Positions 1 to 64,000 of a stretch of DNA of 64,000 nucleotides are shown piece by piece (positions within the stretch are counted from its first letter, which is position 1; every line of letters begins with the position of its first letter). Under the pieces are notes generated by a model, which had not been told where the DNA came from, did not search any database, and saw only the letters and a program-made list of their open reading frames with translations. The stretch comes from Porphyrobacter sp. AAP60 (GTDB lineage Bacteria; Pseudomonadota; Alphaproteobacteria; Sphingomonadales; Sphingomonadaceae), in contig NZ_LJHV01000008.1 in assembly GCF_001296025.1 (NCBI RefSeq), positions 186,001-250,000 of the forward strand. The letters are read 5' to 3'. Made by a program: the position numbers and the translations under genes.

Positions 1-308
1 GCGATCTCGGCCTGCAGCTCGCATTCTCCGGCGCGGTACAGGCGTCGCAGGTGATCGACCCAGCGATAGCGGGCAATCGCCGCCAGCCACGGCAGGAAGG
101 GGCGGGCCGAATCCCACGAAGCGCGCTTGGTGTGCAGCGCGATCAGGGTTTCCTGCACCAGATCGTCAAGCTGCGCAGGGGCCACGCGCCGCGCATAATA
201 GCCGCGCAGCCAGCGCTGGCAGGCCTCCAGCAGGCTGGCATAGGCCTGCTTGTCACCCTGCTGCGACATGACCATCAGGCGGGCGAGGGTCGCCTCGTCG
301 GCTCTCAT
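1..308 (-). CDS. ECF-type RNA polymerase sigma factor (3' part outside window)
   Basis: Reverse-strand reading from the ATG at 308 gives about 102 residues in one open frame to the window edge, so only the N-terminal part is present. It matches sigma-70 region 2: an ALLARLM-like first helix with QGDKQAYASLL, then LDDLVQETLIALH (the core-binding segment) and FLPWLAAIARYRWVDHLRR (the -10 recognition helix). Region 4 would lie outside the window. ECF sigma factors direct RNA polymerase to stress or surface-function promoters and are normally followed by an anti-sigma gene, which cannot be checked here. It is divergent from the TonB-dependent receptor at 683. Confidence 0.85.
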   Translation of the reverse strand, partial: MRADEATLARLMVMSQQGDKQAYASLLEACQRWLRGYYARRVAPAQLDDLVQETLIALHTKRASWDSARPFLPWLAAIARYRWVDHLRRLYRAGECELQAEI

Positions 309-682
309 GCGGCACATGCTTTCGCCAGCAGGTCCGGGGTTCCGAAAGGTTTACAGCCCGGCCCGCCTATGGCCCCGCCAGTTGCACGGGCAGAAACGGC
401 AGAAATGGCGTTCATTCTTCTTCCCCCCTGCCCCCGGCTGCACCGCTGAGGGGCATCAAACGATGCATCCCCGTGGCGGTGGTCACAGGCCTGATTATCC
501 GCCGGTTCGTCGCAAGCGTCCAGAAGGTTACCGGCGGCGCTGGGGTTTTGTGCAAGGTGCGGTGGCCGGGCGCCGGTGGCACCTTTGCCGGATCTGCGTA
601 ACCTTTGGCTTGCGCTGCACGAACTCCGCCGCAACAGGCCAATCGCCACGCGCCTTGCGCGCCAATTGAACAGGGGAATACG
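309..682. other. Intergenic region between divergent sigma factor and receptor genes
   Basis: This 374-bp stretch must hold the promoters of both divergent genes. Open frames here on the minus strand run antisense into the receptor and have no recognisable protein features. No clear operator or RNA structure was recognised. An SD-like CAGGGGA lies at its right end, before the GTG start at 683. Confidence 0.4.
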
Positions 683-3600
683 GTGATCGTGACTATCCTT
701 CGGACTGGCGCAGCAGCAACTGCGCTGGCCGCGGCGGCATTGGTTGCCGCTACGCCTGCGCAAGCGCAGCAGGCCGGGATTGAAATCACAGTGGTCGATA
801 CCGCAGGCGCGCCGGTGGCCGGTGCCGAGGTGACAATCGCCAACCCCGCCATCGGGCTGAGCCGCACTGTGCGCACCAACGAACGCGGAACGGTGCAGGT
901 CGATGGTTTGACGACTGCGGGGGAGTATCTGGTTTCGGTACCCGCTTCGGATCGCTACGCTGCAATCGCCGCGCAACCGGTTGAACTGCGCGCAAACTTT
1001 ACCCGCAGCGTGATCCTGCAACTTGCCGCTGCCCAAAGCGCGGGCATTATCGTGACAGCATCACGCGCCATCACCGGATTGAACACCGCCAACGCCGAAA
1101 TCTCCGCTTCGCTGGGGCGCGAGCAGCTGGTCGCCCTGCCCATCGAAGGCCGCGATGTGCTGGGCGCGCTGATCCGCCTGCCCAATGTCGTCCCCTCGAC
1201 GGGATTTTTCCCTGAAGCGCCCTCCATCTCGATCAACGGATCGAACGGGCTCGATACGAACTACCTGATCGACGGGCTGGACAATAACGAGAACTTCCTG
1301 GGCGGCATCCGCTTCCCCGTGCCGCTGGGCTTCACCCGCGAAGTGACGGTGCTGGCGAACTCCTATTCGGCAGCATACGGACGCACTGCCAACGGCATCG
1401 TCAATTATACTACCCCCTCGGGCAGCAATGATTTTACCGGCGAGATTTATAGCTTGGTTCGCCCCGGCAGGCCGCTCGATTCCCGATCGCCCTTCCCCCG
1501 CCGCGACCTGTCGGGCAACCCCGTCGGCGAAAGCTTTGAACGCTATCAGACGGGCTTTGCCGCAGGCGGGCCGATCAGCCGCGACAAGACCTTCTTTTAC
1601 GCGAATTACGAATATACCCGTGATCGCAACACGCAGGTGGTGGATGCGCCCGCGCTGGCCATTGTCGATACTGTCACCGGCAATAACACCTTTCACCTCG
1701 CCTCGCTGCGGATCGACCACCGGTTGACCGAAGACTGGACGCTGGGCCTGCGCGGCAATGTGGGCCGCGTGACGATCGACCGGCCCGGCGGCGGATTGGG
1801 CGGAGGCAATGCCACCTTCCCCTCTGCCGGATCGCAGCAGGACAGGAACTCCACCCTTGTTGCCGCCACCGCCAGCTATGCGGGTAGCGAATGGTCTTAT
1901 GACGGGGCGGTTCAGTTCAGCCGGTTCCGCTGGGATTATGGCGAGGCGGTGGGCGCGCCGGGGCCGCAAGTGGTGGTGCGCGATACCACCGGGCTGGTCG
2001 CCGCAGTGGTCGGCAACCCCGGCTTCGTGTTCGATAGCCTTGAAGAGACATGGCAGACCACCCACCGGCTGCAACGCGCCTTCGGTGCGCACACCTTGCG
2101 GGTGGGCGCGGATGTGATCCGTTCGGACTTCGCGCTGCTGGGCGGTGGCAATCCCGATGGCAATTTCACGGTTGATCTGACCGCGGGCCAGCTGGCCAGC
2201 CTTGCAGGGCGGGGCCTCGCGCTGAATGCGCAGGATGTGCTGGCATTGAACCCAGTGGTGGCGAACTACGCGGTCGAACTGCGCCCGCAAAGCTTCGGCA
2301 CCAGCCAGACGCTGCTGGCCTTCTACCTTGAGGATCAATGGCAGCTGTCCCCCACGCTCACCGCCACGCTGGGCTTGCGGTGGGATTACGACACCCTGAC
2401 GGAAGAAGGCAGTGGCAGCGGTGATACCGACAACATCGCGCCGCGCCTTGCCCTGAACTGGCAGCCGGGCGCACGGTCATCAGTGCGGTTCGGCGCAGGG
2501 ATTTTCACCGGCAAGCTATCTTACGCCGTTGTGTCCGACGCCTTGCAGCGCAACACCACCGCGCCGGGGTTCCTCGCGCAACTGGGACAATTGCAGGCAG
2601 CAGGGCTGATCCCGGCTAGCACCGACCTTTCAGACATCACCTTTGACGGCAACCTCACCGTGGCGCCGCCCTGCGCCACCGTATCCGCCTGCCCCTCGCC
2701 TGAAGCGGTGCAAGCGTTGCGCGGCACGGCAACGCTGGGCGAGGGACGCATTCTCTCCCCCACCGGCTATGACAATCCGTGGAGCGTGCAGCTGAGCGGC
2801 GGATACCAGTATCAGGCGGCGGAACATCTTACGCTGTCGGTCGATGCGCTTTACAGCCGCTCGCATAATCTGGTGCGGCTGCGCGATCTCAATGCGCCCG
2901 CGCCGTTCAGCCCCAACCTTGCCAATCTCACCGATGCCAACATCGCCGAGTTGCGCGCTTTGCCGGACAATGCGGCGCGGTTTGCGCTGGCACGCAGCCT
3001 TGGTCTGGTACGCTCCCAGGCCGATGCCGATGCCACCCGTCCGGTGGCGCTGGTGCCCGGCGGGGCGCGGCAGATCACTGTTTCCGAAACCGCGGGCGAG
3101 GCCGAATATCTCGCGCTGATCCTGCAGGCGATCAAGTTGCGCGGGGATGATGATTACGCCTTCCGGGTCAGCTACACCCTGTCGAGCCTGAAGAACGACA
3201 CCGACGACATCAATTTCCGCGCCGCAAATGCCAATGATTTCAGCACCGAATGGGGCCCGTCCGCGAATGATCGGCGGCACGTGATTTCGGCGGTGGGGTA
3301 TCTCTATCCGGCAAACGGGTTGACCGTGACGCTGGCAGCCCTGTTCCAGTCTGGCCAGCCGGTCAATCTGGTGCCCGATGCGCGGATTTTCGGCACGCAG
3401 GATCTGAACGGCGACGGGGCGAGCTTTGGCGAAAACTTCCTCGGCAATTCGGATCGCTATCCGGGCGAAGGGCGCAATTCCGCCCGCCTGCCGTGGTCGG
3501 CCAGCATTGATATGGGTGTCCGATATGCGCTGCCGGTGTTCGGTGGCCGGATCGAGGCGAGCGCAGATGTGTTCAACATTCTCAACGCCAACAATCAAAG

Positions 3601-3721
3601 CGGATTTGCCAATGCCGCGACCACATCGAACCAGATCCAGTTCGGCGGGGGCGCGGATTTTGTGCAACGCAATGCCGGCCCGCCGCGCCAGTTCCAGTTC
3701 GGGCTGGGTTACAAGTTCTGA
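683..3721 (+). CDS. TonB-dependent receptor with N-terminal carboxypeptidase-regulatory-like domain (Oar-like)
   Basis: Predicted outer-membrane beta-barrel of 1012 residues. The GTG at 683 is chosen because it follows an AGGGGA ribosome-binding site by about 6 nt and starts a clean signal peptide (hydrophobic Ala-rich core ending in TPAQA, about residues 1-28). A longer frame from 605 would put a non-signal tail in front. Residues about 30-110 form a CarboxypepD_reg-like beta-sandwich (VVDTAGAPVAGAEV, TNERGTVQVDGL). A plug region follows (SISINGSNGLDTNYLIDGLDN), then a long barrel ending in FGLGYKF with the terminal Phe typical of outer-membrane proteins. Oar-like receptors import large substrates or act in surface functions; the ligand here cannot be told. 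The divergent ECF sigma factor may regulate it. Confidence 0.9.
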   Translation: MIVTILRTGAAATALAAAALVAATPAQAQQAGIEITVVDTAGAPVAGAEVTIANPAIGLSRTVRTNERGTVQVDGLTTAGEYLVSVPASDRYAAIAAQPVELRANFTRSVILQLAAAQSAGIIVTASRAITGLNTANAEISASLGREQLVALPIEGRDVLGALIRLPNVVPSTGFFPEAPSISINGSNGLDTNYLIDGLDNNENFLGGIRFPVPLGFTREVTVLANSYSAAYGRTANGIVNYTTPSGSNDFTGEIYSLVRPGRPLDSRSPFPRRDLSGNPVGESFERYQTGFAAGGPISRDKTFFYANYEYTRDRNTQVVDAPALAIVDTVTGNNTFHLASLRIDHRLTEDWTLGLRGNVGRVTIDRPGGGLGGGNATFPSAGSQQDRNSTLVAATASYAGSEWSYDGAVQFSRFRWDYGEAVGAPGPQVVVRDTTGLVAAVVGNPGFVFDSLEETWQTTHRLQRAFGAHTLRVGADVIRSDFALLGGGNPDGNFTVDLTAGQLASLAGRGLALNAQDVLALNPVVANYAVELRPQSFGTSQTLLAFYLEDQWQLSPTLTATLGLRWDYDTLTEEGSGSGDTDNIAPRLALNWQPGARSSVRFGAGIFTGKLSYAVVSDALQRNTTAPGFLAQLGQLQAAGLIPASTDLSDITFDGNLTVAPPCATVSACPSPEAVQALRGTATLGEGRILSPTGYDNPWSVQLSGGYQYQAAEHLTLSVDALYSRSHNLVRLRDLNAPAPFSPNLANLTDANIAELRALPDNAARFALARSLGLVRSQADADATRPVALVPGGARQITVSETAGEAEYLALILQAIKLRGDDDYAFRVSYTLSSLKNDTDDINFRAANANDFSTEWGPSANDRRHVISAVGYLYPANGLTVTLAALFQSGQPVNLVPDARIFGTQDLNGDGASFGENFLGNSDRYPGEGRNSARLPWSASIDMGVRYALPVFGGRIEASADVFNILNANNQSGFANAATTSNQIQFGGGADFVQRNAGPPRQFQFGLGYKF

Positions 3722-3856
3722 TATCGGCGTTTAAGGCCTGCCCGCCGATCGGGGCGGCGGGGCCATAGGGCATCGGTCTGGCGTGAGTGCCGGTGCAACG
3801 GGATCGCTTCCCGCACGGCAACCTTGCGCTGAAACAGCAGCAAAGCGGATGCAACC

Positions 3857-4627
3857 CTATCCCATCGCCTCCAGCACATCTTCCAGCCGCGCCGGATCGC
3901 CCAGCGCGATCACCGTGCCGTGACTGCCTGCGTCGAGCGGGTTGCCCTGCCAGTCGGCCATCATGCCGCCTGCGCCCTCGACCACCGGCACCAGCGCGGC
4001 GTAATCGTAAAGCTTCAGGCCGGCCTCGATCACTACGTCGACATGCCCGGATGCGACGAGGCCGTAATTGTAGCAGTCGCCGCCGTAGATGATCTTCTTT
4101 TCCGCCACATTCTTGGCCACCGACATGAAGGCATCGGCTTCCTCATTGGTGAAAAGATGCGGGCTGGTGGTGGCGAGCACCGCGTCGGCGATGTCTTTCA
4201 GCGGGCGCGCTGCGGCAGGCTTGCCATTGAACAGCGTCGGCTGGCCGATGCGCCCCACCCAGCGTTCACCCGCAACCGGCTGATCGATGATGCCCAGCAC
4301 CGGCCAGCCATCCTGCAACAACGCGATCAGCGTGCCGAAGATCGGGCGGCCGGCGATGAAACTGGTGGTGCCGTCAATCGGATCGAGCACCCATTGGCGG
4401 CCAGCGCCTTCGTTGCGAGTGCCATATTCCTCACCGATGATCCCGTCGCGCGGGAACTCGGCCTCGATCAACCGGCGCATCGCGGCTTCGGCGGCGCGGT
4501 CGGCTTCGGTCACGAAGCTGCGGTCGGCCTTCTTTTCCTCGCTCCATGCTCCGCGAAACAGAGGACGGATGGCAGCGCCAGCCAGATCGGCAAGGCGCAG
4601 GGCGAGAGCGAGGTCTTTGTCAGTCAT
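3857..4627 (-). CDS. hisN: Histidinol-phosphatase, inositol-monophosphatase family
   Basis: A 256-residue member of the IMPase superfamily. It shows the metal-binding set GEEYG (about 65-69), WVLDPIDGTTSF (about 79-90) and LYDYAALVPVVEGAGG near the C terminus. The closest recognisable subfamily is HisN-type histidinol-phosphatase, which dephosphorylates L-histidinol phosphate in histidine biosynthesis; inositol-1-phosphatase activity is an alternative. The ATG at 4627 is chosen because it overlaps the TGA of the upstream gene (ATGA, 4624-4627), which indicates translational coupling. Metal-dependent, cytoplasmic. Confidence 0.85.
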   Translation of the reverse strand: MTDKDLALALRLADLAGAAIRPLFRGAWSEEKKADRSFVTEADRAAEAAMRRLIEAEFPRDGIIGEEYGTRNEGAGRQWVLDPIDGTTSFIAGRPIFGTLIALLQDGWPVLGIIDQPVAGERWVGRIGQPTLFNGKPAAARPLKDIADAVLATTSPHLFTNEEADAFMSVAKNVAEKKIIYGGDCYNYGLVASGHVDVVIEAGLKLYDYAALVPVVEGAGGMMADWQGNPLDAGSHGTVIALGDPARLEDVLEAMG

Positions 4628-4971
4628 GGTGCTTTCCAATAATCGAACGCCTCGGCCTGTCGAGCCTCGGTAAACCTGCGCGCCTCCGGTCCCTCCCACT
4701 CCAGCGGCAAGTCGTCGTAAACGCCTGTGCGGCTGACGAACCAGCCTTGCCCCGGCAGCCCGTCAGACTGGCGCACCACCAGCACCGCAAGGCCCGGTTC
4801 GCCGCAAGCGCGCCCATTCTCGTCAAGCGCGTCGAGCACCTTGCACAACTGCCGCATCAGCGGGCGGGTGAAGGCGTGGCCAAGGGTGCCCAGCAGCGCG
4901 CCGTAGGTAAAGACCTGCCGCGCGCGGGCCGCTTCGATCAGGTGACTGCGCACTTCGGCGGGATCGAACAT
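4624..4971 (-). CDS. Small conserved protein of unknown function upstream of hisN
   Basis: 115 residues from an ATG preceded by GTGAGGGAA. I do not recognise the family with certainty. The sequence has a helix-turn-helix-looking first half (VFTYGALLGTLGHAFTRPLMRQLCKVLD) followed by LAVLVVRQSDGLPGQGWF, a pattern seen in small uncharacterised proteins in which a TYGALA-like helix precedes a VV-x-x-x-(T/S)-G-LPG-x-G-(F/W) strand and turn. It overlaps hisN by 4 bp and is separated from prs by a REP-like palindrome, so it is probably co-transcribed with hisN. Function not assigned. Confidence 0.7.
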   Translation of the reverse strand: MFDPAEVRSHLIEAARARQVFTYGALLGTLGHAFTRPLMRQLCKVLDALDENGRACGEPGLAVLVVRQSDGLPGQGWFVSRTGVYDDLPLEWEGPEARRFTEARQAEAFDYWKAP

Positions 4972-4982
4972 TTCCCTCACCT

Positions 4983-5083
4983 CGTCATTGCGAGGAGCGA
5001 AGCGACGCGGCAATCCATGGATTGGCGTAGCGATTGCCGCAATGTCTGGCCATGGATTGCTTCGCCTGCGGCTCGCAATGACG
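4983..5083. repeat. REP-like imperfect inverted repeat between prs and the next gene
   Basis: The left arm starts CGTCATTGCGAGGAGCGAAG and ends in CCATGG at 5020. The right arm runs from CCATGG at 5050 to CTCGCAATGACG at 5083. The arms are largely complementary, so the RNA would fold into a long hairpin. This core is a well-known dispersed intergenic palindrome of alphaproteobacteria. It lies four bases before the prs stop and could act as a transcript stabiliser or attenuator. Confidence 0.75.
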
Positions 5084-5086
5084 AAC

Positions 5087-6022
5087 TTAATCGAACAGCG
5101 AACTCACCGAGCTTTCATCCGCAATCCGGCGGATCGCTTCGCCCACCAGCGGGGCGATGGGCAGGATGCGGATGCGGTCCGATGCTTCGGCGGCTTCGGT
5201 CGGGCGGATCGAATCGGTGATCACCAGTTCCTTCAGGCTCGATCCGTTGATCCGCGCCACCGCTCCGCCCGACAACACACCGTGGGTGATATAGGCCGCG
5301 ACCGATTTCGCACCGTTTTCCAGCAGCGCTTCGGCCGCGTTGCACAGCGTGCCGCCCGAATCGACGATATCGTCGATCAAGATGCAATGCCGCCCTTCGA
5401 CATCGCCGATGATGTTCATGACTTCCGATTCGCCCGGACGATCGCGGCGCTTGTCGACGATGGCGAGCGGGGCATTGTCGAGCCGCTTGGCCAGCGCCCG
5501 GGCGCGCACCACGCCGCCGACATCGGGGCTGACGACCATCAGCGATTGATCGCCGTACCGCGTCTGGATATCCGCCGCCATCACCGGGGCGGCATAAAGG
5601 TTGTCAGTCGGGATATCGAAGAAGCCCTGGATCTGGCCAGCGTGGAGATCCACCGCCAGCATCCGGTCGGCACCCGCCTCGGTAATCAGGTTCGCCACCA
5701 GCTTGGCCGAAATCGGCGTGCGCGGGCCGGGTTTGCGATCCTGCCGGGCATAGCCGAAATAGGGCACCACCGCCGTGATCCGCTTGGCCGAAGCGCGGCG
5801 CAGCGCATCGATGCAGATCAGCAATTCCATCAGGTTGTCGTTCGCCGGAAAATTGGTCGGCTGGACGACGAACACATCCTCGCCGCGCACGTTTTCGTGG
5901 ATTTCCACGAACACTTCCTCGTCCGAAAAGCGCCGGACGCTGGCATCGGTCAGCGGGATTTCGAGATAGGCCGCAATGGCCCGGGCAAGCGGCAGGTTCG
6001 AATTGCCGGACATGATCTTCAT
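5087..6022 (-). CDS. prs: Ribose-phosphate pyrophosphokinase
   Basis: 311 residues, the usual length. Makes PRPP from ribose-5-phosphate and ATP for purine, pyrimidine, histidine, tryptophan and NAD synthesis. It shows [33 protein letters not shown] (ATP-binding flexible loop), [18 protein letters not shown] and the PRPP-binding loop [13 protein letters not shown]. The N terminus [17 protein letters not shown] is typical of the class I enzyme. Cytoplasmic. Proximity to hisN is consistent with PRPP feeding histidine synthesis, though the genes are separated by a REP element and an unknown gene. Confidence 0.97.
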
Positions 6023-6242
6023 GATGTGCGAATCCCCGAGCGCAGGTGGTGCACTCCGCCTAGCGCGGCGTCATGGAATTGCAACGTGGGAGGGAGCTTT
6101 GTCGACCGGTTGGATGATACGACGGTGTTTCCTCTTGATCCCATGCGGGCCACGCCCTGGCCCGTGCAGCAGACAGTACCGCGCCAGTCGGGAACCCAAA
6201 CGCTTCCGGCCTGCTTTCCCTCCCATAGCAAAAAGGTGAAGC

Positions 6243-7208
6243 ATGGGTTTTCTCAAAGACGGCGAATGGCATGACGAATGGGATTATAACGACGCGGATA
6301 GCGGCGCGTTCGAGCGCGACGAGAGCGCCTTTCGCAACTGGATAACGCCCGACGGATCGCCCGGCCCGACCGGGACAGGTGGTTTTCAGGCCGAACCGGG
6401 GCGCTATCGGCTCTACATCAGCCTCGCCTGCCCATGGGCACACCGCGCCAATATCGCCCGCCACCTGAAGGGGCTTACCGGCGAGATCGAACTGGTGGTG
6501 GTTCACTGGCTGATGAAAGACGGAGGCTGGTCTTTCCGGAAGGGCGAATGCGTGACGCCCGATCCACTGTGCGGCGCGCAAGCCCTTCATCAGGTCTACA
6601 CCAAGGCCAAGCCGGACTATTCGGGCCATGTCACGGTGCCGCTGCTGTGGGACACGAAGACCGGCACCATCGTGAACAACGAAAGCGCCGATATCCTGCG
6701 GATGCTGGGCAGCGCCTTCGACGATTGCGGCGCAAATGATCGCGATCTTTATCCCGAAGCGTTGCGGGCCGAGATCGATGTACTGAACGACCGCGTGTAC
6801 GGCGCGGTGAACAACGGCGTGTACAAGGCCGGTTTCGCTGCCTCGCAGCAGGCCTACGAAGATGCCGTGATACCGCTGTTTGCGATGCTGGACGAGCTTG
6901 AGAAACGTCTGGAAGGCCAAGACTGGCTGGTCGGCGGACAGCTTACCGAAGCCGACATCCGGCTTTGGACAACGCTGATCCGCTTCGATCCGGTTTATCA
7001 TGGGCATTTCAAGTGCAACATTCGCCGGATCGCGGATTATCCGAACCTCGCCGCGTTTACCCGCCGGTTCTACGCGCTGGAAGACATCGCCGAGACGGTC
7101 AATTTCCGGCACATCCAGCGTCACTATTACGAGAGCCATTCGCACATCAATCCGACCGGCGTGGTTCCTGCGGGGCCGGATCCGATGGTGCCGGGCGCGG
7201 CGAATTAG
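6243..7208 (+). CDS. Glutathionyl-hydroquinone reductase (Xi/Omega-class GST)
   Basis: 321 residues. The catalytic motif CPWAHR is at 63-68 (Cys63), followed by the long Xi-class insertion and VTVPLLWDTKTGTIVNNESADI in the thioredoxin fold. The C-terminal all-helical domain contains VYGAVNNGVYKAGFA and TEADIRLWTTLIRFDPVYHGHFKCN. These enzymes (YqjG, PcpF, ECM4 group) reduce glutathionyl-hydroquinones to hydroquinones with GSH. SD AAGGTGA precedes the ATG. It stands alone, divergent from prs and convergent with glpX. Confidence 0.93.
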   Translation: MGFLKDGEWHDEWDYNDADSGAFERDESAFRNWITPDGSPGPTGTGGFQAEPGRYRLYISLACPWAHRANIARHLKGLTGEIELVVVHWLMKDGGWSFRKGECVTPDPLCGAQALHQVYTKAKPDYSGHVTVPLLWDTKTGTIVNNESADILRMLGSAFDDCGANDRDLYPEALRAEIDVLNDRVYGAVNNGVYKAGFAASQQAYEDAVIPLFAMLDELEKRLEGQDWLVGGQLTEADIRLWTTLIRFDPVYHGHFKCNIRRIADYPNLAAFTRRFYALEDIAETVNFRHIQRHYYESHSHINPTGVVPAGPDPMVPGAAN

Positions 7209-7290
7209 CGGCTGACGCGCCGTTGTGTGCCTGCGGGCAGACGGTGCGGAGGGCCTTGGCGGTAGCAGCGGCCCTGCGCCCTTTAACCGA

Positions 7291-8319
7291 TCACGCGATC
7301 CTGTGCTCTCCGCGAATCCACCTTACCGTCCCCGATGATGCCCGCATCACCACGCTTTCGGTGGTCATGTAGACCTCTCCCGTGGGCTTGCGGCGGCGCT
7401 TGACCCCGTCGAGCAGCGAGCCGTCGGTCACGCCGGTGGCGGCGAAGATGCAGTCGCCCTTCGCCAGATCTTCCAGCTTGTAGATGCGGTTCAGATCCTC
7501 GATCCCCCACTTGCGGGCGCGGGCCTTTTCATCTTCGTTGCGGAACACCAGCCGCCCGTTGAACTGCCCGCCCACGCAGCGCAGCGCGGCTGCGGCCAGC
7601 ACGCCTTCGGGTGCGCCGCCCTGGCCCATATACATGTCGATCGTGGTTTCCTCGTCGGTCACCGCGATCACGCCCGCCACATCGCCATCACCGATCAGCA
7701 CCACACCGCAGCCGATGCTGCGTAGCTCTGCGATCAGTTCGGCATGGCGCGGACGATCCAGCACGCAGACATTGATGTCGCGCGGCTTCACGCCCTTGGC
7801 CTCTGCCACCGCCATCACATTCTCGGTCGCGGACTTGGCCAGATCGATGATGCCTTCGGGGTAACCGGGGCCGACCGCCAGCTTGTCCATGTAAACATCG
7901 GGCGCGTTCAACAGGCAGCCTTCTTCCGCCGCCGCCAGCACGGCCAGCGCATTGGGCCCGGCCTTGGCGGTGATGGTGGTGCCTTCCAGCGGATCGAGCG
8001 CGATGTCGATCTTGGGGCCTTTGCCGATACCGACCTTTTCACCGATGAACAGCATCGGCGCTTCATCGCGCTCGCCCTCGCCGATCACCACGGTGCCATC
8101 CATATAGAGCGTATCGAAAGCGCGGCGCATGGCTTCGACAGCGGCGGCATCGGCGGCTTTTTCATCCCCGCGCCCGATCAATTGCGCAGCGGCAATCGCC
8201 GCCGCTTCGGTGACGCGCACCATCTCCAGCACCAGAACGCGCTGGATTGCATTGTCGCTGGCTGCGTCGCTGGCTGCTTGATCAGCGGCGGTGAGGTGGG
8301 TATCGTTTGACGAGTTCAT
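7291..8319 (-). CDS. glpX: Fructose-1,6-bisphosphatase class II
   Basis: 342 residues, of usual length. Hydrolyses fructose-1,6-bisphosphate to fructose-6-phosphate in gluconeogenesis and is metal-dependent. It shows VVIGEGERDEAPML (about 77-90), IALDPLEGTTITAKAGPNA (Asp109 with PLEGTT), VCVLDRPRHAELIAELR, IDMYMGQGGAPEGVLAAAALR and FAATGVTDGSLLDGV. The start at 8319 skips a 14-residue in-frame extension lacking family similarity. In related genomes glpX often lies beside hom; here two plus-strand genes separate them. Confidence 0.95.
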   Translation of the reverse strand: MNSSNDTHLTAADQAASDAASDNAIQRVLVLEMVRVTEAAAIAAAQLIGRGDEKAADAAAVEAMRRAFDTLYMDGTVVIGEGERDEAPMLFIGEKVGIGKGPKIDIALDPLEGTTITAKAGPNALAVLAAAEEGCLLNAPDVYMDKLAVGPGYPEGIIDLAKSATENVMAVAEAKGVKPRDINVCVLDRPRHAELIAELRSIGCGVVLIGDGDVAGVIAVTDEETTIDMYMGQGGAPEGVLAAAALRCVGGQFNGRLVFRNEDEKARARKWGIEDLNRIYKLEDLAKGDCIFAATGVTDGSLLDGVKRRRKPTGEVYMTTESVVMRASSGTVRWIRGEHRIA

Positions 8320-8384
8320 GCGCAATTCAGCCCTTCTTCGCTCTGGATGCGACCAGACCATGTATCGGCAGGGGGCTTAAGCGG

Positions 8385-9023
8385 ATGGAGACGGGTTTGT
8401 CGAGCAATGCCATGCCTATCGTGCCGGGTTTCCGCGCCGTTCTGCCGCTTATGGCCCTTTTGATCAGCGCCCCTGTGATCGCGCAGGATGACACCGCAGC
8501 GACTCCGCCCGCCGATCCGGCGGCAACCACCTCCCCGCCGCTCGACGTGCCGCCGCGTCCGCGCGTCAATGTGATGGTCACCGTGCCGCGCGGGGAGATC
8601 AATCAGGCGCAGGTACAGGAATGCGAAGACCGCGCCGATGCCGGCACAATCAGCGGCGAAATCGTGGTGTGCCGCCAGGTGGGCGATGATGGCAGCAATT
8701 CGCTTTCCGAAAGCCGCGCCGCCGCGCAAAAACGCTATGCGCAGGAAACCATGCTCAAGGGTGGCACGCGTGCGCCCGAAGCCTTCGGCATTCCCAATCA
8801 CGGCAATCCGATCAGCTTTGGCGGGGTGCCGCCGCCAGCGCTGATGATCGATGTCGAAGCCCTGCCGCAGGCGCCCGCCGGTTCCGATGCCGACCGGATT
8901 TCACGCGGGCTGCCGCCGCTGAACGAAGAACGCGAACTGACCGAGGAAGAAGAAAGGGCCCGGCGCGAAGCGGCAGGCATCAAGACCGCCACTCCGCCGA
9001 GGGGCAAGAAGAAGGGCAGTTAG
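8385..9023 (+). CDS. Secreted protein of unknown function, first of a tandem paralogous pair
   Basis: 212 residues from the ATG at 8385. A GGGGG stretch lies about 10 nt upstream; an ATG at 8412 is an alternative without a ribosome-binding site. A signal peptide ends near LISAPVIAQ, then comes a Pro/Ala/Thr-rich linker. The central part has a conserved Cys-containing block, QECEDRADAGTISGEIVVCR, and later ALMIDVEALPQAPAGSDADR. The tail is charged, ending RGKKKGS. The next gene repeats the same blocks. The two Cys of the central block could form a disulfide. Probably periplasmic; role unknown. Confidence 0.75.
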   Translation: METGLSSNAMPIVPGFRAVLPLMALLISAPVIAQDDTAATPPADPAATTSPPLDVPPRPRVNVMVTVPRGEINQAQVQECEDRADAGTISGEIVVCRQVGDDGSNSLSESRAAAQKRYAQETMLKGGTRAPEAFGIPNHGNPISFGGVPPPALMIDVEALPQAPAGSDADRISRGLPPLNEERELTEEEERARREAAGIKTATPPRGKKKGS

Positions 9024-9035
9024 GCAGCATAGGCC

Positions 9036-9761
9036 GTGCCCTTCCCCTTCTTCTTCATCGCGCTGGCTGCGCAGGTGGCAACCGAGCCGCAGGTGCCCAT
9101 CGGGCCGCAGGTGCCGCCCGAGCAGACCCTCCGCCTGCCGCCCCTGCGCGAGGCGACCCGCCCGCCGCAGCGCGCCCCGCTGAACGCGCCGCCCGAGCCG
9201 GAGCGCATTCCGATCGATCTCGGCCCCGATGCGCCGACCGGCTCGCCGCCCGAAACCATCGACATCCTCGCCCCGCCGCCCGCGCCCGAGGCTGCCAATG
9301 CCGCGCTGGTCAAGGAATGCGAAGACCAGCGCGAACGCGGCATCATTGATGGCGAGATTGTGGTGTGCCGATCGCTGGAGGTCGACACCTCGCAGCTTTA
9401 CAGCGGCAGCCGCGCCGCATGGCTGAAAGATTACGCCGAACGCACCCAGAACGCCGGCACGATTGCGCCTCCGGATGTGGCCGGGCCGGGCATCTTTCGC
9501 GGGCCGCCCACGATCAGCGGACTATGCTTCATCGGGCCATGCCCCAAGGATGAGGCGCTGATCATCGACGTCGAAGCCATCCCGCCGCCGCCCGCCGGAT
9601 CGGATGCCGAAAGGGTGGCGCAGGGGTTGGCCCCCTTGCAGGGCGACGACGCGCCACTTTCAGATGAGGCCCGCACCCGGCTGGAAGCGGAACTGGGCTT
9701 GCCGGAGGTGGGTGGACCCGAGGAACCATCAGCCGAAGAGCCCTTACTCCGTTCGTCCTGA
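9036..9761 (+). CDS. Secreted protein of unknown function, second of a tandem paralogous pair
   Basis: 241 residues from a GTG start 12 bp after the previous stop. It repeats the blocks of the first copy: KECEDQRERGIIDGEIVVCR (first copy QECEDRADAGTISGEIVVCR) and ALIIDVEAIPPPPAGSDAER. The N-terminal half is Pro-rich, after a short hydrophobic start (FPFFFIALAAQVA) that could be a weak signal sequence. Its last codons and TGA stop fall inside the left arm of a REP-like palindrome (9749-9846), so the element has probably changed the original C terminus. Role unknown. Confidence 0.7.
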   Translation: MPFPFFFIALAAQVATEPQVPIGPQVPPEQTLRLPPLREATRPPQRAPLNAPPEPERIPIDLGPDAPTGSPPETIDILAPPPAPEAANAALVKECEDQRERGIIDGEIVVCRSLEVDTSQLYSGSRAAWLKDYAERTQNAGTIAPPDVAGPGIFRGPPTISGLCFIGPCPKDEALIIDVEAIPPPPAGSDAERVAQGLAPLQGDDAPLSDEARTRLEAELGLPEVGGPEEPSAEEPLLRSS

Positions 9762-9846
9762 GCTTGTCGAAGGACCGTCCTTCTTCTTCCGTCACACACT
9801 TAAGCCCAAAGGAAAAGCAGCCCTTCGACAAGCTCAGGGCGAACGG
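9749..9846. repeat. REP-like inverted repeat (TGAGCTTGTCGAAGG type)
   Basis: The left arm (9749-9773) contains CCTGAGCTTGTCGAAGG. The right arm (9822-9846) contains CCTTCGACAAGCTCAGG. The 25-nt arms differ at one position when reverse-complemented, with a 48-nt spacer. This is a widespread dispersed palindrome of sphingomonads and other proteobacteria. It sits between convergent genes and may act as a bidirectional terminator. Confidence 0.85.
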
Positions 9847-9866
9847 AAATGGTGCAATGCTTTACC

Positions 9867-11216
9867 CTAGAGCGGCAAAATCGGCAGCACCAGCGGCTCG
9901 CCCGAAAGGCTGTCCGACCCTTCGAGCAGCGCCAGCGCCTTGGCCACACAGCGTTCCGGCCCTTCGTGCGTGACCATCGCCACCATCACCTCGCCCCCGC
10001 TTTGCGAACGGCCTTGCTGGATCAGGCTTTCAATCGAAACGTCACCATCGCGCAGCGCGGCGGTGAGTTCGGCCAGCACGCCGGGGCGGTCTTTCACCAT
10101 GAAGCGGATATAGGTGCGCTCGGTACGGTGGCCCGGTTCGGCCGGTGGCAGCGCGGCCAATTGGCTGCTGGGGATCGAGAAGGGCGCGCCCACTTCGTCG
10201 CGCGCAATGTCGATCAGGTCGGCGGCAACCGCGCTCGCGGTCGGCCCGTCGCCCGCGCCTGCGCCCTGAAACAGCAGGCGGCCGGAGAAATTGCCCTCCG
10301 CCACCACGGCATTGGTGGCGCCGTCGACAGCGCTCAAGGGGTGGCCTCTGGCGACAAGGCAGGGCCGCACGCGCTGGAGCAGGCGCGCCCCATCGGCAGT
10401 CTCTTCCACATCGGCTTCCCCGATCAGCCGGATCACAAAGCCCAGCGCATCGGCCTGCGCGATATCGGCGGCGCGTACCTGCGTAATGCCGCTCACCCGC
10501 ACGCCAGCGAAATCGACCCGCGTGCCGAACCCGATCGCGGCCAGGATCGCCAGCTTGTGCGCCGCATCCACGCCTTCGATGTCGAAGGCCGGATCAGCCT
10601 CGGCAAAGCCCAGCTTTTGCGCCTCGGCCAGCACATCGGCGAAATCGGCCCCGGTGCGCTCCATGGTCGAGAGGATATAATTGCAGGTGCCGTTGAGGAT
10701 GCCGTAAACCTTCGTCAGCGCATTGGCGCTGGTGCCTTCGCGCAGGCCCTTGATCACCGGGATGCCGCCGCCGACGGCTGCTTCGAACTTCAGGGCGGCA
10801 TTATGCCCTTCGGCCAGCTGTGCCAGTTCCAGCCCGTGATGCGCGACCATTGCCTTGTTGGCGGTGACAAGGCCCTTGCCCGCGCTCAACGTTGCGCGCG
10901 ACAATGTCAGCGCCGGGCCGTCCGAACCGCCGACCAGTTCCACCACCACATCCACATCATCGCGCCGGGCCAGCGCGGTCATATCGTCTTCCCACGCAAA
11001 GCGGGCGATATCGACGCCGCGATCCTTGCCGCGATCGCGCGCGCTGACAGCCACCACCTCGATCCCGCGTCCCGCCCGCGCCGCAATCAGAGCGCGGTTG
11101 GTATCAAGCAGCCGGATAACCCCTGCGCCAACCGTGCCGAGACCGGCGATGGCGATACGTAGCGGGGCCATAGGTGCAGGGGCAGGTGCGGTGGTGGTCA
11201 AGCGGCGCTCCATCAT
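9867..11216 (-). CDS. hom: Homoserine dehydrogenase
   Basis: 449 residues from ATG 11216 (an ATG at 11171 is also possible). Reduces aspartate semialdehyde to homoserine with NAD(P)H in threonine and methionine synthesis. Domains: a Rossmann fold with IAGLGTVGAGVI, the catalytic region VTANKAMVAHHG, VGGGIPVIKGLREG and GILNGTCNYILSTME, and the LGFAEADPAFDIEGVDAAHKLAIL motif. A C-terminal ACT domain (from about residue 350, YIRFMVKDRPGVLAELTAAL) suggests feedback inhibition, usually by threonine. Full length for the ACT-containing type. Confidence 0.96.
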   Translation of the reverse strand: MMERRLTTTAPAPAPMAPLRIAIAGLGTVGAGVIRLLDTNRALIAARAGRGIEVVAVSARDRGKDRGVDIARFAWEDDMTALARRDDVDVVVELVGGSDGPALTLSRATLSAGKGLVTANKAMVAHHGLELAQLAEGHNAALKFEAAVGGGIPVIKGLREGTSANALTKVYGILNGTCNYILSTMERTGADFADVLAEAQKLGFAEADPAFDIEGVDAAHKLAILAAIGFGTRVDFAGVRVSGITQVRAADIAQADALGFVIRLIGEADVEETADGARLLQRVRPCLVARGHPLSAVDGATNAVVAEGNFSGRLLFQGAGAGDGPTASAVAADLIDIARDEVGAPFSIPSSQLAALPPAEPGHRTERTYIRFMVKDRPGVLAELTAALRDGDVSIESLIQQGRSQSGGEVMVAMVTHEGPERCVAKALALLEGSDSLSGEPLVLPILPL

Positions 11217-11260
11217 GAATCGCAACGCCGCTTAACCACGCAGCCCGTGCGGTCAAGCTG

Positions 11261-12187
11261 TCAGCTTGCCGCAGGGGCCTGCGTGATGCGCCGCGTGCAC
11301 GGGCCAAGCTGGGCGATCACATAGGCATAATCCCCCGCCGCCAGCCGCCGCGCCTCCGGTTCGCGCGCGAGATTGGCGTTGCTCGGCAATTGCGCGGGCA
11401 GCGAACAGGCGAGGCGATACCAGCGCAGCGTTTCGGGTGCAGGCGGGCGGGCCGAGGAATCGATGATTTCGCCCCACGAAACGCCCCACTGCGGGGTCTG
11501 CCCCGGACGCCGCAGCACCGTGATCGACACGGGCGAACGGTTTTCGGTTGCCAGAAAAATCTGGGTTTCCGATTCGCCCGTCAAGGTGCCCGCCACCGCC
11601 AGCGCATCGCTGATGCCGGTGATACGCGGCGGCACACTGGCAGCGTAGATTTCGCTCAGCAGCGGGCGCAGCCGTGCCTCAAGCGCGGGCGTATATTCCA
11701 GCTGCGCGCCCGGCGCGACCAGCCGCACCTCGCCCGCGCGGCCTGGCACGCTATCGGCAAACAGCACGAATTCGCGCTTTTTCAGCTTGGGCACCTTGCC
11801 CTTTGCATCAAGCGGGACATCAACCAGATATGCCAGAGCGCCGCCCACCGAAGCGCGGCCGGCGATCAGCGCCACCGTGTCAGCCTCGATGTAAAGACGC
11901 GCGAATCCCGCTGCGAGGCCGGGCGCACGATCAGGCTTCAGCACCGTCTGGCGGCGAATCTGGACGCGCACGACAAGGTCTGCCGCGTCAGAAAATGTCG
12001 CCAGATCGGCATAAGTCGGCCCATTTGTTGCCGCCGCCGTAGGGGCAGATGAAGTTTGTGCACGGACTGCATCGGGGGCTGCAAGGGGTGCAACCACCAT
12101 CCCGCCCAGGACCAATGCGGCTGCCGCCATAGGCCTGAAAAAGCGGGTTAATTCGTCTTTAACCTGTGGTGTCATCATGGTTCTCAT
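11261..12187 (-). CDS. Secreted protein of unknown function
   Basis: 308 residues. An N-terminal signal peptide (PMAAAALVLGGMVVAPLAAPDAVRAQ) is followed by a folded-looking region beginning TYADLATFSDAADLVVRVQIRRQ. Two Cys in the C-terminal third (LACSL and LGPCTRR) could pair. No enzyme motif was recognised; the style matches hypothetical exported proteins of sphingomonads. It lies 44 bp upstream of hom on the same strand and could be co-transcribed. Divergent from tonB. Confidence 0.75.
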   Translation of the reverse strand: MRTMMTPQVKDELTRFFRPMAAAALVLGGMVVAPLAAPDAVRAQTSSAPTAAATNGPTYADLATFSDAADLVVRVQIRRQTVLKPDRAPGLAAGFARLYIEADTVALIAGRASVGGALAYLVDVPLDAKGKVPKLKKREFVLFADSVPGRAGEVRLVAPGAQLEYTPALEARLRPLLSEIYAASVPPRITGISDALAVAGTLTGESETQIFLATENRSPVSITVLRRPGQTPQWGVSWGEIIDSSARPPAPETLRWYRLACSLPAQLPSNANLAREPEARRLAAGDYAYVIAQLGPCTRRITQAPAAS

Positions 12188-12545
12188 CGATCGGTTCCAG
12201 CATGCAGCTTTAGCACTCCCTATTGCACATGGCTCGCAGTGAATCCGCCCTGAACCGCAAAAGCGTTTGATCGGCTTGGGGTTGCCCGTTAAAGCCCGAG
12301 TGCTGACTGCGCGGGACTGGGGACATTGCCACGCAGACAGCTCAGGTTGCGTTCAGGACTAAGGCGTCCAGAACGTACCAGTCGGGATCAGGTTCGGGCG
12401 GCGTGCATATCCAGCACACGCCCGTGCCGTGTTTTTCGACATGGGAGGGCCAAAATAACCGGGATCCATTCGCCCGTCCGAAAGGGCGGAGAATGGGGAG
12501 TGTGCCGATCCCCTGATCGGCGAGTAATTGGAGAGAAAGCGCTGG
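12188..12545. promoter_or_regulatory. Divergent promoter region with two stem-loops before tonB
   Basis: This 358-bp region between divergent genes has no supported gene. Close to tonB there are two short inverted repeats: CGCCC...GGGCG (about 12470-12488) and GCCGATC-CCCT-GATCGGC (12504-12521), the latter just upstream of the GGAGAG ribosome-binding site. They may structure the tonB leader. No Fur box was recognised. Confidence 0.35.
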
Positions 12546-13232
12546 ATGTCCTACGCTAGCCAACAACAAGGATTGACCGGCCCCAAGCTAGTCTCACTGA
12601 TCATCGCACTAGCGATCGTCGGGAGCGTCGGGCTGGGCATGGTCGTCTTTCTTGCCGTCGATGCCGTCAAGGAAATGGTCGAACGTGTGACCACCGTCGA
12701 AGTCAAGGAAGAAGAACCGCCGCCGCCACCGGACGAGCCACCGCCGCCCGAAGAAGTGCCGGAGCAAACTTCGCCCCCGCCGCCGGTAGCGCCGCCGCCG
12801 CCGTTTGACATCGCGCCGAATCCGCCAGAGGTGAAGTCGGTGCCAATTCCGCCGCCGCCGCAGCCGGTGAATACGCAAGCGAGCAACGTGGCCCCTCCGG
12901 GCCCGCCAACCCCGCCTGCCCCGCCGGCGCCTTCGAAGGCTCGCGGTGCCCGCACCAAGAACGAACGCAGCTGGGCTGCGCGCATTCAGGAAAACTACCC
13001 GGCTCGCGCTCTGCGTGAGGAAACCGAGGGTACCGTGGGTGTGCGCGTGACGGTGACAGCCGATGGCCGGGCAACCGGATGTTCGGTAACCGCATCAAGC
13101 GGTTCGTCCATTCTGGATCAGGCGGCCTGTGTTGGGATGGAGCGTTATTCACGCTTTGAACCGGCACTGGATGCCGCCGGTAACCCGACGTCGGGCAGTT
13201 ACACCACCCGCATTACCTATCGTTTGAACTGA
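12546..13232 (+). CDS. tonB: TonB energy-transducing protein
   Basis: 228 residues. One N-terminal membrane anchor (about 14-40, KLVSLIIALAIVGSVGLGMV), then a long Pro-rich periplasmic spacer (EEPPPPPDEPPPPEEV and further Pro runs to about residue 135). The C-terminal TonB domain contains YPARALREETEGTVGVRVTV, TASSGSSILDQAA and RYSRFEPALDAAGNPTSG. It couples the proton-motive force, via ExbB/ExbD, to TonB-dependent receptors such as those at 683 and 32951. The ATG at 12546 has a GGAGAG site about 9 nt upstream. First gene of a four-gene cluster. Confidence 0.95.
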   Translation: MSYASQQQGLTGPKLVSLIIALAIVGSVGLGMVVFLAVDAVKEMVERVTTVEVKEEEPPPPPDEPPPPEEVPEQTSPPPPVAPPPPFDIAPNPPEVKSVPIPPPPQPVNTQASNVAPPGPPTPPAPPAPSKARGARTKNERSWAARIQENYPARALREETEGTVGVRVTVTADGRATGCSVTASSGSSILDQAACVGMERYSRFEPALDAAGNPTSGSYTTRITYRLN

Positions 13233-13242
13233 CGGATTATCC

Positions 13243-13265
13243 GGCGGGCGGTGCAGCCGCCCGCC
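13243..13265 (+). other. Intercistronic GC-rich hairpin between tonB and exbB
   Basis: A perfect 9-bp stem, GGCGGGCGG with CCGCCCGCC, around a 5-nt loop. No T-run follows, so this is more likely a transcript-stabilising or processing element than a full terminator. Confidence 0.55.
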
Positions 13266-13298
13266 CCCGGTACAACATTTTCAAGAGGACTTTTCGCA

Positions 13299-14069
13299 AT
13301 GAACCTTTATCTTCTCGCCGCAGCAGCCGGTGAAGCAGCACCCGAAAACAAGTTCGGCTTCGTCGAAGCCATGCGCGAGGGCGGCCCAGTCGCCTGGACG
13401 ATCCTTGCCGTGATGGTCATCATGTCGGTCGGCTCGTTCTACATCATGTTCACCAAGCTGTTCGAACAGAACAAGGTGATGAACCAGTACAAGAACGTGC
13501 AGACCGCCTTCTGGCGCGCCGGCAGCCTGCGCGAAGGCGCGACCAAGCTCGACAAGGACAGCGCATGGCGCCAGCTCGCCGACGACGCCGTGAAGGCGCA
13601 GGACGAGCACGGCAAGATGACCGACAGCCTTGAATCGCATGATTACATGCACGGTTCGCTGCAGCGTTCGGAAGATTCGATCAACGCCGTGCTCGCGGGC
13701 GGCCTGCCGTTCCTGGCAACCGTCGGTGCGACCGCACCTTTCGTGGGTCTGCTCGGCACCGTGATCGGGATCTACCGCGCACTGATCAACATCGGCATCG
13801 CCGGCAACGCCTCGATCGACAAGGTCGCCGGCCCGGTTGGTGAAGCGCTGATCATGACCGCCATCGGTCTGCTCGTGGCTGTGCCTGCCGTGTTCGCGTT
13901 CAACTGGCTGCAGTCGCGCAACCGCCGCATCGCCGCCATGCTCAGCACCTTCACGACCGATCTGCTGGCCTACATGAACTCGAACGGCGCGGTGAAGCCG
14001 ACTGTGACGGCAGCAGCTCCGGCTGCCAAGCCGGCTGCCAAGCCCGCAGCGCCTGCCCCGAAGGCCTGA
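13299..14069 (+). CDS. exbB: ExbB/TolQ/MotA-family proton channel protein
   Basis: 256 residues, start at 13299 with AAGAGGA upstream. Three membrane segments: near GPVAWTILAVMVIMSVGSFYIM, near GGLPFLATVGATAPFVGLLGTVIGIY, and near GEALIMTAIGLLVAVPAVFAFNW. These are the family hallmarks (GLLGTVIGI and EALIMTAIGLLVAVPA). The tail after the last helix is Ala/Pro/Lys-rich. It forms the ExbB pentamer that, with ExbD, energises TonB. Separated from tonB and exbD by GC-rich hairpins. Confidence 0.95.
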   Translation: MNLYLLAAAAGEAAPENKFGFVEAMREGGPVAWTILAVMVIMSVGSFYIMFTKLFEQNKVMNQYKNVQTAFWRAGSLREGATKLDKDSAWRQLADDAVKAQDEHGKMTDSLESHDYMHGSLQRSEDSINAVLAGGLPFLATVGATAPFVGLLGTVIGIYRALINIGIAGNASIDKVAGPVGEALIMTAIGLLVAVPAVFAFNWLQSRNRRIAAMLSTFTTDLLAYMNSNGAVKPTVTAAAPAAKPAAKPAAPAPKA

Positions 14070-14086
14070 TCACCATTGTCACAAGC

Positions 14087-14118
14087 GGCGGGGGCCGATC
14101 GTGATGGTCGCCCCCGCC
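14087..14118 (+). other. Intercistronic GC-rich hairpin between exbB and exbD
   Basis: 9-bp stem GGCGGGGGC / GCCCCCGCC with a 14-nt loop, 17 nt after the exbB stop. It lacks a U-run. It may set the ratio of ExbB to ExbD by differential transcript decay. Confidence 0.5.
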
Positions 14119-14204
14119 ACTTCCACCCGGATACCGTCCCTGTAAACGGGGCCGTCCGGGGCAAGTCTTCAAGTCAAATTGTTTGACACAGGTAGGAATT
14201 CACA

Positions 14205-14735
14205 ATGGCGATTTCGATGGGAGGCGGGGCGGATACCCCACTGTCCGACATCAACACCACGCCGCTGGTGGACGTGATGCTGGTGCTCCTGATCATCTTC
14301 CTCATCGCGGTTCCGGTGGCGATTCAGACGATCGAACGGCTGGAAATTCCGGTCTTCGAATCCGAAGAATCCAAGGACAAGGTGGAAAACCTGCTGCTTA
14401 CGATCAGCACCACCGATGCCGCCGGACGCAGCGCAGGGGAGCCGGGCTTTGCAGGCGCCTCGCGCGGGGGCGAATGCCGGGTCTATTTCAACAACATCAC
14501 GCCTGTTACCTCGGCCGAACTGGAAAAGATGGCGTTTGATCGTCTCGATGCCATCGTCCGTCGTGCGGGCGGCGCCGAAGCGCTGATGCAGGATCCCGAA
14601 GCGATCCCGCAGGTGCATATTCGCGGTGACGTTCAGGCTCCGTGGCGGTGTGTTGCCGGCGCGATCTACAACGTGCAGCGCGCGGGCTATCCGATCGTCG
14701 GGTTCATTTCGAACCCGGTTGATCCGAACGGCTGA
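14205..14735 (+). CDS. exbD: Biopolymer transport protein ExbD (first copy)
   Basis: 176 residues. Typical ExbD start DTPLSDINTTPLVDVMLVLLIIFLIAVPV, with the essential membrane Asp in LVDVMLVLLI. The periplasmic domain is longer than usual and contains a Cys pair (GGECRVYF and APWRCVAG). AGGTAGGAA precedes the ATG. Works with ExbB and TonB. A second, more compact ExbD follows. Confidence 0.93.
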   Translation: MAISMGGGADTPLSDINTTPLVDVMLVLLIIFLIAVPVAIQTIERLEIPVFESEESKDKVENLLLTISTTDAAGRSAGEPGFAGASRGGECRVYFNNITPVTSAELEKMAFDRLDAIVRRAGGAEALMQDPEAIPQVHIRGDVQAPWRCVAGAIYNVQRAGYPIVGFISNPVDPNG

Positions 14736-14764
14736 TTGTTTAGGTTTTTCAAGGAGTAACTGAC

Positions 14765-15193
14765 ATGGGTATGGCCGGAGGAAAACTCGACGGCGAGCCG
14801 ATGATGGAAATGAACATGACGCCGCTGATCGACGTTCTGCTCGTTCTGCTGATCATGTTCATCATCACCATCCCGGTGGCGACCCACTCGGTCGACATCG
14901 ATTTGCCGCAGCCCAACAATTCGCCGCCGCCGCTGGTCGAGCCGACGAAGAACAAGCTGGTTCTGTCGCAAGACGATCTGATCCTGTGGAATGGCGAATC
15001 GATCAGCGAAGGTCAGCTGGTCTCTGCCCTGCAGCAATCGACCACGATGGTGCCCGAGCCCGAACTGCAGTTCGAGCCTGAAGCGCTTGCCAGCTATCAG
15101 CTGTCGGCCCGCGTGCTGCAAACCATCAAGGCATCGGGCGTGACCAAGTTCGGGTTTGTCGGCAACGACAAGTATCGCGAATTCGGCAAGTGA
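14765..15193 (+). CDS. exbD: Biopolymer transport protein ExbD (second copy)
   Basis: 142 residues. Start MMEMNMTPLIDVLLVLLIMFIITIPVATHSVDIDLP, with the single membrane helix and its Asp. The periplasmic domain contains DDLILWNGESISEGQLVSALQQ. SD AAGGAG precedes the ATG. Two ExbD subunits next to one ExbB are common in sphingomonads and related groups. Its distance of 29 bp from the first copy supports one operon. Confidence 0.93.
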   Translation: MGMAGGKLDGEPMMEMNMTPLIDVLLVLLIMFIITIPVATHSVDIDLPQPNNSPPPLVEPTKNKLVLSQDDLILWNGESISEGQLVSALQQSTTMVPEPELQFEPEALASYQLSARVLQTIKASGVTKFGFVGNDKYREFGK

Positions 15194-15262
15194 TTTGCCG
15201 GGGCTAGACCGGCCTTAGGTCGGTCTTGACCCCGTCTAGCTTCGCCTAGACTATCACCAAAA

Positions 15263-15294
15263 GGGGCGTTGCGAGCGATCGCAGCGCCCTTTTT
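15263..15294 (+). terminator. Rho-independent terminator after the tonB-exbBDD cluster
   Basis: Stem GGGCGTTGCG / CGCAGCGCCC (one G-U pair), 6-nt loop AGCGAT, then five T at 15290-15294. A second foldable segment with outer arms GCTAGAC / GTCTAGC lies just upstream (about 15202-15240). Confidence 0.85.
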
Positions 15295-15359
15295 GAATGG
15301 ATTGGCGCGGGTTTCGTCGCTTGTGCCACCGCGCCGACAGCCTGATCGGGCAATCGCAA

Positions 15360-15375
15360 TGTTTCACGTGAAACA
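15360..15375. other. parS centromere site
   Basis: The 16-bp perfect palindrome TGTTTCACGTGAAACA equals the conserved bacterial chromosomal parS consensus bound by ParB. It lies in the short gap between the terminator of the exbD operon and the 3' end of the helicase gene. ParB would nucleate here to form the segregation complex. MipZ, which follows ParB, is encoded about 5 kb away. Other parS copies, parAB and the origin are not in the window. Confidence 0.9.
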
Positions 15376-15382
15376 TTTTGCG

Positions 15383-17866
15383 CTAATCGGCCTCCTGCTC
15401 CGGATCGGGCCGCATCGCGGCGGCAATCAGCCCCTCGGCCTCCAGTAGCAATTCATCATCCACCGCGCCTTGCGGCACCGCCTCACGCCCGATCATCGTC
15501 ATGACCGGCACCGCCAGCGGCGACACCCGCTCCAGCGAGACATGCACCAGCTCGCGCTCCGACCGTTCAAGCAGACCGGCAAGCCGCCCCACATCCGTCA
15601 TCCGCGCCCGCGCATCGGCCCATGCTGCCTCGATAAGCACATGATCCGGCTCGTATTTCTTCAGCACATCGTAAATGAGATCAGTCGAAAAGGTGACCTG
15701 TTTGCCGGTCTTCTTCTTGCCGGGATGCTGGCGTTCCACCAGCCCGCTGATCACCGCCACCTCGCGGAATGCGCGGCGCAAAAGGTGGCTTTCGGTGACC
15801 CATTCGACGAACTCGTCGGTCAGAATATCGGGCGATAACAAAGGGGCAGGGTTATCGACCGGCTTCAGCCCCCATACCGCGAGACAATAATCATTCGCCA
15901 CAAACCCGCCCGGCATCAGCCCGCGATCTTCCATCCGCCGGGTAATCAGCATCCCCAGTGACTGGTTCGCGTTCCACCCCTCGAATGTGTAGTAACAGGT
16001 GTAGTGTTTCCCTGCGTGCGGGAAGCTCTCGACCAACAACTCGCCCGGCGCAGGCAGCCGGCTGCGATAGTCCTGCATCTCCAGCCATTCGCGCACATCA
16101 TCGGGGAACCGCCCCCAGCCAGCCCGGTCTGCCAGCATCGCCTGCACGCGGGTCGCCAGGTGGGTGGTGAGCGGCAGGCGAAGGCCGCCATATGACGGAA
16201 TAGTGGCGCTTTTTTTGGCAGCGCGCACCACCACGTCCATGTCCTTCACGCTTTCAACCTCAAGGCTGATGCCCGCGAAGAAGAAAGTATCGCCGGGTGA
16301 AAGCTGTGCGGCAAACCGCTCCTCGACCTTGCCCAGACTTCGGCCATTCTTGAACCGCACAATGAGCATTTCGGAATCGACGATGATCCCCGCATTCATC
16401 CGGTGGCGCTGCGCCTGATTGGGGTGGGAAAGCCGCCAGACACCTGATTTGTCACGCACAATCCGCTGGAACCGGTCATAGGCCCTGAGCGCATAGCCGC
16501 CATTCGACACGAAGCTCAGCACACGGCCAAAGGTCGCATCGTCCACCCAGCTATAGGCGAGGCTGGATCGCACCTCGGCCAGCAACTCCCCTTCGTGAAA
16601 CGGCCCCGCACAGGCGCAGGCCATCACGTGCTGGGCCAGCACATCAAGCCCGCCGGGCCGGAACGCCTCGCCATCGCGCTGGCCCTGATCGACCGCATCC
16701 TTGGCCGCCATTGCTTCAAGGAATTCAAAGCGATTGCCCGGCACCAGCACCGCGCGGCTTGGCGTATCCAGCCGGTGCCCCGCCCGCCCGATCCGCTGGA
16801 GCAGGCGCGAGGAACCCTTGGGCGCCCCCATCTGCACGACGAGATCGATATCGCCCCAGTCAATCCCCAGATCGAGGCTGGCAGTGCAGACCAGCGCACG
16901 CAATTCCCCGCGCGCCATCGCTTCTTCGACCTTGCGCCGCGCTTCCACCGAGAGGCTGCCGTGGTGGATGCCGATGGGCAGGTGGTCCTCGTTCGCCTCC
17001 CACAGGCACTGGAAAATGAACTCTGCCAGAAACCGCGTGTTGGTGAAGACCAGCGTGGTGCGGTTGGCCTTTATCGCCTCGTAAAGCTGCGGCACCGCCC
17101 AGCGCCCCGCGTGCCCGCCCCACGGCACGCGTTCTTCGATCGGGAGCAGGATTTCCACCTCGGGATCGGCCCCGTCCTCGCCCAGTACCAAATCGGCCGC
17201 GGCAATTTCGCCCCCCGCATCAGCGTGTTGCGGGGCCAGCCATTCCTGGAAGTCGCGTGGATTGGCGAGGGTGGCAGACAACGCCACCCGCTGCGCCTGC
17301 GGTGCCAGGGCGTGCAACCGGGCAAGGCTCAGCGCCAGCAGATCGCCGCGCTTGTCGGTCGCAAAGGCGTGCACCTCGTCGATCACGATCCGCTTCAGCC
17401 CCGCGAACAGGTCAGCGCTTTCAGGGTAGGATAGCAGCAGCGAAAGACTTTCCGGCGTCGTAAGCAGCACATGCGGCGGGCGTTCACGCTGGCGTTTCTT
17501 GCGGTCCGACGGAGTATCGCCGCTACGGGTTTCGACCCGGATCGGCAGGCCGATTTCCTCGATCGGGGCCAGCAGGTTGCGCTTCACATCCTGCGCCAGC
17601 GCCTTCAGCGGCGAGACGTAGAGCGTGTGCAAACCTTCAGGCGGCAGCACACCATCAGAGGACGCAAAGTCGCACAGGGTCGGCAGAAACCCCGCCAGCG
17701 TCTTGCCTGCCCCGGTATCGGCCACCAGCAGCGCATCACGGCCCGCCCGCGCCTTGGCAAGCATTTCAAGCTGATGCCGCCGCACCCGCCACCCGCGCTG
17801 CACGAACCACGTTGTGATTTCGGGGGGTAGCGAAGCGTCGGCGGGCCCGGTTTGCTGTGCGGTCAC
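15383..17866 (-). CDS. Ligase-associated DNA damage response DEXH-box helicase (Lhr-like)
   Basis: 827 residues from a GTG at 17866, one base after the TGA of the upstream gene. Superfamily 2 motifs in order: ADTGAGKT (Walker A), VSPLKALAQD, TTPESL, IDEVHAFA (DEVH box), LSATLANP (motif III), TASLDLGIDWG and LQRIGRAGHR (motif VI). Then comes the winged-helix and Lhr-core C-terminal region (VNDYCLAVWGLKP-like segment, FREVAVISGLVERQHPGKKKTGKQ). The architecture and length match the helicase usually encoded near an ATP-dependent DNA ligase and a metallophosphoesterase in DNA-repair clusters. Those partners are not adjacent here. Cytoplasmic. Confidence 0.9.
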   Translation of the reverse strand: MTAQQTGPADASLPPEITTWFVQRGWRVRRHQLEMLAKARAGRDALLVADTGAGKTLAGFLPTLCDFASSDGVLPPEGLHTLYVSPLKALAQDVKRNLLAPIEEIGLPIRVETRSGDTPSDRKKRQRERPPHVLLTTPESLSLLLSYPESADLFAGLKRIVIDEVHAFATDKRGDLLALSLARLHALAPQAQRVALSATLANPRDFQEWLAPQHADAGGEIAAADLVLGEDGADPEVEILLPIEERVPWGGHAGRWAVPQLYEAIKANRTTLVFTNTRFLAEFIFQCLWEANEDHLPIGIHHGSLSVEARRKVEEAMARGELRALVCTASLDLGIDWGDIDLVVQMGAPKGSSRLLQRIGRAGHRLDTPSRAVLVPGNRFEFLEAMAAKDAVDQGQRDGEAFRPGGLDVLAQHVMACACAGPFHEGELLAEVRSSLAYSWVDDATFGRVLSFVSNGGYALRAYDRFQRIVRDKSGVWRLSHPNQAQRHRMNAGIIVDSEMLIVRFKNGRSLGKVEERFAAQLSPGDTFFFAGISLEVESVKDMDVVVRAAKKSATIPSYGGLRLPLTTHLATRVQAMLADRAGWGRFPDDVREWLEMQDYRSRLPAPGELLVESFPHAGKHYTCYYTFEGWNANQSLGMLITRRMEDRGLMPGGFVANDYCLAVWGLKPVDNPAPLLSPDILTDEFVEWVTESHLLRRAFREVAVISGLVERQHPGKKKTGKQVTFSTDLIYDVLKKYEPDHVLIEAAWADARARMTDVGRLAGLLERSERELVHVSLERVSPLAVPVMTMIGREAVPQGAVDDELLLEAEGLIAAAMRPDPEQEAD

Positions 17867-17867
17867 A

Positions 17868-18779
17868 TCACTCAGCGTCAGCCTCGGCGGCGGCCTCATC
17901 GGCAGCAGCATCGGCGGCATCCATCGCCTCCCATGATGCTTCTTCGGTGGCATAAAGATTGGCTTCAATCTCCTCGACCGCATAGCCGGTCAGTTCGGCC
18001 ACTCTGGCCTGTTCGGCTGGAGCGAGGTCGGCGAAATTGCGTTTGGCCGGAAGGTCGGCCGTGGCCTCGGCCAACTTCTGCTCAATCGATCCGATAGTGC
18101 CCATCATCGCCGGCATCGCCTCCATCGTCGCGCTGAGGACGCGCGGATCGCTCGACATGGTGAAGCTTTTGCGGGCGTAGTTCGTGCCGGTTTCGGTGAG
18201 GAAAAACGCCTCGATCTCGGCCAGTTCGGTCGGGTTGAAGTTGATCGCATAAAGCTCGGCCATCGCCTTGCGCATGCCGGGTTCCATCGCGTCCATCATC
18301 TGCGTCATCATGTCGGGAAGCATCGCCATTTCGCGTTCCTGCCGCACGGCCCACGCCGGATCGAAGAGGCCCGCCAGTTCCTCGGTCTGTTCCGGGGTCA
18401 GATCGAGATCATAGGTGCTCAGCCCCGTTGCCGCCGTCACGGTGGTGGTAGCGGCAGAGCCGCCCATCTGCATGATCGGGCCAAGCATCTTGTCGAACAT
18501 TGATCCCATCATTTCGGACAAGGTCCCGTCAGGGATCATCCGGTTGATGATGCGCTGCGCCTGCGGCAGGCGGGCCTCCTGTTCGGCGGTCAGCGGCTCG
18601 GCCGGGAACATCGCGCCAAGCATCGCCATCGCCTGCGTCAACTCGTCAGGCTCATCGGAAGCGACGGCATCATCGATCATCACATCCTCTGCCTGCGCCT
18701 CCGGGTTTTGCGCGCATAGTGCGACCGGAGCGGCCAGCAGGGAAAGCGCGGCGCACGCGGCAAACAGAGTGGACTTCAT
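17868..18779 (-). CDS. DUF2059 domain secreted protein
   Basis: 303 residues. A signal peptide (LFAACAALSLLAAPVALCAQ) is followed by an acidic stretch. The C-terminal half matches the DUF2059 pattern: MRKAMAELYAINFNPTELAEIEAFFLTETGTNYARKS. The tail is Ala/Glu/Asp-rich. DUF2059 proteins are periplasmic and of unknown function. The stop is one base before the GTG of the helicase, so the two are probably co-transcribed. Confidence 0.8.
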   Translation of the reverse strand: MKSTLFAACAALSLLAAPVALCAQNPEAQAEDVMIDDAVASDEPDELTQAMAMLGAMFPAEPLTAEQEARLPQAQRIINRMIPDGTLSEMMGSMFDKMLGPIMQMGGSAATTTVTAATGLSTYDLDLTPEQTEELAGLFDPAWAVRQEREMAMLPDMMTQMMDAMEPGMRKAMAELYAINFNPTELAEIEAFFLTETGTNYARKSFTMSSDPRVLSATMEAMPAMMGTIGSIEQKLAEATADLPAKRNFADLAPAEQARVAELTGYAVEEIEANLYATEEASWEAMDAADAAADEAAAEADAE

Positions 18780-18904
18780 TGATTCTCTCCAAGTGTGTTG
18801 CCCATCACTGCCCCAGCATCGCGAATTGCGCCAGCCTGTGTTGCGGGTGACTTACAATCCCTTGAGTACATCGTCGGGCACCGTCATGGCACAGCGCAAC
18901 CGCA

Positions 18905-20320
18905 TCAGTGGCCCACGCTTTCGCCCCGCTCCAGCCCTGACAGAGCTAACTGCTCGTCGATCTGCGCCATCAGCCGATCCAGCCCTTCAGCGCTTTCGCT
19001 CTCCGCGCGCGCAACCAGCACATCCTGCGTGTTCGAAGCGCGCAGCAGCCACCATCCGTCCGCGGTGTTGACCCGCACGCCATCGGTGGCGTTGACGCTT
19101 TCGACCCCGGCACCGGGAGCAGTGGTGAGACGCGCTGAAATCTCCGCCATGGCGGCAAACTTGCGCGCCTCATCAACCTGAAAACGCAGTTCGGGCGTGT
19201 TCAGCATAGGCGGGATCGCACCACGCAACCCAGTGACCGATTTACCCAGCCGCGCCGAAGCGGCCAGCAGCCGGACACCGGCATAAAGCGCATCGTCGAA
19301 GCCGTAGTAGTCATCGGCAAAAAACACGTGTCCGCTCATCTCGCCGGCCAGCGGCGCCCCGGTTTCCTTCATTTTGGACTTAATCAGCGAATGGCCGGTC
19401 TTCCACATAAGCGGCTCCCCGCCCAGTTCCGCCACCCGGTCAAACAGCGCCCGGCTGGCCTTAACATCGGCGATAATCGTCGCACCGGGGCGATTTTTCA
19501 GCAGATCTTCGGCATAGATCATCAGCAGCTGATCGCCCCAGATGACCCTGCCCGTGCCATCGATCGCACCGATGCGGTCGCCATCCCCGTCAAAAGCTAC
19601 TCCGAAATCGAGGTTCTTCTCAGCGACGAGAGCCCGCAAGTCGGCCAGATTGGCTTCAACAGTCGGATCAGGATGGTGGTTGGGAAAATGTCCGTCAACA
19701 TCGGTAAACAGCAAATGATGCTCCCCCGGCAGCCGGGCAGCCAGCGCTTCGAGCGCAGGGCCGGCAGCGCCGTTCCCGGCATCCCAGCCGACCTTCAGGC
19801 CTTCGAGCTTGCCAGTATCGATCCCGGCCAGTCCTTCGAGCAGGCGCTCGACATACTCGCCCATGATGTCGCGCGTGGTAACCTCACCCACGCCGCTGGC
19901 GAAGGCCCCGTCTGCTGCCAGTTTCCCGAGCTTCTGGATATCGGCGCCGAAGAACGGCCGGCCAAGAAATACCATCTTGAAGCCATTGTAATTGGGGGGA
20001 TTGTGGCTGCCAGTTATCTGAATGCCGCCATCCACCTGTTCGGCTGACGCCTCGGCATAATAAAGCATCGGGGTGGCGCTCAGGCCGATCCGCACCACAT
20101 CACACCCGCTCGCCGTCAAGCCTTCGACCAGCGCATGTTCGAGCATGGGTGAACTGATCCGTCCGTCATATCCCACCGCTACAGTCGCTCCGCCAGCCTC
20201 GCGCAGCAGGGTTCCGAATGCCCGACCGATCGCCCGTGCGTCATCCGCCCCCAGCGTTTCGCCGATGATACCGCGGATGTCGTATTCCCGCAGTACGGAA
20301 GGGTGGAACTGGTGTTGCAT
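18905..20320 (-). CDS. Phosphomannomutase/phosphoglucomutase
   Basis: 471 residues, full length for the alpha-D-phosphohexomutase family (AlgC/ManB/PgmG type). It interconverts hexose-1- and hexose-6-phosphates for surface polysaccharide precursors. It shows the active-site phosphoserine loop ITGSHNPPNYNGFK (Ser105), the metal loop VAFDGDGDRIGAID, GEMSGHVFF (sugar binding) and the C-terminal phosphate-binding region RVNTADGWWLLRASNTQD. The start at 20320 begins with the family-typical FHPSVLREYDIRGIIG. Divergent or isolated from its neighbours. Confidence 0.95.
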   Translation of the reverse strand: MQHQFHPSVLREYDIRGIIGETLGADDARAIGRAFGTLLREAGGATVAVGYDGRISSPMLEHALVEGLTASGCDVVRIGLSATPMLYYAEASAEQVDGGIQITGSHNPPNYNGFKMVFLGRPFFGADIQKLGKLAADGAFASGVGEVTTRDIMGEYVERLLEGLAGIDTGKLEGLKVGWDAGNGAAGPALEALAARLPGEHHLLFTDVDGHFPNHHPDPTVEANLADLRALVAEKNLDFGVAFDGDGDRIGAIDGTGRVIWGDQLLMIYAEDLLKNRPGATIIADVKASRALFDRVAELGGEPLMWKTGHSLIKSKMKETGAPLAGEMSGHVFFADDYYGFDDALYAGVRLLAASARLGKSVTGLRGAIPPMLNTPELRFQVDEARKFAAMAEISARLTTAPGAGVESVNATDGVRVNTADGWWLLRASNTQDVLVARAESESAEGLDRLMAQIDEQLALSGLERGESVGH

Positions 20321-20458
20321 GGTGCGGGGTGGCTCCTCGAAAGCGGTTCGGCAGGGTTGCTGCCACGTCGTCATTATGGCTGGTAAAACGGTCGGTATCG
20401 CAAGAACAATCCTGCCGCCTTGCCGATCATTGGCCAAGACGCCTGCCGCCGAAATGTG

Positions 20459-20791
20459 TCAATCCCGCGATTGATCGGAGCCATTGCCCTCGTCGGGCGG
20501 TAAAGGTGCAGCGGGGAGGTTCGCCAGCAGAAGATCGCGCGCTGCATTGGCTTCCTGCATGGCGGCAGTCGTTCCGCCCCGATCGGGATGCACCAGCGCG
20601 GTCAGCCTCCGGTGGGCGGAAATCACATCGTCGCGGGTGGCGGCGGCGTTTACGCCCAGCAGGTTGCGTGCGCGTTCGATGGCTTGCTGGCGCACGGGGA
20701 CAGAGCGCAGATATTCCCACGGCCACTTGCCCAGTCCCCAGCGGCACAGCACACACACCGCCACAATCAGGATAAGGGCGCGCACCAGCAT
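20459..20791 (-). CDS. Membrane-anchored J-domain protein
   Basis: 110 residues. One N-terminal membrane helix (VRALILIVAVCVLCRWGLG), then a J-domain-like helix set at about 40-85 with the key HPD motif at 68-70 (ALVHPDRGG). J domains stimulate DnaK ATPase. The small size and single anchor resemble the TIM14/DjlC-like bacterial proteins. It starts 3 bp after the mipZ stop, so it is probably in an operon with mipZ. Confidence 0.85.
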   Translation of the reverse strand: MLVRALILIVAVCVLCRWGLGKWPWEYLRSVPVRQQAIERARNLLGVNAAATRDDVISAHRRLTALVHPDRGGTTAAMQEANAARDLLLANLPAAPLPPDEGNGSDQSRD

Positions 20792-20794
20792 CGT

Positions 20795-21652
20795 TCAGGC
20801 CGGCGCCAGTTCGCTGCGTCCGGGCGTGAACTGCGGCAAGGCCAGCGCCATCACCAGCGCACGCAATTCCTGCCGCGCGATCAGGTGACTGGTGCCAAGC
20901 TCACCGAGATGCCCCTTGTCGAGCAGTGTCAGCCCCGAAGGAAACAGCTCGCGGTAAATCACGCGCTCGCTAAGACCGGGCGTTACGCGGAAACCGACGC
21001 GTTTGGCCATTTCCCCCAGCGCTTTCTGCAAACGCGCCTGGTTGCGCGCTTCGACGTGGCCGGTGCGGTTGCGCACCACGATCCAGTCCATTTCGGGGCG
21101 CTGTTGCTCCAGCGTCATCCGGCTGCGCTTCATCCGCGCCTCCCAGATCAGTTCGGCAAAGAACGACAGCTTCTTGACCTTGAACGTCTCGGCATCGACC
21201 TGACCGATAAGGTCGAAATCGACAAAACTGTCGTTCATCGGCGTCACCAGCGTATCGGCATGTTCCACCGCGATCCGCGCATAGGGATCATCGCGGCCCG
21301 GATTGTCGATGATCAGGAAATCGCAATTTGCCTCCAGCCGCCGGATCATGGCCATCAGATCGCCGGTGTTTGCCCCGCGAAACACTTCGCAATCGGGCGT
21401 TGGCAGGGTCAGCCCGCGCTGTTCCAGCGTGCCCAGCCGGTTTTCGATATAGCGGTGCATCGTGCGCTGGCGCGGGTCGAGGTCGATCGAGGCTACACGC
21501 GCGCCGAGGTATGACAGCGCCACCGCAACGTGCACCGCAGTGGTCGATTTGCCGGTGCCGCCCTTCTCGTTGGCGAAGACGATGCGGTGCGCCTGTCCCG
21601 GCCGCAACTTGCGCGGTGGAAGCGGTTGATTTGCAGGCTGGGCGGGCGGCAT
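20795..21652 (-). CDS. mipZ: Division-plane positioning ATPase MipZ
   Basis: 285 residues. ParA/MinD-type P-loop ATPase with deviant Walker A motif NEKGGTGKST (28-37), switch region VASIDLDPRQRTMHRYIENR and FLIIDNPGRDDPYARIA. The MipZ-specific regions DSFVDFDLIG and WIVVRNRTGHVEARNQ are present. MipZ binds ParB at parS, forms a gradient from the cell poles and blocks FtsZ assembly except at mid-cell. The family is restricted to alphaproteobacteria. Divergent from panC. Confidence 0.95.
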   Translation of the reverse strand: MPPAQPANQPLPPRKLRPGQAHRIVFANEKGGTGKSTTAVHVAVALSYLGARVASIDLDPRQRTMHRYIENRLGTLEQRGLTLPTPDCEVFRGANTGDLMAMIRRLEANCDFLIIDNPGRDDPYARIAVEHADTLVTPMNDSFVDFDLIGQVDAETFKVKKLSFFAELIWEARMKRSRMTLEQQRPEMDWIVVRNRTGHVEARNQARLQKALGEMAKRVGFRVTPGLSERVIYRELFPSGLTLLDKGHLGELGTSHLIARQELRALVMALALPQFTPGRSELAPA

Positions 21653-21750
21653 GGCGGGTTACTCGCTCGGCGGCCGCAGTGCAGCCGCTTGAAATGGGAC
21701 AGGAAGCACCGCTAGGGCGCTGCCAGCGGTTTATCCTTGGAGGCGAAGCG

Positions 21751-22611
21751 GTGCAAACGGTCAAGACGCTCGATATGTTGAGAACCGCGCTGGGACAGTT
21801 GCGCGGCGATGGCAAGCGCATCGCGCTTGTGCCAACGATGGGCGCGCTGCACGAAGGCCATCTGACGCTGGTGCGCCGTGCGCAAGCGGTTGCCGATCAC
21901 GTCGTTGCCTCGATCTTCGTCAATCCCAAACAGTTCGGGCCGAACGAGGATCTGGACGCCTACCCACGCCAGCTCGCCGCCGATGCCGCCATGCTGGAGG
22001 GCGAAGGGTGCGCGCTGCTATGGGCTCCCTCGGCCGAGGCGATGTATCCCGCCGGCTTTGCCACCAACATCAGCGTGACCGGCGTCAGCGATGGCCTGTG
22101 CGGCGCCGCCCGGCCTGGCCATTTCGACGGGGTGGCAACCGTGGTTTGCAAGCTATTCAACCAAGTGCAGCCCGATGTGGCGCTGTTTGGCGAGAAGGAC
22201 TTCCAACAGCTTGCGGTGATCCGGGCGATGGCGCGCGATCTCGATCTCTGTCGCCCGCACGTTGACGCGATCATCGGCGTGCCGACCGTGCGCGAGGCTG
22301 ACGGGCTCGCGATGAGCAGCCGCAACCGCTATCTCGCGCCGGAACAGCGCGCCGCTGCCGCCGCCCTTCCACGTGCCATGCGGGCAGCGATTGCGGCCAT
22401 CAAGGGCGGAGCGGATGTCGCCGGTGCGCTTGCCGGGCTGGAGGCGGAAATCGTCGCTGCCGGTTTCGACCGCATCGATTACGCGGTACTAGCCGACAGC
22501 ACATCGCTCACCCCACTTCCTGCGCTGACAACCGGGCCCGCCCGCCTGCTGGTGGCGGCAAGGATCGCAGGCACCCGCCTGATCGATAACATGGCCGTGA
22601 ACCCGCAATAG
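21751..22611 (+). CDS. panC: Pantothenate synthetase (pantoate-beta-alanine ligase)
   Basis: 286 residues from GTG 21751, preceded by TTGGAGG at a spacing of 7 nt. Condenses pantoate and beta-alanine with ATP in coenzyme A synthesis. Motifs: VPTMGALHEGHLTL with the HxGH nucleotide site (34-37), VNPKQFGPNEDLDAYPR, CGAARPGHFDGVATVV, FGEKDFQQLAVI and LAMSSRNRYL. Full-length, cytoplasmic. Confidence 0.97.
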   Translation: MQTVKTLDMLRTALGQLRGDGKRIALVPTMGALHEGHLTLVRRAQAVADHVVASIFVNPKQFGPNEDLDAYPRQLAADAAMLEGEGCALLWAPSAEAMYPAGFATNISVTGVSDGLCGAARPGHFDGVATVVCKLFNQVQPDVALFGEKDFQQLAVIRAMARDLDLCRPHVDAIIGVPTVREADGLAMSSRNRYLAPEQRAAAAALPRAMRAAIAAIKGGADVAGALAGLEAEIVAAGFDRIDYAVLADSTSLTPLPALTTGPARLLVAARIAGTRLIDNMAVNPQ

Positions 22612-22673
22612 CCGCAGCGCCAAAACAGCGTTGACGCAAGCCCCCGCCTGATGGCATTGGAGCGCGCGAGCGG

Positions 22674-22747
<74 letters not shown>

Positions 22748-22947
22748 GCCCTCCCTTCCCAAACAGCCCCAGAAAGTCTATAAACCCCTTGGAAATCCGA
22801 GGGATTTAGGCCCTCGGTCGTCCGAGAATGTCCCTATTCTTCCCGCTGCATCCGGGGCCCTTGGGGGCCACATCGCGGGGCCAAGGCATTTCGGGCAATT
22901 GGACTGGCCCCCACGTGGGGCCACCAGCTAGGAAAGGACCGAGGGCC

Positions 22948-24177
22948 ATGCCGCTGACAGATGTTGCGATCCGGAACGTCAAGCCGCGCGAGAAGCCCTA
23001 TAAGGTGGGTGATACTCTCGGTCTGTTCCTCTTGGTGCAGCCGTCCGGCGGCAAGCTGTGGCGGGTCAAATATCGCATCGACGGCAAAGAGAAGAAGCTG
23101 GCGATCGGCATCTACCCTCAGGTTGGGCTCGCGGAGGCGCGGCGCAGGCGTGATGACGCCCGCGAGTTGGTCGCTGCTGGAAAGGATCCCGGCCGCGAAA
23201 AGCAACGCGAGAAGGTGCGATCGCGCATCCAGGCCGAGACAACCTTCGACGCCATTGCCGCCGAGTTCTGTGCGAAGCGGCGGCGCGATGGTCAAAAGGC
23301 CTGGGCAGTGAGCACGGCCACGCGCAGCGAGTATCTGCTGTCGCTGCTCAAGGGATCGATTGGCAAGCTTCCCATCACCGATATCGAACCTGCGGACGTG
23401 CTGATTGCCGTCCGAAAGATCGAGCGGAAAGGCCAACTGGAAAGCGCTCGCCGTACCCTTCAACTAGCCGGCGCAGTATTCCGCTATGCTGTAGCGACCG
23501 CCCGCCTTTCATCGGACCCCACGCGCGACCTGCGCGGCGCGCTGACCGCTCCCACCGTCACCCACTACGGCGCAATAATCGACCCGGTGCGCGTGGGCGA
23601 ACTGCTGCGCGCCATCGACGGCTATGAGGGCCAGCCGATTACAAAACTGGCTATGCAGCTGGCCCCACATGTCTTCGTCCGCCCCGGCGAACTGCGCCAT
23701 GCCGAGTGGAACGAGTTCGATTTCGAAGGGGCCTTGTGGACCATCCCAGCGGGCAAAACCAAGATGCGCAAGGATCACCTCGTCCCGCTCTCACGCCAGT
23801 CGATTGCGATCCTCGAAGACCTCCGCACGCTAACTGGCCCCGACGGCTACGTCTTCCCTTCGATCCGCTCCCGCAAGCGTCCGATGAGCGACAACACGAT
23901 CAACGCAGGCCTGCGCCGCCTCGGCTATTCCACAGTCGAGATGACCGCCCACGGCTTCCGCGCGATGGCATCAACCCTGCTCAACGAAAGCGGCAAGTGG
24001 CACCCCGATGCGATCGAGCGTGCCTTAGCTCATGGCGATAGCGACAGAGTCCGTGCCGCGTACCACCGCGGAGCCCACTGGAAGGAGCGCGTAGCCATGG
24101 CGCAATGGTGGAGCAATCACCTCGACCAGCTGCGGAAGGGCGCGGAGGTCGTGCCGATCAAGGCGGGGAAGCGGTGA
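22948..24177 (+). CDS. int: P4-type tyrosine recombinase/integrase
   Basis: 409 residues from ATG 22948 (GAGGG and AGGA upstream). N-terminal DUF4102/arm-binding domain (PLTDVAIRNVKPREKPYKV, GLFLLVQPSGGKLWRVKYR), core-binding domain, then a catalytic domain with Arg245 (VFVRPGELRHAEW), Lys in GKTKMRKDHLVPLS, His335-Gly-Phe-Arg338, His362 and nucleophile Tyr372 (VRAAYHRGAHWKERVAM). All catalytic residues are present, so it may be active. It catalyses site-specific recombination at the tRNA-Gly att sites. Confidence 0.95.
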   Translation: MPLTDVAIRNVKPREKPYKVGDTLGLFLLVQPSGGKLWRVKYRIDGKEKKLAIGIYPQVGLAEARRRRDDARELVAAGKDPGREKQREKVRSRIQAETTFDAIAAEFCAKRRRDGQKAWAVSTATRSEYLLSLLKGSIGKLPITDIEPADVLIAVRKIERKGQLESARRTLQLAGAVFRYAVATARLSSDPTRDLRGALTAPTVTHYGAIIDPVRVGELLRAIDGYEGQPITKLAMQLAPHVFVRPGELRHAEWNEFDFEGALWTIPAGKTKMRKDHLVPLSRQSIAILEDLRTLTGPDGYVFPSIRSRKRPMSDNTINAGLRRLGYSTVEMTAHGFRAMASTLLNESGKWHPDAIERALAHGDSDRVRAAYHRGAHWKERVAMAQWWSNHLDQLRKGAEVVPIKAGKR

Positions 24178-24851
24178 TCGGAGGTTTAAGCCGCAACTCG
24201 TCTACGACCCGCATTAAATCGAAGAATTTCGACTTCTATTCAACTTGTTATGGCTAAGCGAGTTGCCCACAACTCGCCGCAAACCCGCATAACTCGCAGG
24301 CGGATCATTTGTGCACAAACCGTGTTTCCGTCGAAATATCAGAGATATGCAACCCGAATTCGCGGGGTAGGGTGTGCTCACTGTTCCCCAATCGCGCGGT
24401 TCGGATTCAATGCCTCTGACTCCTTGAGCTCGGAACTCTCAGACATTCGCCCAGAACGGGAGCCTCCGGCAGGTTGGGCTGAAAAGCCGGGATCGAGTTC
24501 TGGCGGTTGAACGGCACGCAACATGTCAGCGATTCGCCACTTGCCGAGTGGATTGTTTCGGCGAACAGAAGCCCAAAACAGTAGCCCTATCAGCTATTCG
24601 AAGACGGCAGCTGCCGACCCAAGGCCGGTCGTTCGCGACAGCCACTATGAACGTCCGCTTTTGACAGAAGCTGTCAACAGAATGCACCAAAGCGGCCAAT
24701 GAGGTTTGCGCTTCCATATCGGTCATTAGGCCCGTCAGAAACCGCTGTTGGCCATTGATCACCGCAAGCAATTAATGTATCACATTAGCTGTGCCCTCTA
24801 CGCGGTCAGAGCCGTGATCGGGGACCGCCCCGCAAAGCCAAAAGGTGTGAC
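24178..24851. other. Non-coding stretch after the integrase
   Basis: About 670 bp without a supported gene. Short open frames on both strands lack ribosome-binding sites and family features. Its right end carries the palindromic operator at 24773-24787 and the promoter of the EF-hand gene. The rest looks like decayed intergenic DNA. Confidence 0.45.
24773..24787. promoter_or_regulatory. Palindromic operator TAATG-N5-CATTA, site 1
   Basis: TAATGTATCACATTA, perfect arms with a 5-bp spacer. It lies 64 bp upstream of the EF-hand gene at 24852. One of eight such sites in the island; probably bound by the TetR regulator at 29185-29805. Confidence 0.8.
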
Positions 24852-25277
24852 ATGAACAAGGTTTTTCCAATACTCGGTGCGCTTGCCGTTTCCATGTCGC
24901 CCGTGACCACTGGCACCCTGTCGGCTCAGCCGAACATTGAGGCGCTCGAAAAGATTGCCGAGATGATGATCGAGGCCGACCTCAACGGTGACGGAAAGAC
25001 GACGCGTGCCGAGCTCATTCAGCATCGCGCGCAGATGTTCGCCAGGCTCGACCGCAACGAGGACGGGGTCATCGACAAGCAGGACAGACCTAAAAGGCCC
25101 ATGGCAAAGCGAAAGTTTGAACCGGCCTTCGATCAGGTCAAGTCAGTGTTCGATAGCAATAAGGATGGGCGCGTTACCCTTGATGAGTGGAACAGGTCCG
25201 ATCCCGACATCTTCGCCATGCTGGATCGAAACGGCGATGGCGTGGTGACCCGTGCAGAGCTTCCGTCACCCAAGTGA
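24852..25277 (+). CDS. Secreted EF-hand protein (four loops)
   Basis: 141 residues with a signal peptide ending near TLSAQ. Four EF-hand loops: DLNGDGKTTRAE, DRNEDGVIDKQD, DSNKDGRVTLDE and DRNGDGVVTRAE. Probably a periplasmic calcium binder or buffer. It lies behind operator site 1 and 58 bp before the DUF4136 gene, likely as one operon. Two more EF-hand proteins are in the same island. Confidence 0.85.
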   Translation: MNKVFPILGALAVSMSPVTTGTLSAQPNIEALEKIAEMMIEADLNGDGKTTRAELIQHRAQMFARLDRNEDGVIDKQDRPKRPMAKRKFEPAFDQVKSVFDSNKDGRVTLDEWNRSDPDIFAMLDRNGDGVVTRAELPSPK

Positions 25278-25335
25278 GCCGGAGTTTGGCGCAAGCCATG
25301 GGCGGCATGCTGCCGTTGGATTTTGAGCGGAGAAC

Positions 25336-25956
25336 ATGATGACCAAACTTCACCTTGCCATCGCTGCTGGCGCTCTGATGCTGTCTGGTTGCGCCACCAC
25401 CAAGTTCACCTCGGACTTTGATCAGGCCCATGATTTCGGGACCTACAAAACCTTCGCCTGGGCGGGAGAAAGCCCGATGACGGTGCTGGGCGCAACCCGC
25501 GTGCCGCCGATGCTGGAGCCGCGGCTCGCCCGCGAGGTTCGCGCCGAGCTCGAGGCGAAGGGCTATCGCTACGTCGAAGCGCTCGAACAGGCCGATTTCG
25601 GCGTGTCGTTCACGGTCGGCAGCCGCAGCACCACCGAGGTGATCAAAAGCCCCGAGACCTTCTGGGTGAACCAGACCAATTGGCGCTGGGGCCGGGCCTA
25701 TTACCCGGCCTATCGTCGGCCCGTCGCGGTGGGCGCGATCACCCCGGTGACCGTCACCACCACCGAGGTGGAGGCCTACACCGAAGGCACGCTGGCGATC
25801 GACATTTATGATGTGAAGACGAAATCCCCCGTCTGGCACGGGGCGGGCACCAAGACGGTCAATACGTCCGAGGTGGTGGGCCGACGGGGCAATCTCGATT
25901 CGGCCAAGATCCGCGAAGGGGTTACCAAGGTTCTGAAGGATTTTCCGCCAGAATAG
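25336..25956 (+). CDS. DUF4136 lipoprotein
   Basis: 206 residues. Lipoprotein signal with lipobox LSGC near residue 19 (GALMLSGCATTKF). The DUF4136 pattern follows: DFDQAHDFGTYKTFAW at the start, LARE...ELEAKGYR, then ADFGVSFTVG, a Tyr-rich middle and GTLAIDIYDVKTKSPVWHGAGTKTV, with IREGVTKVLKDFPP at the end. Envelope protein of unknown role. Likely co-transcribed with the EF-hand gene upstream. Confidence 0.85.
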   Translation: MMTKLHLAIAAGALMLSGCATTKFTSDFDQAHDFGTYKTFAWAGESPMTVLGATRVPPMLEPRLAREVRAELEAKGYRYVEALEQADFGVSFTVGSRSTTEVIKSPETFWVNQTNWRWGRAYYPAYRRPVAVGAITPVTVTTTEVEAYTEGTLAIDIYDVKTKSPVWHGAGTKTVNTSEVVGRRGNLDSAKIREGVTKVLKDFPPE

Positions 25957-26010
25957 CAAAGGGTGCGGAGCGCGCCGATCCACCACATCGGCGCGCCCCG
26001 CGCTGGCCGC

Positions 26011-26283
26011 TTACTTGAAGCGCGCAGCCATCTGAGCCTCGAGTTGGGCGAGGGTGACAAAGCCGTCCTTGTCGGTATCGATCCGGCTGAAATTGGCAGC
26101 AACGCGGGTCATCCCGCCGTCCTTGGCTTCCTTGTGCGTTAGCTTGCCGTCCTTGTTGGTGTCGGAGGCCTTGAACTTGGTCCGCAGCTCGTTGAGCCGG
26201 TCCTGGTACATGTCGGCGTGGGCCGCCGGGGCAAGGAACATCGCCGCTGCCGCGAAGGCAGCAATCTTTGCAAGGGTCTTCAT
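26011..26283 (-). CDS. Small secreted EF-hand protein
   Basis: 90 residues: signal peptide (KIAAFAAAAMFLAPAAHA), then two EF-hand loops, DTNKDGKLTHKE (canonical) and DTDKDGFVTLAQ (lacking the last acidic residue). GGAGA precedes the ATG. Operator site 2 lies about 90 bp upstream. Likely a periplasmic calcium-binding protein. Confidence 0.8.
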   Translation of the reverse strand: MKTLAKIAAFAAAAMFLAPAAHADMYQDRLNELRTKFKASDTNKDGKLTHKEAKDGGMTRVAANFSRIDTDKDGFVTLAQLEAQMAARFK

Positions 26284-26372
26284 CGGTCAATCTCCAAAGG
26301 TTTATGGGTCAGGCAGAAGCTCGGGGCCGAAGAATCGCGGGACCCGCGACCAACCGCCCTGAAGCCCTGATA

Positions 26373-26387
26373 TAATGCATAACATTA
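26373..26387. promoter_or_regulatory. Palindromic operator TAATG-N5-CATTA, site 2
   Basis: TAATGCATAACATTA with perfect arms. It sits between the stop of the DsbA-like gene and the EF-hand gene that reads left from 26283, so it probably controls the latter. Confidence 0.8.
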
Positions 26388-26438
26388 ACCGGAGCCATAC
26401 CGCAGTGGATTGGGCGATAATCTGGCGCCGCGCAGCGC

Positions 26439-27086
26439 CTAGCTCTTGGCGAGACCGGCGCGGTCAAGCCGCCAGCGCAGGGTATCGATCCGGTCCTGCC
26501 CGAAGAATGGCTCCTCGCGAAACACCATGGTCGGCACGCCCCAGTGCCCAGCGGCATCGAGCGTGTCTTGGTTGCACGCGATCTCTTCGAGATGATCGCC
26601 GCTTTCAATGGCCGCATCGAGCTCGGCAAGGTCCAGCCCAGCATCGGCCACGGCTTCCTTGAGCAGGTCGCCCTGATCCCACCCGCGCGTGCCGCCAAAG
26701 ATCAGCGCGGCGACCCGGTCAGCCAGCTCAACGCCCCGACCCCGGCGATTGGCCTCCACACCCAACTTCGACAGGCGGTAGATATAGGGCTGCTCCTTGG
26801 CGACCTCCATCGTACGGAAATCCTGCACGATCGGATCGGGATCGGCCGGGAAAACGATCGGCCGGCCGAGCATTTCGCCCCGGCGGACGCTGTCCATGAC
26901 AATGTAGCGCGGCGGCCTACGGTTGGAGGAATCGAACAGCGCCTGCGGATTGCGCACCGCCAGCGGCAGCACGACGCGCAGCTGGACATCGACAGCATAG
27001 TCGTCGCGCAGCTGGAGGAGGTCTGCCGTCACCAGCCGCGAATAGGGGCTGCGGAATGACCAGAAAACGTCAACAGTTTCGCTCAT
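26439..27086 (-). CDS. DsbA-family protein similar to 2-hydroxychromene-2-carboxylate isomerase
   Basis: 215 residues. Thioredoxin-like start VDVFWSFRSPYSRLV, with Ser where DsbA has Cys, as in the HCCA-isomerase/GST-kappa group. Near the C terminus are HWGVPTMVFREEPFFGQDRIDTLRWRL and a helical insert region in between. No signal peptide, so cytoplasmic. HCCA isomerases use glutathione to isomerise aromatic ring-cleavage products; the true substrate is unknown. It lies 79 bp after the Baeyer-Villiger monooxygenase gene on the same strand, with GGGGAGAGG before its ATG. Confidence 0.85.
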   Translation of the reverse strand: MSETVDVFWSFRSPYSRLVTADLLQLRDDYAVDVQLRVVLPLAVRNPQALFDSSNRRPPRYIVMDSVRRGEMLGRPIVFPADPDPIVQDFRTMEVAKEQPYIYRLSKLGVEANRRGRGVELADRVAALIFGGTRGWDQGDLLKEAVADAGLDLAELDAAIESGDHLEEIACNQDTLDAAGHWGVPTMVFREEPFFGQDRIDTLRWRLDRAGLAKS

Positions 27087-27165
27087 GGTGCCTCTCCCCG
27101 CGCTTGTCTCACAGCTAACTTACCGGTCTGCACGCGCGGCGCAAACCCCGGTGCGCCGCTGGCGC

Positions 27166-29016
27166 CTACGCGCTGAACACCAGACCTCGGAAATCCCCCG
27201 CGCGGCGCCAGGCAGCAATGTGGCGGAAGAAGCCGTCCGCACCGCCGGGGTGACCTTGAGAGCGGCGGAATTTTTCGTCCCAGCCTTGCCCCTCGTTGTT
27301 CCAGAAGCCGGGCGTGCAATCGGCCGAGGTGATCATCGAGGGCGGTGTGCTGAGGATTAGCTTGACCCATGCGTCGACGGCCTCCTGCGTGGGCTCGACC
27401 TCGGCATAGCCGTGGTGCTCGGCATGGGCGACGACCTGCGCGATGGTGGCGGCGTGATCGACGATGTTGTGCGGGATGTTGGAGACCATGTTGGCCCCCT
27501 GGTTCATCTGCACCGCAAACGCATTGGGAAAGCCGTGCATGTGGAGGCCGTGCAGCGTCTGTAGACCATCGGCCCAATATTCGGACAGCATTTGCCCGCC
27601 GCGCCCCTTGAGATCAAAGCCCGTCTTGAGCTGGAAATTGGCCCCAAATTCGAAGCCCGAGGCGTAGACGATGCAATCGACCTCATAGTGCTTGCCGCCG
27701 ACCATCAGCCCGGTTTCGGTGATCTGTTCGACCCCCTTGCCATCGGTATCCACCAGCGTGGTGTTAGGGGCGTTGAAGGCGGGCAGATATTCGTCGCTGA
27801 AGCAGGGCCGCTTGCAGAGCTGGGAATACCACGGCTTCAAATGCTCGGCAGTGTGCGGGTCGGTGACCAAGCTGTCGACCCGCCCGCGGATCCTTTCCAT
27901 TGTCTCGATATCGGCATCCTCGAAGGCCGCCCGCACCCGCGCGGTGCTTTCCTGGCTGGGCGTGGTGCCGAGCGCCCGGCGCAAACGCGCGAGCAGCCGA
28001 GCCAACCACAGCGGCGTGCCGCCGAGCGCCCTTTCGCGGATGCGGCGCGAGATTGCGGTCCAGCCATCATTGATCAGGTCTTCGGACGGAATGCCCCCGC
28101 CCATGTTCTCGACGAAATTGTCCATCCAGCGCTTCTGCCAGCCCGGCTGAGCAATGTTGGCGAACCATTCGGGGTCGATCGGATGATTACCCCGCACATC
28201 GACCGAGGACGGCGTGCGCTGGAACACGTAAAGCTGCTTTGCGGTCTTGGCGACTTGCGGGATGCACTGCACGCCGGTTGCCCCGGTGCCGATGATGGCG
28301 ACCCGCTTGTCGGCAAGCTTGTCCATCGGCGCGCCCAGCGCATCGCCGCCAGTATAGTCGTAATCCCAGCGGCTGGTGTGGAACGACTTGCCCTGGAAAT
28401 TCTCGATCCCCGGAATGCCCGGCAGCTTGGCGACATGCAGCGGCCCGGTGCCGATCGCGACATATTTGGCGGTGAAATCATCGCCCCGGTTTGTGGTGAT
28501 CCGCCAGACCCGCGCGGACTCTTGCCATTCGATGCTCGACACTTCGGTGTGGAACAGAGCCTTGTCGTAGAGGCCGTAATGCTGGGCGATTCGCTCGCAG
28601 TGGGCGAGGATTTCGGGCCCGCGGACGTATTTTTCGCTCGGGCGGTAGCCGGTCTCTTCGAGCAGCGGCAGGTAGATCATCGCTGCCGTGTCGCAGCGCG
28701 CGCCGGGATAACGGTTCCAGTACCAGGTCCCGCCGACCCCGCCGGCCTTGTCGATCAGCCGGAAACTATCGATCCCCGCTTCCTTGAGCCGCGCGCCGAC
28801 TACCAGGCCCGACATGCCTGCTCCGATAAAGGCGAACGTGACGTGATCGGCCACCGGATCGCGCTCAATATAGGGCGTGTAGGGATCGGCCGCGAGCGCG
28901 GCGAACTTGCCCGACAGCCGCTGGTATTGCGCATTGCCATCAGGGCGCAGGCGCTTGGCGCGCTCGGCGGCGTATTTCGCCTTGATATCAGCCTTTTCGA
29001 GCACCGTCGTCATCAT
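27166..29016 (-). CDS. Flavin-containing Baeyer-Villiger-type monooxygenase
   Basis: 616 residues. FAD-binding GxGxxG at 65-70 (FIGAGMSG), GGTWYWNRYPGARCDT (typical of cyclohexanone monooxygenase-type enzymes), the BVMO fingerprint FQGKSFHTSRWD (207-218; FxGxxxHxxxW) and an NADP-binding GTGATG (243-248). Further on, ASGFEFGANF. Inserts oxygen next to a ketone to give an ester or lactone, using NADPH and O2. GAGGGG before ATG 29016. Operator site 3 lies about 120 bp upstream. An esterase or hydrolase would be the usual next step; candidates occur at 31419 and 44118. Confidence 0.92.
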   Translation of the reverse strand: MMTTVLEKADIKAKYAAERAKRLRPDGNAQYQRLSGKFAALAADPYTPYIERDPVADHVTFAFIGAGMSGLVVGARLKEAGIDSFRLIDKAGGVGGTWYWNRYPGARCDTAAMIYLPLLEETGYRPSEKYVRGPEILAHCERIAQHYGLYDKALFHTEVSSIEWQESARVWRITTNRGDDFTAKYVAIGTGPLHVAKLPGIPGIENFQGKSFHTSRWDYDYTGGDALGAPMDKLADKRVAIIGTGATGVQCIPQVAKTAKQLYVFQRTPSSVDVRGNHPIDPEWFANIAQPGWQKRWMDNFVENMGGGIPSEDLINDGWTAISRRIRERALGGTPLWLARLLARLRRALGTTPSQESTARVRAAFEDADIETMERIRGRVDSLVTDPHTAEHLKPWYSQLCKRPCFSDEYLPAFNAPNTTLVDTDGKGVEQITETGLMVGGKHYEVDCIVYASGFEFGANFQLKTGFDLKGRGGQMLSEYWADGLQTLHGLHMHGFPNAFAVQMNQGANMVSNIPHNIVDHAATIAQVVAHAEHHGYAEVEPTQEAVDAWVKLILSTPPSMITSADCTPGFWNNEGQGWDEKFRRSQGHPGGADGFFRHIAAWRRAGDFRGLVFSA

Positions 29017-29137
29017 GCAGACCCCTCACCTGGTTTGTGCGCTGCACCGGATGGCCTGCCATCAACGGCAGGGTGCGACCCGGCGCCATGGGTAGGCGGC
29101 GAAGCGCAGCGGCCATCGCACTGTGATGAGGGCAATT

Positions 29138-29152
29138 TAATGCATTACATTA
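29138..29152. promoter_or_regulatory. Palindromic operator TAATG-N5-CATTA, site 3
   Basis: TAATGCATTACATTA with perfect arms, between the stop of the TetR gene and the start of the monooxygenase gene, which reads left from 29016. Confidence 0.82.
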
Positions 29153-29184
29153 GATTGTCAAGCGAGCGCGGCTATCACCGGCGC

Positions 29185-29805
29185 TTAAGCAGGCGCGCTC
29201 AGATAGGCCACCTGACAGATGGCCGCTTCCCTGACCGCGGCTTCAATCGGCGCTGCTGTCCCCGCCTCGACCGCGCGGGCAAAGCTCACGGCCTGAACCA
29301 TCGCGATGACGAAACTCTGTCGCATCCGGGGCTCCAGCGTTGCGAGCGGGATGTGCGGCAGGCAAGCGATGATCTCCTCGCTCAGCCGCACTAAGGTGTG
29401 CGCCCCCGCGTTCATGATCAGCTTGGCGTAGTCGAACCGCGGATCGGAAACGAACTGCAAACAGAACCGTGCGTAGACTCGGCCGTACTCTTCAAGGCAG
29501 ACTTCGAGAAAGGGCCCGATCGCCGCTTCGACCAAGGCCACCAGCCGAGCCTGCGGATCGCTCTCGGTGACCCGTTCGAGCCGCACCGCCCGCTCGGCCT
29601 CGATTCCGCGGTAGCGCTTGGCGAAGACTTCCTCGATCAGGCTTTCGATGCTGCCGAAATGGTAATGCACCGCGCTGGGATTGCGCGCGCCCGCATCAGT
29701 GGTGATCATTTTGACCGAGACCGCGCCGAGCCCCTTCTCGGCAATCAGCCGCTCGGCTGATCGCAGCAATTCGGCCTTGGTGTCCTGACGGCTTGAAACT
29801 TCCAT
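29185..29805 (-). CDS. TetR/AcrR-family regulator, proposed master regulator of the island
   Basis: 206 residues from the ATG at 29805. N-terminal helix-turn-helix: LLRSAERLIAEKGLGAVSVKMITTDAGARNPSAVHYHFGSIESLIEEVF, the canonical TetR HTH with YHFG recognition region. The C-terminal part is the variable ligand-binding domain. An upstream ATG at 29826 is rejected because it would lie inside operator site 4 (29818-29832). The operator overlapping its own promoter suggests autoregulation and control of the divergent MFS gene. As usual for TetR proteins, it is probably a repressor released by a pathway compound. Confidence 0.93.
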   Translation of the reverse strand: MEVSSRQDTKAELLRSAERLIAEKGLGAVSVKMITTDAGARNPSAVHYHFGSIESLIEEVFAKRYRGIEAERAVRLERVTESDPQARLVALVEAAIGPFLEVCLEEYGRVYARFCLQFVSDPRFDYAKLIMNAGAHTLVRLSEEIIACLPHIPLATLEPRMRQSFVIAMVQAVSFARAVEAGTAAPIEAAVREAAICQVAYLSAPA

Positions 29806-29817
29806 ATCACTCGCTAG

Positions 29818-29832
29818 TAATGTCAAGCATTA
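29818..29832. promoter_or_regulatory. Palindromic operator TAATG-N5-CATTA, site 4 (tetR/MFS divergent)
   Basis: TAATGTCAAGCATTA with perfect arms, 12 bp upstream of the TetR start and 95 bp upstream of the MFS start. This position is the strongest link between the motif and the TetR protein. Confidence 0.85.
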
Positions 29833-29927
29833 GAATGGCAATGCCGGGTCCACTTATCCTCGCACAGAAATAGCAAGTTGAGGAAAAATTGTAAGGACCC
29901 GCGTTACGCCTCTTGGGGAGAGCGCCT

Positions 29928-31403
29928 GTGCATGATGCTGACCGCGGCGCGGCCGCCGCTGCAAGGCCGCTGGTGTTCCCGGTCGCGGCCCCGCCGCTCG
30001 GTCGCTGGACCAGGCTGGCGTTTGGCCTTGGCGCGATTGCCCCGGGTGTGGCAGCGGGCGGGTTCGAGTTCTTCCTGCTCATCTACTATAGTCAGGTGGT
30101 CGGGCTCGATGCGCGGCTGGTGGGTCTTGCGATCCTGATCGCACTGATATGCGATGCGATCAGTGATCCCATCGTGGGCTATTGGTCGGACAATTTCCGC
30201 TCGCGCTGGGGGCGGCGGCATCCGATGATGTATGCTTCAGCGATCCCGGTGGCGCTGAGCTTCTTCCTCCTGTGGTCGCCGCCCCAGGAGGGGGCAAGCC
30301 AGAGCGTGCTGTTCTGGTATCTGCTGGTGCTGGCCGTCACGGTCCGCACCGCGCTCACCTTCTACCGCACGCCGTCATCCGCGCTGACCCCCGAACTGAC
30401 CGCCGATTACGGCGAGCGCACCTCGCTGATCAGTCTGCGCTATTTCCTGGGGTGGACCGGCGGCAATGCGTTGTCGGTATGGATGTTCTTCATCCTGTTT
30501 CCGCGCTCGAAGACCCCGGAGATTGCCGATGGCCGTTTCAATCCCGAGGCCTACCTCACTTACGGCACCGTGGCGGCGGTGGTGATCTTGCTATCGATCC
30601 TGATCGGTTCCATCGGTGTGCATTCGCGCATCCCCTACCTCACCCCGGCACCGCCCAAGCGCCGTGTCACCTTCAGGCTGATCTTTGGCGAATTGCTCGA
30701 AACCCTGTCAAATCGCTCGTTTCTGGCGCTGTTCGCAGGCGCCATGCTGTTCGGCATCGCGGCGGGGCTGAGCTCGGGCATGTCGCTCTATTTCTTCATC
30801 TATTTCTGGGGCTTCAGTGAAATAGAGACCGGTATGCTGTTCCTTGGGACGTTCGTGGCTGCGCTGATCGGCTTTGTGCTGGCCCCGATTGCCTCACGGC
30901 GCATGGGCAAGAAGCGCGGGGCAATCATAGTCGGGTTGGTCGCCTTCCTCGGCGCCCCGTTGCCGATTGTCCTGCGGCTCGCCGGCCTGTTGCCGCCCAA
31001 TGACGATCCTTTCGTGTTCTGGTTCGTGCTGGTGGCACAGATTATCGATGTCGGCTTGATCATCTGCTTCCAGATCCTCTTTTCCGCAATGCTGGCCGAT
31101 CTGGTCGAGGATAGCGAGGTCACAACCGGGCGACGCTCGGAAGGCGTCTTCAACGCGGCGGAGACCTTCGTTGACAAGTCAGTGCGCGGCCTCGGCGTGA
31201 TGGCGGCGAGCGCGGTGCTGACACTCGCCGCCTTGCCGACCGGGGCCAAGGTCGAAGAGGTCAGTGCCGACACGCTGTGGTGGATGGGCGCCCTTTACGT
31301 GCCGCTGGTGCTGGCGCTGTGGCTCAGCATGATCGCGGTGATCGCGCGCTACCAGATCGATGAGGCCAAGCACGCCGAAAACCTGCGCCAGCTTGGCCGG
31401 TAG
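29928..31403 (+). CDS. MFS/GPH-type transporter (MFS_2 family)
   Basis: 491 residues from GTG 29928, with GGGGAG at good spacing; a TTG at 29913 is an alternative. About 12 membrane segments. Recognisable MFS_2/GPH features: DAISDPIVGYWSDNFRSRWGRRHPMM (loop 2-3), TFYRTPSSALTPELTADYGERTSL and a second-half repeat near LIICFQILFSAMLADLVEDSE. GPH symporters move glycosides and other organic molecules with a cation. Probable inner-membrane importer of the island's substrate. Divergent from tetR. Confidence 0.88.
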   Translation: MHDADRGAAAAARPLVFPVAAPPLGRWTRLAFGLGAIAPGVAAGGFEFFLLIYYSQVVGLDARLVGLAILIALICDAISDPIVGYWSDNFRSRWGRRHPMMYASAIPVALSFFLLWSPPQEGASQSVLFWYLLVLAVTVRTALTFYRTPSSALTPELTADYGERTSLISLRYFLGWTGGNALSVWMFFILFPRSKTPEIADGRFNPEAYLTYGTVAAVVILLSILIGSIGVHSRIPYLTPAPPKRRVTFRLIFGELLETLSNRSFLALFAGAMLFGIAAGLSSGMSLYFFIYFWGFSEIETGMLFLGTFVAALIGFVLAPIASRRMGKKRGAIIVGLVAFLGAPLPIVLRLAGLLPPNDDPFVFWFVLVAQIIDVGLIICFQILFSAMLADLVEDSEVTTGRRSEGVFNAAETFVDKSVRGLGVMAASAVLTLAALPTGAKVEEVSADTLWWMGALYVPLVLALWLSMIAVIARYQIDEAKHAENLRQLGR

Positions 31404-31418
31404 CGCGCGCGGGGGCGG

Positions 31419-32453
31419 TTACTCCGCCTCCACCGCCGCCACGACGCGCTCGATAGCCTCGGCGATCTCGACCGGCACTTCTTCCTGAAGGAAGTGGCCT
31501 GCCTCGGTCTCGGTCACCCGTGCCGCCGGGTACATTTCGATCATCGCGGGCAAAAGGCGGGCGAGTATGGGATCGCGCGTGCCCCACACGATCTCGGTCG
31601 GCACCTTGAGCGCCCGGGCATAGGCCTCGACCTTGCTCATCAGCGGGGAGGTCGGGTGATCGGGGCCGGTGGGGACCATCCGCATCAGCGCCAGAGGCCC
31701 CTTGATGTTGCCGCTCTCGCGCACCGGGCGAGCGTAGAGCGCGGCGACTTCAGGCGGGATCGAGGCCGGATCGCCCTGCGTCTCATGCAGGCGATCGAAC
31801 ACCGAGACGACGTTTTCGAGCAGGACCTCGCCCATGATCGGGGTGGCGGCGATGGCGTGCGGGCGCGAAAGCTCGAACTTCTCCTTGGGCGCCATGAACC
31901 CGGTGTTGAGAATGACCATGCCCTTGAGCAGCTCGGACGAACGCATCAGCGCGCCGAGGCCAACCGCTCCGCCCCAGTCCTGCCCGACATAAACGAGCCC
32001 GCCCGGATTGATCTGGCGCAGCGCTTCATTCATCCAGCGCACGTGGTTTTCCAGCGTGTGGTCGCTCGCCGGGATCTTGGTGGAAAAGCCGAGGCCCACC
32101 ATGGTCGGCATGATCAGCCGCATCCGGTCGGTGGGGAGTTCCTGCCAGATCTTGCGATAGAGCAGGCCATTGGTCGGATTGCCGTGCTGAAGATAGATCG
32201 GCGTGCCCTCTCCGGCTTCGAGCACGTGGATCTTGATCCCCGGTTCGACTTCGACGAGGTAGCTCTTGTAGCCCTGCGGCAGGGCTGCGGCGGCATAGTC
32301 GGGCAGGGGGAAGCCTTCGAATGTTCCTGAAGCGGTGGTGACCCCTCCCGATCCCTGCGGCGTCACCATCGCGCCGTCACGGGTCATCCACAAGAGGCCG
32401 ACCGCCACCGGGATCATAACAAGGCCAAGTCCAATCAACAATTTCATCATCAT
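31419..32453 (-). CDS. Alpha/beta hydrolase of the haloalkane dehalogenase/epoxide hydrolase type
   Basis: 344 residues from ATG 32453, which follows GGGAGAG; the ATG at 32465 is also possible. N-terminal membrane anchor or signal (KLLIGLGLVMIPVAVGLLW), so it is probably periplasmic or membrane-bound. Oxyanion-side motif QHGNPT (about 89-94), nucleophile Asp159 in VGQDWGG, a cap domain, an acidic residue in WGTRDPI and catalytic His in ETEAGHFLQEE. An Asp nucleophile points to dehalogenase or epoxide hydrolase chemistry rather than a Ser esterase. Behind operator site 5. Confidence 0.85.
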   Translation of the reverse strand: MMMKLLIGLGLVMIPVAVGLLWMTRDGAMVTPQGSGGVTTASGTFEGFPLPDYAAAALPQGYKSYLVEVEPGIKIHVLEAGEGTPIYLQHGNPTNGLLYRKIWQELPTDRMRLIMPTMVGLGFSTKIPASDHTLENHVRWMNEALRQINPGGLVYVGQDWGGAVGLGALMRSSELLKGMVILNTGFMAPKEKFELSRPHAIAATPIMGEVLLENVVSVFDRLHETQGDPASIPPEVAALYARPVRESGNIKGPLALMRMVPTGPDHPTSPLMSKVEAYARALKVPTEIVWGTRDPILARLLPAMIEMYPAARVTETEAGHFLQEEVPVEIAEAIERVVAAVEAE

Positions 32454-32497
32454 CGACTCTCCCATATCCTTCGGGCCACGCTGCCATTGTCGCGGTG

Positions 32498-32512
32498 TAA
32501 TGCGATGCATTA
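32498..32512. promoter_or_regulatory. Palindromic operator TAATG-N5-CATTA, site 5
   Basis: TAATGCGATGCATTA with perfect arms, 44 bp upstream of the hydrolase start at 32453 and in the gap after the small membrane protein. Confidence 0.82.
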
Positions 32513-32544
32513 TTCCCCCGCTTTAACGTGGTTCGACCCGCTGT

Positions 32545-32943
32545 TCAAGCATCGCGCGGCGCTGCGGTCGCCCGCGCGGCGAGATAGAGTAGGGCGACGA
32601 ACACCAGCTCGGGAATGAACCTTCCAGGCAAGGACGGCGCGCCATGCAGGGTGCCCGCCACGATCCGCCCGAGCGCCAGAAAGCCCAAAATCATCATCGG
32701 CGGATAATACCAGAATCGCTGCCGCCGGATCAGCGCCAGCAGCAGGCACACCGCGATGGTCAGCGACCAGCCCGCCAGCGCGCCGATCATCGAACTGAGG
32801 CCCATCCCGCCTTCCGGCAGGGGAAAGCCCCAGAACCGGACGGCCCTGGCGGGATTGACGAGCCACATGATCCCCTGCGCCCCGAAGATCAGCGCCAGCA
32901 GCACCGGCGGGAGCTGCGCGAGGTATCGCAGGAAACGGGCCAT
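32545..32943 (-). CDS. Small four-helix membrane protein
   Basis: 132 residues with four predicted membrane segments, for example LPPVLLALIFGAQGIMWLV and SLTIAVCLLLALI. The pattern WLVNPARAVRFWGFPLPEGGMGLSSMIGA resembles the small protein at 40175 (WLIVPARAAKVLEMPLLTGSGLSSQMDIGA), so the two are paralogues. It starts 7 bp after the stop of the TonB-dependent receptor and is probably co-transcribed with it. No function can be assigned; DUF4345-like proteins have a similar layout. Confidence 0.75.
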   Translation of the reverse strand: MARFLRYLAQLPPVLLALIFGAQGIMWLVNPARAVRFWGFPLPEGGMGLSSMIGALAGWSLTIAVCLLLALIRRQRFWYYPPMMILGFLALGRIVAGTLHGAPSLPGRFIPELVFVALLYLAARATAAPRDA

Positions 32944-32950
32944 CCCCGCC

Positions 32951-35611
32951 TCAGAACGACCGGCGCACGGTCAAGCCGAAAGTGCGCGGCTGGCCGGGCG
33001 CGCCGCTGAAAGACCCAGCCTGAAGCACCGTCGGGCTGGCAAAAACGAGATATTCGTCATTGAACAGATTGCGCGCCCACAGGCTGACCGCAAAGCCCTT
33101 CTGCGTGCGGATGCCGAGCGAGGCGTTGATGAGGTTCTGTTCGCGCGTGTAATCAAACGCGTCAATGATCGCCTGTTGCGCCGGATCGTCGAAGAACGGC
33201 GAATCCCCGATATGCTGCCAGTCAGCCCGCACGAAGGCATCGAGGCTGCCAATGGTGAAACCGTAATTGGCCGCAAGAGTGAACTGGGTCTCGGCGATGC
33301 CTTGCGGCTGCTGGCCGGAGATGTCGACCCCGTTCCCGAAATTGGGGAAGCTGTCATAGACCGGATCGAGGAAGGTCGCCCCGCCCGACAGGATCAGCCC
33401 TTGATAGGGGTTCCAGTTGAAATCGAACTCCACCCCCATGGTCGATTGCTCCGCCGCGTTGGCAAGCACGAAGCCATTGTCGAGAAAGACATTGGTCTGG
33501 AAGTTCTGGATCGTCTGATCGAACACCGTCAGGTTGAAGCTCACCCGATCGAACGCGGCCTTGAGGCCGATTTCGTAAACTTCGGCATCCTCGGGCCCAG
33601 CGAAGCGGGTGCCCGTGGACAAGTTGACGCTGCTGAGACCCGCATCAGCGATCGGGGAAGCGGGCGTCACGAACACCGGACGCTGGGTGAAGCGATCAAA
33701 CACTGGATTGCCCGCCGTGTAATCGCCCGCGAACGGGCGGCTCTGGCGCGAAAGATTCCACGAGGTCGCCTTGAAGCCCGTCGCATAAGATGCATAGACA
33801 TTGATGTTGTCGGTCACATCATAGGCCAGCCGCACGGTAAAGTCGGTGCTGCTGTCGTTGCTCCGCCCGTCTTCGACCGCATTGGGATAGCCGAGAAAAG
33901 CGGGAAAGGGCTGCAGCGCGCGCAAAGCATTAAAGGGATTGTTCGGGCCGCGGGCCACGGTCAGAGCCTGCTGCTGGAGCTGCGCATAGGCCTGCGGGTT
34001 GGCTTGGATGAAGCTCCCGACCTGAGCGGGGTTGGTGGGGTTGATGCCCCGCCCCGACAAAAGCTGTGACAGGGTTGCTGCATAGCCCAGCTGGTCAAGA
34101 TTGAGGCTCGACAGCGCCTCGGTGCTCACCGCCTCAAAGCTGACCTGCTTTTCGTCCTCGGTGTAGCTGATGCCAAACGTGGCGGTCAGCCGGTCGGTGA
34201 GGTTCAAGTCAACCGACGCGAACACCGACCAGGCCGTGTTGTCCTGATTGCCGCTATCGGCAACCCCCTGGCCGGCACCGCCCAGCGTGGGCGGACGGGT
34301 TCCGGTGCTCTGGGTGATAAAGTTCTCGAGATTGGCGAGCACTTGCGGGTTGCCGATCGCATCAAGATAGCGGCGGTAATCGGCGCCGTTGAGGATCTGG
34401 TTGTTGACCGCCAGCTTCTCGTCAAAATAGAACCCGCCAACCGTCCAGTCGATGAAATTGCCAGTGCCTACCGATTGCAGCCGGATTTCCTGCGTGAAGG
34501 TCTCGATATCGCTCTGCTGCGCGACCGTGCTGAACAGCGAAAGATTGGTGATGTCAGCATCGAAATCGGATGAGCTTTTGTTACTGCGATAGGCGGTGAT
34601 GCTGGTCAGCGCGGCAAAGCCAAGATCGGCATCGCCCTGAATCGAGACGCCCGCGTTCTCGATTTCATTGGCGGGAGCTACGTCATAATAGACATCGTAG
34701 GAAAACGGGTCTTCCGAGACAAATTGCCCGCCGATGGCGCGAATACTGGCGCCAGTCGGGCCTTCGATCAGATTGGTGATGCCGCAGCACACTTCGTCGA
34801 TTTTGTCGTAATCGGCAATCAGCCGAAAACTGACATCGAGCGTGGGCTCCCACAGGATGTCCCCCCGCACGCCCCAGCGATCGCGCTGATTGGTATCGGC
34901 GCCGGTGCCAAGATCGTCGAAAAACCCGTCGCGGCGGTTGTAGTTGCCCGACAATGAGGCCGCGAGGTTCTCGGTGATGGGGCCGGTGACAAAGGCATCA
35001 ACGCGGCGGTGATCATAATTGCCGATGCTTGATTCCACCCGGCCGCCGAATTCGAATTGCGGCTTGCGGGTGGTGACCGAAATGACCCCCGCCGAGGCGT
35101 TCTTGCCGAACAGCGTCGATTGCGGCCCGCGGAGCACCTCGACCCGTTCGAGATTGGGCAGGTCCGAAATCGAAGCCGCCGAGCGCGAACGATAGACCCC
35201 GTCGATGAACACCCCGACCGAAGGCTCAAGCCCGATCGCGTTCTGGCCGTTGCCGAACCCGCGAATGAAGAAGGTGGTGTTGCCCGAAGTCTGCCCTTGG
35301 CGAACCGCCAGTGAGGGGACCAGGGTTTGGAGATCGAGCAAGTCCTGAATCTCGGCAGCCTCGATCTCCTCGGCACTTACGACCGAAACCGCGACCGGGG
35401 TTTCCTGCAGGGTCTGTTCGCGCTTGGTGGCGGTGACCACGATCACCGGAATGCGAGGGGTCTGCACCTCCTGCGGTTCGGACTCGCCCACGCCTTGATT
35501 CTGCGCATGCAGGGGCGCGGCGAGGCCGACCAGCAAAGCTGGCAGTGCGGCCCCAATCGCCAGAGCCGAACGAAGTGCAATGGGCGCATGGCCCCGGTGA
35601 TCTTGCTGCAA
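32951..35611 (-). CDS. TonB-dependent receptor of the sulfatase island
   Basis: 886 residues. A TTG start at 35611 is chosen because GGGAGGG lies 5 nt upstream and a signal peptide follows (LAIGAALPALLVGLAAPLHAQ). The frame continues upstream to an ATG at 35668, but that start abuts operator site 6. TonB-box-like PVIVVTATKREQTLQETPVAV, plug LVPSLAVRQGQTSG...FIRGFGNGQN, GVFIDGVYRSRSAAS, VEVLRGPQSTLFGKNASAGVISVTTRKP, and a barrel ending in LTVRRSF. Imports a substrate across the outer membrane with TonB energy. Divergent from sulfatase 1, with which it shares an operator. Confidence 0.9.
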   Translation of the reverse strand: MQQDHRGHAPIALRSALAIGAALPALLVGLAAPLHAQNQGVGESEPQEVQTPRIPVIVVTATKREQTLQETPVAVSVVSAEEIEAAEIQDLLDLQTLVPSLAVRQGQTSGNTTFFIRGFGNGQNAIGLEPSVGVFIDGVYRSRSAASISDLPNLERVEVLRGPQSTLFGKNASAGVISVTTRKPQFEFGGRVESSIGNYDHRRVDAFVTGPITENLAASLSGNYNRRDGFFDDLGTGADTNQRDRWGVRGDILWEPTLDVSFRLIADYDKIDEVCCGITNLIEGPTGASIRAIGGQFVSEDPFSYDVYYDVAPANEIENAGVSIQGDADLGFAALTSITAYRSNKSSSDFDADITNLSLFSTVAQQSDIETFTQEIRLQSVGTGNFIDWTVGGFYFDEKLAVNNQILNGADYRRYLDAIGNPQVLANLENFITQSTGTRPPTLGGAGQGVADSGNQDNTAWSVFASVDLNLTDRLTATFGISYTEDEKQVSFEAVSTEALSSLNLDQLGYAATLSQLLSGRGINPTNPAQVGSFIQANPQAYAQLQQQALTVARGPNNPFNALRALQPFPAFLGYPNAVEDGRSNDSSTDFTVRLAYDVTDNINVYASYATGFKATSWNLSRQSRPFAGDYTAGNPVFDRFTQRPVFVTPASPIADAGLSSVNLSTGTRFAGPEDAEVYEIGLKAAFDRVSFNLTVFDQTIQNFQTNVFLDNGFVLANAAEQSTMGVEFDFNWNPYQGLILSGGATFLDPVYDSFPNFGNGVDISGQQPQGIAETQFTLAANYGFTIGSLDAFVRADWQHIGDSPFFDDPAQQAIIDAFDYTREQNLINASLGIRTQKGFAVSLWARNLFNDEYLVFASPTVLQAGSFSGAPGQPRTFGLTVRRSF

Positions 35612-35668
35612 TTTACCCTCCCAAGGTCGTCCGCCACCATTCTGTCTGCGACGGCTGCTACATTGCAT

Positions 35669-35683
35669 TAATGGTAGACATTA
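35669..35683. promoter_or_regulatory. Palindromic operator TAATG-N5-CATTA, site 6 (receptor/sulfatase divergent)
   Basis: TAATGGTAGACATTA with perfect arms, 57 bp upstream of the receptor start and about 186 bp upstream of sulfatase 1, which reads to the right. Confidence 0.8.
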
Positions 35684-35869
35684 TTTTCTCCCTCGCAAGA
35701 GCCGAGTTGCAGGCAGCCGGTGCAGGTTGGAATCCTCGCCTTTCTGCGGAGTGGATTGCGTTTTCTAATTGCTTCCATTAATTCTGTGCGGGAGCGGCGT
35801 GCCACTGCGGTGGGCAAGGCTCCAGCGGTAAGGCTTAGGCGCCGCGATGCCGCGCTGAGAGGAAACGGA

Positions 35870-37543
35870 ATGCTCAAGAAGATAGGGATCGGCACGCTTG
35901 TCGCAGTGTTGCTGATCGGCGCGTTGGGGTGGTTCAACCGGGCGGCAATCATTCAGGCCATCGCGCTCAACCGGGCCGAGGCGAACCGGATCGAACCCGG
36001 GCCCACGCAGGTTGTCGCATGGAACCAGGGTCCGGCCGAGGCCACCGCGCCGCTTACCGAGCGACCGCCCAATATCGTCTTCATCCTGCTTGATGATCTG
36101 GGCTACAACGACATCACCACCTTTGGCGGCGGCATCGCCGGGGGCCGCGTGCCTACCCCCAATATCGACAAGCTGGCGGCACAAGGCGCGATCTTCAGCC
36201 AGGCCTATTCGGGCACCGGCACCTGCGCGCCATCACGCGCGATGCTGATGACCGGGCGATACCCCACCCGCACCGGGTTTGAATTCACGCCCACGCCCGA
36301 TGGCATGACCAATGTGATCGCCGCTTTCGCATCAGGCCGCGAGCAAACCCACCTGCCCCCGCTCGAGGTCAATCCCGCGGTGAATGACGATGACCTGCCG
36401 TTCCGCAACAAGGGCCTGCCGCAATCGGAAATCACCATTGCCGAACTGCTCAAGCAGCAGGACTACCACACCGTCCACATCGGCAAATGGCACCTCGGCA
36501 ACAGCCCGCAATTCCTGCCCAATGCGCAGGGTTTCGATGAAAGCCTGCTGATGCACAGCGGGTTGTACCTGCCCGAGGATGACCCGAACGTCGTCAACGC
36601 CCGGCTCGATTTCGATCCGATCGACAAGTTCCTGTGGGCCGCGATGAGCTACGCCGCGTCCTACAATGGCGGCGAGCCCTTCACGCCGGGCGGCTATCTC
36701 ACCGACTGGTGGACCGACGAGACGCTGCGGGTGATCGAGGCCAACCGCAACCGCCCGTTCTTCCTCCACCTCGCGCATTGGGCGCCGCACACGCCGCTGC
36801 AGGCGACCAAGGAGGATTTCGACGCGGTCGGCGAATTCGGGACGCATCGCGAGCGGGTCTATGCCGCTATGATCCGCGCGGTGGATCGCAGCGTCGGGCG
36901 GGTGCTCGACAAGCTGGAGGCCGAGGGGATGGCCGACAACACCATCGTGGTGCTCAGCAGCGACAATGGCGCGCCGGGTTATATCGGCATCCCCGAGGTC
37001 AACGCCCCCTATCGCGGCTGGAAGATCACCTTGTTCGAAGGCGGCATCCGCGTGCCGATGTTTGTGAAATGGCCGCAGCGGATCGCGCCGGGTACGGTGG
37101 TCGATACTCCGGTAGCGCATATCGACCTGTTCCCGAGCCTTGCCGCGGCCGCTGGCGTGCCTCTACCGACCGACCGGGTGATCGACGGGGTCAACTTCAT
37201 GCCCGCCGCCTCCGGCACTGGCCCGCTCACACGCAAGGATGATGCGATCTTCTGGCAATCGGGCAACTACCGGGTGGTGCGCGCGGGCGACTGGAAGCTG
37301 CAGGTGGATGGCTACCAGAACAAGCTGTGGCTGTTCAATCTCGCCGCCGATCCGACCGAGAAGGCCAACCTTGCGCGCCAGCAGCCGCAGAAGGTCGCCG
37401 AGCTGAAGGCCCTGCTCGCCGCGCACCACGCCAATGCGGTGCCCTCTCTCTGGCCACACAGCCTGATCAGCCCGATCGTGATCGACAAGACCCTCGATCA
37501 GGCCGCCGCCAAGGGGGATGAATACATCCTCTGGCCCAATTGA
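35870..37543 (+). CDS. Type I sulfatase (formylglycine-dependent)
   Basis: 557 residues from ATG 35870 (AGAGGA upstream). An N-terminal hydrophobic anchor (IGTLVAVLLIGALGW) places it in the periplasm or inner membrane. The sulfatase core has PPNIVFILLDDLGYND (metal-binding Asp pair, about 67-81) and TGTCAPSRAMLMTGRYPTRTG with Cys119-Ala-Pro-Ser-Arg123, the CxPxR signature in which Cys becomes formylglycine. Also IGKWHLG (His and Lys near the active site), HWAPHTPL and LSSDNGAPGY (Asp-Asn metal ligands). It hydrolyses an organic sulfate ester; the exact substrate is unknown. Followed after 13 bp by the next gene. Confidence 0.94.
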   Translation: MLKKIGIGTLVAVLLIGALGWFNRAAIIQAIALNRAEANRIEPGPTQVVAWNQGPAEATAPLTERPPNIVFILLDDLGYNDITTFGGGIAGGRVPTPNIDKLAAQGAIFSQAYSGTGTCAPSRAMLMTGRYPTRTGFEFTPTPDGMTNVIAAFASGREQTHLPPLEVNPAVNDDDLPFRNKGLPQSEITIAELLKQQDYHTVHIGKWHLGNSPQFLPNAQGFDESLLMHSGLYLPEDDPNVVNARLDFDPIDKFLWAAMSYAASYNGGEPFTPGGYLTDWWTDETLRVIEANRNRPFFLHLAHWAPHTPLQATKEDFDAVGEFGTHRERVYAAMIRAVDRSVGRVLDKLEAEGMADNTIVVLSSDNGAPGYIGIPEVNAPYRGWKITLFEGGIRVPMFVKWPQRIAPGTVVDTPVAHIDLFPSLAAAAGVPLPTDRVIDGVNFMPAASGTGPLTRKDDAIFWQSGNYRVVRAGDWKLQVDGYQNKLWLFNLAADPTEKANLARQQPQKVAELKALLAAHHANAVPSLWPHSLISPIVIDKTLDQAAAKGDEYILWPN

Positions 37544-37556
37544 GGGATCGACGAGA

Positions 37557-38387
37557 ATGAACATCGTGCTCACGGCTCTGGCCGTCATTGGCGGGCTTGT
37601 CGTACTGGCCATCGCCGCGGCCATGATCACCGGGCTGCGGCAGCCATCGCGGCGCATCTATCGGCATGACACGGTCATTTTTGCAGCGCTGCAGCGGGAT
37701 GATCCGGCGTTGCGTCTGATCGCTCCTGACGCCCTGTGGGCTTCATCGTCCCTGTACACTCTGATCGGTGACGGCGAGCCCTACTGGACCGATTACCTGA
37801 TCTTGCCGCCCGACCCGCGCGCTCTGCAGGAGCTGAAGGCCCAGCCAAAGGTGTCAGACCTGTTTGTGGCCGAGGTCGCCCTGACTCCAGTCCCCGCGAT
37901 GGCCCTCGGAGTGCTTCGGCTGCGGCATCTGCTCGGCCTCACCCGCAGGCCTGCGGCGCCATTGCCGACCGCGCTCGACCAGATCGATGGGCGGCGCGAT
38001 GTGCTGCCCACTATGGAAGCCATCGCCAAGGCCCAGGCCCTGCCTCAGGATTTGCCCGTAACGATGATGAATTACCTCGAATATCCCGCCATCGCCAAGG
38101 GTGACGCTGCGGACGGGCGCGCGGCCTATCATCGCTATGGCCGCCAGGCCATGCGGGCCGTTCACGGCGTCGGCGGTCAATTCCTGTTTGCCGGCCGGAT
38201 CACAGCGGTGCTGGCTGCGCCAAATAGTCCGGACTGGCAGGCGCCCTGGGATGACGTTGCAGCGATGATCTACCCCGATCCGACTGCGATCTTCGCCATG
38301 GAGCAATTCCCTTTCTACCGCCGGGCGCTCAGCGACCGCGACGAGGGCCTCAAGCGCACCCGCGTGATCGCGACGCAGGCCTATTGA
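37557..38387 (+). CDS. Membrane-anchored protein with DUF1330-like C-terminal half
   Basis: 276 residues from ATG 37557 (GAGGGA upstream), 13 bp after the sulfatase stop. N-terminal membrane helix (NIVLTALAVIGGLVVLAIAAAMI). The C-terminal half (about 170-276) contains MMNYLEYPAI, GGQFLFAGRITAVLA, WDDVAAMIYPDPTAIFAMEQFPFYRRALSDRDEGLKRTRVI, the pattern of DUF1330/dimeric ferredoxin-like-fold proteins. The first half has no recognised fold. Probably an accessory of the sulfatase operon; function not assigned. Its end overlaps the stop of sulfatase 2 by 7 bp. Confidence 0.7.
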   Translation: MNIVLTALAVIGGLVVLAIAAAMITGLRQPSRRIYRHDTVIFAALQRDDPALRLIAPDALWASSSLYTLIGDGEPYWTDYLILPPDPRALQELKAQPKVSDLFVAEVALTPVPAMALGVLRLRHLLGLTRRPAAPLPTALDQIDGRRDVLPTMEAIAKAQALPQDLPVTMMNYLEYPAIAKGDAADGRAAYHRYGRQAMRAVHGVGGQFLFAGRITAVLAAPNSPDWQAPWDDVAAMIYPDPTAIFAMEQFPFYRRALSDRDEGLKRTRVIATQAY

Positions 38388-40171
38388 GCGGTGCGGCGCC
38401 GGCGCAGCAACGCCCGAACCAAACGCACCGCCAGCCAGATCACCGCAGCAAACATCAGCAGGATCCCGCCCAGCACACCATAAAGCCAGGGGTAATTGTT
38501 GAGCAGCCGCGCGCCGGTGTTTCTGGTCACCTGGACGAAGGAATCATAGCCCTCCGGCATCTCCAGCACGCCCACCCGCTTGGCATAGGCGCTGTATTCG
38601 GCGAGCAGCCGCTGCATGACCACAGGCTCGCTGGCGCTGAGATCGGTGGTCTCGCCCGGATCGCGCGCGAGATTGTAAAGCCGCCAAATGCCATCGCCGA
38701 CCGGGGGCACGCTGCGGGTGATCTTGTAATCGCCGAGATAGAGCGCCGAATTGCCCGAGACCTCAACTGCGCGCGCCTCGCCAGGGCCATAGGCGCTTTC
38801 GGCTGCACCGCTGAGAACCGGCAGCAGGCTGCGGCCGGTCATCGGCTTGCCCTTGGCTAGCTTCGGGTCGATCTCAAGCCAGTCAAGCACGGTCGGGGCG
38901 ACATCGGTGATCATCGCCGGGCTGGTGACCCGCTGCGGAGCAATGCCGGGCCCCGCCATGATCAGCGGCACGCGGATCCCGCCCTCTGTGGCGTAAAACT
39001 TGAACCACGCGCCGGGTGTGGCGGCGGCGGCCGCCCATTCCGGGCCGATAAAGCCCCATGACCCCGGACCGCCCATGTTATCGGCGCCGACGTGATAGCC
39101 GGCCAGTCTGTGGAACAGGCTGATGACGGCGCTGTCGTCCCCTCGCGAAGGTTCTGGGCCATTGTCGGAGGAGACGATGAAGATCGTATTGTCGTACGCA
39201 CCCTTGGCCTTGAGGTGCGCGATCAGCCGCCCGATGTGGAAGTCCATCGCCTCCAGCATCGCTGCATTCACTTCCATCCGCGCCGCATAGAGCGCGCGGT
39301 CCTCGTCTGTCAGGCTCTCCCAAGCGCGGTGACCGGGGGCAAGCGCAGCGAGCGGCGCACCCTGCGGGATCAGGCCCAGCGCTTGCGCCTTCCGGTGGCG
39401 CTCCTCCCGCAACGCCTCCCAGCCCCGATCATAGCGCCCCTTGTAGCGGTCGATGAATTCCTGCGGGGCCTGCACCGGAATGTGGATCGCCTGAAACGGC
39501 AGATAGGCGAAGAACGGCTTGGCCGGATCGGTCTCGGCCAGATATTCGATCGCCGTATCGACAATGAAGCGCGAGGAATAGAAATCCTCTGGCAGGCTCG
39601 TCTCGACCCCGTCCTCGAACCACGGCGCGTCCTTGTAGTAGGGCATGTAGGAGCGGTCGTCCCAATTGTCCGCGCCCGAGGCTGCCAGCGCAAAGCTGCG
39701 GTCGAAGCCGTGGGCCTGCGGCATTTCGTCCGCCGCCTCGCCCATGTGCCACTTCCCCGCCATCACCGTCCGATAGCCCTGCGCCCGCAAGCGGTCGGCG
39801 AGCGTCAGCACGCCCGGCTCCAACGCCATTTTGTATCCGGGCTGGCCGCGCTGCTCCTTGGGCAGGACTTCGGGAATGGTGGCGACCCCGGTGAGGTGCG
39901 CGTCCATCCCGGTCAGCAGCATCGCGCGCGAAGGCGAGCACAGCGGCGAGGCGCGGTAGTGCGTGAACAGCGCCCCGCGCCCCGCCAGCATGTCTATATT
40001 GGGGGTGCGCGCCTCCCCGCCATAGGCGCCAAAGTCCATCAGGGCGACATCATCGGCAAGGATGATCACGACGTTGGGGCGCTTGTCCGCCTGCACAGCG
40101 GGTCCGGTTGCGCCCACCAGAGCGGCGATGGCAAGGAACGGCAGCAGCAGTCGCGATCGTAGGGTCTGCAT
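38381..40171 (-). CDS. Type I arylsulfatase-like protein with C-terminal membrane helix
   Basis: 596 residues. Signal peptide (LLLPFLAIAALVGATGPAVQA), then RPNVVIILADDVALMDFGAYGG, SPLCSPSRAMLLTGMDAHLTG with Cys78-Ser-Pro-Ser-Arg82 (CxPxR), AGKWHMGEAADEMPQAHGFD, FAYLPFQAIHIPVQAP and FIVSSDNGPEPSRGD. The segment around TGMDAHLTGVATIPEVL and the overall layout resemble Pseudomonas arylsulfatase (S1_4). A C-terminal helix (LYGVLGGILLMFAAVIWLAVRLV) with a basic tail anchors it to the inner membrane, facing the periplasm. 3 bp after the small membrane gene, so co-transcribed with it from operator site 7. Confidence 0.92.
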   Translation of the reverse strand: MQTLRSRLLLPFLAIAALVGATGPAVQADKRPNVVIILADDVALMDFGAYGGEARTPNIDMLAGRGALFTHYRASPLCSPSRAMLLTGMDAHLTGVATIPEVLPKEQRGQPGYKMALEPGVLTLADRLRAQGYRTVMAGKWHMGEAADEMPQAHGFDRSFALAASGADNWDDRSYMPYYKDAPWFEDGVETSLPEDFYSSRFIVDTAIEYLAETDPAKPFFAYLPFQAIHIPVQAPQEFIDRYKGRYDRGWEALREERHRKAQALGLIPQGAPLAALAPGHRAWESLTDEDRALYAARMEVNAAMLEAMDFHIGRLIAHLKAKGAYDNTIFIVSSDNGPEPSRGDDSAVISLFHRLAGYHVGADNMGGPGSWGFIGPEWAAAAATPGAWFKFYATEGGIRVPLIMAGPGIAPQRVTSPAMITDVAPTVLDWLEIDPKLAKGKPMTGRSLLPVLSGAAESAYGPGEARAVEVSGNSALYLGDYKITRSVPPVGDGIWRLYNLARDPGETTDLSASEPVVMQRLLAEYSAYAKRVGVLEMPEGYDSFVQVTRNTGARLLNNYPWLYGVLGGILLMFAAVIWLAVRLVRALLRRRRTAQ

Positions 40172-40174
40172 GGC

Positions 40175-40570
40175 CTAGCCGTTGCTCTCGCGCCCGCGCC
40201 CGAGCACGCGGCTGGCGGTGATGAGAATGGAGCCCATCACGATCTCGATCCCCACCATGTGGGCGAGGAAAGGGGCACCGTGGAACAGGAAGGCGCCGGT
40301 GCGGTAAGCGGCCGCGCCCAGCAGCATCACCGACGCCGCGATGAACCACGGCCGGTCGCGCGTGAACAGTGCGAGGGCCGCGAAAGTGGCCGCGCTCATG
40401 AAGAATGCGCCAATATCCATCTGGCTGCTCAGGCCCGAGCCGGTCAGCAAGGGCATTTCAAGCACCTTGGCCGCGCGCGCCGGGACAATCAGCCAGAGGC
40501 CCGCGTTGAGCCCCATGAACAGCGCAATGAGGGTAACAAGACCCAGCAGAACCAACCGACCCACTTTCAT
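40175..40570 (-). CDS. Small four-helix membrane protein, paralogue of 32545-32943
   Basis: 131 residues from ATG 40570 (GGGAGAG at a spacing of about 7 nt; a GTG at 40585 is an alternative). Four membrane segments, starting VLLGLVTLIALFMGLNAGLWLIV. The PARA...MPLLTGSGLSS motif repeats the layout of the protein at 32545. Encoded immediately upstream of sulfatase 2. Unknown function; it may be a partner of the membrane-bound sulfatase or receptor. Confidence 0.75.
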   Translation of the reverse strand: MKVGRLVLLGLVTLIALFMGLNAGLWLIVPARAAKVLEMPLLTGSGLSSQMDIGAFFMSAATFAALALFTRDRPWFIAASVMLLGAAAYRTGAFLFHGAPFLAHMVGIEIVMGSILITASRVLGRGRESNG

Positions 40571-40593
40571 GCCACGCTCTCCCACTTGTGGAT

Positions 40594-40608
40594 TAATGCA
40601 CTACATTT
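40594..40608. promoter_or_regulatory. Operator-like TAATG-N5-CATTT, site 7
   Basis: TAATGCACTACATTT, one mismatch in the right arm. It lies 23 bp upstream of the small membrane protein (leftward) and about 123 bp upstream of the formylglycine-generating enzyme (rightward), so it may serve both. Confidence 0.65.
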
Positions 40609-40731
40609 TTGGTCGATGTGGTGTCAATGGACGCGTGGCGATGCGGCATGATGTCCAGCGTGGGTGGACCGGATAGAGCATATTGACGCAAGATGTGCCA
40701 CATGGTCGATGACGATCCGGGTGAGGCAGGA

Positions 40732-41709
40732 ATGATTGGGCACAACGACAAGTGGGCCGAGCAGGCGCGGTCCAATCGGCGGCAGTTCGCAAGCGGGCCA
40801 TTTGGGCTAATGCTTGCCTTGCTGTTTGCGGTTTCCGCCTGCGGGGAGGCGCCGCAGCAGGACCGGCGGAAGGTGGTTGCCGCCGCCTGCACCGGCCTGA
40901 CCGAACCAGGCATGGTGTGGATTGCGGGCGGCCACTTCACCATGGGTGAGGATGCCCGCTACTCCGAGGAGGGCCCACCGCGTGAGGTTGAGGTGGCAGG
41001 CTTCTGGATGAGCCAGACCGAGGTCACCAACGCCCAGTTTTCCCGATTTGTCGCCGCCACCGGCTACCGCACCGAGGCCGAGCGCGATCCGCCCAGCTTG
41101 CCGGGCGCGCCGCCCGAAATGCTTCTGCCCGGATCGGCCGTGTTCCGGGTGCCGACGTCCGACAATCGCAATTGGTGGAATTGGGTGCCGGGCGCCAGTT
41201 GGCGTAATCCATCTGGCCCTGAAAGCGCGATCGACGGGCGCGACAATGATCCAGTGGTGCAGGTCACCTATAATGACGCACTCGCCTATGCGCAGTGGGC
41301 CGGGCTGTCGCTGCCGAGCGAGGAGCAGTGGGAATTTGCCGCACGCGCTGGCGCCGAGAGCCTGCCCGAGCCCAAGGATGCGGCTGGCAACCCGACCGCC
41401 AATTATTATCAAGGCGTCTTCCCCGCCCGCGACCTTGGCGAAGATGGCTTCACCGCCCGCGCGCCGGTCGGTTGCTTTCCGGCCAATGCCTTTGGCCTCC
41501 ACGATATGATCGGCAATGTCTGGGAATGGACCACCGCCGCAGCGCGTCCGGGCCTGCCGGTCAACGTGATCAAAGGCGGGTCATACCTGTGCGCAGCCAA
41601 TTACTGCGCCCGGTACCGCCCCGCCGCGCGCCAGTTCCAGGAACGTGACCTCGGCACCGATCACATCGGCTTCCGCCTCGTCGACAACCAACTGCCCGCG
41701 CCGCGTTAG
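40732..41709 (+). CDS. Formylglycine-generating enzyme with lipoprotein signal
   Basis: 325 residues from ATG 40732 (GAGG upstream). N-terminal lipoprotein signal with lipobox VSAC (Cys37) after LMLALLFA. The FGE-sulfatase domain has PGMVWIAGGHFTMGEDARYSEEGPPREVEVAGFWMSQTEVTN, VVQVTYNDALAYAQWAGLSLPSEEQWEFAAR, GLHDMIGNVWEWT, KGGSYLCAANYCARYRPAAR and GTDHIGFRLV. Cys287 and Cys292 have the CxxxxC spacing of the catalytic pair in known FGEs. It would oxidise the CxPxR Cys of the two sulfatases to formylglycine using O2 and copper. An exported FGE is noteworthy. Confidence 0.9.
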   Translation: MIGHNDKWAEQARSNRRQFASGPFGLMLALLFAVSACGEAPQQDRRKVVAAACTGLTEPGMVWIAGGHFTMGEDARYSEEGPPREVEVAGFWMSQTEVTNAQFSRFVAATGYRTEAERDPPSLPGAPPEMLLPGSAVFRVPTSDNRNWWNWVPGASWRNPSGPESAIDGRDNDPVVQVTYNDALAYAQWAGLSLPSEEQWEFAARAGAESLPEPKDAAGNPTANYYQGVFPARDLGEDGFTARAPVGCFPANAFGLHDMIGNVWEWTTAAARPGLPVNVIKGGSYLCAANYCARYRPAARQFQERDLGTDHIGFRLVDNQLPAPR

Positions 41710-42686
41710 GCGAAGAGTGCCAGCATATCATGGCGCGCCAGCAGCGCGTCGACCTCGGCGCGCGCGGCCGGGGGCAGTTCGGCATAGCTGCGGCGCAAGG
41801 CATTGAGGCACTTCACCTGATAGCCAAAAGTACCCTGTTCATAGGGCAATCCGTCGACCTCAATTCGGAAGCTGCTTTGCCCCGCCGCAAGTGCAGCTTC
41901 GTTGGCGAGCAAGAAAGACGCGTAAACCCGGCCTGCTTCGCTCAGCAGCGCCTCGACCACCGGGGGCCATCCCGGCGCCCAATCGCCCTCCACGCCCGAG
42001 GCATCGTCGACATGGGCGAGCCAGCGATAGGTGTACGGATAGTCGCGGCGCATCATCGCCTGCGCGGTCGGATCGACTCCGAGTTGCGAGAACTGCCCGT
42101 AAATCCCGAACTCCGCCAGCGACGGGCGGGTGCCGAACAGCCAATGGCCCGTGGTTACATGCGCTTCCAGCGCGGCCAGCACCCGGCGGGTGGAGGCCTC
42201 GATCAGCGGGAAATTTTCGCGCGTGCAGCCAACCAGCGCCATGCGCCCGACCTGCCGGTCACGGAAGGCGCTGGCGAAGCTCTCGATCTGCGCCAGCCCG
42301 CCGCCCTGGAACAGGTCGAAGGCGAGCCAGTGGCTCATCTGGTCCTGATCCACCGTCTCTAGCCAGCGATAGCCGAACATCGCCTTGGTCAGCCATTCAT
42401 CGGCAAAATCCTCGATGAGATGCGCGACGAACGCCTGCGCCGGATCGTCGGGGACGATCGAGCGCTCGGCGTGCCGCGCTTCGAGATCGTGGATCAGCGC
42501 CGTGCTGTCATTGGCGAAATGGCCATCGGGATATTCCAGCACCGGGATCACCGGCGCCTTCACATGCGCCTGCGCCGCGCGCGCCGCCGGGCCTTGCGAC
42601 CAGACATGCGGGATCCGGCGATAGCGCAGGATCGCCCGCATCTTCATCGAATAGGGTGACGCCAGCGCGCCGTGGAGCTTGTACAT
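41706..42686 (-). CDS. Glutathione S-transferase family protein
   Basis: 326 residues, longer than a typical bacterial GST (about 200-230). N-terminal thioredoxin-fold start YKLHGALASPYSMKMRAILRYRRIPHVW, VIPVLEYPDGHFANDSTALIHDLE (cis-Pro and the glutathione-binding acid-Ser pair), then a helical C-terminal domain including TTGHWLFGTRPSLAEFGIYGQFSQL. An extra C-terminal segment of about 80 residues has no recognised fold. Cytoplasmic. 11 bp after the metallo-hydrolase gene, so they form an operon. Its end overlaps the stop of the FGE gene by 4 bp (convergent). Confidence 0.85.
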   Translation of the reverse strand: MYKLHGALASPYSMKMRAILRYRRIPHVWSQGPAARAAQAHVKAPVIPVLEYPDGHFANDSTALIHDLEARHAERSIVPDDPAQAFVAHLIEDFADEWLTKAMFGYRWLETVDQDQMSHWLAFDLFQGGGLAQIESFASAFRDRQVGRMALVGCTRENFPLIEASTRRVLAALEAHVTTGHWLFGTRPSLAEFGIYGQFSQLGVDPTAQAMMRRDYPYTYRWLAHVDDASGVEGDWAPGWPPVVEALLSEAGRVYASFLLANEAALAAGQSSFRIEVDGLPYEQGTFGYQVKCLNALRRSYAELPPAARAEVDALLARHDMLALFA

Positions 42687-42697
42687 TGGGCCCTGCC

Positions 42698-43765
42698 CTA
42701 TAGCAGACTGCGGCGATCAATAGCCTCGGTTTGCGGCGGTAGCGAGAACAGCATCCCATCCTCGCCGACCACGATTCCGCCGTCGAACCGTTCGGGCGCG
42801 TCGCCGAGGAAGGCGGGGTAGAGATAGGAGAACGGCAGCGGCGGGACGAGGTGCGAGAGCACCAGCATCCGCGCGCCCGCCGCTTGCGCGCTCTCTGCCG
42901 CCTGTTCGGGCGTGGAGTGGTAATCCTCGATGTCGGTGAAGATCTTCGCGGTGCTGGCATTGCCGTCAGCCGCGAAGGCCGCCCCGACCTTCCTGAGCAT
43001 CTGCGGCTGCAAGGCATCATGGACAATCAGATCGGCCCCCTTGCAGCTCGCGATCAGGTTGTCGGATTTGGCCGCATCGCCGCTGATGCACACGCTGCGC
43101 CCCTTGTAGTCAAAGCGATAGCCGACCGCAGGCTTGATCGGGTCGTGATCGACCTTGAACGCCGTCACGGTGAGGCCGCCGCTCTGAAAGATGACGGCGG
43201 AGTTGCCCTCCAGCGCAAAGGGCCGCGCCGTAGCCCCTCCCCCGCTGGATGGCACGACCTCTTCGCCGTGATGCGCGATCCGGTAGCTGTGATCGAGCGC
43301 ATAGGCGGCATTGAAGCCGGCCACCACCTGCTCGACGCCTTCGGGGCCATAGACCGGCAGCGGGGCGGTGCTGGTGCCGCGGGTCCAGTGGTACAGCATC
43401 AGCGGACCAAGGCCGTCGATATGGTCCGAATGGAAATGGGTGAGCAGCAAGGCGTCGACATCGCCGGCGCTGATGCCCATCATGTTGAGGTTGCGATTGC
43501 CATTCTCGCCCATGTCGATCACCAGCACCTGGTTTCCGGCGACAACCACATTGCAGGGCCCGGCGCGGGTCGGGTTGGTCATGGGCGAGCCGGTGCCGCA
43601 CAGCCCGACATGAAGACCGTCGCCTAGGCTTGCCAGCAGGTCGCGCCCGGGCACTGCCTGCGCCGCACGCTGGTAGAGGGCCGCACCGATCGACTTCTGG
43701 AACACGAAGCCCGCCGCCAGGACGATCACCACCAACACCAAGAGCCCGAGCCCGATTCGCTTCAT
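42698..43765 (-). CDS. Metallo-beta-lactamase-fold hydrolase, AtsA arylsulfatase-like
   Basis: 355 residues. Membrane anchor or signal at the start (GLGLLVLVVIVLAAGFVF). Zinc-binding motif LLTHFHSDHIDGLG (His110, His112, Asp114, His115), ISGDAAKSD, ADLIVHDALQ and a late LVLSHLVPP. The layout resembles the RNase Z-like AtsA arylsulfatases, a sulfatase type that does not need formylglycine, but other ester hydrolase roles are possible. AAGGGGAAGGA before the ATG. Operator site 8 lies about 30 bp upstream. First gene of an operon with the GST. Confidence 0.82.
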   Translation of the reverse strand: MKRIGLGLLVLVVIVLAAGFVFQKSIGAALYQRAAQAVPGRDLLASLGDGLHVGLCGTGSPMTNPTRAGPCNVVVAGNQVLVIDMGENGNRNLNMMGISAGDVDALLLTHFHSDHIDGLGPLMLYHWTRGTSTAPLPVYGPEGVEQVVAGFNAAYALDHSYRIAHHGEEVVPSSGGGATARPFALEGNSAVIFQSGGLTVTAFKVDHDPIKPAVGYRFDYKGRSVCISGDAAKSDNLIASCKGADLIVHDALQPQMLRKVGAAFAADGNASTAKIFTDIEDYHSTPEQAAESAQAAGARMLVLSHLVPPLPFSYLYPAFLGDAPERFDGGIVVGEDGMLFSLPPQTEAIDRRSLL

Positions 43766-44117
43766 TATCCTTCCCCTTCAGCCGACTTGATGGCTTAATC
43801 GTTCGCATTAGGCAATTGCTCAAGCTCGGGCTTGATGATGCGGGTGGTGAGGCGCCTTGCCATGGATGGGTGACCATTTGCTCATGGAACACGAGCAGCA
43901 CGTACGCAGACAGGCGGCATCTTGACTTAGCGTTCTGAATGCTCGTTGTCGGCTCGTGGCGAAACCCGCCGTTCGCCACGCCTCCGCGGGACGGCAGGCA
44001 CGCCCCAAGACCTTCCGGCAGATCTCGACCCAGAGCTGGGCGGAACGGCGAATGGCGGCAACGCCCATTCCCGGTAATGCTTGCACGGGAAAGAGGCGTT
44101 GCCGCTTGCAACTCTCC
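43766..44117. other. Intergenic stretch between metallo-hydrolase and esterase genes
   Basis: 352 bp with no supported gene. It holds operator site 8 and the promoter of the metallo-hydrolase gene. The rest shows no recognisable element. Confidence 0.4.
43796..43810. promoter_or_regulatory. Operator-like TAATC-N5-CATTA, site 8
   Basis: TAATCGTTCGCATTA, one mismatch in the left arm, about 30 bp upstream of the metallo-hydrolase start at 43765. Confidence 0.6.
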
Positions 44118-45101
44118 CTAAGGCAAATCAAAGCGGCCATAGGTTGGCGTGCCGCCAGTCAGATGATCCACCGCAAACCTGACCGAAGCCTCGACGCCGG
44201 CGGCGGTCTGCGCCTGATTGTTGGTGTCGAAACCGTGCCCGGTGCCGACCAGCGTGTAGAAGGCATAGGGCACCCCCACCGCATCGGCCCGCGCCGCCAG
44301 ATCACGCGAGACCTGGATATCCACCAGCGGGTCATTTTCGCCATGCAGGATCAGGAACGGAACCTCGCCCGCTTCAAGGTCGCTGATACGGAAAAGCTCG
44401 CCCCACCAGGCGTTGTGGAAGCGCGGTTCGGGCCGGGCAATGCCGAACTGGTTGAGCCCATAGGCAATCTGAGCGGTGATAATCGTGCCTGCCGACGAGC
44501 CCCAATAGCCCATGCGATCTATGTCGAGGCAATATTCGTCCGCGTTTGCGTCCATCCAGCGCAGGGCGGTGACTCCGTCCTCAATGGCGCTGACCACGGC
44601 GGGGAAGAGATTGCTTTGGGGATTGGCGAAGCCATCATCGACCAGCGCCTGCGCGAAGGCGGAAAATTCCTGCGAAAAGACCGGACTATCGCCGCTGAGC
44701 CGGTAATTGATCGAGACGAAGTTGATACCTGCGGCGGTGATCTGCGGGGCGATGGCGGCCACGAGCTGGTCCTGTTTGTCGCCGAGAATGAAACCGCCGC
44801 CGTGGACATAGAAGACCGTGGGACGCGGGGCGGTGCAGGTGGCTTGGGGCTGGTAGATATCGAGCAGCAGGTCGACCTTGCCGGTCGTGGTCGCGCCTTC
44901 GCCGTACTTGATGTCCTCTAGCAGCCTCGCGCTGGTCGGGGTGGGCGTCGGGGTGGGCGTGGGCGTTGGGGTCGGCGTGGGCGTGGGGGTCGGGGCGGGT
45001 GCGACGGCAACCGGCGCGGTGGTCTCGTCGCCGCCGCACGACGACAGGGCAAAGGCAGCGACGATGCACAGCAGGCTATGCGGGCGAAGGGTGGGGGTCA
45101 T
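44118..45101 (-). CDS. Esterase/lipase-type alpha/beta hydrolase lipoprotein with Pro-Thr repeat linker
   Basis: 327 residues from ATG 45101 (GGAGA upstream). Lipobox LSSC (ALSSCGGDE). A linker of alternating Pro-Thr follows (about residues 37-58). The hydrolase domain has the oxyanion motif VFYVHGGGFILGDK, a nucleophile in YWGSSAGTIITA (GxSxG), an acid in LHGENDPLVD and His in GTGHGFDTNN. Hormone-sensitive-lipase-like. It would be on the outer or periplasmic face. It could hydrolyse esters formed by a BVMO or unrelated ones. Downstream of a sterol-desaturase-family gene on the same strand. Confidence 0.87.
   Translation of the reverse strand: MTPTLRPHSLLCIVAAFALSSCGGDETTAPVAVAPAPTPTPTPTPTPTPTPTPTPTSARLLEDIKYGEGATTTGKVDLLLDIYQPQATCTAPRPTVFYVHGGGFILGDKQDQLVAAIAPQITAAGINFVSINYRLSGDSPVFSQEFSAFAQALVDDGFANPQSNLFPAVVSAIEDGVTALRWMDANADEYCLDIDRMGYWGSSAGTIITAQIAYGLNQFGIARPEPRFHNAWWGELFRISDLEAGEVPFLILHGENDPLVDIQVSRDLAARADAVGVPYAFYTLVGTGHGFDTNNQAQTAAGVEASVRFAVDHLTGGTPTYGRFDLP
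44938..44999. repeat. Hexanucleotide tandem repeat encoding the (Pro-Thr)n linker
   Basis: About ten imperfect copies of a 6-bp unit (GGGCGT/GGGGTC on the plus strand) within the esterase gene, encoding alternating Pro and Thr. Such tracts can change length by slippage without frameshift because the unit is two codons. Confidence 0.75.
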
Positions 45102-45132
45102 GGTGGTTCTCCAGGTTTTGCGTGTGGGGTGA

Positions 45133-46002
45133 TCAGGCGGGGGTAAGCGCCTGCTGCGGGGGATCGGAAAGCGGTCTGCCGAGGGGCGCCGCGGGCCGCC
45201 CGAACAGCGCACGCCATGCGCTGTGCACCGAGCGCGCCTGCTTCAGGTCGCGCCACAGGTTCGCCCATTCGTGAAAGGCGATCACGAAGGGGTTGTTGCT
45301 GGTGACCGGCGTGGTCAGGCCGTAGCGCACTGGCTCGTCCGCCCGCTCGGCTACGAAAGTGCCGAACAGGCGATCGAACACGATCAGCACGCCGCCGAAA
45401 TTGGTGTCGAGATAGGTGGGGTTCGAACCGTGATGCACCCGGTGATGCGAGGGCGTGTTGAACACCCATTCCAGCGGGCCGAGCTTGCCCACAGCCTCGG
45501 TATGCAGGAAATACTGGTAGCGCAGGTTCACCGCCATGAGCGTCGCGATCACCACGGGATGAAAGCCCATCAGCGCCATCGGCAGCAATACCACCCACGC
45601 GCCCGAGATCGTCCCGGTCCAGCCAAGCCGGACGGCAGCGGGCAAGGTGAATTCGTTGGGCGAATGGTGCACCGCATGGGACGTCCACAGCCAGCGGATC
45701 GTGTGGCTGAAACGGTGCTGCCAGTAATAGAAGAACTCCAGCACGATGAAACCGGCCGCCCAGGTGCGCCAATCATCCAGCGCCCATTGCACAGGCGCTA
45801 GCGCGAACACCGCGAACATCGCGGCGGTCACCACGCCGCCATTGATGAGCTTGGAAACGAATTGGCCCACCATCACGCCGAGGCTGGCACCCAGCGAACC
45901 AAGATCATACCCTCGCCCTGATCGCCTGCGCCAGACGAACTCGGCCAGCGCGAAGAGGGCGACGACAAGGACGAAGGCAATCGGGGGCTGATCGGTCAGC
46001 AT
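45133..46002 (-). CDS. Sterol desaturase/fatty acid hydroxylase family protein
   Basis: 289 residues, several membrane segments. The three histidine clusters of the family are present: YYWQHRFSH, SHAVHHSPNEF and PSHHRVHHGSN. These bind a di-iron centre for O2-dependent hydroxylation or desaturation of lipids or sterols in the membrane. Family start not crucial: ATG 46002. 31 bp upstream of the esterase, so they are probably one operon. Substrate unknown. Confidence 0.9.
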   Translation of the reverse strand: MLTDQPPIAFVLVVALFALAEFVWRRRSGRGYDLGSLGASLGVMVGQFVSKLINGGVVTAAMFAVFALAPVQWALDDWRTWAAGFIVLEFFYYWQHRFSHTIRWLWTSHAVHHSPNEFTLPAAVRLGWTGTISGAWVVLLPMALMGFHPVVIATLMAVNLRYQYFLHTEAVGKLGPLEWVFNTPSHHRVHHGSNPTYLDTNFGGVLIVFDRLFGTFVAERADEPVRYGLTTPVTSNNPFVIAFHEWANLWRDLKQARSVHSAWRALFGRPAAPLGRPLSDPPQQALTPA

Positions 46003-46043
46003 GGTGTGCTCCAGCGGATCGGGTGATGGTGGGCCGGCCGGGC

Positions 46044-46469
46044 TCAGCGGGGCGAACTGAGCGCGGCGATCTCGGTGCGGCTGAGGACATTGTCGCCATT
46101 GGTGTCACCGGCAACGAAGGCAGGCGCTTCGCCGTTGGCGAGCTCGGCGCGCGAAATCCGCCGGTCACCGTTTGTGTCCAGCGACGAAAGCATGCGGTAG
46201 GCCTGATCGAAGCGCTCGCCGAACATCCGGGGGCGGTCCTTGCTGTCGACATAGCCGTCACCATTGCGATCGAGGCGCGCGAACATCTCGGCGCGGACCC
46301 GATCGAATTCGGCGCGGGTGATCTCGCCATCGCCATTGGTGTCGGCACGTTCGAGCAGCTTCCGCATTTGGTCATGCGATTGCGCGTGGGCCGGGACGGC
46401 AAGGGTCAGCGCGAGGCCGATCACAAGGCTCGCCACAAGAACGGGGAAATGAATTGAAGTCTCGGTCAT
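46044..46469 (-). CDS. Secreted EF-hand protein (four loops)
   Basis: 141 residues. Signal peptide ending AVPAHAQ. EF-hand loops DTNGDGEITRAE, DRNGDGYVDSKD, DTNGDRRISRAE and DTNGDNVLSRTE. Same length and layout as the protein at 24852, so probably a paralogue. Not preceded by the TAATG-N5-CATTA operator. Divergent from the two-component regulator. Confidence 0.85.
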   Translation of the reverse strand: MTETSIHFPVLVASLVIGLALTLAVPAHAQSHDQMRKLLERADTNGDGEITRAEFDRVRAEMFARLDRNGDGYVDSKDRPRMFGERFDQAYRMLSSLDTNGDRRISRAELANGEAPAFVAGDTNGDNVLSRTEIAALSSPR

Positions 46470-46596
46470 CGGGGGTCTCCATCAGTTGCGATGGAGAGAG
46501 AATGACCGCGCCGCTTTGCCCTCATTTGCCTGGCACGACACAATTTGTGACGAAATGTTGCCACAGCGCGCGTGTCCAGACACAAATGGTTGCAAA

Positions 46597-47367
46597 ATGG
46601 CTCTGGAGCCAAGTCCGGCGGGTGCCTATCATTGCCCCGTGCAACAGGGCCCAACCATCCTCGTCGTTGATGACGATCCCGAGCTTCTGGCCCTCGTTGC
46701 CGGGGTGCTGGAACGCAGCGGGATGCGCACCCTGACGGCGCATTCAGTGGCCGAAGCCGAAGCGCCAATTGCAGAGGCGCGGGCCGATCTTGTGGTGCTC
46801 GACCTGATGATGCCGGGCGAAGACGGCCTCAGCTTCTGCCGCCGCTTGCGGGCGACCTCCAATATCCCGGTCATCATGCTCACCGCCATGGCCGAGGATA
46901 TCGACCGGATTGTCGGGCTGGAAATCGGCGCGGATGATTATCTGGGCAAGCCGTTCAACCCGCGCGAGCTGGTCGCCCGGATCAAGGCGGTGCTGCGTCG
47001 CCGCGACACTGATACTGCCCCCGCTCCGGCCCCACCGCCGACGCGCGTCTGGCGGTTCGAGGGGTTCACCGTTCTGCCTGATCAACTCGCCCTGAAGGAC
47101 GCGCGCGGAAACGAAGTCGCGCTGACATCGGGTGAGTTCGCGCTGCTGCTGGCGCTGGTCGAACGCGCGCCGCGGGTGCTCTCGCGCGAGATGCTGCTTG
47201 ATCTGTCGCGCGGGGTGAACACCAACCCCTTTGACCGCAGCATCGATTCGCAGATCAGTCGCATCCGGCGCAAGATCGAACCGGATCCCAAGCAGCCGCT
47301 CTTCATCAAGACCGTGCGCAATCTTGGCTATGCCTTCTCGGCCCCGGTGACGCGCGAAGGGCTGTAA
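46597..47367 (+). CDS. OmpR-family response regulator
   Basis: 256 residues from ATG 46597; a GTG at 46639 is an alternative and neither has a clear ribosome-binding site. The receiver domain has ILVVDDDPEL, phospho-acceptor Asp69 in VVLDLMMPGEDG, IMLTAMAEDIDR and GADDYLGKPFNPREL. The winged-helix DNA-binding domain has VALTSGEFALLLALVERAPRVLSREMLLDL and FDRSIDSQISRIRRKIE...IKTVRNLGYAFS. Phosphorylated by the kinase encoded 8 bp downstream. Confidence 0.93.
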   Translation: MALEPSPAGAYHCPVQQGPTILVVDDDPELLALVAGVLERSGMRTLTAHSVAEAEAPIAEARADLVVLDLMMPGEDGLSFCRRLRATSNIPVIMLTAMAEDIDRIVGLEIGADDYLGKPFNPRELVARIKAVLRRRDTDTAPAPAPPPTRVWRFEGFTVLPDQLALKDARGNEVALTSGEFALLLALVERAPRVLSREMLLDLSRGVNTNPFDRSIDSQISRIRRKIEPDPKQPLFIKTVRNLGYAFSAPVTREGL

Positions 47368-47375
47368 GCAGGCAG

Positions 47376-48740
47376 ATGGGCGGCGTGTTCAACTCGATCT
47401 TGGCGCGGGTGCTGGCGCTGACTTTCGGACTGCTGGTCCTGACTCTCGCCGGGCTGATCGTGATCATGCAGACGCCGCTATCGAGCCGCATTTTCGATCG
47501 TGCCATCACCGAGAGCGCCGACAGCATTGCCGAACTGGTGTGGCTGATCGAGACCTCACCGCCGGAAGCCGAAGGGGCGATCCTGTCGACCTATGCGAGC
47601 CGTTCGCGGATTGCCTGGATCGCGGACGGCTTTTCGGGCGAACTCGCCTCGGATCGCGCCCGGCAGGCGCTGCTGACCGGGACCGACAATGCTGTCGCAC
47701 AGCGGCTACGGGAGCGGGACATTCGCTTCGATGAAGTCGGCGCGCTTGAACTTGCCCGGCGGAGCGGAGCAAACCCCGACATCTTCTACAACACGTCGAG
47801 CGCGCTCCAAATGGCCGTTGCTCTTGAGGATGGCAGAGCGCTCAACATCTGGCTGGCGCCTTCGATATTCTACACCGAGGCAGCCTATGCCCCCTATTTC
47901 TTGATCGCGGTGGTGCTGGTGGTTACTGTGCTGCTGGGCTTTGCGCTCCATGCGGTTATCATGCGGCCGATCCGCGTGTTGGAGCATGATGCCGAACTTG
48001 TCGGGCTTGCGGAAACCGCGGTGCCCGTCTCGGAAACCGGCCCGCGTGAGCTGCGCCGTCTGGCGCAGGCGCTCAACCGGATGCGGCTGCGGCTCGACGG
48101 GCTGATCCGCGAGCGCGAACAGATCATGGTCGCGATTGCGCACGATATTCGCACAGGACTCACGAAACTGCGCCTCAGGACCGATGGCAGGGAGAATGTC
48201 CCGGTCGCCGAGATCGAACCCGATCTGGCCCAGATGGAGCGTCTGCTGTCGGACATGATGGCCTATGCCCGCGCCGAACATCCGGTCGCGGAGCACGAAT
48301 TGATCGAACTGCGCTCCTTCATCGCCGCCCTCGCCAAGGCTTCGCCGCAGATGATTGATGTCACGCAGGACAAGGCGTCGGACCCGTTCATGATTGCCGG
48401 GAGCCGTTTGGCAATTGCTCGGATGTTCGAGAACCTGTTCGAAAACGCAAGGCGGTACGGCAAAGGATGGGTGGGCCTTTTCGTCGAGCGGGGCGCTGCA
48501 GGGCTGACGATCGCAGTGGAGGACAACGGTCCCGGCATCCCCGAACACCAGCTGGGGCGAGTGTTCGAGCCGTTTTTCCGCGGCGAGGCATCGCGCAACA
48601 AGGCGACCGGCGGCACCGGCTTGGGGCTCGGCATAGCCCGCGCCATCGCCCATACCCACGGCGCGCAGATCCGCTTGTCCAACCGCTCGCAAGGCGGCTT
48701 GCGGGCCGAAGTGGTTTTTCCGGCTGCGATGGGCATGTAA
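47376..48740 (+). CDS. Sensor histidine kinase (EnvZ-like)
   Basis: 454 residues. Two membrane helices (about 8-32 and 173-195) flank a periplasmic sensor domain of about 140 residues. A HAMP-like region (VIMRPIRVLEHDAELV) follows, then the H-box IMVAIAHDIRTGL (His256), N-box NLFENARRYG, G-box VEDNGPGIPEHQLGRVFEPFFRGE and GGTGLGLGIARAIA. Autophosphorylates and passes phosphate to the upstream response regulator. The signal is unknown. It is the last gene before the island's right end. Confidence 0.93.
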   Translation: MGGVFNSILARVLALTFGLLVLTLAGLIVIMQTPLSSRIFDRAITESADSIAELVWLIETSPPEAEGAILSTYASRSRIAWIADGFSGELASDRARQALLTGTDNAVAQRLRERDIRFDEVGALELARRSGANPDIFYNTSSALQMAVALEDGRALNIWLAPSIFYTEAAYAPYFLIAVVLVVTVLLGFALHAVIMRPIRVLEHDAELVGLAETAVPVSETGPRELRRLAQALNRMRLRLDGLIREREQIMVAIAHDIRTGLTKLRLRTDGRENVPVAEIEPDLAQMERLLSDMMAYARAEHPVAEHELIELRSFIAALAKASPQMIDVTQDKASDPFMIAGSRLAIARMFENLFENARRYGKGWVGLFVERGAAGLTIAVEDNGPGIPEHQLGRVFEPFFRGEASRNKATGGTGLGLGIARAIAHTHGAQIRLSNRSQGGLRAEVVFPAAMGM

Positions 48741-49868
48741 ACGCTCTGGCCGGACTGGGCAGATTTCCGGGACAGTTCGGGGTGGACGAAGATCAACGCG
48801 ATTAGTTGGGCCGCGGATGATCGCTTGTCGATAGACCGGTTCTTGGCGCATGCTGCGAAGACTCCGATCCGAAACCGGCCTTTCAGCAACCCGCCCAGTT
48901 GCTGTAATCATGCCGATCTGGACAGATGAACGCTGGTTGTTCGCTCGAGGCGGGACCTGCCGCTAGACACATCGCAGGGGAACGACCGCAAAGTCTGGGA
49001 GCCCGCCTTTCGAGCCGACTGGGCAAGCAGGTCCGCTCTTAGGCGACCAGCTATGACTTACATGGGGCGCAAAGCGGACACCTGAATTCGTCTGACAACC
49101 CTGCGCAGGGCGATCCCACCCCCTAGTCTACGCGAAATGTCGATTTCCGCGTCGAGCTTAGAGATTGGTCTCGATCTGTTAAGCTCGAGACATAGGCACA
49201 CCGTACGCGACGGGTCGCAAGTATATCACGCTGATTTAAAACCTGAAAACGGCGAAAAATGGATGTGGCAGCTTCTCAATCAAATCCGACTAGCCAATCG
49301 GATTCGATAATTTGGACACTATATGTCTGAAAAGGCCACACAAATCTGCCAAGCTCGGTCATCCGAATCTGATTGACGATTCCTAACTTCGAATCCGAAC
49401 CGGACTGTCCCAAGTTTTCCACATGCATCCAGCAAATTTGGGATGCCGGTTGGGGGCCAGAGAGATTTCATAGTCAGAATTTAGCCTTTGATATCCATTA
49501 ATTAAGCCAAAATTTGGCTTCCCGCTACCCGCTCCACAATTCCCGAGCTGCCGTTGATCGCAGCCGATTAATGCGTCGCCTGTCGCCCCAGACACAGTCG
49601 CTCCCGAACATCGGCGATAATGTCTGCTCCCGCCGAAAACCACATGCAGCTTTCGCAATCGCGCCGGATGCATCAGATTTTTATTGGGACCGGGTCTTTC
49701 CTTCGACATGACCTGCGAACCGCCCCATTGCGGGAAGACTGCAAAGATCGATGTTGTGTATCAGTTTTCGTTGCGTGGCATTTCCGCTATGCTTTGCTGA
49801 CAGAACATTCTGTAGACTGCGATATGTTAAGAGCCCTGCTCTGCTGACGAGGAGCCAGATTCGACGCT
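48741..49868. other. Long intergenic region containing attR and the promoter of the DUF4402 cluster
   Basis: About 1.1 kb without a supported gene. The first 440 bp look like decayed DNA. About 49180-49520 is clearly AT-richer than the surroundings. The tRNA-Gly-like repeat sits at 49519-49536. Right of it must lie the promoter of the DUF4402 genes. Short open frames present have no family similarity. Confidence 0.5.
49519..49536 (+). repeat. attR1: copy of the tRNA-Gly 3' end
   Basis: TTCCCGCTACCCGCTCCA, identical to the last 18 nt of the tRNA-Gly gene at 22730-22747 and in the same orientation. No tRNA precedes it. Marks the likely right end of the integrase-bearing island. Confidence 0.85.
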
Positions 49869-50423
49869 ATGTGCAAGCCCGTCGGCAGCCACGCAATTGT
49901 CGCGATGTGCCTTGCGGTGTCATGGCTGATAGCTACGCCAGCAATTGCAAAACCGCAGGAAGTGCGTGTGCGCAGCCAAAGTGAGCTCAGCTTTGGGACA
50001 TTTATGGTCTTCGGCAGCGGCTCTCGCAGTGTAAGCGCGTCGGGAGCGGTCATTGATTCGGCGATCGTAACGCTGGACGGCCGCCAGCCACGCCCCGCCC
50101 GCTTCACGATTGAATATGATCGCGGGAACGAAAGCAAACATGTGCTGGACGTTACGATCGAACTTGTGATGTCGGCCCCCAGCAGTTTGCTGTTCGGAGG
50201 CGTCAATGCGCGGTTGTCTGCTTTTGAAACGGACTTACCCGGTCATTCACGCGTCGCATCGGGCGAAGCGATGACCATTCGTCTGACGGGATGCCGCACA
50301 AGAGTCTGCTCAAGAACTTTCACCGTTGGCGGACGGCTGGATATCTCACGCAATTTCGGTGGGGCCAGGGTCGATATTCCGATAAGCATCGACGCCAGAA
50401 TCACGGGAAGAGATCGGCTGTGA
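49869..50423 (+). CDS. DUF4402 secreted protein 1 (atypical C terminus)
   Basis: 184 residues. Signal peptide (AIVAMCLAVSWLIATPAIA). DUF4402 signature ELSFGTFMVFGSGSRSVSASG, then beta-rich sequence with LDVTIELV and a Cys pair in GCRTRVCSRTF. Unlike copies 3 and 4 it does not end in Tyr-Asn but in TGRDRL, so it lacks the pilin-like last strand. It overlaps the next gene by 4 bp (GTGA at 50420-50423). Probable subunit or tip component of the surface structure. Confidence 0.8.
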   Translation: MCKPVGSHAIVAMCLAVSWLIATPAIAKPQEVRVRSQSELSFGTFMVFGSGSRSVSASGAVIDSAIVTLDGRQPRPARFTIEYDRGNESKHVLDVTIELVMSAPSSLLFGGVNARLSAFETDLPGHSRVASGEAMTIRLTGCRTRVCSRTFTVGGRLDISRNFGGARVDIPISIDARITGRDRL

Positions 50424-51001
50424 GATCGGCAAGGGTGCTTCGTGCCATAAGATTTCCGCTGCTGTTTGTGGCGCGATCCCTACCGATAGTCGTGTTGACC
50501 TTTGCACCAACTGCCTTTGCGAAAAATGGCGCGACCACATTAGGCCGCGCTGAAGCCGAAGTGGTGATCCCGATCCGCGCCGTCCCGTTATCCGATCTCT
50601 CTTTTGGCTCGATCGTGGTCGGTTCTGCTGGGCGGGGGTCAGTCGAAGTTGCTCCGGATGGATCGCCGCCGCGCTACATCAATACGGCAAGATCGCTGTG
50701 TCCGAGCCAATCGGACTGTATGCCGCACCGGGCAAGCTTTGGTGTGTCTGGCGAACCAAGCAGAAGTTACCGCGTCTCCTGGCCCGGACAGATTGTCGCA
50801 TATGGTGTCAGGACCGGGGCCAGTCTGACCGTTGTCAGTCTGGAAGTGCGCAGTTCCAATGCCCCTTCCGCCATGGGCGAAGGACGTCTCGACATTGCGG
50901 GTCGCGATAGTTTTTTCGTGGGCGGAACGCTGCAAGTGCCTGCCGGAACCCGGCCTGATGTGTTCCGCGCCGAACTGCCGGTCATCGTTTCCTACAACTA
51001 A
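50420..51001 (+). CDS. DUF4402 secreted protein 2
   Basis: 193 residues from GTG 50420, coupled to the previous gene by a 4-bp overlap. Signal peptide (RSLPIVVLTFAPTAFA). Signature DLSFGSIVVGSAGRGSVEVAPDG, Cys pair in SLCPSQSDCMPHR, and the end ELPVIVSYN with penultimate Tyr, but Asp rather than Gly at -14. Beta-rich, exported. Part of the DUF4402/chaperone/usher cluster. Confidence 0.8.
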   Translation: MRSARVLRAIRFPLLFVARSLPIVVLTFAPTAFAKNGATTLGRAEAEVVIPIRAVPLSDLSFGSIVVGSAGRGSVEVAPDGSPPRYINTARSLCPSQSDCMPHRASFGVSGEPSRSYRVSWPGQIVAYGVRTGASLTVVSLEVRSSNAPSAMGEGRLDIAGRDSFFVGGTLQVPAGTRPDVFRAELPVIVSYN

Positions 51002-51322
51002 TGTCAAGGCGCCAAGGTGCTAACGCATAACGCGCTGATGATGCCAGAGCGCAGTAAGGGCTGGGCAAAGGGGCGGTGAGCGAGGCTCATCGTCCCTTCG
51101 TGTATCCGGCTACCAAGCGCGCCTTTGGCGTGGTTACACAGTTTCCCGCGTCGTCAATAGTGCGGGCCATATTGGTTAACTAATCACGAATTCGCGATAA
51201 GTAAGTTTTTAATCGAACCAGGGTAATTACGGTTTTGACGGGAACGGATCGCTAACCGTGTTTCCCGTTGGCCGTTGAAGACCAGATTCGGCCGAGACCA
51301 ACGAATTCGAAGGGGAATTACC
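51002..51322. other. Intergenic region with a hairpin and promoter of DUF4402 protein 3
   Basis: 321 bp. A 12-bp stem (two G-U pairs) with a GAG loop at 51070-51096, about 70 nt after the DUF4402-2 stop, may end transcription or protect the transcript; it has no T-run. The right part should carry a promoter for DUF4402-3. Confidence 0.45.
51070..51096 (+). terminator. Stem-loop after DUF4402 protein 2
   Basis: Stem GGGGCGGTGAGC / GCTCATCGTCCC with two G-U pairs and a 3-nt loop. No clear T-run follows, so termination is uncertain. Confidence 0.45.
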
Positions 51323-51820
51323 TTGAAGAAGCTCATCGTTCTGGCTGCCACCGCAGCTTTCATCGCGACTCCGGCTGCCGCTGCTCCGGGCGATACCTCG
51401 ACCGCACAGGGTGCCGCTACCGCCGAGGTGGTCGCACCGATCACGCTGGTGCACGTCAATGGCGCGTCGCTGAACTTCGGCACTTTCACCACAGGTGATG
51501 CCGGCGGCACTGTGACTGTCGATCAGGCCGGTGTCGGCACCGCCGCTGGCGAAGTCACGCTTCTCGGTGGCTCGGTCGAAGCGGCTGACGCCTTTACCGT
51601 AGCAGGTGACGCGAACCGCGCTTTCACCATTGCCACCGCCGGTGGTTCGGTGACCAACGGCACCGACTCCATGAACTTCACCACCAGTGCCGCGACCGCC
51701 GGCACGCTTGACGCTGCTGGCGCAGCAGCGTTCTCCGTCGGCGGGACGCTCAGCGTCGCTGGCGGCGAATCCGCCGGCACCTATACCGGTTCATACGCCG
51801 TCACGGTTGCTTACAACTGA
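51323..51820 (+). CDS. DUF4402 secreted protein 3, probable major subunit
   Basis: 165 residues from TTG 51323, with AAGGGGA about 6 nt upstream and a clean signal peptide (KKLIVLAATAAFIATPAAAA). Signature SLNFGTFTTGDAGGTVTVDQAG. It is very rich in Gly, Ala, Thr and Val. Its C terminus, GTYTGSYAVTVAYN, has Tyr at -2 and Gly at -14, the hallmark of chaperone-usher pilins. The separate promoter region and strong ribosome-binding site suggest high expression. Likely the main structural subunit. Confidence 0.83.
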   Translation: MKKLIVLAATAAFIATPAAAAPGDTSTAQGAATAEVVAPITLVHVNGASLNFGTFTTGDAGGTVTVDQAGVGTAAGEVTLLGGSVEAADAFTVAGDANRAFTIATAGGSVTNGTDSMNFTTSAATAGTLDAAGAAAFSVGGTLSVAGGESAGTYTGSYAVTVAYN

Positions 51821-51894
51821 GCCTAGCTAGTGGGCGCGGGTCGCGGTTCGAAGAGCCCCGGCCTGCGCCCCTCATGCCCGCTCAGGAGGTAACC

Positions 51895-52425
51895 ATGCGC
51901 TTTTCCAAAATTTTTATGGGGGCTTGCGCCCTCACTGCATCCCTTTTGGCTGCTCCAGTATCTGCGGAACCTGGCGATAGCTTTCAGGGAAGCGGAACAG
52001 CCGCAGCCGAAGTTGCCGACCCGATCACGATCCGGCGCATCTCCGATCTGCGTTTCGGCCGCTTTGCCTCACCCGGCAATGCGAGCACGATCCGGGTCAA
52101 CGTCGATGGCACTTTCAACGCTACGGGCGAAGTGGTGTCGTCAACGAATATGGCACAACCTGCCGGTGGGCGCGGCCCAGCGCAGTTTACTGTCGATCAA
52201 GCAGGCAATTTTGGTGGCACGGTGTTCATTCCGAGCACTGTTATCATTACCAACGGCACCGCCAACATGACGGTCAACGCTATTGCAGGGCGGTTGGTTG
52301 TAATATCCGGCGTGGGCCGCAACCGCGTCTATCGGTTGGACATGGGGGGCACTCTGCGCATCAACGGGAATCAAGCTCCCGGAGCCTATCGCGGCGAATT
52401 CGACGTCACGATAATCTATAACTGA
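51895..52425 (+). CDS. DUF4402 secreted protein 4
   Basis: 176 residues from ATG 51895 (perfect AGGAGG upstream). Signal peptide (LTASLLAAPVSA). Signature DLRFGRFASPGNASTIRVNVDG, C terminus GAYRGEFDVTIIYN with Tyr at -2 and Gly at -14, as in donor-strand-exchanged pilins. It directly precedes the chaperone gene (76 bp). Confidence 0.83.
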   Translation: MRFSKIFMGACALTASLLAAPVSAEPGDSFQGSGTAAAEVADPITIRRISDLRFGRFASPGNASTIRVNVDGTFNATGEVVSSTNMAQPAGGRGPAQFTVDQAGNFGGTVFIPSTVIITNGTANMTVNAIAGRLVVISGVGRNRVYRLDMGGTLRINGNQAPGAYRGEFDVTIIYN

Positions 52426-52501
52426 TCGCTGACATCCTTACCGAATATTAACCACGTTTACCGTAGAAGAACCTAGGTTTCAAAGGTTCTCAGGCGGTAA
52501 A

Positions 52502-53491
52502 ATGACGCACAGAAAATACATTTTCGGCTCGAGCAATTTGTCCGGGGCGATCGGGCTATTGGCATTATGCTTTGCTGCGCCGCTTCTGGGGCAAAGCCTT
52601 GCTCTCGAAGCGGCTGAGGACGTTGCCGAAGTGGCTGAAGCCCCTGCCGAACTGCCGGAGGTGAAAGCGGGCGAGGTTCCCGATGGCTCTGTTGGCGGGA
52701 TGGGCGACATTAACATCTATCCGCGCCGGATCGTGATGGACCAACGCCAACGTGTTGCCTCGGTTGGTCTTTACAACAAGATGCCGTTCGAAGGCGAATA
52801 CGAGATCTCGGTCGCCAATATGATCATGACTGATCGTGGTCAGATCATTCCATTCAGCAACCTGCCCGCTAACGTTGATGCCAGTGAGGTGAAGACAGCA
52901 AGCGACATGCTGCGCTGGTCACCGCGCCGCGTGCTTTTGCTGGGCAGTGAGGCTCAGACCGTCCGCATCATGGCAAGGCCGCCGGCCGACCTGCCTGATG
53001 GAGAATATCGTGCGCATTTCACAGTGGTCTCAGTCCCCAGCGACATCAACGATGGCTTCTCGATCGACGATGCGCTCGGCGGCGGCAATCAGGCCGCGGG
53101 CAACGTGGGCGTTACGATCCGCCCGCGTTTCGGTATTTCGATCCCGGTGATCGTTCGCGTTGGCAGCACCACGCTTGAGGTTGGCCTTGCGGACTTCAGC
53201 ATCTCTCCGGGCGATGGCGGCCCACAAGTCTCGCTCACCATTTCGCGCAGTGGCACGAGATCGGCCTATGGCGACCTGATCATCACGGCGCCCGGACAGG
53301 AAGCACCGCTCGTCGTGGCCCGCGGGATCGGGGTCTATCCCGAAATCGATGCCCGCAAGGTACAATTGGCCATCAATCCCGAATTCGACATCAGCAAATT
53401 GACCTCGGGCATGACCGTCACCGCAACCTTCGTTGATGACGATGTCGCCCCCGGTGACACACTGGCCAAGCAGACCTTTGTCGTGCCGTGA
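52502..53491 (+). CDS. PapD-like periplasmic chaperone
   Basis: 329 residues, start ATG 52502 with AGGCGG upstream. Signal peptide (LLALCFAAPLLG). An acidic, Ala/Glu/Val-rich segment (about 35-62) precedes the chaperone fold, so it is longer than classical chaperones (about 230 residues). Immunoglobulin-like first domain: INIYPRRIVMDQRQRVASVGLYNK ... LRWSPRRVLLLGSEAQTVRIMAR (G1 strand-like) and GEYRAHFTVVSVP. A second domain follows. It would hold the DUF4402 subunits and deliver them to the usher. 4-bp overlap with the usher gene (GTGA at 53488). Confidence 0.82.
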   Translation: MTHRKYIFGSSNLSGAIGLLALCFAAPLLGQSLALEAAEDVAEVAEAPAELPEVKAGEVPDGSVGGMGDINIYPRRIVMDQRQRVASVGLYNKMPFEGEYEISVANMIMTDRGQIIPFSNLPANVDASEVKTASDMLRWSPRRVLLLGSEAQTVRIMARPPADLPDGEYRAHFTVVSVPSDINDGFSIDDALGGGNQAAGNVGVTIRPRFGISIPVIVRVGSTTLEVGLADFSISPGDGGPQVSLTISRSGTRSAYGDLIITAPGQEAPLVVARGIGVYPEIDARKVQLAINPEFDISKLTSGMTVTATFVDDDVAPGDTLAKQTFVVP

Positions 53492-56400
53492 CCATTTTTC
53501 GCAAGATCGGCGTTCTTGCAGCAATTGCCGCTCTTCCAGGATTGCTGGGTGGGCCGCTCATGGCTCGGCCATGGGATAACGCCGGGGCAAGCGTGCCTGC
53601 GCAGCTGGTCGTTACTGCGTCCACTGCCCAGGACACGGTGCCGGTTGCGCGTCTACTGAAGGTCGTGCCGGACCTTCGGCAACCGCCCGAAATCAAGGCC
53701 ATGCCCCGCCATAGTGCTGTGCCAATGACAGCTTCTCAGCCCGACCGTTTGATCCGCGCCGCCTTTCAGGCACAGCCCGCGGCCGGACGCGCGGCGGTGG
53801 GCGTGCAGCCATCAGCAACCCTCGTTACCCCAAAGGTCCAGAAATCGACCGGGTCAGGCGTCGCTCAACTGGCCCCCTGGACCTTTCGCCTCGACAATTC
53901 AGACGCCCTGATCGCGCCCGGAGCCTCTGGCCCGATGGTGCGCGGGCCATATGATCGTCTAGCGCCCGATTTTGTTGCCGTTCCCCCGCTTACCGACCGG
54001 ACGGCTGAAAGTGCACACGATCATCGCATGGGCGATCCACAACCGGCGTCAGCGTCGATTCCGCAGAACGCCGCGGTTTCGGCTGCCGCGCGGCCAATGC
54101 CCGCTTCCGATACCGCTCCCGAGAACGACCGGAGTTTGGCGCCGCAGGAATTGTTGGCCAAGGCTGACGCAAGTCCTGCCAGGATCCGAATGATCGAGGC
54201 AGGCGCTGCGCTTGCCGCCGCTGTTCCGATCAAGCCCGTTGCCCGGCCGATTGAATCGGCCAGTCCGGCAAGTCTGCCAAATGGCACAGCACCAACGGAA
54301 CTGGCGGCCCAGCAGCAGCAAAATTACGACATTCGTCCCGGCACCCAAACATTCCCTGCCGAAGAACGCAAACCGGCCTTTACGATTGATGACGAACTGA
54401 TCTTGCAGCTGAAGATTAAGGGCTTTGATGCCACTGATACGGTGGTTGCCTATGGCACGCGTGAAGCGGTCTTCCTGCCGGTTGGCGAGATTGCGCGCAT
54501 TCTTGATCTCGCGATCCGGGTCAGTGACGATGGCAACTATGCTAACGGATGGTTCCTGGACGAAGCGCGAAGCCTCACCATCAACCTGCGCGAGCAAACC
54601 CTGATCACGCCCGAAGGCATGCGACCGCTGAGGCCTGGCGAGGCCCAAGCCTTTGATGGCGAAATGTTCCTGCGCAGCGAGCTGTTCGGCGAGATTTTTC
54701 CGCTTGAGTTGAAGCCGAACCTGAGAGCGCAGGCAATCTATCTTGCCACGCTGGAGCCTTTTCCTTTCGAGGAACGGATGCGGCGCGAGGCAGAGCGGGC
54801 GCAGCTGGGGGCACGCGAGGGAAGACCGCAGCAGGCGGCCTGGCCACGGCAGGAAACGCCATGGCTGGCCGCATCAATGCCGCTTGCCGACGTTGAAATG
54901 CGCGCGGTTTCGGATTCCCCGATGGGTTCGCGGCTTGAAGGCGATCTGCGGCTTGGCGGGGATTTGGCATTCATGACCGCCCAAACCTATTTTTCCGCCT
55001 CGACCAGGGACGGCCTGGTGGCATCCCTCATCCAGCTGGGACGCAGCGATGCGGAAGGCAACCTGCTCGGCCCGCTGGACGCCACCGATTTCCAGTTCGG
55101 CGACGTCGCCACATCCTCGATGCCTTTGGGGCTGCGCGGGCAAGCCGGGCGCGGCGCATATATCACAAACCGGCCATTCCAGAACGCATCCGTGTTCGAA
55201 CAAATCGATCTGCGCGGGATCCTGCCCAATGGATATGAAGTCGAACTTTACCGCAATGATGTTCTTGTGGGCTCGATCGCCAGCGCGGCAAATGATCAAT
55301 ACGAATTCCTCGAAGTGCCGGTCGATTACGGGCTCAACGTGTTTCGTCTGGTGTTCTACGGGCCGCAAGGGCAGCGCCGCGAAGAAATCCGGCGCGTCAC
55401 AGTGGGCGATGGGCGGCTGGCGACGGGGCAGTTTGAATATGATGTCGGCCTGGTTCAGCGCGGCGAAAACCTGCTGGCTGTTCGAGGCCCGAACTTCAAT
55501 CCGATCGAAGGTTTTGGAAGTTGGCAAGCTGCCGCAAGGCTGTCTTACGGACTGAACTCAAAGCTCACTGCCGTTACAAGCCTCGCCTATTTCGAAGAGG
55601 ATGATGGCACCTTGTCGGTTGCTACGGCCGGACTGCGAAGCGGCTTTGGCTCGCTCGCCTTTCGTGCCGACGGGGCCCTTGGAACCGATGGGAGCACTGC
55701 AATAGGTGCCGGGATCGGCGGACGCCTGATGGGCGGCGCGTTCTCGCTGTCCCACTTTGAATATGGCGGCGGTTTCCGGGACGAAATCAGGGTCAACACC
55801 CGCGATCCCCTACGCCGCGCGACCGAGCTCGATTTCAACGGTAACATCAAGCTGCCTCGACAAGCCATCCCGATCGCCGCCCGCATTCGCCACGTTGAAT
55901 TCGAGAACGGGCGATCCGATACCAACGCCATCTTCCGAAGCTCCTTTCGCCTGCCCGGCGTGGTGGTGTCGAACACGATGGAATATTCGCGCAACACCAA
56001 CCCAGACGGCACAGGCTTTTCCCAACTGATCGGCAATTTCGACCTTGCCACTTTCAAGCGCTCACGGGTGCAGATGCGCGCATCGGTGGGCTATGCGCTG
56101 TTGCAAGGCCCTGAAATTACCAATGGTTCTGTGCAACTTGCCTATCAGGTCGATGATCGCACCTCGGTCAGCGGGCAAGCCTTCCACTCATTCCAGACGG
56201 GCGAATTTGGGCTTGGCGCCTCTGCAGTGCGTGAATTCGACAAGTTCACCGTAGCGATTGACGGAACCTATGCCTTCGAACAGAAAAGCTATTCGGTCGC
56301 GCTGCGGCTTGGGTTGAGCTTCGGCCGCGATCCTTACAAGCGCAATGTCTTCGTCGCGCCACCGGGGCAGGCTTCATCGGGGGCAGTCAGCCTGAGAGCA

Positions 56401-56952
56401 TTTCAGGACATAGATGGCAACGGCACCTTCAGCGCAGGCGATGTTCCGCTCAGGGACGTGAATTTCAACGTGTTCAACAACACCGCAACAACCGATGAAC
56501 AAGGGATGGCCCTGCTCACGCGGCTTGGCAATGGCAACCCGGTTGCAGTTCAAGTCGATCCTGCAAGCCTGCCCGATATCATGATGGCCCCGGCCTCCCG
56601 GGGAATTGAGATCGTGCCCCGCGCCGGACGTTTTCACGTGATGGACTTCCCGATTGTTGCTCTGAGCGAGATCGAGGGGACAATCACCTTTGAAGGCGCA
56701 GACACAGCGCGCGGGGTTTCCGGACTGCGGCTGCTGCTGCTGGACGACAAGGGCGACGTCGCCGGATCGACGCGGACCGAGCGCGGCGGCTCTTATTTCT
56801 TCGAGCAAATCAAGCCGGGTCGGTTCAGGCTCGCGCTAGAACCGGAACAGGCGAAGCGGCTCGGCATCTGCATGGCGGGAAGCGCGACGATTACGGCCGC
56901 GCCGACTGGCGACATTTACACGCTGGACGCAGTCATCCGAGAATGTGCGTAG
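53488..56952 (+). CDS. Large usher-like outer-membrane protein with N- and C-terminal extensions
   Basis: 1154 residues from GTG 53488, translationally coupled to the chaperone. Regions: signal peptide; a Pro/Ala-rich low-complexity extension to about residue 290; an usher N-terminal domain (about 300-430, FTIDDELILQLKIKGFD, VFLPVGEIARIL, LDEARSLTINL); a beta-barrel with usher-like repeats (SRLEGDLRLGGDLAFMTAQTYFSAS, LPNGYEVELYRNDVLVGS, NVFRLVFYGPQGQRREEIRR); and a C-terminal part with two Cna/CarboxypepD-like sandwiches (FQDIDGNGTFSAGDVPLRDV, GDVAGSTRTERGGSYFFEQIKPGRF). Typical ushers are 800-870 residues. Likely exports and assembles the DUF4402 proteins. Confidence 0.85.
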   Translation: MTIFRKIGVLAAIAALPGLLGGPLMARPWDNAGASVPAQLVVTASTAQDTVPVARLLKVVPDLRQPPEIKAMPRHSAVPMTASQPDRLIRAAFQAQPAAGRAAVGVQPSATLVTPKVQKSTGSGVAQLAPWTFRLDNSDALIAPGASGPMVRGPYDRLAPDFVAVPPLTDRTAESAHDHRMGDPQPASASIPQNAAVSAAARPMPASDTAPENDRSLAPQELLAKADASPARIRMIEAGAALAAAVPIKPVARPIESASPASLPNGTAPTELAAQQQQNYDIRPGTQTFPAEERKPAFTIDDELILQLKIKGFDATDTVVAYGTREAVFLPVGEIARILDLAIRVSDDGNYANGWFLDEARSLTINLREQTLITPEGMRPLRPGEAQAFDGEMFLRSELFGEIFPLELKPNLRAQAIYLATLEPFPFEERMRREAERAQLGAREGRPQQAAWPRQETPWLAASMPLADVEMRAVSDSPMGSRLEGDLRLGGDLAFMTAQTYFSASTRDGLVASLIQLGRSDAEGNLLGPLDATDFQFGDVATSSMPLGLRGQAGRGAYITNRPFQNASVFEQIDLRGILPNGYEVELYRNDVLVGSIASAANDQYEFLEVPVDYGLNVFRLVFYGPQGQRREEIRRVTVGDGRLATGQFEYDVGLVQRGENLLAVRGPNFNPIEGFGSWQAAARLSYGLNSKLTAVTSLAYFEEDDGTLSVATAGLRSGFGSLAFRADGALGTDGSTAIGAGIGGRLMGGAFSLSHFEYGGGFRDEIRVNTRDPLRRATELDFNGNIKLPRQAIPIAARIRHVEFENGRSDTNAIFRSSFRLPGVVVSNTMEYSRNTNPDGTGFSQLIGNFDLATFKRSRVQMRASVGYALLQGPEITNGSVQLAYQVDDRTSVSGQAFHSFQTGEFGLGASAVREFDKFTVAIDGTYAFEQKSYSVALRLGLSFGRDPYKRNVFVAPPGQASSGAVSLRAFQDIDGNGTFSAGDVPLRDVNFNVFNNTATTDEQGMALLTRLGNGNPVAVQVDPASLPDIMMAPASRGIEIVPRAGRFHVMDFPIVALSEIEGTITFEGADTARGVSGLRLLLLDDKGDVAGSTRTERGGSYFFEQIKPGRFRLALEPEQAKRLGICMAGSATITAAPTGDIYTLDAVIRECA

Positions 56953-57067
56953 AGGCCTTCGCCGGTCTGGCATTTTGGTTTATCGCTGCCGTATGGACTG
57001 ACCGTCTCGACCAGGTGTCCGTTTAGGGCGCGCTAGCTGGGCGGCCGCTTTTGTCAGAACCCGAGAA

Positions 57068-57091
57068 ATCTGCCGAACGCGTTCGGCAGAT
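57068..57091. other. Perfect 24-bp palindrome
   Basis: ATCTGCCGAACG followed directly by its exact reverse complement CGTTCGGCAGAT. No loop and no T-run. It lies 115 bp after the usher stop. More like a protein-binding site or recombination-related element than a terminator. Confidence 0.7.
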
Positions 57092-57256
57092 GTGCCAGCG
57101 AACACGAACGGTGCAAGCGTTTGTTTTGCTCTTTGGGGCAAAATGGGGAATCGAACCGGTGCCAAAAGCTGGTCCTAGACCTTCTCCCACAGCGGGATAG
57201 AAACGCCTTCGCAGACCCAACAACCTGCGGTTTTCGAGATCATGGAAATGTGGCGC

Positions 57257-57280
57257 CGATTCCCGCTACGCGCTCCAGCC
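57257..57280 (+). repeat. attR2: diverged copy of the tRNA-Gly 3' end
   Basis: CGATTCCCGCTACGCGCTCC plus AGCC: 24 nt matching the tRNA-Gly end and the following bases (22727-22750) at 23 of 24 positions (C to G within the acceptor stem). Same orientation as the tRNA. Suggests an older integration boundary to the right of the DUF4402 cluster. Confidence 0.65.
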
Positions 57281-57355
57281 TCCAAATCACTGAAAACCAG
57301 ATCAAATCTGGCCCTCAGCGGGCAGTATCGCGATTTTGAGCGCTGGCGGCGGCTT

Positions 57356-58687
57356 TCATGTGGCCCACGCCAGCGCAACTCCGCCCGCCGCGCTGAGCGC
57401 CAGAATGCTCAGCACTGACCAGCCGAACCGGAACGCCAGCAGCACAGCAAGCACCGCCAGCACGGCGGCACGCCAATCGAGGCTGGCAATATCGGGCCAA
57501 TCAAGCCGCACCGGGCCGAAGCTTCGTTCCCCTACCCGCGCGAACAGAACGTGCAGTGCGAACCATGCGGTAAGGTTGGCGATCACGCCCACCACCGCCG
57601 CTGTTACCGCTGCCAGACCACCCTTCAACCGCGCCGCATGGCCCAGCCGGTCAATCCACGGCGCCAACGCGAAAATCCACATGAAGCACGGCGCAAAGGT
57701 GACCCAAGTCGTCAGGATGGCCCCCAGCAAACCGGCCACCAGCGGCGTGAACGGATCGGGCGCGCGGAAGGCGGCGAGATAGCCGACGAATTGCGTGACG
57801 AGGATCAGCGGGCCGGGTGTGGTTTCGGCCAGTCCCAGCCCGTCGGCCATTTCGCCCGGCCGCAGCCAGCCAAAGCTCTGCACCGCTTCCTGCGCCATAT
57901 AGGCCAGCACCGCGTAGGCTCCGCCAAATGTCACCACAGCCAGCTGCGAGAAAAACACGCCGATGTCCCAAAACACGTGATCGCGGCCCAGCGTGAGCGC
58001 AATCAGCACCATTGGCGCTGCCCAGACCGTGCCCCACAGCGCCGCCGCACCGATGGTGCTGCGCCACGGAGGGCGGGACGGGGCAGAGGGCGCCGCAGCG
58101 GGCTTCAGCGCCAGCCAACCGGGACGAAACGCCGCCGCGATCACGCCAATGGCGCCTGCCCCCAGCACGATCAGCGGAAATGGCAGGTCAAACAGGAACA
58201 GGCCCAGAAACGCACCCAGCGCCAGCCCCCGTTTGAGCGGCGTATCGAGTGCGCGCCCTGCAATGCGCATCAACGCCTGCACCACAATCGCCAGCACCGC
58301 CGCCTTTACGCCCAGAAACACCGCCGCGACCCATGCCAGATCAGCCGCCACTGCGTAGAGCATCGACAGCGCAAGGATGATCACTGCGCCGGGAATCACG
58401 AACAACAAGCCCGCTACCAACCCGCCGCGCATGCCGTGCAGGCGCCAGCCGATCCAAGTGGCAAGCTGCTGTGCTTCGGGACCGGGTAGCAGGTGGCAGA
58501 AATTGAGCCCGTGGAGGAAATCCGCCTCGCCGATCCAGCGCCGCTTTTCCACCAGTTCGTGGTGCATCAGGGCGATCTGTCCCGCTGGCCCGCCAAAGCT
58601 CAGCACGCCAATGCGAGCAAACACGCTCACCATTTCGCCAAAACGGACACCCTCGCCCTGCATCGGTACGGTCGTGTCAGGCGACAT
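57356..58687 (-). CDS. chrA: Chromate transporter, ChrA/CHR family
   Basis: 443 residues, two homologous CHR halves with about ten membrane segments. N-terminal half: VLSFGGPAGQIALMHHELVEKRRW and HLLPGPEAQQLATWIGW. C-terminal half: VVTFGGAYAVLAYMAQEAV and LGLAETTPGPLILVTQFVGY. These are the FGG(P/A) and (L/T)PGP motifs of the family. Exports chromate in characterised members; the native role may differ. ATG 58687 is chosen over an in-frame 14-residue extension. 38 bp after the mnhG stop, on the same strand. Confidence 0.92.
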   Translation of the reverse strand: MSPDTTVPMQGEGVRFGEMVSVFARIGVLSFGGPAGQIALMHHELVEKRRWIGEADFLHGLNFCHLLPGPEAQQLATWIGWRLHGMRGGLVAGLLFVIPGAVIILALSMLYAVAADLAWVAAVFLGVKAAVLAIVVQALMRIAGRALDTPLKRGLALGAFLGLFLFDLPFPLIVLGAGAIGVIAAAFRPGWLALKPAAAPSAPSRPPWRSTIGAAALWGTVWAAPMVLIALTLGRDHVFWDIGVFFSQLAVVTFGGAYAVLAYMAQEAVQSFGWLRPGEMADGLGLAETTPGPLILVTQFVGYLAAFRAPDPFTPLVAGLLGAILTTWVTFAPCFMWIFALAPWIDRLGHAARLKGGLAAVTAAVVGVIANLTAWFALHVLFARVGERSFGPVRLDWPDIASLDWRAAVLAVLAVLLAFRFGWSVLSILALSAAGGVALAWAT

Positions 58688-58725
58688 CTTGTTCACCCTG
58701 CCGCTGTGCGTTGGCGCATAGCGCC

Positions 58726-59148
58726 TCAATCGCCTTCAAGATCGCCCGGCGTGCCCAGTTGGGGGGCTTCATGCGTTGCCCAGTCCACTCCGGCAGCGGG
58801 CGGCAAAGGCTCGCCTGCGGGACCACCCGGCTCTGACGCATCGCCCTGGCGAAGCCGCAGCAGATGCACCTTGGCAATCATGTTGGCGCTGATCGGCGCG
58901 GTGACGAACAGGAACACGGACACCAGCAATTCGTGCGTGGTCCATTCCCCGCGGACGAACTGGAACCACACGATCGAGGCAACCAGAATCCCACCCAGCC
59001 CCAGCGTGGTCGCCTTGGTCGGCCCATGAAGCCGTTCCATCAGCGAAGGCAGGCGCACCAGCCCCCAGCTGCCGATCAGTGCAAACGCACCGCCAAGCAC
59101 GATCAGCGCGCTGACGACCACCTCGGCCAAGGACACACCGCCGGTCAT
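58726..59148 (-). CDS. mnhG: Na+/H+ antiporter subunit G
   Basis: 140 residues from ATG 59148, which overlaps the mnhF stop (ATGA, 59145-59148). Three membrane helices; family features GGAFALIGSWGLVRLPSLMERLHGPTKATTLG and SANMIAKVHLLR, with LLVSVFLFVTAPI between. Extra C-terminal tail of about 30 residues. Last subunit of the Mrp complex operon. Confidence 0.93.
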   Translation of the reverse strand: MTGGVSLAEVVVSALIVLGGAFALIGSWGLVRLPSLMERLHGPTKATTLGLGGILVASIVWFQFVRGEWTTHELLVSVFLFVTAPISANMIAKVHLLRLRQGDASEPGGPAGEPLPPAAGVDWATHEAPQLGTPGDLEGD

Positions 59149-59414
59149 TCGATGATATCCCCGCGCAGGAGGAACTTGGCATAGGCGACCGTGCCGACAA
59201 AGCCGACCATCGCCAGCAGCAGCGCTGCTTCGAAGGAGGTGCCGCTGTTGCCCGCAATTCCGGCAAGTACGATCAGCCCGATCACGTTGATCACCATTGT
59301 ATCGAGCGCGAAGATGCGATCGGCCACGCCCGGCCCTTTGAACAACCGCCACAGGTTCATCGCCAGCGCCAGACCGAGCGCACCGAAGCCGAAGGCGAGC
59401 GCATAGCCGATCAT
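59145..59414 (-). CDS. mnhF: Na+/H+ antiporter subunit F
   Basis: 89 residues, three membrane helices. LWRLFKGPGVADRIFALDTMVINVIGLIV is the family signature. Overlaps mnhE and mnhG by 4 bp each. Confidence 0.93.
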   Translation of the reverse strand: MIGYALAFGFGALGLALAMNLWRLFKGPGVADRIFALDTMVINVIGLIVLAGIAGNSGTSFEAALLLAMVGFVGTVAYAKFLLRGDIIE

Positions 59415-59896
59415 ACGAATATCCTCATCAGCCGGGATTCATACCGCGCCTTGACCTTGGCAACCTCGGCCCCTGGCTCAGGCGCGTGGAGGGCATGCAC
59501 CAGCAGATATTTCCCGCAGGCCGAAACATCCGCTGATACCGTGCCAGGGGTCAGGCTGATCGTGCCTGCAAACACAGTGATCGCTTCGGGCGTGGTCAGA
59601 TCGAGCGGTACGGTCAGCCATGCCGGGCGCAGATCACGGTTCGGCTTGAACAGGATGATCGCGGCAACTTCGAAATTGGCAATTATGATATCCCACAGCA
59701 CCAGCCCGACATAGGCGATGCCTGGTGCAAATCGCACGTGGGGTCGCCCCGGCCACCAAGGCGCGGTGAACAGCGGAACCACTATGCCGATCACAATGCC
59801 AAGGAATAGCGAGCCGAAGGAGATGTCGTTGACCATCACCATCCACATTGCCACCAGCAGCGCGCTGAGACCGGGGTGTGGAAGCAGGCGGTTCAT
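59411..59896 (-). CDS. mnhE: Na+/H+ antiporter subunit E
   Basis: 161 residues. Membrane helices at the start, then the soluble region with LTVPLDLTTPEAITVFAGTISLTPGTVSADV, the family motif, and YLLVHALHAPEPGAEVAKVKARYESRLMRIF at the end. 4-bp overlaps with mnhD and mnhF show translational coupling. Confidence 0.93.
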   Translation of the reverse strand: MNRLLPHPGLSALLVAMWMVMVNDISFGSLFLGIVIGIVVPLFTAPWWPGRPHVRFAPGIAYVGLVLWDIIIANFEVAAIILFKPNRDLRPAWLTVPLDLTTPEAITVFAGTISLTPGTVSADVSACGKYLLVHALHAPEPGAEVAKVKARYESRLMRIFV

Positions 59897-61419
59897 GACG
59901 CGCCCCCTTGCAGCAGCACCACCGCCGCGCTCTGCGTCGGATCAAGCACCTGCGCGGCGGCGGCGTTGGCATAGGCGCTTGCCCAGCCTGCCCCGACCGA
60001 AAGTGCCACTAACAGCGCAAGGGCAATAACCGGTGCGGCAAAATCGGCGCGGCTGGTGCCCGGGACTGGCTGTTGGGGCTCAGCAGCGGCAGCCTTCCAG
60101 AACACCGCGCTGCCTACGCGCGCAAAACCGATCACACCGATAAAGGTCGTCACCAGGATCACTGTCCATCCCGCCCCCCAGTCCGGCAACGGGGCGAGCG
60201 ATTTGAGGATCAGCAGCTTGCCGATAAAGCCCGATAGTGGCGGCAATCCGCAAACGGCAATGGCGGCCACCATAAACAACAGTCCGGCGCCTTGCCGATC
60301 CGCGAAATCGGCTCCGGGGCTGGCGCTGTCGCCATAACCCCTGCGGCGGCGCGCGACCACATCTGCCACCAGAAACAGCGCAGCAGCCGCAATGGTGGAA
60401 TGAACGAGATAATAAAGCGCGGCACCAAGGCTTTCGGGCGTCCAGCCTGCAACCGCAATCAGCAGCGTGCCGGTTGATCCGACCACTGCATATGCGGCCT
60501 GTTCCGAAAGGCTGCGGGCCACGAAAACCCCGGCAAAGCCGATCACGGCGCTCACTATCGCGGCAGGCAGCAAATAGGGCGCTGGCACCCACGCAGCAGC
60601 TCCCGCGCCATCGCCAAACACCTGCGGCACCACCCGGATTATCGAATAGACACCAACCTTGGTCATGATCGCAAACAGCGCTGCAACTGCCGGAGTAGAG
60701 ACGGCATAGGTGCGCGCCAGCCACAGGTGGAGCGGTGCGACTGCGGCCTTCAGCGCGAACACGCTCACCAGCAGCAGCGCGGCAATCCGCAGCAAGCCCT
60801 GATCGGCAGGGGCAATCTCTGCCACACGCAGGCCCATATCGGCCATGTTGAGTGTGCCGGTGAGTGAATAAAGCAGCCCCAGCGCAATCAGGAAGACCGA
60901 CGAACCGACAAGGTTCACCACCACATATTGCACCCCGGCCTTCAACCGGGCCGAACCCTGCCCGTGCAGCATCAGACCGTAGGATGCGATCAGCAGCACT
61001 TCGAAAAACACGAACAGGTTGAACAGATCGCCGGTCAGGAACGCACCGTTCAATCCCATCAGCTGGAACTGGAAAAGCGGGTGGAAATGCCAGCCCTTGC
61101 GATCGGCGCGGGTTACAACCGCGTGCAGCAGAGCAATCAGGGCCAGTGTAGCGGTCAGCACCAGCATCATCGCGGCCAGCCTGTCGGCCACAAGCACGAT
61201 GCCGAACGGTGCGGGCCAATCGCCCATGGCATAGGAAATGATGGTGCCATCGATCACCCGTGCCATCAGAGCCAACGCTGCGCCAAGCATGGCCAGGCAC
61301 GAGGTCAGCGCTATACCAACGCCCAGTGCCCGCCGCCGCCGCATCACCAGCAGCGCGAAAGGTGCGGCCAGCGCGGGGATCGCCACTGGCAGCACGGGCA
61401 GATGTTCGGCCAGGATCAC
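59893..61419 (-). CDS. mnhD: Na+/H+ antiporter subunit D
   Basis: 508 residues, about 14 membrane helices, homologous to the Complex I NuoM/NuoN type. LFNLFVFFEVLLIASYGLMLHG (with a conserved Glu in the helix), FALKAAVAPLHLWLARTYAVSTPAVAALFAIMTKVGVYSIIRV (with Lys residues) and LPPLSGFIGKLLIL. A proton/sodium translocating subunit. Overlaps mnhC and mnhE by 4 bp. Confidence 0.95.
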   Translation of the reverse strand: MILAEHLPVLPVAIPALAAPFALLVMRRRRALGVGIALTSCLAMLGAALALMARVIDGTIISYAMGDWPAPFGIVLVADRLAAMMLVLTATLALIALLHAVVTRADRKGWHFHPLFQFQLMGLNGAFLTGDLFNLFVFFEVLLIASYGLMLHGQGSARLKAGVQYVVVNLVGSSVFLIALGLLYSLTGTLNMADMGLRVAEIAPADQGLLRIAALLLVSVFALKAAVAPLHLWLARTYAVSTPAVAALFAIMTKVGVYSIIRVVPQVFGDGAGAAAWVPAPYLLPAAIVSAVIGFAGVFVARSLSEQAAYAVVGSTGTLLIAVAGWTPESLGAALYYLVHSTIAAAALFLVADVVARRRRGYGDSASPGADFADRQGAGLLFMVAAIAVCGLPPLSGFIGKLLILKSLAPLPDWGAGWTVILVTTFIGVIGFARVGSAVFWKAAAAEPQQPVPGTSRADFAAPVIALALLVALSVGAGWASAYANAAAAQVLDPTQSAAVVLLQGGAS

Positions 61420-61802
61420 GGCTGATCGCCCCCGCCTTTGTTGCCGCCCAGCCCGTCCTGCGCGTCGCAGGGAACGGTATCGCCATCGACATGGTCGCTG
61501 CCGGTTTCAAGGAAGCTGCGCAGGCTGAGGATCACTACAAAGGCGGTCATGCCGAAGGTGATCACGATCGCCGTCAGCGCCAGCGCCTGCGGCAGGGGAT
61601 CGGTGTATTCGGCAACCGCCTTGTCCCAAATCGGCGGGCGCCCCACCACCAGTCGCCCCGATGCGAACAGGAACAGATTGACCGCGTAGGAGATGAGCGT
61701 GAGGCCCAGCACCACCTGAAAAGTGCGCGCACGCAGGGCAAGAAAAATGCCGCCTGCCACCAGCACGCCGATCGCACTTGCGACGAGGAACTCGTAGGTC
61801 AT
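61416..61802 (-). CDS. mnhC: Na+/H+ antiporter subunit C
   Basis: 128 residues, three membrane helices, NuoK-like: VLGLTLISYAVNLFLFASGRL and DPLPQALALTAIVITFGMTAFVVILSLR. Short hydrophilic C-terminal tail. Overlaps the A/B subunit stop by 4 bp (61799-61802). Confidence 0.95.
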   Translation of the reverse strand: MTYEFLVASAIGVLVAGGIFLALRARTFQVVLGLTLISYAVNLFLFASGRLVVGRPPIWDKAVAEYTDPLPQALALTAIVITFGMTAFVVILSLRSFLETGSDHVDGDTVPCDAQDGLGGNKGGGDQP

Positions 61803-64000
61803 GCCCCGGTCTCCCGTTCATGCTGCTCGACCGTCGCACGCGCGGCGCGCTGGGCAATGTTGCTGAGCTTGGCCAGCGCCAGCATGACCGCGCCGAATAC
61901 GGCGAGGAATACGCCGATATCGAACATCATCGCGCTTGCCAGTTCGAAAGTTCCGATCAGGGGAAGCGTGAAGTATTCGAAGGTCGAAGTCAGGAAATTG
62001 GCACCGAAAAGCAGGGAACCGAGACCCGTCGCTATCGCTGCAAGCACACCCCATGCAATCATCTTGTGCTCGCTGAACCGGCGCCGCTCATCAGACCAGT
62101 CGAAGCCCGCGGCAAGATATTGGACAAGGAAGGCAATCGCCACCACCAGCGCGGCAATGAAACCGCCGCCAGGCTGGTTATGCCCGCGCAGGAACAGGAA
62201 TATCCCCACCGTCAATGTCAGCGGCAACACGATGCGGCTCGCCATCACCAGCATCATCGGATGGCGTTCGGGCGACAGGACAGTGTCCATGCGCCACGCC
62301 CGCAGCCGCGCACCTGCTGCGCCGACCACAGCGGTATCCAGCAGCGCGAAAATACCCAGTCCGGCAACCCCGAGAACGATAATCTCGCCCAGCGTATCGA
62401 AGGCGCGGAAATCGACGAGGATGACATTGACGACATTGGTGCCGCCCCCGCCCGATTTGGCATTGGCAAGGTGATAGGCGGCGATGGTGGTGCCGACATC
62501 TCGCGTCAGCATGGCCCATGCGATCCCGCCAACCAGCACGCCGCCGGCAACCGCCAGCGCCCCGTCACGCCACTTGCGCGGCGCGGATGATAGCAGTGGC
62601 GGGCTTTTCGGCAGCAGGTTCAGCGCCAGCAGCAACAGCAGGATCGTGACCACCTCGACCGAAATCTGCGTAAGCGCGAGATCGGGCGCGGAAAACTGCA
62701 CGAAGGCGAGGCTGATCACGAGGCCGATGACGCTGATATAGATCAGCACCCGCAGGCGGTTGCGCGAATCATTCACCACCGCAGCCGTGGCCGCGATCAT
62801 CAACACCCATGCGATGATGCCGGGCGCAGAAGCGGGCAGACCCGGACGGGCGCCGGTCAACACTCCGCCGCCGGTCACCACCCCATCGATCACTAGGGCC
62901 ACAATCACGCCGAACGTCGCCAGCAGCATATTTTGCAACGAGGGCGCGTGGGACGCCACGATCGCCTTGCGCGTCCAGCGATCGGCAAAGGCGATCGTGG
63001 CTTCAAACATCCGTTTGGCATCGGGCCAGCGCACGCGTTCCCACAGTGCCAGCAATGTTTGGTGCTGCCATAGCAGCAGAGCGCCGCCGGCAACCGCGAT
63101 CAGGCTGAGGACAAGCGCAAGGTTGACCCCGTGCCACAACGCAAGATCAAACTCTGGTGCAGGCGCACCGGTCACCGCGCCCGTGACTGCGCCTACCAGC
63201 GGCGCGGCGAGTGCCATAGGGATCAGTCCCAGCAACACCGCCAGCGCGGTCAGCAGGGCGGGGCCGCCCCACATGCCAGCGCCCGGATCATGCGCGCGGG
63301 CAAAAGGTTCAGCCTCGCGCGGCTTGCCTAAGAACAGATGCCCGGCCAACCGCAGCGAATAACCGACCGAGAAAGTCGCGCCCAACGTGGCCAGTACCGG
63401 CAGCAGCCATGGCAGGCCCAACAACGCGACCTTTGGCGTTTCGTAGAGCATCAGCTCTTTCGATATGAACCCGCCCAGCGGCGGTAGGCCCGCCATAGAT
63501 GCGGCGGCGAGTGTCGCAATGATTGCGGTAATCGGCATCGCTTTGGCCAACCCGCCCAAACGCCGGATATCGCGCGTGCCGGTTTCGTGTTCGACGATCC
63601 CTGCGCTCATGAACAGCGCAGCCTTGAAAGCTGCGTGGTTGAGTATGTGCAGCACCGCAGCCAGCGCCGCCGCCTTGAGCGAAAAGCCCAGTAGCATCAC
63701 CAGCATGCCGAGCTGGCTGATGGTCGAATAGGCAAGGATGCTTTTCAGGTCATGCCGGAACAGCGCCACGCCCGCGCCCAGTATCATCGTGATCAGGCCA
63801 ACGCTGGTAACGATCAGCGTGTAAGCTTCCGTCCCGGCCAGCACCGGCCATAGCCTTGCGAGCAGGAACACCCCCGCCTTCACCATGGTGGCAGAGTGGA
63901 GATAGGCGCTCACCGGGGTGGGGGCTGCCATTGCGTGGGGGAGCCAGAAATGGAACGGGAACTGCGCCGATTTGGTGAAGCACCCCAGCAGGATCAGCCC
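61799..64000 (-). CDS. mnhA: Na+/H+ antiporter fused subunits A and B (5' end outside window)
   Basis: The open frame continues to the window edge without a start; 733 residues are visible. NuoL-like part: GCFTKSAQFPFHFWLPHAMAAPTPVSAYLHSATMVKAGVFLLARLWP, HDLKSILAYSTISQLGMLV, HAAFKAALFMSAGIVEHETGTRDI and LPPLGGFISKELML. Then the MrpA C-terminal domain and a fused MrpB part (about the last 140 residues: RIVLPLTLTVGIFLFLRGHNQPGGGFIAALVVAIAFLVQYLA, ending before HERETGA). The A-B fusion is usual in proteobacterial group 2 Mrp operons. Confidence 0.93.
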   Translation of the reverse strand, partial: GLILLGCFTKSAQFPFHFWLPHAMAAPTPVSAYLHSATMVKAGVFLLARLWPVLAGTEAYTLIVTSVGLITMILGAGVALFRHDLKSILAYSTISQLGMLVMLLGFSLKAAALAAVLHILNHAAFKAALFMSAGIVEHETGTRDIRRLGGLAKAMPITAIIATLAAASMAGLPPLGGFISKELMLYETPKVALLGLPWLLPVLATLGATFSVGYSLRLAGHLFLGKPREAEPFARAHDPGAGMWGGPALLTALAVLLGLIPMALAAPLVGAVTGAVTGAPAPEFDLALWHGVNLALVLSLIAVAGGALLLWQHQTLLALWERVRWPDAKRMFEATIAFADRWTRKAIVASHAPSLQNMLLATFGVIVALVIDGVVTGGGVLTGARPGLPASAPGIIAWVLMIAATAAVVNDSRNRLRVLIYISVIGLVISLAFVQFSAPDLALTQISVEVVTILLLLLALNLLPKSPPLLSSAPRKWRDGALAVAGGVLVGGIAWAMLTRDVGTTIAAYHLANAKSGGGGTNVVNVILVDFRAFDTLGEIIVLGVAGLGIFALLDTAVVGAAGARLRAWRMDTVLSPERHPMMLVMASRIVLPLTLTVGIFLFLRGHNQPGGGFIAALVVAIAFLVQYLAAGFDWSDERRRFSEHKMIAWGVLAAIATGLGSLLFGANFLTSTFEYFTLPLIGTFELASAMMFDIGVFLAVFGAVMLALAKLSNIAQRAARATVEQHERETGA

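Follow-up and report, generated by a model that had tools for sequence, protein, structure and literature searches.

Gene content and shared operator

The window, by which we mean the whole stretch of 64,000 nucleotides of Porphyrobacter sp. AAP60 that was analysed, harbors genes for two sulfatases, a formylglycine-generating enzyme (FGE), a Baeyer-Villiger monooxygenase (BVMO), transport proteins and several hydrolases. Copies of one operator lie between these genes, and a tRNA gene, an integrase gene and direct repeats lie around them.

22674..22747 (+): tRNA-Gly(TCC), integration site, with the left direct repeat (attL) at 22730-22747; ARAGORN, Rfam
22828..24177 (+): P4-type tyrosine integrase; Pfam Arm-DNA-bind_3, Phage_int_M and Phage_integrase
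24773..24787: operator, exact, before the EF-hand gene; operator scan
24852..25277 (+): exported EF-hand protein, regulon member; Pfam, signal-like N-terminus
25336..25956 (+): DUF4136 lipoprotein-like gene, downstream of the EF-hand gene; Pfam
26011..26283 (-): small exported EF-hand protein, regulon member; Pfam, translation; operator at 26373
26373..26387: operator, exact, near the small EF-hand gene; operator scan
26439..27086 (-): DsbA-fold protein; PF01323, 57 bits
27166..29016 (-): type I BVMO, PtlE/PockeMO group; NF045818, 656 bits; 5mq6, 441 bits
29138..29152: operator, exact, within a promoter-like element of the BVMO operon; operator and promoter scans
29185..29826 (-), likely start 29805: TetR-family regulator, presumed operator reader; PF00440, PF17939
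29818..29832: operator, exact, between TetR and MFS; operator scan
29913..31403 (+): MFS_2 (GPH-type) inner-membrane transporter; PF13347, 293 bits
31419..32510 (-): haloalkane-dehalogenase-like alpha/beta hydrolase (HGNPT, QDWGG) with a hydrophobic N-terminal segment
32498..32512: operator, exact; operator scan
32545..32943 (-): small DUF4345 membrane protein; PF14248, 26.6 bits, cut-off 26.5
32951..35668 (-): TonB-dependent receptor; PF00593, PF07715
35669..35683: operator, exact, between TonB and Sulf1; operator scan; 1-mismatch copy at 35766
35870..37543 (+), longest ORF from 35720: Sulf1, Cys-type S1 sulfatase with a hydrophobic N-terminal anchor; PF00884
37518..38387 (+): DUF1330-like protein with a hydrophobic N-terminal segment; PF07045, E 0.004, below cut-off
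38381..40171 (-): Sulf2, exported S1 arylsulfatase near P. aeruginosa AtsA (PAS); 1hdh, 383 bits
40175..40585 (-): small DUF4345-like membrane protein; no Pfam match, clusters with the protein at 32545-32943
40594..40608: operator, 1 mismatch, between the small membrane protein and FGE; operator scan
40693..41709 (+): FGE, lipoprotein-like, GGSYLCAANYCARYR; PF03781, 241 bits
41706..42686 (-): 326-aa glutathione S-transferase (GST)-fold protein; Pfam, model pLDDT 89
42698..43765 (-): MBL-fold metallo-hydrolase (HFHSDH) with a hydrophobic N-terminal anchor; PF12706, 76 bits
43796..43810: operator, 1 mismatch, before MBL, likewise in G167 and L064; operator scan
49519..49536: right direct repeat (attR), exact 18-bp repeat of 22730

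An earlier sequence-only reading of this DNA did not list the tRNA-Gly integrase island, the EF-hand regulon members or the DUF4345-like and DUF1330-like genes. It had proposed one regulon at 24773-43810, and this proposal holds. The span, about 19 kb, runs from the outer edge of the first operator to that of the last. The operator TAATG-N5-CATTA (TAATGNNNNNCATTA), with at most 1 mismatch, occurs at 9 sites in the window against 0.39 expected, a number reached in 0 of 100 shuffles. All six exact copies in the 3.25-Mb genome fall in the regulon; the reversed-pattern control gave 1. A chance operator is ruled out by the shuffles and the whole-genome count. With 1 mismatch permitted, the genome yields 17 further sites (3 in the regulon, 14 elsewhere). 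Since the total of 23 compares with 16 for the control, each of the three 1-mismatch sites in the regulon (at 35766, before FGE, before MBL) carries less weight by itself. The site before MBL is paralleled by a 1-mismatch site in G167 and in L064, the two closest orthologous clusters. Operator copies stand at matching positions in both, 5 exact and 1 with a mismatch in G167, 3 exact and 2 with a mismatch in L064. The EF-hand protein encoded at 24852-25277 also has an ortholog in G167 (62% identical) with an operator in front. The shared operator precedes transcription units and is rare elsewhere in the genome, as in a regulon under a single regulator. A scan for consensus promoters remained at chance level (4 found, 4.2 expected in shuffles). 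The TetR-family protein is present in 2 of 397 genomes of the family, its own included; from its position beside an operator and the joint rarity of the two, it is presumed to read TAATG-N5-CATTA. The operator offers a ready route to the inducer and hence to the substrate.

Sulfatases, monooxygenase and accessory enzymes

The two CxPxR sulfatases, the FGE, the outer-membrane receptor, the inner-membrane transporter, the BVMO and the GST named by the sequence-only reading are all present. Sulf1 and Sulf2 score above the PF00884 cut-off (194 and 193 bits), and their C-x-P-S-R motifs (CAPSR and CSPSR) assign both to the Cys-type S1 sulfatases. Residues 29-538 of Sulf2 align with residues 2-529 of PAS (1hdh), end to end and with the motifs that we take to be catalytic in register (DD, the FGly site, GKWH, SDNG and a late Lys), which makes it a sulfatase of the PAS/AtsA type. 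Unlike PAS, it has an additional C-terminal hydrophobic segment and belongs to an operator-defined regulon with an FGE. PAS has been employed for hydrolysis of steroid sulfates, according to one report (PMC8906285). For Sulf1 the nearest solved relatives are S1 carrageenan sulfatases (6prm, 9fo1; about 240 bits). It differs from these by its N-terminal hydrophobic anchor and, across the part aligned with 6prm, by about 40 additional residues. Its structure model, with a mean pLDDT of 70, is poor in places near the active site. The FGE carries the Cys pair of the motif GGS-x-L-C-x4-C-x-R-Y/F-R, presumably catalytic, as do all 27 members of its protein-family cluster (such cluster counts include the window wherever the family has a window gene). 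Together these proteins support desulfation outside the cytoplasm; an exported FGE, if it is one, would mean that bacterial sulfatases in this group mature there as well.

The BVMO has the Rossmann motif GAGMSG and the fingerprint FQGKSFHTSRWD of a type I enzyme, where we take FxGxxxHxxxW[P/D] to be the type I fingerprint. Its best family is that of PtlE/PntE and its best solved match PockeMO (5mq6, 441 bits, with the runner-up at 254), which by sequence places it in a group accepting bulky ketones. However, its 656 bits lie below the cut-off of 1100 for the PtlE equivalog NF045818, so it is not a PtlE equivalog, and it adjoins sulfatases rather than standing in pentalenolactone biosynthesis. 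Two PntE-related enzymes are reported to accept androst-4-ene-3,17-dione and to refuse androsta-1,4-diene-3,17-dione (PMC6058054). Homologs about 60% identical are located elsewhere in many genomes without a telling common context. Among 12 such contexts a ThiC-like protein occurs in 4, a P450-like protein in 3 and others in at most 2, with names that we assign from the sequences of these neighbours; the gene caller passed over the BVMO itself in 4 of these contexts because of a longer ORF that overlaps it. These contexts are uninformative about the substrate.

Three further assignments of the sequence-only reading stand in part. The predicted Asp-nucleophile hydrolase is indeed an alpha/beta hydrolase that shares the Asp nucleophile, the neighbouring Trp and the later Asp and His with the haloalkane dehalogenases 5esr and 4mj3; we assume the residue roles in this alignment, also that of the second halide-binding column. 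The label dehalogenase is weak, however. The protein scores under all three matched dehalogenase cut-offs (119.6 bits against 265 for the NCBIfam model), has a hydrophobic N-terminal segment and carries Ser instead of Trp at the second halide-binding column, despite the Asn in HGNPT. The candidate AtsA-like metallo-sulfatase is a membrane-anchored MBL-fold metallo-hydrolase for which the name AtsA-like is a weak one: RNase Z-like models and PNGM-1 match best, the RNase Z model at 166 bits is under its cut-off of 363, and PNGM-1 (69.6 bits) and arylsulfatase 8gyg (66.9 bits) are comparable. The HCCA-isomerase-like protein has a DsbA fold, and its HCCA label is weak; Pfam gives DSBA only, and HCCA isomerase 2imd matches at 26.6 bits over residues 4-81. 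A fold search with the GST returned the general GST fold only, with StyI among the fold neighbours.

Integrative element and recurrence in other genomes

The regulon is cargo of an integrative element in tRNA-Gly: integrase and 18-bp direct repeats are present, the integration site is empty in two relatives, and a sister element carries different cargo. The sister element lies at the same tRNA in G201, where 22674-24473 is 89.7% identical; at its right end, 49339-49529, adjoining attR, is 82% identical. A repeat at 57257 was rejected as the right end, since the G201 element backs the repeat at 49519 and not this one. As in P4-type tRNA-borne islands, the integrase abuts the tRNA gene; the difference lies in the cargo, here an entire catabolic regulon. 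Among the island proteins scanned with Pfam, conjugation genes were not seen. The island would be an example of a pathway able to move among sphingomonads as a single controlled unit.

In alpha-, beta- and gammaproteobacteria, Sulf1, Sulf2, FGE, GST and the metallo-hydrolase form a loosely co-occurring set. Sulf1 has 29 matches outside its own genome, and neighbourhoods were taken from 21. At 80 named Sulf1 loci we counted GST in 41, FGE in 33, MBL in 27 and Sulf2 in 29, the last at 38% identity or more because below that Sulf2 matches Sulf1 itself (80 of 80). These counts are lower bounds since many loci are shorter than 21 kb. The window's BVMO, TetR, MFS, DsbA-fold, dehalogenase-like (HLD) and TonB genes match in 3, 2, 4, 5, 11 and 9 loci, its EF-hand, DUF4136 and DUF1330-like genes in none, and 13 window genes outside the regulon in 0 to 2. 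BVMO fingerprints lie beside Sulf1 in 7 of 102 neighbourhoods, window included, where a few genomes are present in both locus sets (L076 is G001, L095 is G085 and L105 is G151). Alignment A2 holds 10 sequences, without L005, L008, L019, L022, L013, L015, L016 and L017, and without L007 and L023, which contain stop codons. The stretch of L064 that was examined lacks Sulf2, FGE and GST as well as TonB and MFS. Plasmid matches reach 59% identity for the BVMO and stay under 60% for Sulf1, Sulf2 and GST; two plasmid BVMO regions viewed (Sphingobium RC1, TomTYG64) have no annotated sulfatase. A different BVMO-type protein is encoded in the betaproteobacterial loci L134, L135 and L143. In L143, from Limnohabitans, it is fused to an alpha/beta hydrolase and an SDR lies just upstream, which fits an order of desulfation, oxidation, Baeyer-Villiger reaction and hydrolysis.

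Candidate substrate and pathway

We give about an even chance to the reading that this regulon is mobile, controlled by TetR and devoted to the catabolism of a hydrophobic organosulfate, with sterol or terpenoid sulfates as the likeliest candidates. In its favour are the operator and its recurrence in G167 and L064, the recurring core with the FGE Cys pair, the PAS-like Sulf2, the group of the BVMO and the other BVMO-type protein in betaproteobacterial loci. The sequence-only reading had named a sulfated small molecule with a ketone or ring; the preference for a small molecule over a glycan stands and the bulky-ketone group of the BVMO agrees with it, while the substrate, like the order of steps, the effector and the enzyme activities, is something that we infer. 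The sulfate ester would pass the outer membrane via the TonB receptor, and the two exported sulfatases would free the sulfate once the lipoprotein-like FGE had matured them outside the cytoplasm, perhaps with assistance from exported Ca-binding EF-hand proteins. MFS_2 would take the neutral product over the inner membrane, where an enzyme encoded elsewhere might convert the freed alcohol to a ketone. The BVMO could then insert oxygen, the alpha/beta or metallo-hydrolases could open the resulting ester or lactone, and the GST and DsbA-fold proteins might deal with electrophilic or unsaturated intermediates. TetR would occupy the operators until an intermediate binds and releases it. To call this pathway complete, as had been suggested, is too strong. 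Nothing beside the two closest clusters matches TonB or MFS, ring-degradation genes are absent, and the regulon is without an alcohol dehydrogenase, CoA ligase, ring oxygenase or beta-oxidation gene. KshA_C (PF19298) found no match in the genome, a weak test, as 13 of 14 control genomes had no match either and the other one a match below threshold. Further points against the preferred reading are the scarcity of BVMO fingerprints beside Sulf1, the low counts of the window's BVMO, TetR, MFS, DsbA-fold, HLD and TonB genes at the 80 loci, the BVMO homologs in uninformative contexts and the carrageenan sulfatases nearest to Sulf1.

The incomplete carbon pathway is what sulfur scavenging would explain, in which the sulfatases supply sulfate for assimilation and the carbon skeleton is merely partly transformed or detoxified. 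AtsA-type arylsulfatases are classic sulfate-starvation enzymes. We regard scavenging as unlikely, as a private operator with a TetR gene next to it suggests that a specific ligand acts as inducer, the same regulon holds the BVMO and hydrolases, and CoA ligase, SDR and acyl-CoA dehydrogenase genes lie near clusters of relatives (all three in Spongiibacter L102). Use of a small sulfated glycan, with TonB, a sugar-type MFS_2 and a carrageenan-like Sulf1 acting on a sulfated oligosaccharide and the rest accessory, draws on the kappa-carrageenan sulfatases as the best solved matches of Sulf1 and on the MFS_2/GPH type of the transporter; members of this family are frequently sugar symporters. Yet Sulf2 is PAS-like, the BVMO, GST and dehalogenase-like genes have no evident part in glycan breakdown, and glycan-degrading genes were not found near Sulf1. 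The mismatch to a polysaccharide utilisation locus noted in the sequence-only reading is borne out: glycoside hydrolases, lyases and SusCD pairs were not found in the regulon, and the 30 neighbour proteins from 7 distant loci (chosen from 52) contain no glycoside hydrolase or lyase, with 5 lacking a Pfam match and one being a PfkB sugar kinase. The glycan reading thus appears very unlikely.

It is highly improbable, in our judgement, that the two sulfatases take two sulfates from a halogenated organosulfate whose halogens fall to the dehalogenase-like hydrolase and GSTs. Algal chlorosulfolipids and bromophenol sulfates are examples of such compounds, many host names suggest aquatic life and GST families recur. 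Haloalkane-dehalogenase homologs lie beside Sulf1 in 23 of the 80 loci, all with QDWG or HDWG, and Trp fills the second halide-binding column in all 21 ungapped rows of the relatives' homologs. However, the window's own hydrolase departs from this pattern by its Ser and its low scores, 2 of the 23 homologs have the epoxide-hydrolase-like motif HGFPDD, folds of this kind also act as esterases, lactonases and epoxide hydrolases, and bacterial breakdown of chlorosulfolipids was not found in the literature searched.

Sterol or terpenoid sulfate catabolism, the preferred reading, can be widened tentatively, to a form we think possible but rather doubtful. An organosulfate-catabolic module common to alpha-, beta- and gammaproteobacteria, with its own exported FGE, ketone formation, Baeyer-Villiger oxidation and hydrolysis, would here have been captured at tRNA-Gly under a private operator, with a sulfated algal sterol or terpenoid, or else a halogenated sulfolipid, as natural substrate. 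A limited search of open-licence literature gave no description of this cluster and no bacterial genes for the breakdown of such compounds. In a bloom-forming diatom, sterol sulfates are reported to act as regulators of cell death (PMC5670183). If the module consumes them, a phytoplankton signal would be tied to named bacterial genes, and these could be counted in metagenomic data.

An operator shared across the regulon

The intergenic regions of the regulon have the operator TAATG-N5-CATTA in common. With at most one mismatch the window holds nine sites, where 0.39 would be expected. Exact copies number six in the whole genome, all of them within 24773-35683 of the window, against one for the reversed-pattern control. 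Tolerating one mismatch adds 17 genome sites, three in the cluster and 14 outside, giving 23 in total versus 16 for the control. The span 24773-43810, delimited by the sequence-only reading, starts exactly where the first operator begins and stops exactly where the last one ends, and on this sequence evidence its genes are one predicted regulon. The TetR gene adjoins an operator site. Close TetR relatives occur in 2 of 397 family genomes, our own and G167; besides that count, locus L064 of Sphingomonas sp. UBA4766 also has one (91%). L064 carries the closest relative of the sulfatase Sulf1 in the named genomes, among the matches listed (87%). G167 has five exact operator copies and one with a mismatch, L064 three exact and two with a mismatch. 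In both, operators precede the orthologous Baeyer-Villiger monooxygenase (BVMO), alpha/beta hydrolase (HLD) and MBL (one mismatch) genes, another lies between the DUF4345 gene and Sulf1, and the spacers are mostly unlike those of the window. Extra operators in G167 stand before an EF-hand gene and between the DsbA gene and a small downstream gene. The BVMO operator of the window is enclosed by a promoter-like element, which is the position expected for a repressor, although overall the promoter scan did no better than chance.

Two EF-hand genes with signal-like N-termini each lie downstream of an operator. Carbohydrate sulfatases have an essential calcium ion in the sulfate-binding site, according to an excerpt of PMC10154612, and we therefore consider it reasonable to infer, by analogy, that the EF-hand proteins may supply calcium.

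Enzyme identity and the recurring core

The host is a sphingomonad with a genome of 3.25 Mb, and the window corresponds to G000:C29:186001-250000. ORF calling and domain searches of the window recovered every gene class that had been claimed. Both Sulf1 and Sulf2 have a Cys-type formylglycine motif; one further PF00884 sulfatase is encoded elsewhere in the genome (C29:395265). The window's formylglycine-generating enzyme (FGE) contains GGSYLCAANYCARYR, a motif typical of true FGEs. Sulf2 aligns end to end with the P. aeruginosa arylsulfatase PAS (383 bits), while the solved structures closest to Sulf1 are carrageenan sulfatases (about 240 bits). Against the PtlE model the BVMO reaches 656 bits, short of the cut-off of 1100. 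Among solved enzymes it matches 5mq6, presumably PockeMO, with 441 bits, far above the runner-up at 254 bits. Bulky substrates are named for PockeMO in an excerpt of PMC6058054. Of two related enzymes also described there, one shares 92% identity with PntE, the other 50% with PntE and 39% with PockeMO; both accept androst-4-ene-3,17-dione and refuse androsta-1,4-diene-3,17-dione. The GST model (pLDDT 89) has a GST fold only, and in the fold search StyI ranks top by target-normalised TM-score (0.73) among the 50 matches listed of 935. The labels MBL, DsbA and hydrolase for regulon proteins are provisional.

Sulf1 relatives (E 1e-60 or better) are present in 29 of 199 family genomes, our own counted. 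Of 21 Sulf1 neighbourhoods, window excluded, 13 contain GST, 13 FGE, 11 Sulf2 and eight MBL, and 17 contain a TetR of another family. A search of genome contigs gave 575 relatives, the best 80 of which make up our set of named loci; they include Sphingomonadaceae, Hyphomonadaceae, Caulobacteraceae, Parvibaculum, Halieaceae, Spongiibacter, SAR92, Limnohabitans, Rhodoferax and others. By tblastn these 80 loci contain GST in 41, FGE in 33, Sulf2 in 29 (at least 38% identity) and MBL in 27, then HLD in 11, TonB in nine, DsbA in five, MFS in four, BVMO in three and TetR in two; 13 window genes outside the regulon were found in 0-2 loci each. The EF-hand, DUF4136 and DUF1330-like genes gave no tblastn match in the 80. 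In 23 of the loci there are HLD-like homologs from a different branch, and a tandem DsbA protein is likewise present in 23. When seven core partners were scored, 12 of the 80 loci had none and nine had at least five. By these sequence matches the putative Sulf1 core is conserved but loose. DUF4345-like small membrane proteins (window 32545-32943 and 40175-40585; L040:13314-13724) and DUF1330 proteins adjoin Sulf1 in distant bacteria. The Halieaceae Sulf1 loci L110 (11154-12266) and L117 carry a DUF2855 protein beside an acyl-CoA-dehydrogenase-like gene and a class-III aminotransferase.

Only seven of the 102 neighbourhoods have a BVMO fingerprint next to Sulf1, namely the window, G167, L064, L134, L135, L143 and G042. 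The BVMO thus comes on top of the core, whose own chemistry is less clear. TonB and MFS gave no match beside the nearest clusters, G167 and L064, and the L064 stretch compared also contains no match to Sulf2, FGE or GST. A search of open-licence literature turned up no description of this cluster.

Proposed pathway and substrate

The regulon probably acts on a sulfate ester that would be imported via the TonB receptor and desulfated outside the inner membrane by Sulf1 and Sulf2, with FGE and calcium. The product would be taken up by MFS_2, its alcohol converted to a ketone by an enzyme encoded outside the regulon, and the ketone processed by the BVMO and then by hydrolysis. GST and the DsbA-fold proteins would handle reactive intermediates. 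This order is best supported by loci outside the window. In L143 of Limnohabitans the locus of Sulf1, Sulf2 and FGE includes an SDR, and adjacent to the SDR an alpha/beta hydrolase and a BVMO-type protein form a single fusion. This natural fusion (L143:3806-6160, Limnohabitans sp. G3-2) joins Abhydrolase_3 to a Baeyer-Villiger-type flavin monooxygenase. Unfused relatives of its BVMO-type protein are found in two more betaproteobacterial loci (L134, L135; Pfam scan of L134). An alpha/beta hydrolase adjoins Sulf1 in L086, L089 and L096; that of L096, the one scanned, is of the epoxide-hydrolase kind. The Spongiibacter locus L102 has a CoA ligase, an SDR, an MDR and an acyl-CoA dehydrogenase.

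No glycoside hydrolases or lyases were found among the proteins scanned. Many hosts of the best 80 of 575 Sulf1 loci are aquatic, judged from their names. PAS has been applied to steroid sulfates, and sterol sulfates occur in diatoms (excerpts of PMC8906285 and PMC5670183, respectively). A sterol or terpenoid sulfate as candidate substrate fits the bulky-ketone BVMO, the PAS-like sulfatase and the aquatic hosts.

All 27 FGEs compared, the window's among them, have the FGE Cys pair. By crude rules, and with uncertain N-termini, 23 of the 27 have a lipobox-like motif (16) or a strongly hydrophobic N-terminal stretch (15), those of loci L066, L067, L105 and L143 included. This suggests that the FGE is exported and that sulfatase maturation may take place outside the cytoplasm.

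The integrative island

A P4-type integrase abuts tRNA-Gly(TCC), and the final 18 bases of the tRNA are repeated exactly at 49519-49536. DNA from panC to tRNA-Gly was found in 41 of 41 genus genomes searched (our own counted), often as one unbroken stretch. Twelve stretches downstream of tRNA-Gly were compared with the window. G234 and G235 represent the empty site, in which the tRNA is followed after 135 and 32 bp by window sequence from 58.7-58.8 kb onward. Between tRNA and window flank, G224 has an insert of about 1.4 kb and G226 one of about 17 kb. G201 and G210 carry integrase-like DNA past the tRNA, and the remaining six of the 12 stretches gave no window match past the tRNA and its edge. 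G201 shares the integrase stretch (89.7% nucleotide identity) and the right end (49339-49529, 82%), with different cargo in between. From the same integrase and a similar right end around other cargo, together with the empty sites, we conclude that a 26.8-kb element carries the regulon as exchangeable cargo.

The cargo of the sister element in G201 (L156:340-8572) looks like a defence system; two of its proteins have no Pfam match, and the others are an Eco57I-like methylase and a GHKL ATPase of 845 aa. An esterase and a member of the fatty-acid-hydroxylase family are encoded in the operator-less part of our island at 44118-48740, along with an OmpR/EnvZ-like pair and the third exported EF-hand protein. 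A second match to the tRNA end lies at 57257-57280 (23 of 24 positions), and given this repeat, 50291-57280 may be a second, tandem element. This stretch between the tRNA-end repeats encodes three DUF4402 proteins and an SdrD_B protein of 1130 aa, as well as a protein of 329 aa that has no Pfam match.
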